The position numbers and the translations under genes were made by a program. Shown one piece after another: positions 1 to 24,922 of a DNA stretch of 24,922 bases; position 1 is the first letter of the stretch; the number at the start of each line of letters is the position of its first letter. Location: IMG/VR virus record IMGVR_UViG_3300033233_000157, positions 1 to 24,922 of that record. One strand, 5' to 3'. The notes under the pieces were generated by a model. The model was not told the DNA's origin, made no database searches, and saw only the letters and a list, made by a program, of their open reading frames with translations. This DNA is from a virus.

Positions 1-59
1 TCGGTTTTGACATCAGAGACGTGGGCTAAGAGTTGGTCAAGTTTATCGCTGTCGGTCAT
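1..59 (-). CDS. Start of an unknown gene, cut by the left window edge
   Basis: An ATG at 57-59 on the minus strand opens a frame beginning MTDSDKLDQLLAHVSDVKT that runs off the window. The ribosome binding site is convincing: AGGGG lies 5 bases before the ATG and overlaps the stop codon of the upstream lipoprotein gene, so the two are translationally close. The visible part looks like an amphipathic helix. Its position after the tail fibre and lipoproteins is where lysis genes or small holin-associated coiled-coil proteins often sit, but 19 residues cannot show this. Confidence 0.6.
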   Translation of the reverse strand, partial: MTDSDKLDQLLAHVSDVKT

Positions 60-66
60 AATGCCC

Positions 67-438
67 CTAATACTGAAATGAGAACGTGGTTTTTGTTTCT
101 GCTCTTAGTACCCTTGTTTTGACGAAGAAGTATCTCTCTTCTCCGCGCCGCAGTTTTGTTGTTGGATTTCTCGCACCGTCAAATATCTGCTCTGGTTTAT
201 CGCCTAAGAATCCGTAACTCACTTCTTCTAATCCTTGCGTGTTCCAATTTATTTTGGGATAGATTGGCGATATATCGATACTCCCGGTATTTCTCACATA
301 GCCTTCATAGGCATAGATATATTCAACCTCGTTAAAGCTGACCATCCAGGGTGTTATGGTATATTCAATTTTGGGTTGAATCGGCTCATTTGTTTGACCA
401 CACCCTGCGAGTAACAGGCACAACAAAATCCTTTTCAT
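67..438 (-). CDS. Predicted lipoprotein, 123 aa
   Basis: The N-terminus MKRILLCLLLAGCGQTNEP is a short lipoprotein signal peptide with a textbook LLAGC lipobox, so the mature protein should be lipidated at Cys13 or so and membrane anchored. I chose the ATG at 436-438 over a TTG 36 bases upstream because it gives a correct signal peptide and has a GGGA-type site before it. The mature part contains a GYVRNTGS segment followed by beta-rich sequence and an LRRGEERYFFV stretch, a layout like FxLYD-type beta-sandwich domains (a loose resemblance). The gene overlaps the 3' end of the preceding lipoprotein gene by 53 bp. Function unknown. Phage lipoproteins after tail genes are sometimes superinfection-exclusion factors that block a receptor (for example T5 Llp); that is only a possibility here. 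Confidence 0.7.
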   Translation of the reverse strand: MKRILLCLLLAGCGQTNEPIQPKIEYTITPWMVSFNEVEYIYAYEGYVRNTGSIDISPIYPKINWNTQGLEEVSYGFLGDKPEQIFDGARNPTTKLRRGEERYFFVKTRVLRAETKTTFSFQY

Positions 439-910
439 ATAGCATCCCGCTTCGTTTTGTCGCAATACCGCCAATCACTATTCTAAAGTCATAGTACACC
501 GGCCCCCCGCCCCAATAGAATCCATCGCTCTTTGTATAGTGGTACATTCTCTGGCTTACCCTTAGGGTATCCGTGACATAAGAAAGGCCGTCTAAATAAT
601 TAGCCCCGAAGAATCCGATGCGCCCATTGGCAATCATATTTTCGGCGTGGATGGCGTACCCGGTTGAGTCAAAGTAAAATCTCAATTCCGTGCTCACCGG
701 ACACAGGGGATAACCATACCGATTCTCTATTGTGCCAATGGCTATTACATAGTCGCTCTGCTTGCCCGGTGTACCGTATGGATCGACAATCAACTTTGGG
801 GTGAGCGTGATTGAGGGTTCTGGAATAATGTAGGGCGATACCTGAATCTCCGTAACGGTATCCCGCGCACATCCCAATAGAACTAAAAATATGAGGCTAC
901 TTAGTTTCAT
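386..910 (-). CDS. Predicted lipoprotein, 174 aa
   Basis: The protein starts MKLSSLIFLVLLGCARD: a basic residue, a hydrophobic core and an LLGC lipobox, which is slightly non-canonical but acceptable. The mature part is beta-rich, with an IAIGTIENRYGYPL segment that parallels GYVRNTGS in the neighbouring lipoprotein, and both go on to a YGFLGD / IGFFGAN-like motif and a long beta region. The two may be diverged tandem paralogs. There is no clear Shine-Dalgarno before the ATG at 908-910. An 8-codon frame starting at an AGGATG upstream ends in TAATG on this start, so re-initiation is conceivable. Function unknown. Confidence 0.7.
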   Translation of the reverse strand: MKLSSLIFLVLLGCARDTVTEIQVSPYIIPEPSITLTPKLIVDPYGTPGKQSDYVIAIGTIENRYGYPLCPVSTELRFYFDSTGYAIHAENMIANGRIGFFGANYLDGLSYVTDTLRVSQRMYHYTKSDGFYWGGGPVYYDFRIVIGGIATKRSGMLYEKDFVVPVTRRVWSNK

Positions 911-959
911 TAGATAACTATCAAAGTAGTGTTCATCCTGTTTGTGGTTGTTAAATTTA

Positions 960-2963
960 TCAGGGATTTGCTATCGTTGTGACTGTTCCAGAGCTTCCCC
1001 TATATTTCAAGGCTCCAGCTTCGACATAAAGTATTCCGCCGCCAGATGGATTAGAAGTTGGCGCTGTTGCATTTTTGATTGCTATGACATTCGTACCGCC
1101 CCCGAAGCCAACACTACTGCTAAATAATCCGATATTTCTTGTAGAGTTCAGACTTAAATACATATCCCCGCTTCCAGTACCGCCATCAACAAACAGGAAA
1201 TTATAGTTCGGCGCGGCGGCGTATGCTGCAAAATCACCGTCTGAACTTTCGGCTGTCCCATTCACCGAAAACGTATATTTTGATGTTCCGTTTTGCCGAA
1301 ACTTTAGAATCGCCTGCGTACTGGTAAAGGCGTTGATAATAACATTGGCAGCACCAGACGAACCCTTGAACTCCGCTACATCGCCAGAAGAAAGCGTGAT
1401 GGAGAGTTTTCCGCTCCCTGCGATTGTTGTTGCGCCGCTTAATGCCCCGCCCATCGCAAGGGTGGTGATATTGCTTAATGCGCCACCGCTTAATCTGAGC
1501 GTCCCGCCAGTATAGAAATCATTCGCAACATTGACATTGCCTGAAGCAAACCATCCGGCCCAGTTTTGGGTAGATGAACCAGTCGCCGACCCATATATTC
1601 CATAGGCTATTCCTCCAGAACCAGATGTCGCGTTACCTTGAACACCATACGCAGAAACGATACCAGACGTTGAAGAAACACCCTGGACGGCGGGTGTGCC
1701 GCCGAGAGATGTATTTATTAAAACAAAACCAGAATCAGAATAAATCGCTCCCCTGAAAAACATCCCTGGGTATCCAGCAAAAACGCTTGAACCTAACCAT
1801 ACTTTGCCGACACCATCTCTGTAAAATGTTAAAGTATCACTACTGATTTCAACGCGTTTGCTTCCCGTCGAACTCTTGATGGTCGCGCTCGTTGCCGTTA
1901 ATGCCCCCGCAGCAGTGACCATGAATGGCGCGCTATTGTAGGTGCTGCCACCAATCTGGAGACTGCCATCCCCGGAATTGTTCAGCCAGAGTTTATTTGA
2001 TGAGCCGACAATAATCTGGCCTGCCGTCAGACTTCCCATGTCCGCGCTGATTGCGGAGAGCTGTGCTACGCTGATTTTTGCAGCCGTGATTGAGTTCGCT
2101 TGAAGGCTGTTGGTTGAGATGGAGTTCGCCAAGATGTTGACATCATTCACGCCCAGAACACCGACCGAAGGAATGTAGCCGGCTATCCCACCTGAGACCG
2201 CCGAAGGCCATGCGACACACATCAGTATCGAACCATCGGCTACAACATCAGCATAGTTCGTCGAGGTCTGTAAGACGGTTGATGAGGTTGCCAGAGCGAG
2301 GTAAATGTAGGAGCCGGTCGTCATGTAGAGCGCGCCCGCGTTTATTGAAAAGGTGACGTAGGCGAGTTTGATTGTTCCAGCAGTCCACTTCACGGTGTCC
2401 TTGTGTGGAGAGGAAAAAACGATATCCGTGCCGAACGCTTGCGCGCTCTCAACCAGTTTTGAAGCAATGACTGAACCGTTGACGAGAAACGCACCACTAA
2501 GACTTGAACCTGTTGCCGTCACAAATGCGCCAGTGAATGTCCCGCTTGCGCCTAATGTGACCCTCGTGGTATCGCGAGTCCTGAATACAATGGAGTCCCG
2601 ATATACTCGCATTGCATCGTAGAGCGCACCTGATCCGTTTGGGAGTCTTGCGCCGATACGGAATAGCCCAGCACCCTCGGAGCGTCCGAATGCGAGCGAT
2701 GAATCCCCGCCACTGGAAACTGCTGCCAGTTCTGAATAGATTGAACTTGAATGTGTCCCATCATCCCGCGTGAGGTAGCGCGACTTTGGCGCAGTCGAGT
2801 AGTTTAGAATATCGACGTACGCCTTGTCCGTCCCGTATTTAAGCCATAGTGCCGCATGTGACTGAGAAGCGTACACGCTTGAATCAACCTGAATGTACGT
2901 GCGGAATCGGTACTGAGCCGCGAGGAGAACGGGTAGCAATATGAGAAGGAGAAGTTTTTTCAT
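960..2963 (-). CDS. Tail fibre / tail tip protein with N-terminal signal peptide, 667 aa
   Basis: The C-terminal half is typical phage fibre sequence: low-complexity Gly/Ser/Thr/Ala repeats, '[20 protein letters not shown]'-like steps and the widespread ending [20 protein letters not shown]. The middle (about residues 280-345) has the register found in siphovirus tip proteins ([20 protein letters not shown], then a [10 protein letters not shown] step). Uniquely odd is the start: [17 protein letters not shown] is a clean Sec signal peptide with Gln at +1. The ATG overlaps the upstream stop (ATGA, 2960-2963). The gene ends in tandem TGA TAA stops. By position, last in the tail block, it should be a receptor-binding or adhesion fibre. 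Why such a protein has an export signal is not explained by known assembly routes. Confidence 0.75.
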
Positions 2964-3679
2964 GGTATCGCCTGAAGGACTATCAAAATATCGCTGTAAA
3001 AGAACCCATCACTTGAGGGGTTCCCCCCGTCTGAGACTGCCGCGGTGAATGTGATATTCCCGCCAGAAACAGACGGGGTAGCAACGAGATTCACCTTGCC
3101 ATCCTGGTATGGCGCTCCGTTCACGCTCACATGAAAAACATGAGTCGCGCTGTTGAATGTTGGATAGGCCGCGCCGGTTTCATCTGTCGCGAGCTTCCCT
3201 GAATTCGTCGTGAATGTTTCCGGGCTTGCCTGTGTTCCCACTATTTTTACTCTATTTTTGATGTACACAAGTTCATCCACTACTGCGAGTATAGGCCAGC
3301 GTGTATAGACATAGGAATCAATAAGTTTAAGAACGAATCGTTTGCGAAGCCTGTTCGCCTCAAGCCATTCATTAGCCCAGTGCGTCGGGTCTTCCAGAAC
3401 GACGTTCGCAAAATCTCCGGCCGTGGTGATCTGTCTGTTTTCATGTGTGAGAAAACCGTGAATGTGTAGTTTGTCATCTGAGTCCTGGACTACTCCTAAG
3501 TCAATCGTCGGCAGTCTGTGGAAGCCCAGGATTTCCTCTTCCAATGTGCCATTCAAGTATTGATGTTGGACACCGACGATCTCGGTTTCATCGGGGTCAT
3601 CGAGTCCCCGGATTGAGAGAGCCGCGTAGCTCCGCGACTGCCAGCCCGCGTTATAATATGTGAGAACGATTGCCTCCAC
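2960..3679 (-). CDS. Tail protein, paralog of the upstream gene, 239 aa
   Basis: I do not recognise a family. The N-terminal about 130 residues align with the product of the upstream gene (3681-4451): both begin with a VL.YY motif, then share GL(N/D)DPD..EI.GVQH.Y.NG..(D/E)EE..GF.R.PTI and a later NEW motif (SNEWMDGVKLVKSYELTL versus [18 protein letters not shown]). This protein then adds about 80 residues of beta-rich sequence with [14 protein letters not shown], possibly an Ig-like or jelly-roll module. The start is GTG at 3677-3679; alignment with the paralog, residue by residue from position 1, supports it even though the ribosome binding site is weak. Probably a baseplate, tail tip or fibre-adaptor protein from its place between tail tube candidate and fibre. 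Confidence 0.65.
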
Positions 3680-3680
3680 A

Positions 3681-4451
3681 TTATGCGCCCGTCGGGAATG
3701 ATTGCCGGATGGCGTTCTCCCTTAAGGTGAGTTCGTAGGACTTCACCAACTTCACCCCGTCCATCCATTCGTTAGAGAATTTGAAGTCCTTGAGAGCAAC
3801 CGTAAGCCCCGTCTCAGCCCAGGAGCCATCGGTAAAATCAATCTCCCTATCAGGGTCCAACCGCCAGTAGAGCACGGCCACCCTCTCGGCGTGGGTAGTG
3901 GTGACGAATCTGATAGTCGGGTCGCGCCAGAAGCCAGCTATCTCCTCATCTATCCCGCCGTTAATATAGTTGTGCTGAACGCCGAAGATTTCCCCCCCAT
4001 CCGGGTCGTTCAAGCCCATGATGGAGCGGAGTTGAGTCGTCAAGATGAGCTGACTCATTATTGTCTTCACCGAGGCATCGTCAATCGAGCCGTCAAAATC
4101 CGTTGTCGGGATGAACTTTAGATTTCCTGTTCCCGTTGCCCTGATGGTTTGAGTTGATGTACTATTTGTCGATACAGCCGAACCGCTGACCCCACCAACT
4201 TGGGGGGTGACTGTGCCGGCGGTTCGGTTCTTTACCGTGAATACAACCTGATAGCCTTCCCCGGCAACCGCAGTGACATTCTGTTCCAATGCAGCAGTAT
4301 TGCCCGCCGTGTGATCGGCCTCAAGATTTCCCGCATCATGAGCCCAGCCCGTCCCGAATGTCCACGAAGCCGAGGTAGCAAACGCCCCATTGATGACCTT
4401 TTCCACCAAAGCCACTGCAGGATCGTAATATCTGAGCACGAGACTCGCCAT
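3681..4451 (-). CDS. Tail protein with inserted carbohydrate-binding-like module, 256 aa
   Basis: The first 11 residues (MASLVLRYYDP) and everything from about residue 130 on match the downstream paralog (2960-3679). Between them sits about 115 extra residues (roughly 15-130) with the look of a CBM4/9-like jelly roll: NGAFATSASWTFGTGW, then AGNTAALEQNVTAVAGEGY and beta strands ending in DFDGSIDDASVKTI. The shared part continues with GLNDPDGGEIFGVQHNYING. This implies that a glycan-binding-like domain was inserted into one copy of a duplicated tail protein. The gene starts one base after the stop of the upstream gene. A role in surface binding is inferred from the inserted module; no catalytic motif is visible. 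Confidence 0.65.
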   Translation of the reverse strand: MASLVLRYYDPAVALVEKVINGAFATSASWTFGTGWAHDAGNLEADHTAGNTAALEQNVTAVAGEGYQVVFTVKNRTAGTVTPQVGGVSGSAVSTNSTSTQTIRATGTGNLKFIPTTDFDGSIDDASVKTIMSQLILTTQLRSIMGLNDPDGGEIFGVQHNYINGGIDEEIAGFWRDPTIRFVTTTHAERVAVLYWRLDPDREIDFTDGSWAETGLTVALKDFKFSNEWMDGVKLVKSYELTLRENAIRQSFPTGA

Positions 4452-4452
4452 G

Positions 4453-5415
4453 TCAAGAAACTATGCTGTCAAAAGTCGTGTTCAACACGCTGCCCGTGTG
4501 TTTGAAGTGAACCACGCGGGTCTTGCTGAAATCTCCCTCGGCCTTGTAGTTGGTCGAGATACCGACTTGGTTCACAAATGTAAAGACCACACCTGAACGC
4601 ATGGTCACAACAGCGTCGATCTCGGAGTTGGCGTTGCTGTCCAATACCAGTAAATTGGCAGCATCGGTTTCCATCGAATCGTATTCGATGTTAAATTCAA
4701 CCTGGGTCGGGCATGGCCTTCCCAAGTCATCTGAGTCACCCACAAACGCACAGGTAACTTTTGAATTCTTGATCTTGCCAAATGTCGCCGGTATGCCGCC
4801 TGTGAATGCAAGCGTCAACGCTGAGACACCGCAGGATTTGATATTGGCACTCTTGGGCAAGCCGCCGTCAGTCGCGGCTGTGTAGGTACCGATAGCGTGG
4901 AACGTACCACCGGAGCCAGTGGCTTCAAAGTCTGTATCAACGATGGATGCTTTGACAACCGCATCTTTCGATGAATTAAGGAACGTGCCCTCGATCTCAA
5001 CTTGAATGAAGGCATCGTTCTTCGGGTCACCCGAATAGTCAACCGTCGCTTTGGCGTTAGCCATCGCAGCCGTGACAAGTACCCACCCCTCAGTCGCAGC
5101 CGCTCCGCCAGAGGGTACAGCCGCAGCATCGGACATCTTGAAGAGAAAGGCATTCGTGCCGCCGCAGAGCGTATCGAGCAACTCAAGCTCTGTAATGCTC
5201 GTTTGCATCATCTTGAATGATGCCTTGAACGATGAGGCGTTGTTGATCTTATTGCGTCCAATGGAATCGTTGGACTCGTAGTCCATGATTTCAAGTGACG
5301 CGTCCTTGATCGCCCCGAGTGTTTGGTACTTCCCGCCCGAAGGCTGGACATAGGCTGCGACAAAACTTGCTGGCCGGATGTTAGAATTTGCTGGTGTCGT
5401 TATGGTGTATGGCAT
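4453..5415 (-). CDS. Probable major tail tube protein, 320 aa
   Basis: The start is set at the ATG at 5413-5415 (MPYTITTP) because AAGGAG lies 6 bases upstream. A TTG 54 bases further up would run into a hairpin and has no such site. The sequence is beta-rich and soluble. The N-terminal part, 'GAIKDASLEIMDYESNDSIG' followed by SFKASFKMMQTSITELELLD, has the layout of tail tube proteins (beta strand, short loop, 'gr.k' segment, then a helix with 'L..L.GG'). No other gene in the window fits a tail tube, and the usual place just upstream of the chaperone is empty. Against the call: the gene lies downstream of the tape measure, an atypical order. A tail tip structural protein is the alternative. 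Confidence 0.45.
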   Translation of the reverse strand: MPYTITTPANSNIRPASFVAAYVQPSGGKYQTLGAIKDASLEIMDYESNDSIGRNKINNASSFKASFKMMQTSITELELLDTLCGGTNAFLFKMSDAAAVPSGGAAATEGWVLVTAAMANAKATVDYSGDPKNDAFIQVEIEGTFLNSSKDAVVKASIVDTDFEATGSGGTFHAIGTYTAATDGGLPKSANIKSCGVSALTLAFTGGIPATFGKIKNSKVTCAFVGDSDDLGRPCPTQVEFNIEYDSMETDAANLLVLDSNANSEIDAVVTMRSGVVFTFVNQVGISTNYKAEGDFSKTRVVHFKHTGSVLNTTFDSIVS

Positions 5416-5437
5416 TGTGATCTCCTTGAAAAGTAAA

Positions 5438-5476
5438 AAGGCAAGCGTGGACACCCTTTGTCCATTCACTTGCCTT
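5438..5476 (-). terminator. Terminator-like stem-loop before the tail tube candidate gene
   Basis: On the minus strand AAGGCAAG (5476-5469) pairs with CTTGCCTT (5445-5438), and inside it TGGACA (5464-5459) pairs with TGTCCA (5453-5448), with a small asymmetric internal loop and a 5-base apical loop. The stem is followed at once by a T-rich run (TTTTTACTTTT), the classic form of an intrinsic terminator. It ends about 22 bases before the start codon of the tail tube candidate, so a full stop here would cut that gene off. It may be a partial attenuator or an mRNA 5' stabiliser instead. Confidence 0.7.
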
Positions 5477-5514
5477 CGGCTTTCCGAATAGCGTGGTATG
5501 TTTGGTTGTTTAGT

Positions 5515-6999
5515 CTATTCTCTTATCCACTCTATTTCGCACTCCGATGTTTCCACCAGCTTGCGAACCTTGTTTGCGTAATAAGTTTTGGCCGAGACGC
5601 CGTCGTTGATCGAAGTTCTTCTGAGGATGCTCAAGCGAGTGTGATCGTTGGCGACGCCGTCATCCGCCTTGAGTTGTCCGTACTTTCTCACTATCAGACC
5701 GTAATCCGCCGTGAACCTTTTGTATATGTACCCGCCGATTGCCTCCTGCATCTTCGCATTGGTGGCGGTCGTGATGACGTATGCCTGGGCCGCATAATCA
5801 TAGTACTTAATACCGTCGAGAGCGACCGGTGCATGTCCCGCTGTACCGTCCCAGACATAGAGACTTCTATTGTTTGCGGCTTGAGCAGCCGTCGCATTGA
5901 TACGAAATACAGCCGGGGAATCAACATCGAAAGAAACATAATTCGGTACTTCTGTTATCGTCGGAGCATCGGAATACCTTTTCGACATCCAACAGAATTT
6001 TGTGTTATCGACAAGTTCAACCGATCTGACGGCATCACCTGAAAGATCAAACGCTTTAGAAATTGTTGATTCCTTCTCCCGCGAGCTAAAGTCGAGCGTC
6101 GCCGAATATGCCCTGCCTCTCTGGATGAGTTGTATAAGATGACGTCCTGCTCCAGCATCATAATCCATCCGCATCACAAGCCCGAAGTTGCGTAATAGGT
6201 CGCCGATGAGGGCCTGCAATTTCGGATAGAATAATTCGAGAGCTTGCGAATTTGTTGGCGGGTCGTAAGGAGGATAATTAGCATCATTATGATTCCAGTA
6301 AGTAATCGGCCTGTCACCAGCACTACCAACTCGCAATAGATCATAGAAAGCAGTTGGGACGTAAATCTGATCGAACCTGAACTCAGCCGCACCATTGAGA
6401 AATATCATGTCTGGGCCAGAGTTCCAGACGAATGAAACATCATTCAAATCGTAAGATGGATTCAAACCGGAACCTGACAACATCGCTGCAAATAATCCGG
6501 CTGGTCTTATCAACCAACTCGGCTCTTTGTCAACCTGATATGCAGTATTGACTTGGCCGTAATTCATGAACTCCGTTATCCAGTCCTTTGTCAATGTATC
6601 AAACATCGTAAGTGTAACGGTGGCAAGATCGAGTGAAACGGTGCGAATTCTTGAGGAGCTAATATAATGCTCCTCCCAGCGTATCGTCTCGGCCTGCGGC
6701 TTACCAAAGAAAAAGAACGTATTGCCGCCGCCCTGATCGAGATAGAACCGGATTCGGCAATCCCCATTTAAAATCTTGTACCAAAACCCCTCTGAGTATG
6801 CCGTATAATCATCTGTCAATGTGACGGAAAGTTTCGCTGCTTGAGAGATACCCATCGATATATCCGCAACCTCTTCGAGCATGCCGATACCGGTCACGCT
6901 TTGCCCCGTCGGGATTATTAGATCGGCAAATTCTGATAGCAACGTGATCGAGAAAGTACCAACAACACCAGTAACCGATTGAAGCGAGTATGATGTCAA
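5515..6999 (-). CDS. Tail tip / baseplate protein (Dit- or Tal-like by position), 494 aa
   Basis: This lies directly downstream of the tape measure gene and overlaps it by TTGA (6996-6999), so it starts with TTG, read MTSYSLQSVTG; a weak GGGTG lies 5-6 bases ahead. Genes directly after the tape measure usually encode distal tail and tail-associated tip proteins. The protein is beta-rich throughout with many aromatic residues, has no signal peptide or membrane segment, and shows an early 'ISQAAKLSVTLTDDY' element and a central 'YPKLQALIGDLLRNFGL' helix. I do not recognise a specific family, and no peptidoglycan hydrolase motif is evident. Confidence 0.55.
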   Translation of the reverse strand: MTSYSLQSVTGVVGTFSITLLSEFADLIIPTGQSVTGIGMLEEVADISMGISQAAKLSVTLTDDYTAYSEGFWYKILNGDCRIRFYLDQGGGNTFFFFGKPQAETIRWEEHYISSSRIRTVSLDLATVTLTMFDTLTKDWITEFMNYGQVNTAYQVDKEPSWLIRPAGLFAAMLSGSGLNPSYDLNDVSFVWNSGPDMIFLNGAAEFRFDQIYVPTAFYDLLRVGSAGDRPITYWNHNDANYPPYDPPTNSQALELFYPKLQALIGDLLRNFGLVMRMDYDAGAGRHLIQLIQRGRAYSATLDFSSREKESTISKAFDLSGDAVRSVELVDNTKFCWMSKRYSDAPTITEVPNYVSFDVDSPAVFRINATAAQAANNRSLYVWDGTAGHAPVALDGIKYYDYAAQAYVITTATNAKMQEAIGGYIYKRFTADYGLIVRKYGQLKADDGVANDHTRLSILRRTSINDGVSAKTYYANKVRKLVETSECEIEWIRE

Positions 7000-8708
7000 G
7001 TGCGCACCCGTTTGTTTATCCTATCGCCCGATTCTATAAATGTTGCAAACTTCCCAGCCGTGATCTCATTGCGAACGATAAAAACTGGCTGCATTGTTTG
7101 CTGTCGGTTCATTCCCATCTGACTTGCCTGTCCGGCGGGGGAGACATACTCTGGCCCGCGCTCTGCGAATGTGTACGACTTACCCGATTTCATCCCCATA
7201 CCTAAGACTGGCTCACCAATCATCCCGCCAGAGGCGAAATTAAACCCGCTCAGACTCGCAAAGGCAGACGCGAAAGTCCCGACCGGGCCAAACAGCGACA
7301 TGATACCCGATACAATCGCGGATGCTGCCAGTTTTTCCGCTATCTGTGCAATACCAGCAAGAACGCCCTGAACGAATCCCTGGAACAGACTTGTCGCTTC
7401 ACCAAGGGCATCCACTAATCCTTTTTGAATCATCTGGCCAAGTTGAGCGAAGCCAGATTGAATTGGGGATAGTAGATTTTTCACATTCTCAAGTTTCAAA
7501 GGCAGCAATGCCGCCGCCTTTTCCAAATTATTTATTTGAAGCAAGAGACTTGTGATGCTGGTCGGTTGTCCAGTCAAAAGACCCGTGAGGGCAATTCTGT
7601 TTCCCCTTGCTGCAAAATCTATTTCGATCTGCTGGCGTTTTGAAAGACTACGCGCCTCTATCTCCTCAATTTTTGTGGAGAGATCGAGTATCGCTATCTT
7701 CTCTTTTCTGTCCGCCTCCCGATTCACGGTAGCCCGCTTCTCTCTGAATAACTGCTCTGCCTTTAGTTTTTGATCCTTGATAACAGAATCTTGCCCGATA
7801 AACTCGCGGTCTATTCTCTCTTTCTCTGCTTGTTCTTCGGCGGCGAGATTAGCTAATGCCTTCATTCTCTCGCTCAGAATCGCATTGTTCTTTTCTTTTT
7901 CAAGGTTCAGGCGAAAGGTTATATCGCTCTTGTTGAGTGTCTCGGCGATTTTATGTTCCTGCTCCATGAGCGCGATATTGAGCGAAGTGAGTTTATCCTT
8001 CAACGCGTTCTCAGCTTCCGCCTTAGAGCCAAAACCGATCCTCGCCAGCAAATTGGCCACGCGGTCTGCCGAACTATTCCCACCCCTGCCCTCAAGAATC
8101 CCAAGCTGCATCGTCGCGGTTTCAACCTGGCCACGAATGGCGGAAATGTTGAGCGTGGATAGACCAGCTTTCCAGATTTCAAAAGTCTCTTTTGTTTTGC
8201 GAACCTTCTCCTCAAGGCCCGAAAAGAGATTGACGAGGTTTGCAATCTCGATTGCCACGCCAGCTATAATCCCAGCGGGGCCAGCGATCTTCGCTCCGGT
8301 CTCGCCGAAGAGTTTCAATGCAAAGGTAACGCTTAACCCAACGCCGAGGGCATCGGTGAGTCCGCTGGTGAATTTCTTGATGTTCTCAAGACTCTTCCCA
8401 GTAGCCCCGGTAACGCCTGCCATCGCATTGGCTATGCCGTCAAAGGCATGGACAGCCTCAAGAAGTGCAAACCTCCATAGCCTTGCCTCTTGACGCGACT
8501 CTTTGACAACACCGGAAACTCCGCGAAATTGCTGTGTCAGATCGCGGAGGCGCGTATCAACCTGTTTCATGGCATTGCCAAGAGCCGCCCATTCCGGGGT
8601 ATCGGGTTTTGCCTCCTGAAAACGCTGTCTGAGAGCCTTCAAATCCTCGCGTAATACCGCAATGGATTTGCCGTCTACATCTATCCGTATGAGTACGTTG
8701 TCTGCCAT
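6996..8708 (-). CDS. Tail tape measure protein, 570 aa
   Basis: The protein sets tail length and occupies the tail lumen before DNA ejection. Evidence: location just after the frameshifted chaperone pair; a mostly helical, Ala/Leu/Lys/Glu-rich sequence; a long coiled coil around residues 240-370 (for example EEQAEKERIDREF); hydrophobic stretches near residues 125-165 and 440-490 (LFGPVGTFASAFASLSG); and the typical C-terminal tape measure signature FASGGMIGEPVLG followed by FAERGPEYVSPAG. At 570 residues it is short for the class. With the usual rule of about 0.15 nm per residue it would specify a tail of roughly 85 nm. ATG at 8706-8708, with AAAGG four bases upstream. No lysozyme or peptidase domain is seen. 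Confidence 0.9.
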   Translation of the reverse strand: MADNVLIRIDVDGKSIAVLREDLKALRQRFQEAKPDTPEWAALGNAMKQVDTRLRDLTQQFRGVSGVVKESRQEARLWRFALLEAVHAFDGIANAMAGVTGATGKSLENIKKFTSGLTDALGVGLSVTFALKLFGETGAKIAGPAGIIAGVAIEIANLVNLFSGLEEKVRKTKETFEIWKAGLSTLNISAIRGQVETATMQLGILEGRGGNSSADRVANLLARIGFGSKAEAENALKDKLTSLNIALMEQEHKIAETLNKSDITFRLNLEKEKNNAILSERMKALANLAAEEQAEKERIDREFIGQDSVIKDQKLKAEQLFREKRATVNREADRKEKIAILDLSTKIEEIEARSLSKRQQIEIDFAARGNRIALTGLLTGQPTSITSLLLQINNLEKAAALLPLKLENVKNLLSPIQSGFAQLGQMIQKGLVDALGEATSLFQGFVQGVLAGIAQIAEKLAASAIVSGIMSLFGPVGTFASAFASLSGFNFASGGMIGEPVLGMGMKSGKSYTFAERGPEYVSPAGQASQMGMNRQQTMQPVFIVRNEITAGKFATFIESGDRINKRVRT

Positions 8709-8743
8709 TTGCCTTTTATTGTCGTTTCAGTTATATTCAGTCT

Positions 8744-8857
8744 ATGATACTGGCCTACATCATTCTCTTTGTCATTCTCATCTCTGGACTCGGTTTGATT
8801 TTTTTACCGCCCAATGAAAAGGTTTACGGCGCTAAAAAATCAGAACGGGAAGATTAA
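8744..8857 (+). CDS. Possible plus-strand small membrane protein, 37 aa
   Basis: This ORF occupies the only stretch of the tail region not coded on the minus strand (8709-8853). It starts with ATG at 8744 and encodes a single hydrophobic helix, MILAYIILFVILISGLGL, followed by a polar charged tail ending KKSERED. Its stop overlaps the end of the long chaperone form, convergently, by 4 bp. There is no good ribosome binding site ahead of the ATG. It is the only plus-strand candidate in the window and could be chance. If real, a small one-helix protein could act as a holin-like or regulatory peptide. Confidence 0.25.
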   Translation: MILAYIILFVILISGLGLIFLPPNEKVYGAKKSERED

Positions 8858-9365
8858 CGCCCATCTTTCGGCATCCAAGCCGAGTACATCTTCAAGAGCT
8901 GCCAACAAACCGCGTCCTCAATCGTTATGTTGTTCTCGATCCATTCTCGCTTCAATATATCGGCCTCACAGAGCGAGAAAAGCAATCCTTCGAGCGTAAA
9001 TTCTTCCGGTAGCGACGGCTTCTTGCTGTCTTCTCTAAACTGAGAGAAGAATTCTAACCATTGACTTGTTTTACTGGTGTCCCCGTCGCTAACTCGAAAA
9101 AACGCTTGATGATCTCCGTCATGTCGCTGATGGTGATATTATCAAGCTCCAATCCTTCCGACTTTTCAACGGCCTCTTTGCAAAAGTTAGACCAATGCGT
9201 TTCGAGTTCTGCATACGTCGCGTCGTCATCAAAGAGCGTCTCAAGCCTATCGGCCTTGAATAGTTCCACCAGCTTGCTTGACTTTGCCTTTCTGACTGTG
9301 GCAAAGGTCATTTTCTTAAAACGAAAAATCTTCTCGCCTATCCTGATTTCGTTTTCATCTGTCAT
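8854..9365 (-). CDS. Tail assembly chaperone, long form by programmed -1 frameshift (about 170 aa)
   Basis: Downstream of the short chaperone's stop codon the -1 frame stays open to a TAA at 8854-8856, without any ATG, GTG or well-placed TTG start, and reads as real protein: EEFTLEGLLFSLCEADILK, then REWIENNITIEDAVCW and a WMPKDGR end. The short frame carries T TTT TTC (9102-9096) in the right register. Slippage there joins 90 residues of the short form to 80 residues of the -1 frame. This is the same arrangement as lambda gpG/gpGT, where both forms chaperone the tape measure protein. It also explains the otherwise empty 8854-9053 region just upstream of the tape measure gene. Direct protein evidence is lacking. 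Confidence 0.85.
9054..9365 (-). CDS. Tail assembly chaperone, short form (gpG-like), 103 aa
   Basis: A small, acidic-helical protein (MTDENEIRIGEKIFRFKKMT at the start), encoded two genes upstream of the tape measure, where tail assembly chaperones sit in siphoviruses. Without frameshifting, translation ends at the TAG at 9054-9056. AGGAG lies upstream at a long spacing (11 bases). In known systems this form binds the tape measure protein and recruits tail tube subunits; here that is inferred from position and from the frameshift. I do not see a named family by sequence alone. Confidence 0.75.
   Translation of the reverse strand: MTDENEIRIGEKIFRFKKMTFATVRKAKSSKLVELFKADRLETLFDDDATYAELETHWSNFCKEAVEKSEGLELDNITISDMTEIIKRFFELATGTPVKQVNG
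9096..9102 (-). promoter_or_regulatory. Ribosomal -1 slippery heptamer T TTT TTC
   Basis: In the short chaperone frame the codons CGT TTT TTC (9104-9096) contain T TTT TTC, an X XXY YYZ slippery heptamer in the required register. A GGAG element lies about 11 bases upstream of the heptamer, similar in spacing to Shine-Dalgarno-like stimulators such as that of dnaX. No strong downstream stem-loop is obvious. Confidence 0.8.
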
Positions 9366-9379
9366 GTTAGAGCTTTCTC

Positions 9380-9859
9380 CTATTTAGTAATTGCACCCGA
9401 TAGAATCTCTTTGGCTTTCACCACATCCTCATCCTGGATGCGAAAATACCGTCGTGCCGGTATCAGTATCGGATGGGGCTTTGTGCCGTGTGTGAAAATG
9501 AGTGACGATCCGATCTTAAATACCTGAAACTTCTTTGAGCCGGGATGGTTGATCGTCCCGCCAAGTTGATGAATGGCGTTAAAGCGTTCCCCGCTGGCTT
9601 CCAGGACTGCGCTAAAATCTCCCACTGAGGCTATGTGCTCAGAGCGGCCAATATGTCCAGAGCGGCCACCTAAAGGCAACGTGCCTGTTTTGTTCGGCCT
9701 GAAAGCTGTGGGCCTGCCTCCGGCATCTAAGGACACGAGGTTCGACTCAAGAAGCATCTCTGCGATTCTTTGCATCTGCGGTTTCATTGACTCACCCAAC
9801 TGAGAGATGAGCCTGATGCGTGTCTCAAGCGGTGTCATTTCAACACTCATCCCGATCAT
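9380..9859 (-). CDS. Phage virion morphogenesis protein, gpS-like, 159 aa
   Basis: The sequence has the hallmarks of the phage virion morphogenesis (gpS, tail completion) family: FRPNKTGTL then SEHIASVG, the core 'FNAIHQLGGTI', and a C-terminal 'IPARRYF' motif. Members help join or complete the tail at the neck. The start is the ATG at 9857-9859, which overlaps the upstream stop (ATGA) and has GGAGG six bases before it; the ATG three codons later is less well placed. It is basic and about the usual length. Confidence 0.8.
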   Translation of the reverse strand: MIGMSVEMTPLETRIRLISQLGESMKPQMQRIAEMLLESNLVSLDAGGRPTAFRPNKTGTLPLGGRSGHIGRSEHIASVGDFSAVLEASGERFNAIHQLGGTINHPGSKKFQVFKIGSSLIFTHGTKPHPILIPARRYFRIQDEDVVKAKEILSGAITK

Positions 9860-10332
9860 GCGAACCCTCCGTCCATATTCCTCACTGTAAGTGTCCCCCA
9901 GACGGTGAACTCCCCCGTGTTGTCTCCAGAGGGGAAGATGGGGGTGAACTTCAAGGGCGGTTCGTTATCCACAAACCATGAGGGGTCTACGTTGATATGC
10001 TCGGTATTGAGTGTGGCGATCAATATCAAAATGTCATGCAAGAGCGAATCCTGTGCAGCCACTAAGTTCGATGTCGAGCCGGTGGTTGTCTTTGCGCTGA
10101 TCTCACAGGTGATGAAAAACGGTATTCGGACATTGTAAATACTCCACGCCGAATCTCCACAAATCACTTCCCCCACCCCGAAGGAAAGCACCAGTGATGG
10201 ATAGGCTCCTATTGCCTCCGGGAACTCCTGGTAAACCTTCTTAACCGTATTGCGATAGGTGCCGCCCTCTTGGATTGTTTCGAGAGCGGTCATCCACTGT
10301 GCGCGGACGGTTTCCAGTTTCGAGACGCTCAA
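9856..10332 (-). CDS. Probable tail terminator / neck protein, 158 aa
   Basis: This lies between the connector and the gpS-like protein, the usual slot for a tail terminator or minor tail protein. The start is TTG at 10330-10332: GGAGG is placed five bases upstream and the codon overlaps the previous stop (TTGA). The fold looks alpha/beta, with an N-terminal helix (SKLETVRAQWMTALETIQ) then strands. A 'QDSLLHDILILIATL' helix and a 'TGEFTVWGTLTVR' strand near the C-terminus are consistent with tail terminator proteins. The family assignment rests mainly on position. Confidence 0.55.
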   Translation of the reverse strand: MSVSKLETVRAQWMTALETIQEGGTYRNTVKKVYQEFPEAIGAYPSLVLSFGVGEVICGDSAWSIYNVRIPFFITCEISAKTTTGSTSNLVAAQDSLLHDILILIATLNTEHINVDPSWFVDNEPPLKFTPIFPSGDNTGEFTVWGTLTVRNMDGGFA

Positions 10333-11459
10333 TACTTCCTCCGGTATGGGTCTAAGAACTTCTTTTGCCGCTCGGTGAAATCTTTGTAGGTTGTGCTCTT
10401 GTTTCCAATACCCTCAGATTTCGATGTCGAAGTGATCCCAAAACGTCCACCACCTTCTTTGCTTGAATTACGGAAAGTCTCAACTACCTTTTCCAAGCAC
10501 ACAGTCTTAATAGCCACCGGGACCGTAGACCATCCGGCTCTGTAAGTGTTCAGGGCTATGTTCCTACGTCCAGATGGGAACGAGCCATCTGGTAGCTCGA
10601 TGTTGTAGCTGTTCTGCTCGGATTGATAGGTCACACCTGGGTTGTTGAAAAGTATGTCATCAACATCTGTGGCAAGGTCCGTCCATGTATCATCGTTTAG
10701 GTATTGAAGGGCGGCAAGCTGTTCTGCATCCGTCGCACTCGAAGCACCCAGGCCAACTATCGGATAGAAGTTGGGTCTGAGTTTGGTGCGCCCGTTACCG
10801 TCGTGGATTTCACCCGTGATGGTCTGGACGATGACCACGTTGTCAATCTCTTGCTCGATCTGTGTGGAAACATCCGTGATCCACCTCTGCAAAAACACAT
10901 CATGGGTTGTGTCTGATTCTTCGATAGCAAGATAATCTTTCACTTCACCCAGGGAGATGATGTCATTGTCGCCAACTACATAAGTCGGTAACATTGAGAC
11001 ATTGAAAGAGACCTCAATGAAGGCTATTTGAAAATCAGCCTCGTAGGTATCTGTAGCATCAGATGCGTCTCGTTCGACTTTAACGGCCAGCACATCGCCA
11101 GAATCGAATGTAAGGCCATTATAGGCCGCGGCCGGGATGGTCAGTGTTGTTATCTTGCCGTCGGTTGAGCCTCCGGCGTAGACGGTTAGTGAGTCAACGT
11201 CTGAGATTTGTGTTGATGGCGGTGAGTCTGTGTCGGTCTGGGAGATTCTGAAACGTAGATAAGCATTCCCCGCGCTCTCTCGTTTGAAGTAGAGTTTAAT
11301 CGAGGCAATACTGGTGTAGTAAGTCGGTATCTCAATCCCTGCGAAGGCATAGTCTGAATACTGAGCATTTGGCATCGGGTACAGAGGTAGCGGCGCGGTG
11401 GTTGAGTCTATCCCCGCGACCGGCTGTACGAAGCTCTTTATTTTCTGAGTCGTTGCCAT
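10329..11459 (-). CDS. Head-tail connector fused to an N-terminal beta-sandwich domain, 376 aa
   Basis: Residues about 1-155 form a beta-rich domain (SIKLYFKRESAGNAYLRFRI, later VKVERDASDATDTYEADF) of a type seen as stand-alone structural proteins in other phages. Residues about 165-376 look like a gp6/gp15-type head-tail connector: 'ISLGEVKDYLAIEESDTTHD' then 'FLQRWITDVSTQIEQEIDN' helices, an AL.TYRAGW segment and a basic C-terminus (FLDPYRRKY). The ORF is continuous, so the two parts are one protein. The ATG directly follows the upstream TAG. A ring of connector subunits below the portal, with decoration domains outward, is the inferred picture. Confidence 0.65.
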   Translation of the reverse strand: MATTQKIKSFVQPVAGIDSTTAPLPLYPMPNAQYSDYAFAGIEIPTYYTSIASIKLYFKRESAGNAYLRFRISQTDTDSPPSTQISDVDSLTVYAGGSTDGKITTLTIPAAAYNGLTFDSGDVLAVKVERDASDATDTYEADFQIAFIEVSFNVSMLPTYVVGDNDIISLGEVKDYLAIEESDTTHDVFLQRWITDVSTQIEQEIDNVVIVQTITGEIHDGNGRTKLRPNFYPIVGLGASSATDAEQLAALQYLNDDTWTDLATDVDDILFNNPGVTYQSEQNSYNIELPDGSFPSGRRNIALNTYRAGWSTVPVAIKTVCLEKVVETFRNSSKEGGGRFGITSTSKSEGIGNKSTTYKDFTERQKKFLDPYRRKY

Positions 11460-11744
11460 CTACTTTGCTTTCGCTTTTCTGAAACTTGTGTCCACCAGTA
11501 CCGCTTGCAATCCGTTGGCCGCACCGCTTAAGAATGTTTGCCGTGCGCGGGCATTGGCGATTGCCTTCTCTTGCTCCGTGATGAACTTCACCCAATAATC
11601 AAACTCTTCTTTGATGTTCGCCAGTTGCTTCTGAAGACTGTCGATTGACACCGTGACGAATTTCTCTGCCGGCTTTTCAACTGGTTTTTGTGCCAATGCG
11701 TTCGCGCTGGCAACCAGTAAAGCAAATATGACCCATTTCTTCAT
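11460..11744 (-). CDS. Small exported coiled-coil protein, 94 aa
   Basis: MKKWVIFALLVASANALA|QKP is a clear Sec signal peptide (basic start, hydrophobic core, ALA cleavage motif, Gln at +1). The mature 76 residues are a helical amphipathic region (LQKQLANIKEEFDYWVKFI, then EQEKAIANARARQ) and a basic tail. Small phage proteins with a helix and a 'GA..gLqavL' end are common near neck genes, but not with signal peptides. A spanin-like role can be imagined but the protein sits in the structural block, far from any lysis gene. Confidence 0.65.
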   Translation of the reverse strand: MKKWVIFALLVASANALAQKPVEKPAEKFVTVSIDSLQKQLANIKEEFDYWVKFITEQEKAIANARARQTFLSGAANGLQAVLVDTSFRKAKAK

Positions 11745-11810
11745 CTACTTCTCCATTGTGTGAGTGAATTTTGGATAATCTATCGCGCTTGACTCAATCG
11801 CCAAGTCCAT
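11745..11810 (-). CDS. Mini-ORF, 21 aa, in frame with the upstream fibre gene
   Basis: A 21-codon ORF starts MDLAIESS and ends DYPKFTHTMEK; its TAG abuts the ATG of the next gene. It lies in the same frame as the fibre gene stop (TGA at 11826-11828), with only five sense codons (KQEFL) between that TGA and its ATG, so TGA readthrough would extend the fibre by 26 residues. No good ribosome binding site is seen. It may be a small gene, a readthrough tail or chance. Confidence 0.25.
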   Translation of the reverse strand: MDLAIESSAIDYPKFTHTMEK

Positions 11811-11825
11811 TAAGAATTCTTGTTT

Positions 11826-14759
11826 TCATCGGCGCACCACAAAGTAAGAAACCGTTTTTCCATCGGTGGCAAAAATTGTAAATTTTCCGGTCTGCACGTT
11901 GCCGACTGAAATCGGGATTACCGTAAGTCCAAGCGCCGTGTTGCTGGTGTACCACGGTACGATTTGGGACGTAGCCGTGATACCTGTGATTGAAACCTGT
12001 ATACTGTCACCGGTCGATGCTGTGGCTGTACCTGAGTTCAGACCACCAAAGGAAGAAAGCCCGCCAGCGACGAGATACATATTAGTCGCTGGGTTCGTAG
12101 CATTGTCCGTTACCAGCCAGGGCTTTGCATCGGATGAATAGCCATTCAGCAGCGCGAGCACGCCTGAATCGTTTGCCGCGATGGTAAAGGTCTGTTGAAC
12201 AACAGCGCCGGATTGAATTGCACGAATACTGTTCCCTTTTGCGGCTGTGCCGAGAGTAATCGAACCGCCATACACAAGATCAGCAATGTCGTGGTCGCCG
12301 TTGAAGGTGAGAGTTCCGGTCAAATTTGGGAATAAACCTTGAAAATAAGAACTTGTTGCAGCGTAAGTTTGAGCGGTTGAATTAGAAACATTACTTCTTA
12401 ACTGAACATTTGTCGATACCGTGGTTCCAACGGGTATAGTTGTTGCACCCGTATTTCCAGTATATGCAACAATCAACTGATTATTATTTGTACCCATCTG
12501 TATATTTCCAGTAGAGGTAAAGCCAACAAATGAAGAACCGTTCCCATTCTGAACGATATTTCCGCTCGCTACATAGCCAAAATGATATGATCCTGCGCCG
12601 CTAAGAGTGAGATTAGAGGTGTTGACATAACCTACTGAACCCGAACCCGTGACACTATTCGTTGTGCCTACCGATAAACCCAAAAATAAGGAGGCGACAC
12701 CACTATTAGTTACAAGACCACCAATTTTTCCAATTGCAAAAGTTCCTACATCAGAGTTGGTGACAGCATTATTAGTATATCCAATGAAACCTGCCCCAAC
12801 AACACTATTCGTTATTGTGCTGGCGACCCTATTGTTCCCGATAGATACTTTTCCAGTGTCATCTCCTGCTGGGACGGTTGTATAATCATTCAGAACGGCG
12901 AAACCACCGCCGAGGATTACCAAAGTCGTATCAAACGTGAATGTAGATTTCGATGTCAGTGCCGTCGTGCTTCGTGCGATAGCAATCTGAGTTGCCACGA
13001 TGTCGCCACCAAGACCACTGCCGGATGCAACCGTTGTCCATGTTGGGGGTGAGCCGGTAGTTGCCGTTAATAATTGTCCAGTCGTGCCGTTTACCAATAA
13101 AGATGGAACCCCGGTTGCACTTGTGATAAGTACGCCATTATTAGCTGTGGCGAGAGCTGCCATCACGTTGGCACTTGAGGCATACAAGAGCGTATTGACA
13201 GCGTTGGTTGCGGGATAGGTGCTTGTTGACCATGCCGGGGTAGTAGAGGAACCGGATTGAAGCATTTGACCCGCAGTTGCAGTTCCGGCCAAAATCGCAC
13301 CAGCAGAAGCGGTAGAGTAAAAGATACCCCCATTGGAAGCGGTAAGATTTGCAGCCGTGCCGCCTGAATTTAAGGGAAGAAGATTCCCCGTACCGAGTGC
13401 GGCTTGTTTAGCATTGAACGCGACCCAATCGGAGAACTTCAAAAACCCGCTTACTGCGGACGTGGCATATTTTGTCGTATCTGATAAAATGGTCGGAGCA
13501 CTTGCCGTACCACCCGTTGTGATAAAAGTATTTCCAGCCGCTACTGATGTTACCTTGTTGTTGAACGTCGTCCAGTCCTGAGATTTTAAGAAACCAGAAA
13601 CGGAGGTTGTTGCGTACTTCGTCGTATCGGAAAGAATCGTTGGCGCGGTTGCTGTGCCACCGGTTGTGATAAAGGTATTGCCCGCCGTCACGCTTGCAAC
13701 CTTCGATGCCGCCAGAACCGAATCCTGCTGGTGTTGATAAATAGAAGTCAGCGATGTTTTGCGCCCATTCGTTGTGTCAACTGAAAGTGTCCATGTCCTG
13801 TCGGCGGACAAATCTTGTCCAGCCGCAGAGGATGAAAGCGGCGTGTTCCCAGCGATGGTGATGGCGCGAGTCTTTGGCGTGTACGTCGTAACCGCGTACG
13901 ATGAGTCGAGTCGTCGTTGTGCCTGCGTTACTAATCCTTGTGTTAAGTGCGTTGTGTCTGCTACCAGTACTGCGGCTCCACCAATGACCTGCCGAGTTGC
14001 CGAGAATGATAGCGGCGACGATGTTGTGAGATTGCCCTTTGTCAGCGTCGGTTCTTTTAGAGCGAGTAAGCTATCCGTGCGGAACCGCGTGTAAAGAATG
14101 GACGAGGTATCAGAATAGGCCAGCTTCAGAGCAAGCAAACTCGTCGCCTCACCACGATTGAGCTTCGCAGTCAGTGAATCCTGTAATGCCGTGATGTCCG
14201 ATATTCCCGCGTCCGCCCCTGACGTCACCAAACCTTTCACGTCATAGGTAATTTTTGTTTTCGTCGCGCCGGTGATGGCCGCGTTCTTTGTCACCTTCTG
14301 AGCGTTCTGATAGAGTGTCGTGTAGCCCGTCGTCGCATCCGTGCTATCATTTGCCAGTTTGAACTTTGTGGTATCAGATAGCAATGCACCCTGTTTCAAT
14401 TCAAGTGATGTCCGCCCCGTTGCAGCCACAAGCCCCGTTGCCCCGCCGTCCCATTTCAGGCGGTCGGTGTAGGCTGTGTTCCAATTGGCTGAGTCGGCAG
14501 CGAAGAGTCCTGAACGGACATAGGCGAGATTCCAATTTGTTGAATCGGCTACCAGTAAACTCGAGCGAGTGTAGGCGGTATTCCAATTCTGAATCGAGGA
14601 AAGCAATAAAAGCGTGCCGTCCCTAAATGTGATGAAGGGTACACTAATCCCTTGAGTGGCCTTCACCGGACGAATGGTATCGCCATTGGCGGTCGTGGTT
14701 GTCCATTGCTGGGCAAGGGCTGTGGAGGAAAACAGTATGACTATGAATAGTCGTCGCAT
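11826..14759 (-). CDS. Large fibre-like protein with signal peptide, 977 aa
   Basis: MRRLFIVILFSSTALA|QQW is a Sec signal peptide with Gln at +1. Then come three NWN.AY..S..LL.ADS repeats (about residues 57-110), a long Thr/Ser/Ala-rich fibre body, a 49-residue tandem duplication (encoded at 13410-13703), typical phage fibre phrases such as GQMLQSGSSTTPAWSTSTYP, and from about residue 640 to 770 a series of short Gly/Ser/Asn-rich repeats (VTNSGVASLFLG-like) resembling YadA-head-type beta rolls. The C-terminal about 200 residues may be a receptor-binding or beta-sandwich tip. It sits between capsid and connector genes rather than in the tail block, which could mean a head fibre. The start has GGAG five bases ahead, within the preceding mini-ORF. 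Confidence 0.7.
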   Translation of the reverse strand: MRRLFIVILFSSTALAQQWTTTTANGDTIRPVKATQGISVPFITFRDGTLLLLSSIQNWNTAYTRSSLLVADSTNWNLAYVRSGLFAADSANWNTAYTDRLKWDGGATGLVAATGRTSLELKQGALLSDTTKFKLANDSTDATTGYTTLYQNAQKVTKNAAITGATKTKITYDVKGLVTSGADAGISDITALQDSLTAKLNRGEATSLLALKLAYSDTSSILYTRFRTDSLLALKEPTLTKGNLTTSSPLSFSATRQVIGGAAVLVADTTHLTQGLVTQAQRRLDSSYAVTTYTPKTRAITIAGNTPLSSSAAGQDLSADRTWTLSVDTTNGRKTSLTSIYQHQQDSVLAASKVASVTAGNTFITTGGTATAPTILSDTTKYATTSVSGFLKSQDWTTFNNKVTSVAAGNTFITTGGTASAPTILSDTTKYATSAVSGFLKFSDWVAFNAKQAALGTGNLLPLNSGGTAANLTASNGGIFYSTASAGAILAGTATAGQMLQSGSSTTPAWSTSTYPATNAVNTLLYASSANVMAALATANNGVLITSATGVPSLLVNGTTGQLLTATTGSPPTWTTVASGSGLGGDIVATQIAIARSTTALTSKSTFTFDTTLVILGGGFAVLNDYTTVPAGDDTGKVSIGNNRVASTITNSVVGAGFIGYTNNAVTNSDVGTFAIGKIGGLVTNSGVASLFLGLSVGTTNSVTGSGSVGYVNTSNLTLSGAGSYHFGYVASGNIVQNGNGSSFVGFTSTGNIQMGTNNNQLIVAYTGNTGATTIPVGTTVSTNVQLRSNVSNSTAQTYAATSSYFQGLFPNLTGTLTFNGDHDIADLVYGGSITLGTAAKGNSIRAIQSGAVVQQTFTIAANDSGVLALLNGYSSDAKPWLVTDNATNPATNMYLVAGGLSSFGGLNSGTATASTGDSIQVSITGITATSQIVPWYTSNTALGLTVIPISVGNVQTGKFTIFATDGKTVSYFVVRR
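13410..13703 (-). repeat. Tandem duplication of 49 residues in the fibre-like gene
   Basis: Two adjacent 147-bp copies each encode KV.SV.AGNTFITTGGTA followed by APTILSDTTKYAT, SVSGFLK and DW..FN. Protein identity is high, DNA third positions differ, so the duplication is not recent. It is coding and in frame. Confidence 0.85.
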
Positions 14760-14818
14760 TGCATCTCCAGGGCGAGTTCAAAACAAAGATCAGAGAACCA
14801 AAGGATAAGTCGCTTCAT
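14741..14818 (-). CDS. Mini-ORF, 25 aa, coupling two signal-peptide genes
   Basis: The ORF begins MKRLILWFSDL, ends MQCDDYS, and overlaps the upstream stop as ATGA (14815-14818), the same coupling used by many genes here. It ends inside the fibre gene start, and the fibre's GGAG ribosome binding site lies within it. It could be a real hydrophobic micro-protein, a leader that couples translation, or chance. Confidence 0.35.
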   Translation of the reverse strand: MKRLILWFSDLCFELALEMQCDDYS

Positions 14819-15228
14819 TTGGTCAACACGCCCTTTTTACCAGAGATTGTGAAGTAGATAGTATTCGGCAGCGCAGGTGACATAAACCTGACTTTTCCCG
14901 TACCGCCAAGAATAGCAAAATCAACCGCCGTTGAGCTTGTGATAATCGTCGCGGCCGTTGCGCCAGTCGCAAGATTGACAACCCCTCGCTGAACAAATCT
15001 TGCTGCATCATCTGATTGTACCCAAACGGTGAGCGTATCAGCGTTTGTTGAATATGTTGTAATCTGGTAGAAGTCAAACCCCAGATCACTCCTCAGTGAA
15101 ACATCGACCGTATCCCTTGTTGATGCAAGTGAATCGGCATAAAAGGCTACAGTCGGGAAAGCCGATTTGTCCTGCGCCAAAAGTATCGTTGAACAAATAA
15201 GCGTAAGTATTGCCATCATTGTTTTCAT
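14815..15228 (-). CDS. Secreted-type small structural-block protein, 137 aa
   Basis: MKTMMAILTLICSTILLA|QDK is a Sec signal peptide with Gln at +1. The mature part is beta-rich, without Cys, and has a strand pattern DTLTVWVQSDDAARFVQRG then 'VRFMSPALPNTIYFTISG' that looks like a small jelly roll or decoration fold. It overlaps the upstream gene's stop (ATGA). I do not recognise a family. Its similarity in layout to the 15462-15953 protein (signal peptide, 'SL...DS.' linker, beta domain) suggests both may be related decoration-like proteins. Confidence 0.65.
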   Translation of the reverse strand: MKTMMAILTLICSTILLAQDKSAFPTVAFYADSLASTRDTVDVSLRSDLGFDFYQITTYSTNADTLTVWVQSDDAARFVQRGVVNLATGATAATIITSSTAVDFAILGGTGKVRFMSPALPNTIYFTISGKKGVLTK

Positions 15229-15410
15229 GTCTTTTTACCTCTTCCTCTCTTTTTCACCTGTGTTTTAATTCCTGCTTCTCTGTACCCGAGCATTGAAAGC
15301 CTTTGAATCACCGCAGGATTGGCAGTTTCAAACGTCTTATCCTCGGTCAGCTCGAAGTTGGCGATGATCTTACCCTTGTTCTTTACGATTCCAGCACCCT
15401 TGAATTTCAA
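15225..15410 (-). CDS. Small basic phage protein, 61 aa
   Basis: The likely start is the TTG at 15408-15410, read MKFKGAGIV, because GGAGGT lies just 3-4 bases upstream; the TTG four codons earlier overlaps that ribosome binding site and has none itself. The chain KGKIIANFELTEDKTFETAN then VIQRLSMLGYREAG resembles the small 'residue-counting' YqbF-like N-terminal domains found beside phage capsid genes, ending in a basic tail (KKRGRGKKT). Role unknown. A strong hairpin precedes the gene. Confidence 0.65.
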   Translation of the reverse strand: MKFKGAGIVKNKGKIIANFELTEDKTFETANPAVIQRLSMLGYREAGIKTQVKKRGRGKKT

Positions 15411-15424
15411 TAGACCTCCCAAAT

Positions 15425-15449
15425 GGGGGCAAGGAAAGCCCTCGCCCCC
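15425..15449 (-). other. Strong RNA hairpin between two head-region genes
   Basis: On the minus strand GGGGGCGAGG (15449-15440) pairs with CCTTGCCCCC (15434-15425), including one G-U pair that exists only in the minus-strand RNA, around a 5-base loop. No U-run follows, so it is not a standard intrinsic terminator. It lies just before the GGAGG of the next gene. Confidence 0.75.
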
Positions 15450-15461
15450 GAAGAGAATAAA

Positions 15462-15953
15462 CTACCTCACCCTTACATCTTCCCGATTGTACGGTACACG
15501 GATGATCTTTGTCGTCAAGGTCGCGCTTGGATTAGCCGAGTAAGGGCTATCGAAGGCTGACCCATAGACTTTAATCTGTGTCCCGTAAGAAGCCAGAACA
15601 ACCCCTGGGAGTGTGAAGGTCTTAAATATCCCCACCGTGCCGGTTGAGACAAGTGAGTCGAAGACAACCCATGCGTTAAAGTTCGTCCCGTCCTTTGTGG
15701 TACGGTAGCCGATCAGAATACGCATTGAGTCATTCGTCGCCGTCTCCAGTGACAAATAGCAAGCCGCGAGCCCACGCGTGACAAATGTTTGGGTCGTGTC
15801 TGCAAATGTTGTGGAGAGCGTTCGCGCGGTCATGGACGTACCGGCCGAAAGGGTCTTTGGTACAAATGTGTCCCCATAGACGGCAATCGGTGCCTGTGCA
15901 AACGCCAGCGAAGCCACCAGTAAGAGGGCAACTACAAACATGAATCGGTTCAT
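15462..15953 (-). CDS. Secreted-type protein next to the capsid gene, 163 aa
   Basis: The start MNRFMFVVALLLVASLAFA|Q is a strong Sec signal peptide with AFA cleavage motif and Gln at +1. AGGGGG five bases upstream of the ATG implies high expression. The mature domain is beta-rich ('DTTQTFVTRGLAACYLSLET' then 'IGYRTTKDGTNFNAWVVFDS'), like the small sandwich domains of sugar-binding or decoration proteins. It begins 9 bases after the major capsid protein's stop, the usual position of a capsid decoration protein. A capsid-associated protein that carries an export signal is highly unusual. Family not recognised. Confidence 0.7.
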   Translation of the reverse strand: MNRFMFVVALLLVASLAFAQAPIAVYGDTFVPKTLSAGTSMTARTLSTTFADTTQTFVTRGLAACYLSLETATNDSMRILIGYRTTKDGTNFNAWVVFDSLVSTGTVGIFKTFTLPGVVLASYGTQIKVYGSAFDSPYSANPSATLTTKIIRVPYNREDVRVR

Positions 15954-15962
15954 GGTTTCCCC

Positions 15963-16994
15963 CTATCCGTTGGTTATTAAGCGTGCGATGCGAATGTTCT
16001 TTGTCAGGTACACCTGTGTCCAGTTGTCGGCTGCAAGGTCTGAATCAGACGGTGAAACCTTCCCCGACAACGAACCGACGTACTTGATCCCGCGCGGATG
16101 GAGCAAGAAATACCGGCGTGATATGATATCCACCTGACCGGAGCCTGTGCCTTTCAACGGTTGACGGTACACCTCAAGGTTCGGATCACCCGATTCTAGA
16201 GGAATATCTGTACGGGCAAATGCACCCTGACCGAAGAGGAACGTGGAATACTTCGTGCCAGAGGTTGAGCCTGCGGCGGTTGTGATATTGTCATCCACCA
16301 ACACGCGAAGACCCATATAGGTAGAGATGGGGGCCGCGTTCTGCTGTGAACTTGGCACTGTCTCAACCAAATCCAAAGACCGCATCCGTTTGAATACGGT
16401 GCTATGGACGATAATCGCCGTCAGCTTATCATAGGCATCGCCCAAGAGAAAGCGTGTGTCCTCAACTGCCGCTGAGCTGATGAGTTTCGCCGGGTCGGTC
16501 GTCGCGACCTCACCCGAAATATCATTCGAGAGAGCTGCCGCAACTGTTGCATCCGCGAAAATCCCAGTAAGAGTTTTCAGCGTCAATCGTTGTTCCTCAC
16601 GAGCCCACCAAGTTGCAAAACGGCTGATGATAAGCCCCGCCGGATCGCCGCCTGATGTGTAACGAATAACCGGCGCGAATGAGAAAGACTGCGTGCGAAA
16701 GTTCTTCACCGCAACATCCTTATCACTCGTCAATCCGTGTGGTGTGATTGAATCATCCGTATCGGTCGCGACCTTTGAAACGTCCGTCGTTCCCTGTACG
16801 TTATGTGAAAGATCATCCCAGAAAGGCATATCGACCGTTCGCCCACCCTGAGCTGCGGCTGCCTCGATTTCCGGGTTTGTTGCCGCGATGCCCGATTGAA
16901 CGAGCAGGTTCTTAGCGGTCGTCTCTTCGAGGAAAGCCCTACTCCAAATAGCCGGCTCGAATACATCTGTAATTGCTGTTACGAGTGCTGCCAT
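15963..16994 (-). CDS. Major capsid protein, gp13-like HK97 fold, 343 aa
   Basis: This forms the procapsid shell. Evidence: position immediately after the scaffold gene, and the pattern of the gp13-like capsid family: an N-terminal 'DVFEPAIWSRAFLEETTAKN' helix, then 'GGRTVDMPFWDDLS', a TSDKDVAVKNF strand, 'RFATWWAREEQRLTL' spine helix, and a C-terminal 'RRYFLLHPRGIKYVG' beta segment. Length is usual. AGGAG lies 9 bases before the ATG. No N-terminal cleavable delta domain and no prohead protease in the window agree with separate scaffold use. Confidence 0.88.
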   Translation of the reverse strand: MAALVTAITDVFEPAIWSRAFLEETTAKNLLVQSGIAATNPEIEAAAAQGGRTVDMPFWDDLSHNVQGTTDVSKVATDTDDSITPHGLTSDKDVAVKNFRTQSFSFAPVIRYTSGGDPAGLIISRFATWWAREEQRLTLKTLTGIFADATVAAALSNDISGEVATTDPAKLISSAAVEDTRFLLGDAYDKLTAIIVHSTVFKRMRSLDLVETVPSSQQNAAPISTYMGLRVLVDDNITTAAGSTSGTKYSTFLFGQGAFARTDIPLESGDPNLEVYRQPLKGTGSGQVDIISRRYFLLHPRGIKYVGSLSGKVSPSDSDLAADNWTQVYLTKNIRIARLITNG

Positions 16995-17008
16995 GTTCTA
17001 ATTCTCCT

Positions 17009-17027
17009 GGCGGTCTAATTCACCGCC
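17009..17027 (-). other. GC-rich hairpin between scaffold stop and capsid ribosome binding site
   Basis: On the minus strand GGCGGT (17027-17022) and ACCGCC (17014-17009) flank a 7-base loop that contains the scaffold gene's TAG. The AGGAG of the capsid gene starts right after the stem. No U-tract follows. It could protect or separate the capsid message. Confidence 0.55.
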
Positions 17028-17701
17028 GTTACCTTGAGTTTCTCTGCCAACTCAGGATTTTCTTTCTGAATCTTGATCTGCGTTGTCAAATTCTTTGTGG
17101 AGCGACTAAATGGATTGTTGGTTGCATACTCTCTGAGTGCTGGGTCTGGACTCTCGCCTCCGGCGTGCTCCTGACCAACGATAACTGTTGTGCCGAACAT
17201 CCCCGCAAAGGCTTTATTCTCCTTGATCGGCTTCAACTGATCCAAGAATCCCTTCGGCACACCCGCCTCATCAAGTTCCATCTTCTCGATGTCGAACTTG
17301 AGAGCGAGTAAGTTCCTTGCTTCCGGGTCTCCTACACCGGCATTCATCAGGGCTTCCTTGAGTGCAAAGGTTTTCTTCGTCCTTAACTGACTTGCATCCG
17401 CCTCTTCCTTTGCAGCCTTGTTCGCCCTCTGAAGGTCTGTGATCTGAGTTTGTAGTGTCACATTCCCAGCCGCAGCATCCTTCAGCGTCTTCAGGTCGTT
17501 CTCATTCTTTGCTATCAATTCCTTCGCAGCCTTCAACGCTTCGTTCTTCTCGTTGAACTCACTCTTTGGCACATGCGTCGTTGCATCACCAAGAATGAGT
17601 TTTGTGCTGCCAAGTTTCGTAACGATCTGTTTGACTAATTCATCCGCGCTTGCACTGACCTTGCCGGCCAATTCCTCGCCCAAAATCTCCTTGAGTTCCA
17701 T
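17015..17701 (-). CDS. Capsid scaffold protein, GP20-like, 228 aa
   Basis: Scaffolds guide capsid assembly and are then lost. The protein fits the GP20 minor structural/scaffold family: an N-terminal helical head (MELKEILGEELAGKV), 'HVPKSEFNEKNEALKAAKEL' followed by a coiled coil over about residues 50-105, a conserved 'FALKEALMNAGVGDPEARNL' segment, and the C-terminal 'NNPFSRSTKNLT' then 'KENPELAEKLK' capsid-binding-type end. It directly precedes the capsid gene. AAGGAG is 8 bases upstream of the ATG. Confidence 0.88.
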   Translation of the reverse strand: MELKEILGEELAGKVSASADELVKQIVTKLGSTKLILGDATTHVPKSEFNEKNEALKAAKELIAKNENDLKTLKDAAAGNVTLQTQITDLQRANKAAKEEADASQLRTKKTFALKEALMNAGVGDPEARNLLALKFDIEKMELDEAGVPKGFLDQLKPIKENKAFAGMFGTTVIVGQEHAGGESPDPALREYATNNPFSRSTKNLTTQIKIQKENPELAEKLKVTAVN

Positions 17702-17807
17702 CTTCGTAGCTCCTTGTTAATTAGTGCCGCTCGGCCTGCTTTTTATTCTGGTGCTTCCAGTTGGCCGTCTTTCGTTTTATTCTCCCGAAATTCCAAAGGG
17801 AGTGGTT

Positions 17808-18695
17808 TTACAATTCCATCATCTCTAACAACATCGCTACCGTCTCCTCGTCACCATCGGAGGATACAAAACCATCCATTTTCATTTGCCCGGCAAGCTG
17901 TTCAAAGGTCATCCGTCCCCTGATCTCTGGGGTAAGAACCAAACCCTCAGCTTGAAACTCATTCCCGGCTTGCTCAAATACAACCTTGCCGACAATCTCA
18001 GGTATCCGCGCTCGTCTGCGGGCAACTCTTTTCAACATCTCTGAGGCTATCTTTTCACCAGACTCTGTGAAACCGGCGGTTGAGGCAAAAACCTCTGCGC
18101 CAACGGCCTCTATCTTCTCCCCTGACTCGGTCAATCCAGCTATTGAGCTGAATATCTCTGAGGCTATTGAGGCTACCTTTTCACCGCTTTCCGTGATTGC
18201 CGCAGTCGAAGAGAATACTTCACTCACCGTTGCTGCAATCGCCTCGCCTGACTCTGTAAGAGTTGCGGTTGAAGCAAATATCTCCTGACCTGTTGCGGCT
18301 ATCGCTTCACCCGACTCAGTAAGACCAGCAGTCGAGGAGTAGATTTCCGCTCCAAGTCCTGCAATAGCCTCTCCCGACTCAGTCGATGCCCCCGTTGAAG
18401 CAAAGACTTCACTACCAATTACTGCTATCGCTTCCCCGGATTCAGTTAAAGCTGCTGTTGATGGGAAGACTTCCGAGGCCACACTTGCAACTGCTTCACC
18501 GCTTTCGGTGAACGGTGCTGAGGTTATAACAAATGTCAAAGAACCTTGTGCCGCTATTGCCTCACCGGATTCTGTAAAGGCTGCCGTGCCGGTGATGTCA
18601 TCCCCCCCACCACGCAATACAGTCGGGTCGCTGAGCTTTATGTCATTCGGATTGGCTTCGCCCTGATATAGAAATATGTCGTTAGGAACTGGCAT
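17808..18695 (-). CDS. Protein with nine 21-residue TESGEAIA repeats, 295 aa
   Basis: A 40-residue N-terminal piece (NDIFLYQGEANPNDIKLSDP) is followed by nine copies of a 21-residue unit, consensus TESGEAIAA.G.E.F.STA.L (residues 41 to about 218), then a basic segment (KRVARRRARIP) and two related beta units (VGKVVFEQAGNEFQAEGLV; RGRMTFEQLAGQMKMDGFV), ending in an acidic helix. DNA repeats have diverged at third positions. It starts 14 bp inside the upstream gene. No known family is recognised. The regular pattern suggests a rod-like or stacked solenoid. Located before the scaffold, it might be a head-associated or minor structural protein. Confidence 0.75.
   Translation of the reverse strand: MPVPNDIFLYQGEANPNDIKLSDPTVLRGGGDDITGTAAFTESGEAIAAQGSLTFVITSAPFTESGEAVASVASEVFPSTAALTESGEAIAVIGSEVFASTGASTESGEAIAGLGAEIYSSTAGLTESGEAIAATGQEIFASTATLTESGEAIAATVSEVFSSTAAITESGEKVASIASEIFSSIAGLTESGEKIEAVGAEVFASTAGFTESGEKIASEMLKRVARRRARIPEIVGKVVFEQAGNEFQAEGLVLTPEIRGRMTFEQLAGQMKMDGFVSSDGDEETVAMLLEMMEL
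18042..18575 (-). repeat. 63-bp coding tandem repeat array, nine units
   Basis: Nine units spaced 63 bp apart (the first is 66 bp) run from 18575 down to about 18042, each encoding TESGE(A/K). The period is a multiple of three and the units are well conserved in protein but not in DNA. Confidence 0.9.
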
Positions 18696-19152
18696 TGACT
18701 GTTATCGTGAGTCCGTTTATTGATCTTCCCGCTACGTCTGGTGAACCCACTAAATAAGCATCTGCCGAAGTCAAATCCCCGCCCGGTGGATTGAACGTAT
18801 AGTTTCCACTTCCATCCGAAGTGGCCGAACCGAGATACCCGAATGGAGTTGCGGCCTGAAAGAAGTGGAGCGTGCAACTAGGAAGCGCAACTCCCGCAGA
18901 GTCTTTTGTTGTTCCTGAGATTGTATAAGTCTGCGCTGTAACTCTGAAAAATGCTCTGCGGCCTTTTCGCAATACTATCGGCCCAACATTATTCCTCAAA
19001 ATCCCCGGCCTGTAAGTGGGGAAAATAAAGTTGGTGTCATTTACCGCCGCTTCAACAAAATTAAAGCGGGTAACGGCACGCCATTTTGTTCTAAGCGCCA
19101 TAGGGCCGACATTGTGATGAGGGATATTGGCAATGGTTAATTCCTGGGCCAT
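18682..19152 (-). CDS. Structural-type protein with carboxypeptidase-regulatory-like domain, 156 aa
   Basis: The C-terminal half has the pattern of a carboxypeptidase-regulatory-like beta-sandwich: TISGTTKDSAGVALPSC then TSDGSGNYTFNPPGG. The N-terminal half holds two similar motifs, NVGPMALRTKWRAVTRF and NVGPIVLRKGRRAFFRV, about 40 residues apart. The gene starts directly after the upstream TAA (TAAATG). It has no signal peptide. Such domains often decorate phage heads or mediate weak carbohydrate binding; the role here is not known. Confidence 0.6.
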   Translation of the reverse strand: MAQELTIANIPHHNVGPMALRTKWRAVTRFNFVEAAVNDTNFIFPTYRPGILRNNVGPIVLRKGRRAFFRVTAQTYTISGTTKDSAGVALPSCTLHFFQAATPFGYLGSATSDGSGNYTFNPPGGDLTSADAYLVGSPDVAGRSINGLTITVNASS

Positions 19153-19731
19153 TTAGTTGTCCCCGTACACCCTTATCATTTCGCACTGGACAAGATTCGA
19201 CGCGTTGGAAGTGCCACAGGTCGCCGACAAAAACAGATACTGCGTCACGGAATTATCCACCGTCACCGTGAAAGCGGTATTGGCTGCGGGGATGCTATAC
19301 ACGCCGCCGGTAGCCGCAAGAGCTGTTCCGCCTCTGACAAATCCCATCATATCTAAAGTCAATCCCGTTGCGCCTGCCACGAGACCCTTACACATGATGT
19401 CCATTTCAACTTCAAATGGAGCCAGAGTCACACCGGAGCCTGCCGTGATTGCCGCGCTTGCTACCGCAACGCCAGCCGCCGACCAAGTAGCGGCAGTCAG
19501 GAGCCGAACAGTGAACGTAAATGTTGGAGTCCCGGTTGTACCGAGCCTGCCAGTCCATTTCGCGTGTATATTTTTACTCAAAGAACTGAGATTATAGAAA
19601 AACCCTGCCGGGATAATAATGGGAGGAAGGGTTTTTTGAAGGCTGTCCTCTGTCGTGAAGGTAGCCAACTGTGTCCCAACCGTGTGGGAACCATACAATA
19701 ACTCTACGCCGGTGCCTGTTAGAAAGCTCAT
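19153..19731 (-). CDS. Beta-rich structural protein, 192 aa
   Basis: The sequence is rich in Ala, Thr, Val and Gly, with a 'WTGRLGTTGTPTFTFTVRLL' strand, ANTAFTVTVDNSVTQYLFLS near the end and a closing 'VQCEMIRVYGDN' strand: the look of a jelly-roll capsid-associated or tail protein. AAAGGAG lies 7 bases before the ATG. Similar jelly-roll proteins occur in other phage head modules. No specific family named. Confidence 0.6.
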   Translation of the reverse strand: MSFLTGTGVELLYGSHTVGTQLATFTTEDSLQKTLPPIIIPAGFFYNLSSLSKNIHAKWTGRLGTTGTPTFTFTVRLLTAATWSAAGVAVASAAITAGSGVTLAPFEVEMDIMCKGLVAGATGLTLDMMGFVRGGTALAATGGVYSIPAANTAFTVTVDNSVTQYLFLSATCGTSNASNLVQCEMIRVYGDN

Positions 19732-19758
19732 TTTATTTCTCCTTTAGTTTGAAAATTA

Positions 19759-20178
19759 TTATGCTCCCTGCATTGGACTTGTGCGAGTGTATGCCGAGCA
19801 ACTCACGGTCGCATTAGTTACAATATCAACGGCATTCAAAACGATATTCGATGTCGCCGTTCCTACCTCACCGTCACACAAAACCGTTGTGTGATCGGAC
19901 TGATAAATTCTGCACCACGTCGCGGTCTTGGTCGCTACCGCCGTTCCAGATACAATTGCATTAGCCGTTGCCACGCGAGCAACGGCAGCCGGAAATGCTG
20001 TCGCCGCAAAACGCAGGCTGACAATTAAAATCTGAGTAGTAATGGCAGTATCGGGCGTGGCTGGCTGACCTGTCCCGGTGCTGTCGTAAATATCAATCCA
20101 GCCCGAATCGAATAAAGCCTTTGTACTATCTAGCTTCGCATTGTCCAGCGTTAAGGATGTTCTTGTGTTGAGTGCCAT
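19759..20178 (-). CDS. Tandem paralog protein A, 139 aa
   Basis: It shares its layout with the next upstream gene: SGWIDIYDSTGTGQPATPDT versus SGYIRIYTGAQPATPETV, LRF...AF.AA, ATWCR / ASWCR, a 'TTVLCDGEVGT' or 'VTVLGDTT' motif, and a final LNA.DI..A. This belongs to a recurring phage head/structural protein family of unknown function with QPATP and WCR motifs. No signal peptide. GAAAGG lies 8 bases upstream of the ATG. Confidence 0.7.
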   Translation of the reverse strand: MALNTRTSLTLDNAKLDSTKALFDSGWIDIYDSTGTGQPATPDTAITTQILIVSLRFAATAFPAAVARVATANAIVSGTAVATKTATWCRIYQSDHTTVLCDGEVGTATSNIVLNAVDIVTNATVSCSAYTRTSPMQGA

Positions 20179-20183
20179 ACTTA

Positions 20184-20564
20184 TTACCTTTCCATTGCAA
20201 TCATGTCAATGAAACCAAGAATGCTCACCTTCGCCCCGACTTGTATGTCGGTTGAGTTCAAAGCTATCTTTGTTGTATCACCCAAGACCGTCACACCGTC
20301 AGAAGAAAGCACCCTACACCACGAGGCAAGCCCTGAGGCTACAGCCACACCCGGGGTGATCGGATTTGCAACTATGGCTCTATCGGAGGCGGCACTAAAG
20401 GCAGGGGAACCAAACCTGAGTTCAACCAAAAACCTCTGACCATCAAGAACCGTCTCTGGTGTGGCTGGCTGGGCCCCGGTGTAAATCCTGATATAGCCTG
20501 AATTAAAAAGGCTCGCTCCCGCGTTCAACTGTGTGTTCACCAATGTTATAGATGCTTTTGTCAT
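20184..20564 (-). CDS. Tandem paralog protein B, 126 aa
   Basis: See the downstream neighbour for the shared motifs. The similarity spans the full length with moderate identity, so this is an old tandem duplication. The ATG overlaps the upstream stop (ATGA). The C-terminus differs (ILGFIDMIAMER). Function unknown. Confidence 0.7.
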   Translation of the reverse strand: MTKASITLVNTQLNAGASLFNSGYIRIYTGAQPATPETVLDGQRFLVELRFGSPAFSAASDRAIVANPITPGVAVASGLASWCRVLSSDGVTVLGDTTKIALNSTDIQVGAKVSILGFIDMIAMER

Positions 20565-20896
20565 TCTGAAAATCCGGTTATCTGACCCCTACCATCCCGT
20601 TCGATCTTCATGGGTTTTCGCTTTGGTTGCTGGATTGTCACTCCAGGCACTGGAACCGTTACATTCACTGCTGTCTGAGGAAGGTCAACCCTCACCTCTG
20701 GCGTGGTTACATTGACCACCGGGGCTTGGCCTGGGGCTACATTCACAACTGGAGGCCGCATGGCAGCAACCGATGTAATCAAGTTCTTTAGCGCATCCTT
20801 AGTTTCTGACAAGGATACCAAGAGCCTATCGTTCTGGATAGTCTCATGCTTTCGACGTCCCCGCTCTAAGCGTAAGGCGATTATGTCAAGCTCCAT
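20561..20896 (-). CDS. Phage protein with Val/Pro-rich low-complexity middle, 111 aa
   Basis: A charged N-terminal helix (about residues 1-45, ALRLERGRRKHETIQ) leads to a Val/Asn/Pro-rich segment (VNVAPGQAPVVNVTTPEVRV) and a basic C-terminal motif KIERDGRGQITGF that is common at the ends of small phage structural proteins. The start lies 11 bp inside the portal gene's end. No family named. It may help anchor a protein to the portal or head. Confidence 0.55.
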   Translation of the reverse strand: MELDIIALRLERGRRKHETIQNDRLLVSLSETKDALKNLITSVAAMRPPVVNVAPGQAPVVNVTTPEVRVDLPQTAVNVTVPVPGVTIQQPKRKPMKIERDGRGQITGFSE

Positions 20897-22457
20897 TCAT
20901 CTCCGTATCCAATAGTTCCATTTGTAGTTTCAATTTCTCCTCATCCTTCAAACGCATCTCATTATCCTGCGCGTCAATCCTTGCCATCTCCTCATCCACG
21001 TCATCGACGTAGGGATGATTCTCTAAGATGGTCTGTTTAGAGAGCATGTCCTTACTGGCAATAAGCCCGTCGATCTTTTCCTTCTCATTGAATATCTGGC
21101 TCTTGTTCACGGTGAATATAATATCCTCTGAATAGTATTTCGTTCCCGTTGTTCTGTTCAACCACTCAACCACGAACCACACGAACCCACACAGCGACAC
21201 CTTGAGCTTCCTGATAAGCCGGTTTGCCTTCAAGTCCAGCGAAGCGTAGAGGAACTTGAGCGAGATACCCGATGGATTGTTGCCAAACTTGTCATTGTCA
21301 ACATCCACGCCCTCACCGAAGTAGAAGATTTCTCTGCGCGTGAGGTCCAGAAACTTATTCTTAGCCTCAAGCGGTATCTCGGCCTTCAATACACTGACAG
21401 CCCCCTCGGCCTCGACTGCGATGGCTTTGTTCAGTTTGAGATTTTGCATGAACAGAGCCAACTCTGAAAGGCCAGTCGATGTCTCACCCCGCAGTCCAGT
21501 AAAGCCCTTCAAAACGTATATCTGTTCTGCAAAGTCATCCAGGTCGTTGATCCACCCGGATTTTACTTTGTCGTAAGCATCCACCAGAGGCTTAATCGCT
21601 TGAAGGTCCGTATGCAACTGTGAGTTATTCCACAAAGCCACAAACGGCACACGCCCCCAGGAATTGGCACTCTTGACTGCCGGAGAGAGCGTGTTGAACG
21701 TCAGCCAATGTGGACATGGATTCAATTCATAATCCGGGTCGTGTACGAATTGACCTTCCTCTGTTTGAACCCAGTATTCTACTTCAGTCTTTGACCACCA
21801 CTCGACCTTGTATCTCTGTTGAGTTTTCCCGTCTTGGCTAATGAGGTCGAAGACGTAGAATCGTATTACATAGATAAGCTCGTTCTGGTATTGTGTATCG
21901 TACACCGGGATGATCTGTTCCGAAGGAACGACCATGAACTTCAACCGTCCTTTACCGTCAACATAGAAGTGTGTCCATTCGATTGACTTATTGGAGGCAC
22001 CTAACACCCAGTCATTCAGAAGGTCGTCAAAGCCCTCACCCAGTTGCTCAATCAATACGGTTTGGAACTCCTCGGCGGTAGATAACGACGCAGCCTCCGC
22101 TGATGTCGGGGCATTCTCATCGACCACATCGACCGAACCAACACTCACCACCACCGGATTGCCGACGATGTAGGATACCTTCTGATCAACAAGAATCTTA
22201 TGGAAGGGATGAGGCACTTTGTTGTTGGCCTTCACCAAGTCTTCCTGCCGTGCCCCGTCCACGTAGTAGTAATTTCTATGGTCAAGGATATCATGTCTTG
22301 AGTTGTAGTAATTCACCCCTTGAGCCATCCGCTGCTTCAGTGGCGAGGCCATATCTGACTGTATTAGGTCTTTGATGCGCGAACTGTCAATCGTGGCCCG
22401 GTCGGCCATGATCTTCAGATTGATAAGCTCGGTTACTGTAAGGAATCCTGTTGTCAT
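20886..22457 (-). CDS. Portal protein, SPP1 gp6-like, 523 aa
   Basis: The portal forms the dodecameric ring through which DNA enters and leaves the head. Its start contains the family signature near residues 45-95: MAQGVNYYNSRHDIL, then NNKVPHPFHKILVDQKVSYI and VGNPV. A later 'DLDDFAEQIYVLKGF' stem-like helix and a long acidic C-terminal helix are also typical. Length (523) is usual. It is coupled by ATGA (22454-22457) to a small upstream gene. Confidence 0.9.
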   Translation of the reverse strand: MTTGFLTVTELINLKIMADRATIDSSRIKDLIQSDMASPLKQRMAQGVNYYNSRHDILDHRNYYYVDGARQEDLVKANNKVPHPFHKILVDQKVSYIVGNPVVVSVGSVDVVDENAPTSAEAASLSTAEEFQTVLIEQLGEGFDDLLNDWVLGASNKSIEWTHFYVDGKGRLKFMVVPSEQIIPVYDTQYQNELIYVIRFYVFDLISQDGKTQQRYKVEWWSKTEVEYWVQTEEGQFVHDPDYELNPCPHWLTFNTLSPAVKSANSWGRVPFVALWNNSQLHTDLQAIKPLVDAYDKVKSGWINDLDDFAEQIYVLKGFTGLRGETSTGLSELALFMQNLKLNKAIAVEAEGAVSVLKAEIPLEAKNKFLDLTRREIFYFGEGVDVDNDKFGNNPSGISLKFLYASLDLKANRLIRKLKVSLCGFVWFVVEWLNRTTGTKYYSEDIIFTVNKSQIFNEKEKIDGLIASKDMLSKQTILENHPYVDDVDEEMARIDAQDNEMRLKDEEKLKLQMELLDTEMNGA

Positions 22458-22678
22458 TCGAGTTCGTTTTCCACTACTTGAGCATCAACCCACCGCGAGG
22501 TCACGCCATACCTTGAATACCAATCACCCTTACCCATCGTAATGGCTACTGTGCCGTGAGAACCTTCATGGCGTGTGCAGAAAATCTGGACTGTATCAAA
22601 TTGCCTCATCAGTTCGTCGATGTGCCTCTCTACCATTTCTTTATCCAATACTTGTGCATTGTTACGTTCATCGCTCAT
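22454..22678 (-). CDS. Small conserved-looking phage protein, 74 aa
   Basis: Linked by ATGA overlaps to both the terminase and portal genes. It has an N-terminal helix (LDKEMVERHIDELMRQFDTV) and a compact beta part with aromatic and Gly residues (GTVAITMGKGDWYSRYGVTS). No domain recognised. Small genes at this place in other phages have no assigned function. Confidence 0.7.
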   Translation of the reverse strand: MSDERNNAQVLDKEMVERHIDELMRQFDTVQIFCTRHEGSHGTVAITMGKGDWYSRYGVTSRWVDAQVVENELE

Positions 22679-23928
22679 GCAACCCTCGATAATGGCCGGA
22701 TCATTGACCGCTGCATCAGACGTTCCACCGCATAACGCATGGGGTCAATCAAGTGGTTGTAGCCGTCAATCGGTATGTTGATGGCCTTACCGTCCTTTGT
22801 ATCCCACGCATAGTTATTGAGTTCAAGGATTGCATTCGTACATTTCGGGTGAACGATAATCTTGAACTGTTGCAAGAACTGAATACCATTCAGAATGCTG
22901 TCCTTACCTTTGCGAGCTGGTTTGATACGTGCAATGCCATACTTTTTAATCTCGTCGATTGACTTCGGTTCCGCAGAGTCTGCAATGATCTCCTCTTTGC
23001 CATAGCCCTTGTAACGGAGCATCTCTGCGATTTCATTGTTCAGCATGGCGCGTTGATAGTGTTCGTCCGTGAAGTAGATTTCTTTTTTTGTCTCATCAAC
23101 AAGCAGTGCAACAAATCCCGTCGGATCGACTGAATATCCGAAATCAAGGCCAAATGCCGAAACAATACCTGGATGCTTGCGAACCTCGTTAATATCAAAC
23201 TCCCGCTCCTCCCAGTTATCGAACACAAGCCCTTCAGCTACGCCCCACTCACCCAGTCCTTCGATCTTATAGCGGCGTGGGTTTTTCTCCTTCATATCCT
23301 CGAAGAAATGAATATCCGCGTCGTCAATGAATTCATTACACCGATAATCAGTCTTTAACGTGAACACCATCTCATCCGGATTGTCAAAGAATCGTTTCTT
23401 GATCCAGTGCTTCTCGTTCCAGGGATTCATCGTACCCGTTATCTGCTTAAACAATGGCTCCGGCAATGCACCCCGGATTGAACCATCCACCATATCAAAA
23501 TCCTGCTCGTTCGAGACTTGAAAGAACTCCTCAAACCAACACCAACAAAGGAACCCATGCTCGACCGTGATCGACGTGATACTCATCGGATCATCAAGCC
23601 CACGAAAAAGAATCTTTTGACCCGTCGGTTTGTACACGATCTCAAGCGGTGAAAGCCTCGCATCCCACAAATGCTCTACTCCCAAATCCCGGATAGCCCA
23701 CTTGAGCTGGGCATAGGTTGAATCCTTATGGTCCTTGTAAACCTTCCTGACAACCAGAGTATTGGAGTCCGGGTATTTCATCATGTTGAAAATGAACCAA
23801 AGGCTTGCCGTCGTTGACTTCTTTGATGCCCTACCACCGATTGATACTCTATACCGTTTTCTGGTCTTCCAGAACTCACGGTATCCCTTGCCAACAATAG
23901 GGCGCAAGTCAACGACTTTTTCATTCAT
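22675..23928 (-). CDS. terL: Terminase large subunit (packaging ATPase and nuclease), 417 aa
   Basis: This motor pumps DNA into the procapsid and cuts it. The P-loop at about residues 31-39 reads GGRASKKST, where the usual 'G.G/AKS' has a Lys. A Walker B-like FLCWCWFEEF follows near residue 130, and an ITGTMNPW coupling motif further on. The RNase H-like nuclease shows all three acidic sites: GLDFGYSVDPTG, IIADSAEP and NHLIDPMRYA. The protein fits the PBSX/SPP1-like Terminase_3 class. I chose the ATG at 23926-23928 (overlapping the small subunit gene by 8 bp) over a TTG five codons upstream because neither has a strong site and ATG is more usual. Confidence 0.93.
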   Translation of the reverse strand: MNEKVVDLRPIVGKGYREFWKTRKRYRVSIGGRASKKSTTASLWFIFNMMKYPDSNTLVVRKVYKDHKDSTYAQLKWAIRDLGVEHLWDARLSPLEIVYKPTGQKILFRGLDDPMSITSITVEHGFLCWCWFEEFFQVSNEQDFDMVDGSIRGALPEPLFKQITGTMNPWNEKHWIKKRFFDNPDEMVFTLKTDYRCNEFIDDADIHFFEDMKEKNPRRYKIEGLGEWGVAEGLVFDNWEEREFDINEVRKHPGIVSAFGLDFGYSVDPTGFVALLVDETKKEIYFTDEHYQRAMLNNEIAEMLRYKGYGKEEIIADSAEPKSIDEIKKYGIARIKPARKGKDSILNGIQFLQQFKIIVHPKCTNAILELNNYAWDTKDGKAINIPIDGYNHLIDPMRYAVERLMQRSMIRPLSRVA

Positions 23929-24244
23929 CCAGCCGTTCCACAAACTTGACAGTCAGCGGGTTTTCAACATCACCTGCGATGGTTTGAATCGGCTTACCGA
24001 AACGATACTCAGCTAAGACTTTGATTGCCAGAGCATCGGGAGCTTTTGTATATGTACGTTCCTCACCTCGTTTGTCGGTTTCACTGACCCGAATTCCATC
24101 ACCAAGCTCAAAGAGACGTTCAAACATCGTCCCCATGCCGCCATACTTCTTCCCTACTTTGTCAATGAGCGCGCGTACCTCTTCATGGCTTTTATTCCGC
24201 TTTCCTTTTCGTGAGCCGCCTATCTTTTTCTTCTCTGCTGTCAT
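23921..24244 (-). CDS. Probable terminase small subunit / DNA-binding protein, 107 aa
   Basis: Located directly before terL and overlapping it. The N-terminus TAEKKKIGGSRKGKRNKSHE resembles small-subunit-like phage proteins (G.RKG..NK..EEVR followed by helices, then 'FGKP' and a closing basic tail). I chose the ATG at 24242-24244, with AAAGAG 6 bases upstream, over a GTG five codons earlier. A helix-turn-helix is not obvious. Its role in DNA recognition is inferred from position. Confidence 0.65.
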   Translation of the reverse strand: MTAEKKKIGGSRKGKRNKSHEEVRALIDKVGKKYGGMGTMFERLFELGDGIRVSETDKRGEERTYTKAPDALAIKVLAEYRFGKPIQTIAGDVENPLTVKFVERLDE

Positions 24245-24274
24245 TGCACTCTTTCGCACTTTGCTTTTTGTGTC

Positions 24275-24577
24275 CTAAATAGGATGCACTCCACACGGCC
24301 CGACCTTGTGCCGGTAAGAAATACTCGTCAACCTATTTTCACCCACCTGAATAAATCTTGGCAGCCGTTTCATCGGTGCGTAGTTACCAAAATGACTTGC
24401 GTGAAGTTTGTGCTTCTTGGATCGCTTGCGCTCCTGTTTGAACAGCCTCGACCCCCTGCGGATAATCGAGCGTAACGATGGCTTGGGTGCAGCGACCGAA
24501 CCCGATTGAACAATAGGGGTATACGCCGGTTCCTTCTTGCGCGTGAACTTGTTCCAGAGTGATTTGAAGATGTTCAT
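24275..24577 (-). CDS. Small, very basic protein of unknown function, 100 aa
   Basis: Rich in Lys and Arg (SLWNKFTRKKEP, then SIIRRGSRLFKQERKRSKKH), with no membrane segment. The ATG overlaps the stop of the HNH gene (ATGA, 24574-24577). It could bind nucleic acid. No family recognised. Confidence 0.65.
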   Translation of the reverse strand: MNIFKSLWNKFTRKKEPAYTPIVQSGSVAAPKPSLRSIIRRGSRLFKQERKRSKKHKLHASHFGNYAPMKRLPRFIQVGENRLTSISYRHKVGPCGVHPI

Positions 24578-24922
24578 GAGATTGCTAAAAAATTCAGACT
24601 GGCATATTCGCCGTGTAATTCTTTCGCCTTATCATCGCGGGCTTTTGCAGCCAATACTGGATTATTAAACGAACCGACATAAATAAGTTTTCCGTTAATC
24701 CTTACACCCGCAACCCAAACCCTGTTCCGCTTAGCCCACCACACGCCAATAAATCCACTTGTATTATTCTTTTGCTTTCTACCATTTCTCATATTTTGAG
24801 CATGTGATGCAATCCTGAGGTTAACCCGGCGATTATCAAGACCGTCCCCGTTAATATGGTCAACGTGACTACTTTCCTCAGGGTCAAGGATGTAACGATG
24901 CAATGATTGAACCCTATTACTC
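24574..24922 (-). CDS. HNH endonuclease with AP2-like DNA-binding tail, 5' end cut by window edge
   Basis: The HNH core reads VDHINGDGLDNRRVNLR, with conserved His, Asn and Asn, followed by an AP2/integrase-like DNA-binding segment (SGFIGVWWAKRNRVWVAGV, then GSFNNPVLAAKARDDKAKEL). The frame continues upstream past 24903 (reading NRVQS before LHRYIL), so the TTG there is a leucine within the protein and the true start lies outside the window. HNH enzymes adjacent to terminase often help packaging in phages with cohesive ends; others are homing-like free-standing nucleases. Confidence 0.85.
   Translation of the reverse strand, partial: SNRVQSLHRYILDPEESSHVDHINGDGLDNRRVNLRIASHAQNMRNGRKQKNNTSGFIGVWWAKRNRVWVAGVRINGKLIYVGSFNNPVLAAKARDDKAKELHGEYASLNFLAIS

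What the first reader, a model, noticed from the sequence alone, without database searches (positions are those of the whole stretch)
67..15953. Seven exported or lipid-anchored proteins inside a phage structural operon
Five proteins in the morphogenesis region carry clean Sec signal peptides: 15462-15953, 14815-15228, 11826-14759, 11460-11744 and 960-2963. Two more (386-910 and 67-438) have lipoboxes. They include both large fibre-like proteins and a likely capsid-neighbour protein. Known tailed phages assemble virion proteins in the cytoplasm, so signal peptides on structural-block proteins are not expected. Possible meanings: proteins displayed on the host surface to capture or exclude phage, periplasmic or outer-membrane-assisted release, or signal-like peptides kept in the virion for a membrane step.
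Basis: partly seen in the sequence, partly recalled or inferred. Interest (0 to 1): 0.85.

Follow-up and report, generated by a model that had tools for sequence, protein, structure and literature searches.

The report
Secretion signals on phage tail fibres
This tailed phage puts genuine bacterial secretion signals on its tail fibres and on small proteins next to its capsid gene, and cultured marine phages with the same kind of signal carry such proteins in their particles, which suggests that part of a phage particle can be built from exported proteins, not only inside the cell.

Summary
Five genes in the head-tail block of an SPP1-like siphophage fragment have full Sec/SPase I signal peptides, and two more have lipoboxes. 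All five predicted cleavage sites expose Gln (the 'Bacteroidetes Q-rule'); chance expectation is about 0.04 genes. Eighty SPP1-like loci from mostly Firmicutes genomes have 0 such genes in 692. Signal-bearing proteins recur in at least five related environmental phages: small beta-rich proteins around the capsid gene, and large fibres at the tail end. One family (sp137) keeps the signal and Gln while the rest diverges to 23-30% identity.

Cultured Cellulophaga phages phi10:1 and phi19:1 each have four consecutive signal-bearing genes (seven of the eight with Gln at +1), and GenBank records all eight as virion proteins by MS/MS. The premise that such signals are unexpected is therefore too strong for this phage group. 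Signal peptides on flavophage lyases, and Q-rule genes in Porphyromonas phages, had been noted in print; I found no paper treating exported virion proteins as a class.

Best reading: appendage or cement proteins are exported, cleaved and join virions at or after lysis. Export is well supported, virion incorporation is by analogy, timing is inferred. Surface display with co-purification is the main rival.

The parts
15462..15953 (-). sp163: small predicted beta-rich protein directly after the capsid gene, signal peptide FA|QAPI
   Evidence: ortholog with signal in L008, 46% identity; weak AF2 model, pLDDT 56.6
14815..15228 (-). sp137: small predicted beta-sandwich protein, signal peptide LA|QDKS; homologs with signal in L008, L293, L294
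   Evidence: AF2 pLDDT 66.8
15225..15422 (-). Small conserved gene without signal between sp163 and sp137; it travels with them in L008, L293 and L294
11826..14759 (-). fibre1: 977-aa fibre, signal peptide LA|QQWT, with modules shared with many signal-less phage fibres
11460..11744 (-). sp94: 94-aa protein, signal peptide ALA|QKPV, directly before the adaptor gene
960..2963 (-). fibre2: 667-aa fibre at the distal end of the tail block, signal peptide LAA|QYRF; C-terminus like a signal-less phage fibre
   Evidence: (phrog_1101 tail protein)
386..910 (-). Lipoprotein, LLG|CARDT
67..438 (-). Lipoprotein, LAG|CGQTN; signal starts at the ATG at 438
   Evidence: (read from sequence)
15963..16994 (-). 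Major capsid protein, Gp13/phrog_247 type (anchor of the block, no signal)
10329..11459 (-). Adaptor-like head-tail connector (no signal)
20886..22457 (-). Portal protein (no signal), used to find the clade
22675..23943 (-). Terminase large subunit (no signal)

Best explanation
The window is the morphogenesis block of an SPP1-like siphophage whose host follows the Q-rule (Bacteroidota in the broad sense; class not determined). Two fibres and three small proteins from the capsid-adaptor interval are made as Sec precursors, cut by the host's signal peptidase I to expose Gln (probably cyclised to pyroglutamate), and folded in the periplasm. They are phage appendage or cement-type proteins, and they join virions, whose heads and tails assemble in the cytoplasm, when the envelope opens at lysis. 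Shown here: the signals, their conservation in related phages, the fibre modules, and the GenBank MS/MS record that such proteins of Cellulophaga phages are in virions. Inferred: that this phage's proteins reach the virion, and that joining happens at or after lysis.
For: Five signal+Gln genes against 0.04 expected and 0/692 in control loci. Recurrence in L008, L293, L294/L370, L110/L372 and L299/L373 at corresponding places: the capsid-adaptor interval and the end of the tail block. In the sp137 family the signal and Gln19 are kept at 23-30% overall identity. Both fibres hold modules of ordinary phage fibres. Cellulophaga phi10:1 gp091-094 and phi19:1 gp101-104 carry signals and are recorded as structural by experimental MS/MS. 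The gp093-type signal shows 39 synonymous and no non-synonymous differences. Exported proteins of this clade are enriched in the Bacteroidota O-glycosylation motif, other proteins are not (motif from PMC12871550).
Against: No proteomics exists for this phage. The Cellulophaga MS/MS record cannot exclude co-purified envelope or vesicle protein, and the peptides were not seen. Sequence homology between the window's signal proteins and the Cellulophaga ones is not shown; they are alike in architecture. The glycosylation motif is depleted in the Cellulophaga proteins. Other phages of Bacteroidota, 11b and B40-8, lack signal+Gln genes, and some relatives such as L295-L298 show none in the stretch held. 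The host is unidentified.
Confidence: 0.58

Rival explanations
1. The proteins are exported and cleaved but stay in the periplasm or on the outer membrane of the infected cell, where they bind or block other phages or loosen surface polysaccharide. They appear in virion preparations only by co-purification.
For: The signals target the envelope. Envelope proteins encoded in tail blocks exist (lambda Lom, PMC12309495). Two lipoproteins lie in the same block. PMC10367356 proposed envelope modification for Q-rule phage proteins.
Against: The two large ones are built of phage fibre modules. No type IX sorting domain was found in the proteins tested. Eight such proteins in two cultured phages are recorded in virions by MS/MS. 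sp137 sits at a fixed place in the head block of four phages.
Confidence: 0.27
2. The hydrophobic N-terminus is not cleaved and serves in the virion as a membrane-active or anchoring segment during assembly or entry.
For: No mature N-terminus has been measured; a protein can be in a virion without having been exported.
Against: The cleavage region and the Q-rule Gln are kept in all five window proteins and in relatives, which selection for hydrophobicity alone does not explain.
Confidence: 0.08
3. Host-derived accessory genes (morons) that happen to be inserted in the block and have no virion role.
For: fibre1 and sp94 lie between sp137 and the adaptor in the window; in L008 nothing lies there.
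Against: sp163 and sp137 have syntenic relatives in other phages, and the fibres match phage fibres.
Confidence: 0.05
4. Artefact: chance hydrophobic N-termini or wrong start codons.
For: Only a rule-based predictor was used, with at least one probable false positive in a control phage.
Against: P about 7e-10 by shuffling, 0 of 66 non-gene ORFs, 0/692 control genes, ATG starts at the signals, conservation in relatives.
Confidence: 0.02

Closest known systems
Signal-bearing fibre and lyase genes of Cellulophaga phages (phi10:1 gp091-094, phi19:1 gp101-104; phrog_17619, phrog_11548, phrog_16053)
   Same: Runs of fibre-like genes at the tail end with signal peptides, mostly Q-rule; MS/MS-recorded in virions
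   Different: No sequence homology to the window proteins was shown; no signal-bearing genes next to the capsid were found in the stretches read; different phage families; motif for O-glycosylation depleted instead of enriched
Q-rule genes of unknown function in Porphyromonas gingivalis phages (Nixviridae; PMC10367356)
   Same: Phage genes with signal peptides exposing Gln
   Different: Reported as unknown-function genes with a possible role in the host envelope, not as fibres or capsid neighbours; not compared by sequence here
SPP1-like siphophage head-tail block
   Same: TerL, portal, scaffold, capsid, adaptor and tail gene order and families
   Different: SPP1-like control loci have no signal+Gln genes
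Lambda Lom-type outer-membrane protein within a tail gene block
   Same: A signal peptide on a product encoded among tail genes (PMC12309495)
   Different: Lom is a membrane beta-barrel, not a fibre; here five soluble-type proteins, including both big fibres

Membership tests
Q-rule signal peptidase I substrates | Sec signal peptide with an SPase I site | tested here: met
   5 of 5, own predictor; SignalP not available
Q-rule signal peptidase I substrates | Gln at +1 | tested here: met
   5 of 5
Q-rule signal peptidase I substrates | Cleavage and pyroglutamate at the mature N-terminus | not testable with these tools
   Needs mass spectrometry
SPP1-like siphophage morphogenesis block | Related TerL, portal, scaffold and Gp13-type capsid in order | tested here: met
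Virion fibre proteins | Sequence modules shared with phage tail fibres | tested here: met
   fibre1 centre with many phage fibres, fibre2 C-terminus with a fibre in L041
Virion fibre proteins | Present in the particle | not testable with these tools
   Shown by GenBank MS/MS notes only for Cellulophaga phages
Cellulophaga signal-fibre cassette | Homologous N-terminal module or family membership | tested here: not met
   The window proteins match none of the cassette's PHROG families; so it works like, but is not shown to be a member of, this cassette
Type IX secretion cargo | C-terminal sorting domain | tested here: not met
   No NCBIfam match in fibre1, fibre2, sp163, sp137
Bacteroidota O-glycoproteins | Excess of D[ST][AILVMT] in exported proteins | tested here: inconclusive
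   Enriched in the window and first relatives (25/9.7, 18/5.8), weaker in a second set (41/23.9), opposite in Cellulophaga phages (16/37.5)
Superinfection-exclusion or Lom-type envelope protein | Remains in the host envelope and changes phage sensitivity | not testable with these tools
   Needs expression and plating assays

The most novel reading that the evidence does not exclude
A class of tailed phages of Q-rule bacteria assembles its particle from two compartments: heads and tails in the cytoplasm, fibres and small capsid-interval proteins in the periplasm (possibly glycosylated there), with the exported parts docking when the cell lyses.
Probability: 0.4. Interest if true: 0.87.

Novelty: new variant of a known kind. 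Interest (0 to 1): 0.66.

Why it matters
Tailed-phage virions are taken to be assembled in the cytoplasm. If fibres and capsid-interval proteins of this group pass through Sec, part of the particle is folded, processed and perhaps glycosylated in the periplasm and must dock late. That would change how adsorption, host range and superinfection are understood for phages of a major bacterial phylum. It is directly testable in cultured Cellulophaga phages whose signal-bearing proteins are already recorded in virions.

Tried and rejected
Host identification failed: the capsid-protein scan of species genomes found nothing, and the terminase relatives there are almost all Firmicutes, useful only as controls. 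sp163 and sp137 have no match in cultured-phage records; fibre2 as query found no relatives in IMG/VR. Structure models are weak (sp163 pLDDT 56.6; sp137 66.8), and fold matches to carbohydrate-binding modules and to a phage KHP40 cement protein have mostly low TM-scores and are not used as evidence. A profile of signal-less fibre N-termini did not recognise the mature N-termini of signal fibres; one pairwise comparison did (L372 fibre vs L096, reached by none of 1000 shuffles, but one of 12 comparisons), so I do not claim that the signal is simply prefixed to that domain. Chance and wrong-start explanations were rejected. A universal rule for phages of Bacteroidota was rejected because 11b and B40-8 lack such genes. 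Literature searches on signal peptides and phage virions returned mostly unrelated papers.

Full report
What the window is. It is a 24,922-base IMG/VR fragment with one gene block on the - strand: TerL 22675-23943, portal 20886-22457, scaffold 17015-17701, major capsid protein 15963-16994 (Gp13-like, phrog_247), adaptor-like 10329-11459, neck-like 9380-9859, tape measure 6996-8708. The capsid and terminase place it with SPP1-like siphophages.

The observation. The five named proteins, and no other gene in the block, score as signal peptide with Gln at +1, and two lipoproteins lie at the end of the block. Shuffling predicts 0.04 such genes; 66 non-gene ORFs give none; 692 genes in 80 loci with related terminases, mostly Firmicutes, give none. 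Gln at +1 in all five matches the Bacteroidetes Q-rule, reported at 71% on average in that phylum and 77% in Ignavibacterium album (PMC5837995). The host is not identified. Shine-Dalgarno-like sites precede a share of the genes in the window and its relatives and are rare in the Cellulophaga phages, so a Flavobacteriia-type host is less likely; in the window itself the excess over shuffles is small (9 against 6.0 of 26). An Ignavibacteria-like host would fit but is only a guess.

Recurrence in related phages. In L008 (capsid 66% identical) sp163 has an ortholog with its signal (46%), followed by a signal-bearing sp137 homolog and then the adaptor. L293 and L294 (portal 61%) have sp137 homologs with signals; L294 with its continuation L370 adds two signal-bearing fibres, the first directly after the homolog of gene 2960-3679, the position of fibre2. 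L110/L111 (capsid 53%) have signal proteins before the scaffold and after the capsid that are paralogs of each other, and a 745-aa signal-bearing fibre followed by another signal gene (L372). L299/L373 has a small one and an 1100-aa one. In the four-member sp137 family the signal and Gln19 persist while overall identity to the window protein is 23-30%. Some relatives, such as L295-L298, show no such structural genes in the stretch held.

The fibres are phage fibres. fibre1 carries a module shared with many phage fibres in IMG/VR; in the 47 loci inspected, the homologous ORF lacks a convincing signal in nearly all, the clearest exception being L046. fibre2's C-terminus is 53% identical to that of a signal-less fibre over 62 residues. 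So in this clade fibre modules are joined to an export signal.

Virion evidence from cultured phages. In Cellulophaga phage phi10:1, gp091-gp094 have signals LSA|QTTDV, SFG|QNIRL, VSA|QTVIK and LNA|QTVEG, and each is annotated 'structural protein' on experimental MS/MS. In phi19:1, gp101-gp104 are likewise signal-bearing and MS-annotated; my predictor labelled gp101 a lipoprotein but it reads as INA|QGVAP, and gp104 has Lys, not Gln, at +1. Related signal-bearing genes occur in Pachyviridae (phi19:3, phi46:3, phi13:2), Duneviridae (Ingeline) and Assiduviridae (Nekkels), with the same N-terminal stretch MKHTISIVLFFILSLGLNA|QTVEGTVGSDGSL joined to different C-terminal domains. The pectate-lyase domain occurs without a signal in phi17:2 and phi14:2. 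The gp093-type signal shows 39 synonymous and no non-synonymous codon differences over 15 pairs; the gp094-type signal is less strictly kept (57 and 41 over 28 pairs). These pairs are not independent.

Glycosylation motif. The Bacteroidota O-glycosylation motif D[ST][AILVMT] acts on non-cytoplasmic proteins (PMC12871550). It is enriched in the window's exported proteins (25 observed, 9.7 expected) and not in its other proteins (22, 20.4; conditional P 0.002). Relatives: 18 vs 5.8 exported, 18 vs 14.1 others. A second set fetched afterwards: 41 vs 23.9 and 65 vs 55.7 (P 0.035), carried mostly by the small proteins; there the reversed motif is also somewhat raised (33 vs 23.7). In Cellulophaga proteins the motif is depleted with or without a signal (16 vs 37.5; 25 vs 41.4). 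I treat this as supporting, not decisive.

Mechanism. Most likely the proteins are exported and cleaved, and meet particles when the envelope opens. From general knowledge (not checked here), P22 tailspikes can bind finished particles in vitro, so late docking is physically reasonable. This step is inferred. The main rival is that they stay in the host envelope and co-purify.

What is known. PMC8776804 remarks that lyase proteins of Ingeline and Nekkels carry 'signaling peptides', and PMC10367356 reports Q-rule genes in Porphyromonas phages and suggests an effect on the host's outer membrane. In the open-licence library I found no treatment of exported virion proteins as a class; subscription literature, including the original Cellulophaga proteomics paper, was not available. 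Novelty is therefore rated as a new variant of a known kind.

Noticed in passing
window 17808-18695 (-): 295-aa protein made of roughly eight degenerate repeats of about 20 residues around 'TESGEAIA'; no DNA-level repeat family was found.
   Followed up: partly
window 19759-20178 and 20184-20564 (-): Tandem genes that both match phrog_3758, a virion structural protein family.
   Followed up: no
L202, L205-L209, L212 (Cellulophaga phages): A signal peptide plus about 20 following residues (MKHTISIVLFFILSLGLNAQTVEGTVGSDGSL) is shared by proteins with unrelated C-terminal domains across phage families, like a portable docking or export module.
   Followed up: partly
L046 8759-11944: A 1061-aa fibre with a fibre1-like module and an N-terminal signal (MRPRMKTLFAALAMIGVLLGACDFAQAQST), outside the clade studied.
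   Followed up: no
L290 9938-10366 (Acinetobacter phage): A hypothetical gene in the head block with a likely signal peptide (MKTIAFVCLTLISITCLA), so single exported proteins occur in head blocks of other diderm phages too.
   Followed up: no
window 386-910 (-): The lipoprotein begins CARDT after the cut, faintly like a Bacteroidota surface-lipoprotein export signal; from memory, untested.
   Followed up: no
window 24574-24921 (-): HNH-type endonuclease-like ORF cut by the window edge.
   Followed up: no

Follow-up and report, generated by a model that had tools for sequence, protein, structure and literature searches.

The repeat gene and its surroundings

The DNA analysed here, referred to as the window, is an entire viral record of 24,922 bases, which may itself be a fragment. 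As shown in Table 1, it carries a gene for a 295-aa protein with an array of short repeats. Upstream of this gene lie those of the terminase large subunit and the portal protein, a small gene, and the genes of two phrog_3758 proteins and of proteins of 192 and 156 aa, while the scaffold gene and then the major head protein gene follow downstream. The initial annotation of this DNA had placed the repeat gene just before the scaffold, and the next gene downstream is indeed that of the PF06810 scaffold; its description of the product as a head-module protein has this gene position as its sole basis. The small gene after the portal gene (20561-20896) gave no match in Pfam or PHROGs at E<=0.1, and a homologue (31%) is present in L011:2940-3374 (loci used for comparison are designated L plus a number).

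Table 1. Features of the window in the vicinity of the repeat gene.
Feature	Position	Strand	Basis
Major head protein	15963..16994	minus	phrog_247, E=1.2e-78
Scaffold protein	17015..17701	minus	PF06810, E=2.7e-24
Leader-repeat protein ORF, 295 aa	17808..18695	minus	leader HMM match and translation
Acidic-hydrophobic C-terminal tail, residues 278-295	17811..17864	minus	loose rule; common among leader proteins
Two diverged beta-like repeats, residues about 234-277	17865..17996	minus	by eye from translation
Array of nine TESGE units	18042..18575	minus	one 22- and seven 21-residue spacings, ninth unit truncated
Conserved leader, residues 6-25 (DIFLYQGEANPNDIKLSDPT)	18621..18680	minus	alignment A3 and leader HMM
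Partner gene, 156 aa	18682..19152	minus	partner HMM built without the window, E=1.9e-21
192-aa module protein, A6 family	19153..19731	minus	joins A6 cluster
Garland-like protein 2	19759..20178	minus	phrog_3758, E=1.3e-18
Garland-like protein 1	20184..20564	minus	phrog_3758, E=2.7e-19
Portal protein, SPP1 gp6-like	20886..22457	minus	PF05133, E=3.8e-87

The 295-aa protein is composed, in this order, of a leader, a Gly-rich joint, the TESGE units, a basic stretch, two diverged units and an acidic-hydrophobic tail; the last two correspond to the two other beta repeats and the acidic end reported in the initial annotation. Nine in-frame TESGEAIA repeats had been claimed, and nine TESGE copies were found, starting at residues 41, 63, 84, 105, 126, 147, 168, 189 and 210 (from 18575 to 18068 in window numbering, in descending order). 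Successive copies are 22 residues apart at the first step and 21 at the seven that follow, and the ninth copy is cut short (TESGEKIA, followed by the basic stretch), which leaves eight full units and a stub. The units are rich in Ala, Ser, Thr and Gly, and the tandem-repeat period of the protein is 21 (z 23.7). Such an array was never reproduced by shuffling: the maximum TESGE count in 20,000 shuffles of the protein was one, and a DNA pattern for two TESGE motifs 21 residues apart matched seven times, as opposed to none in 100 dinucleotide shuffles.

At the DNA level the copies have drifted far apart. Tandem Repeats Finder reported no array anywhere in the 24,922-nt window, and any two copies, with the stub included, agree at 25-43 of their 63 bases and at 7-15 of their 21 residues. 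Comparison of the seven full 21-aa copies gave a mean pS of 0.81 and a mean pN of 0.27, with pN lower than pS in all 21 pairs. Because the DNA has drifted and pN is consistently the lower value, the coding sequence indicates that the TESGE unit is old and maintained by selection at the protein level, in agreement with the selection for a repeat fold that had been read from the diverged DNA. The view that the protein belongs to no named family was likewise upheld by searches of Pfam and NCBIfam, which gave no match, and of PHROGs, in which phrog_38872 was matched alone (E=0.01).

The leader family and its partner gene

The features by which the protein can be identified, a conserved leader and the partner gene immediately upstream, both lie outside the array and had been missed in the initial annotation. 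No hit was obtained with the repeat protein among phages at E<=0.01 or among plasmids at E<=0.1, nor in viral contigs searched by peptide patterns and by a repeat alignment. Relaxing the phage search to E<=10 returned five weak records, among them the environmental podophage record L031 (MW202691), the first relative, whose match lies near the leader (E=0.4). Its leader-protein gene is situated between a P22-like portal gene and the scaffold gene, and the gene preceding it resembles the one preceding the repeat gene of the window (E=0.02), which suggested a gene pair. Searches of viral contigs with the head protein and with the partner of the window gave no confirmed relative; the terminase search yielded 28 loci, several of them short, none with a strict leader or partner motif, and no phage record was found by tblastn with the phrog_3758 protein at 19759-20178.

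DNA patterns designed on the leader identified nine members in 10 viral contig hits and one in four genome contig hits (L047), and a wider pattern added 11 more members, two of the contigs being near-duplicates. The hits in L036, L044, L045 and L046 were rejected as chance ones, the motif being not N-terminal or the protein not comparable. Alignment A3 (14 chosen sequences, window included) has invariant residues D6, L9, Y10, G12, P16, D18, L21, D23 and P24, and the window protein carries the leader consensus DhxLYxGxxxPxDhxLxDPT. When 10,083 ORF N-termini were searched with a leader HMM built without the window, 66 of them matched, one per locus (the loci supplying the seed HMM included), and the window protein was recovered at E=1e-16. 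The leader is thus common to dozens of environmental phage contigs, in which it is usually followed by repeats of approximately 20-22 residues of unrelated sequence. Leader-repeat proteins form an apparently undescribed phage family; a survey of titles and abstract openings, mostly of non-subscription papers, found no recognised description of the leader strings or of the idea.

The closest relative is encoded by L047, a Verrucomicrobia MAG, whose protein combines the leader with TGTAALTESPQTLAANGLEIF units. The repeat register is kept between the two proteins (42% identity over 182 residues, E=1e-33), which is the opposite of the disordered chain lacking a conserved register that had been set against a repeat fold. 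The L047 repeats also match Vibrio phage 367.14 (E=3e-10). In this phage (L032:5755-7383), a related 21-aa repeat (GQAAIDEQPDALTASGTLTNS) is present in about 14 copies after a different, AQDG-rich N-terminus, and a phrog_3758-like gene adjoins in an apparent baseplate cluster; no leader or partner motif was detected in the examined stretch.

Several variants of the architecture were observed. In L050:6803-7111 and L051:2986-3279 the leader is fused to a short non-repeat domain of about 70 aa. A tandem double leader (two hairpin-like motifs) stands ahead of the variable part in L031:8899-9933, and such double leaders are also present downstream of the partner in L074, L096, L098, L114, L118, L119 and L134. 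SAEAFG repeats come after the leader in L038:1182-3152; they match the minor tail protein phrog_13352 (E=3.2e-36), and leader rods therefore seem to be shared with tail proteins.

Removal of sequences at >80% identity left 63 distinct leader proteins, 61 of them after exclusion of two under 110 aa. Significant tandem repeats were present in 52 of these 61, in 46 cases at a period of 18-22 and in six at 42-49; the individual periods were 18 (one protein), 20 (13), 21 (18), 22 (14), 42 (three), 44 (two) and 49 (one). Among control ORFs the corresponding value was 6/150, with periods of 20-22 and 42, a rate that is probably too high, since other frames of repeat genes had not been purged and the six have the same periods. 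The acidic-hydrophobic tail, defined by a loose rule, was found in 36 of the 63 distinct leader proteins versus 50 of 735 control ORFs. Proteins with the leader carry roughly 3 to 13 repeat copies of unrelated sequence.

The partner and repeat genes have an overlap of 14 nt. Its product comprises a variable N-terminus and a conserved C-terminal domain similar to CarboxypepD_reg, with a GSPDVAG motif; where leader loci have enough DNA upstream, this domain bears the motif YxVAYKxGSPDVAGTTVNTL or a variant of it. The Pfam family CarboxypepD_reg (PF13620) matches seven of nine partners at E<=0.01. The partner of L052 passes the gathering score (35.6 bits) and that of the window falls below it (20.4 bits vs 32.3), so that on its profile score the latter is classed as CarboxypepD_reg-like and not as a member. 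Phage_tail_N (PF08400) matches one of the nine partners, that of L052, at 19.1 bits, under the gathering score of 26.6. The L052 partner also matches the tail fibre chain 9e7m_Ta (E=0.001; E=0.012 with the nine-partner profile), which we take to be the lambda side tail fibre, in line with the PF08400 match. The resemblance of the partner domain to the N-terminal domain of this fibre is weak. An unusual partner, encoded by L049:2078-3451, has about 340 additional residues beyond the conserved domain. Searches of 50,697 annotated phage records gave a partner match in a single one, itself an environmental genome.

The two genes are linked. Among the 100 partner loci with >200 nt downstream (a set that includes leader-found loci and near-duplicate contigs, e.g. 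L039/L043 and L052/L056), the leader protein directly follows the partner in 83, in 79 within -20 to +30 nt; gaps of -4, -1 and +1 are the most frequent, and that in L037 is 430 nt. In the reverse direction, a search pattern restricted to the partner motif retrieved 88 stretches, and of 80 new loci, 77 were evaluated (L092 and L104 were unmatched by the peptide expression and L093 has no downstream ORF); a leader was present downstream in 39 of them according to the seed HMM and in 60 according to the iterated HMM. The remaining 17 of the 100 partner loci have no leader protein next by the final HMM; weaker leaders are visible by eye in some of these (e.g. L078, L108 and L117), and clearly different genes follow in L099, L111, L112 and L126. 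Conversely, the leader loci lacking a partner match are L038 and L051 (DNA ends beside the leader), together with the chance hit L036. Further upstream, in the 72 loci with at least 2 kb of upstream DNA, an A6-family gene is found ahead of the partner in 51 and a phrog_3758 protein is encoded in 31.

Leader and partner are far better conserved than the repeats: mean identities were 38% (leader) and 41% (partner) over 73 pairs, from which only identical partner ends had been removed, as against 16% for the repeats (66 with a long enough repeat region). Leader distances correlate with partner distances (rho 0.27, reached by none of 500 permutations), while the repeats barely track the partner (rho 0.06, 40/500) or the leader (rho 0.06, 21/500), which argues that the rods are exchanged largely independently. 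Within the 48 loci that have an A6 gene, rho was 0.13 for leader and partner (14/500), 0.42 for A6 and partner (0/500) and 0.10 for A6 and leader (53/500). The weaker leader-partner and stronger A6-partner values mean that co-divergence is no proof of contact; it is the linkage, more than co-divergence, that suggests contact between leader and partner.

The leader-partner pair accompanies at least three types of head, i.e. SPP1-like, P22-like (according to the record annotation) and a fused protease-head protein (L041); L052, with a phrog_12 portal, and L050, with a phrog_1005 head protein, may represent further ones. In L009, whose head protein is the most similar to that of the window among the fetched loci (65.5% identity), 279 nt separate portal and scaffold (L009:3320-3598) and the whole module is missing there, nor was a leader or partner motif found in this 6.9-kb fragment. 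Judging from this locus, the leader-partner module would be accessory.

Predicted fold, proposed role and alternatives

AlphaFold2 modelling of five TESGE units with 15 aligned rows produced regular short strands in each unit (pLDDT 81.5, pTM 0.68), with two of the five models confident. The rows came from seven proteins, chosen since their 21-aa units can be aligned in a common register, and the folding alignment (A4) consists of non-overlapping blocks. Without an alignment the result was a poor helical model (pLDDT 45.8). The structure prediction proposed in the initial annotation as a check was thus beta-rich in the one case and poor in the other, and the fold depends on a single aligned prediction of an over-confident kind. 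As described in the available text of PMC11795689, AlphaFold2 yields confident, unrealistic solenoids for repeats; that study used perfect repeats, whereas the TESGE copies are diverged. In the A4 register the conserved Glu (second residue of TESGE) aligns with Leu in L035 and L042, and for this reason a buried stack of Glu residues is possible in the solenoid model, an implausible feature of the kind treated in the same work. Foldseek found no PDB or BFVD match for the repeat model at E<=0.001 (best PDB E 0.043, TMq 0.37). VIA-align gave Z values of up to 8.0, within the range that its note calls common, and beta helices of tailspikes and pectate lyases ranked among the top matches. The PDB comparisons point to beta helices, with no clear relative. 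Profile searches gave no convincing solved chain for the repeats, nor for the A6 family.

The explanation that we favour, with a probability of about 0.5, is that two genes encode a virion fibre or decoration and that the repeat protein makes up its shaft half. This protein very probably works with the partner, and it can be regarded with good confidence as a surface component of the virion. The leader, in which a Gly/Pro/Asn turn is flanked by two short stretches of hydrophobic residues, would probably form a beta hairpin that docks on the C-terminal domain of the partner, and the variable partner N-terminus would fix the two proteins to a particular virion. The repeats would stack into a beta rod pointing outwards, perhaps a solenoid in which each repeat makes one turn; from the model, a rod is rather likely, and its being a solenoid has slightly less than even odds. 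Phages would retain the dock and swap the rod, altering what is displayed on the virion surface. For the site of the protein, the head or portal vertex is the likeliest candidate, with about an even chance. Of the roles named in the initial annotation (a rod, a length ruler or a display module), a rod or display module fits best.

The most serious alternative, which we consider less likely, is that the same two-part fibre is located at the neck, tail or baseplate and that its genes are merely kept in the head cluster, so that the garland-like proteins, partner and repeat shaft would form a collar or baseplate fibre. The profile of both phrog_3758 copies of the window matches the solved chains 44nx_B and 9rkv_A (E=1.5e-6 for garland-like protein 1, 20184..20564, vs 9rkv_A). 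The entry 9RKV contains tail fibres of the flagellotropic Agrobacterium phage 7-7-1, and 9rkv_A is a chain of 141 aa that, given its length and a profile match to gene 7-7-1_000103, we infer to be the garland protein. According to the available part of the 7-7-1 structure paper, which describes one garland protein, this protein forms homodimers arranged around the tail fibres, encircles the baseplate and binds short and long tail fibres (PMC12796354). With a solved relative of the garland-like proteins at the baseplate, the module may be a tail structure. In 7-7-1 the terminase subunit genes enclose the phrog_3758-like genes, even though the garland itself is found at the baseplate. As to their arrangement, the two paralogues (L060:2387-2812 and L060:3334-3765) flank a hypothetical gene and adjoin a putative tail fibre gene; the profiles made here gave no partner, A6 or repeat-array match in 7-7-1. 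A tail site is also favoured by Vibrio phage 367.14, in which the phrog_3758-like and related 21-aa repeat genes lie between genes that we read, in an unannotated record, as spike-like and baseplate-J-like, and by the L052 partner domain, which resembles tail-fibre proteins (phrog_3279, E=1.3e-5; 9e7m_Ta). However, the pair is also found between portal and scaffold of the P22-like podophage record L031, and garland-like genes are upstream in only 31 of the 72 loci.

It is still less probable that the solenoid model is an artefact and that the repeats serve as a spacer or brush that is flexible and for the most part unfolded. The Ala/Ser/Thr/Gly-rich composition, the known solenoid bias of AlphaFold2 (PMC11795689, as far as its available text goes) and the low confidence in three of the five models and in the single-sequence run are consistent with a spacer, but the unit is under purifying selection, its register is common to L047, and a period held tightly at 20-22 across unrelated sequences would be needless for a spacer. 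A length ruler, or an internal assembly factor set by repeat number, is very unlikely. The adjoining scaffold gene would suit such a function, yet it fits badly because the number of copies, unrelated in sequence, ranges from roughly 3 to 13 among proteins that share the leader; the near-total exchange of repeat sequence also argues against it, as does the close relative L009, in which the module is missing between the portal and scaffold genes. Finally, a recent functionless slippage array, with which only the tandem layout agrees, can practically be dismissed in view of synonymous sites near saturation, a conserved protein and the register in common with L047.

The two-gene fibre or decoration, if real, may belong to a broader plug-in system in uncultured phages, in which a short constant hairpin is joined by strand addition to a constant domain of the partner, whose translation immediately precedes its own, and phages with unrelated heads exchange beta rods built of any beta units of approximately 21 residues; we put this forward tentatively, as a rather doubtful extension. 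If true, a fixed plug and socket combined with freely exchanged rods would give different head lineages a natural platform for display in common. The short diagnostic signature allows joint annotation of seemingly unrelated repeat proteins of environmental phages (63 distinct ones here) and marks candidate surface fibres of possibly uncultured phages. The family also offers a test of how a single anchor can accommodate many rods, and of why units of about 21 residues are preferred regardless of sequence.

Comparison with known systems

Among the known repeat families, phrog_38872 weakly matches the arrays of the window (E=0.01), L047 (7e-5) and Vibrio phage 367.14 (1.4e-9), and the other leader proteins match different PHROGs or none. 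The minor tail repeats of phrog_13352 occur behind the same leader in L038, but their SAEAFG sequence differs from TESGEAIA. The lambda side tail fibre is weakly matched by the partner of L052, through the sub-threshold PF08400 match. A domain of this type is the N-terminal domain of the lambda fibre itself; the PF08400-like domain found here is, unlike that of lambda, the C-terminal domain of a separate partner protein.

The gp12 spike of SPP1 is a further point of reference: the repeat protein is likewise proposed to be an accessory virion protein, and the portal and head protein of SPP1 are related to those of the window. The repeat gene precedes the scaffold gene, unlike the gp12 gene, on what we take to be the SPP1 gene order. 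The gp12 capsid spike has been predicted to be collagen-like (PMC7602432, in its available text), whereas the translation of the window protein contains no Gly-X-Y run.

In the case of phage 7-7-1, the garland is a sequence relative of the two phrog_3758 proteins of the window and is placed at the baseplate; for the capsid fibres of this phage, the available part of the paper reports that no protein was identified (PMC12796354). The fibres of phi-crAss001 consist of gp21 (trimer) and gp29 (dimer), with gp36 as an auxiliary capsid protein, and the available description has the fibre carried by a short N-terminal segment (residues 1-38 or 1-58) that binds in a pocket of the capsid and auxiliary protein (PMC10172136). 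Compared by description, the present system would differ in its leader of about 20 residues, its CarboxypepD_reg-like companion and its shaft of repeats of approximately 21 residues.
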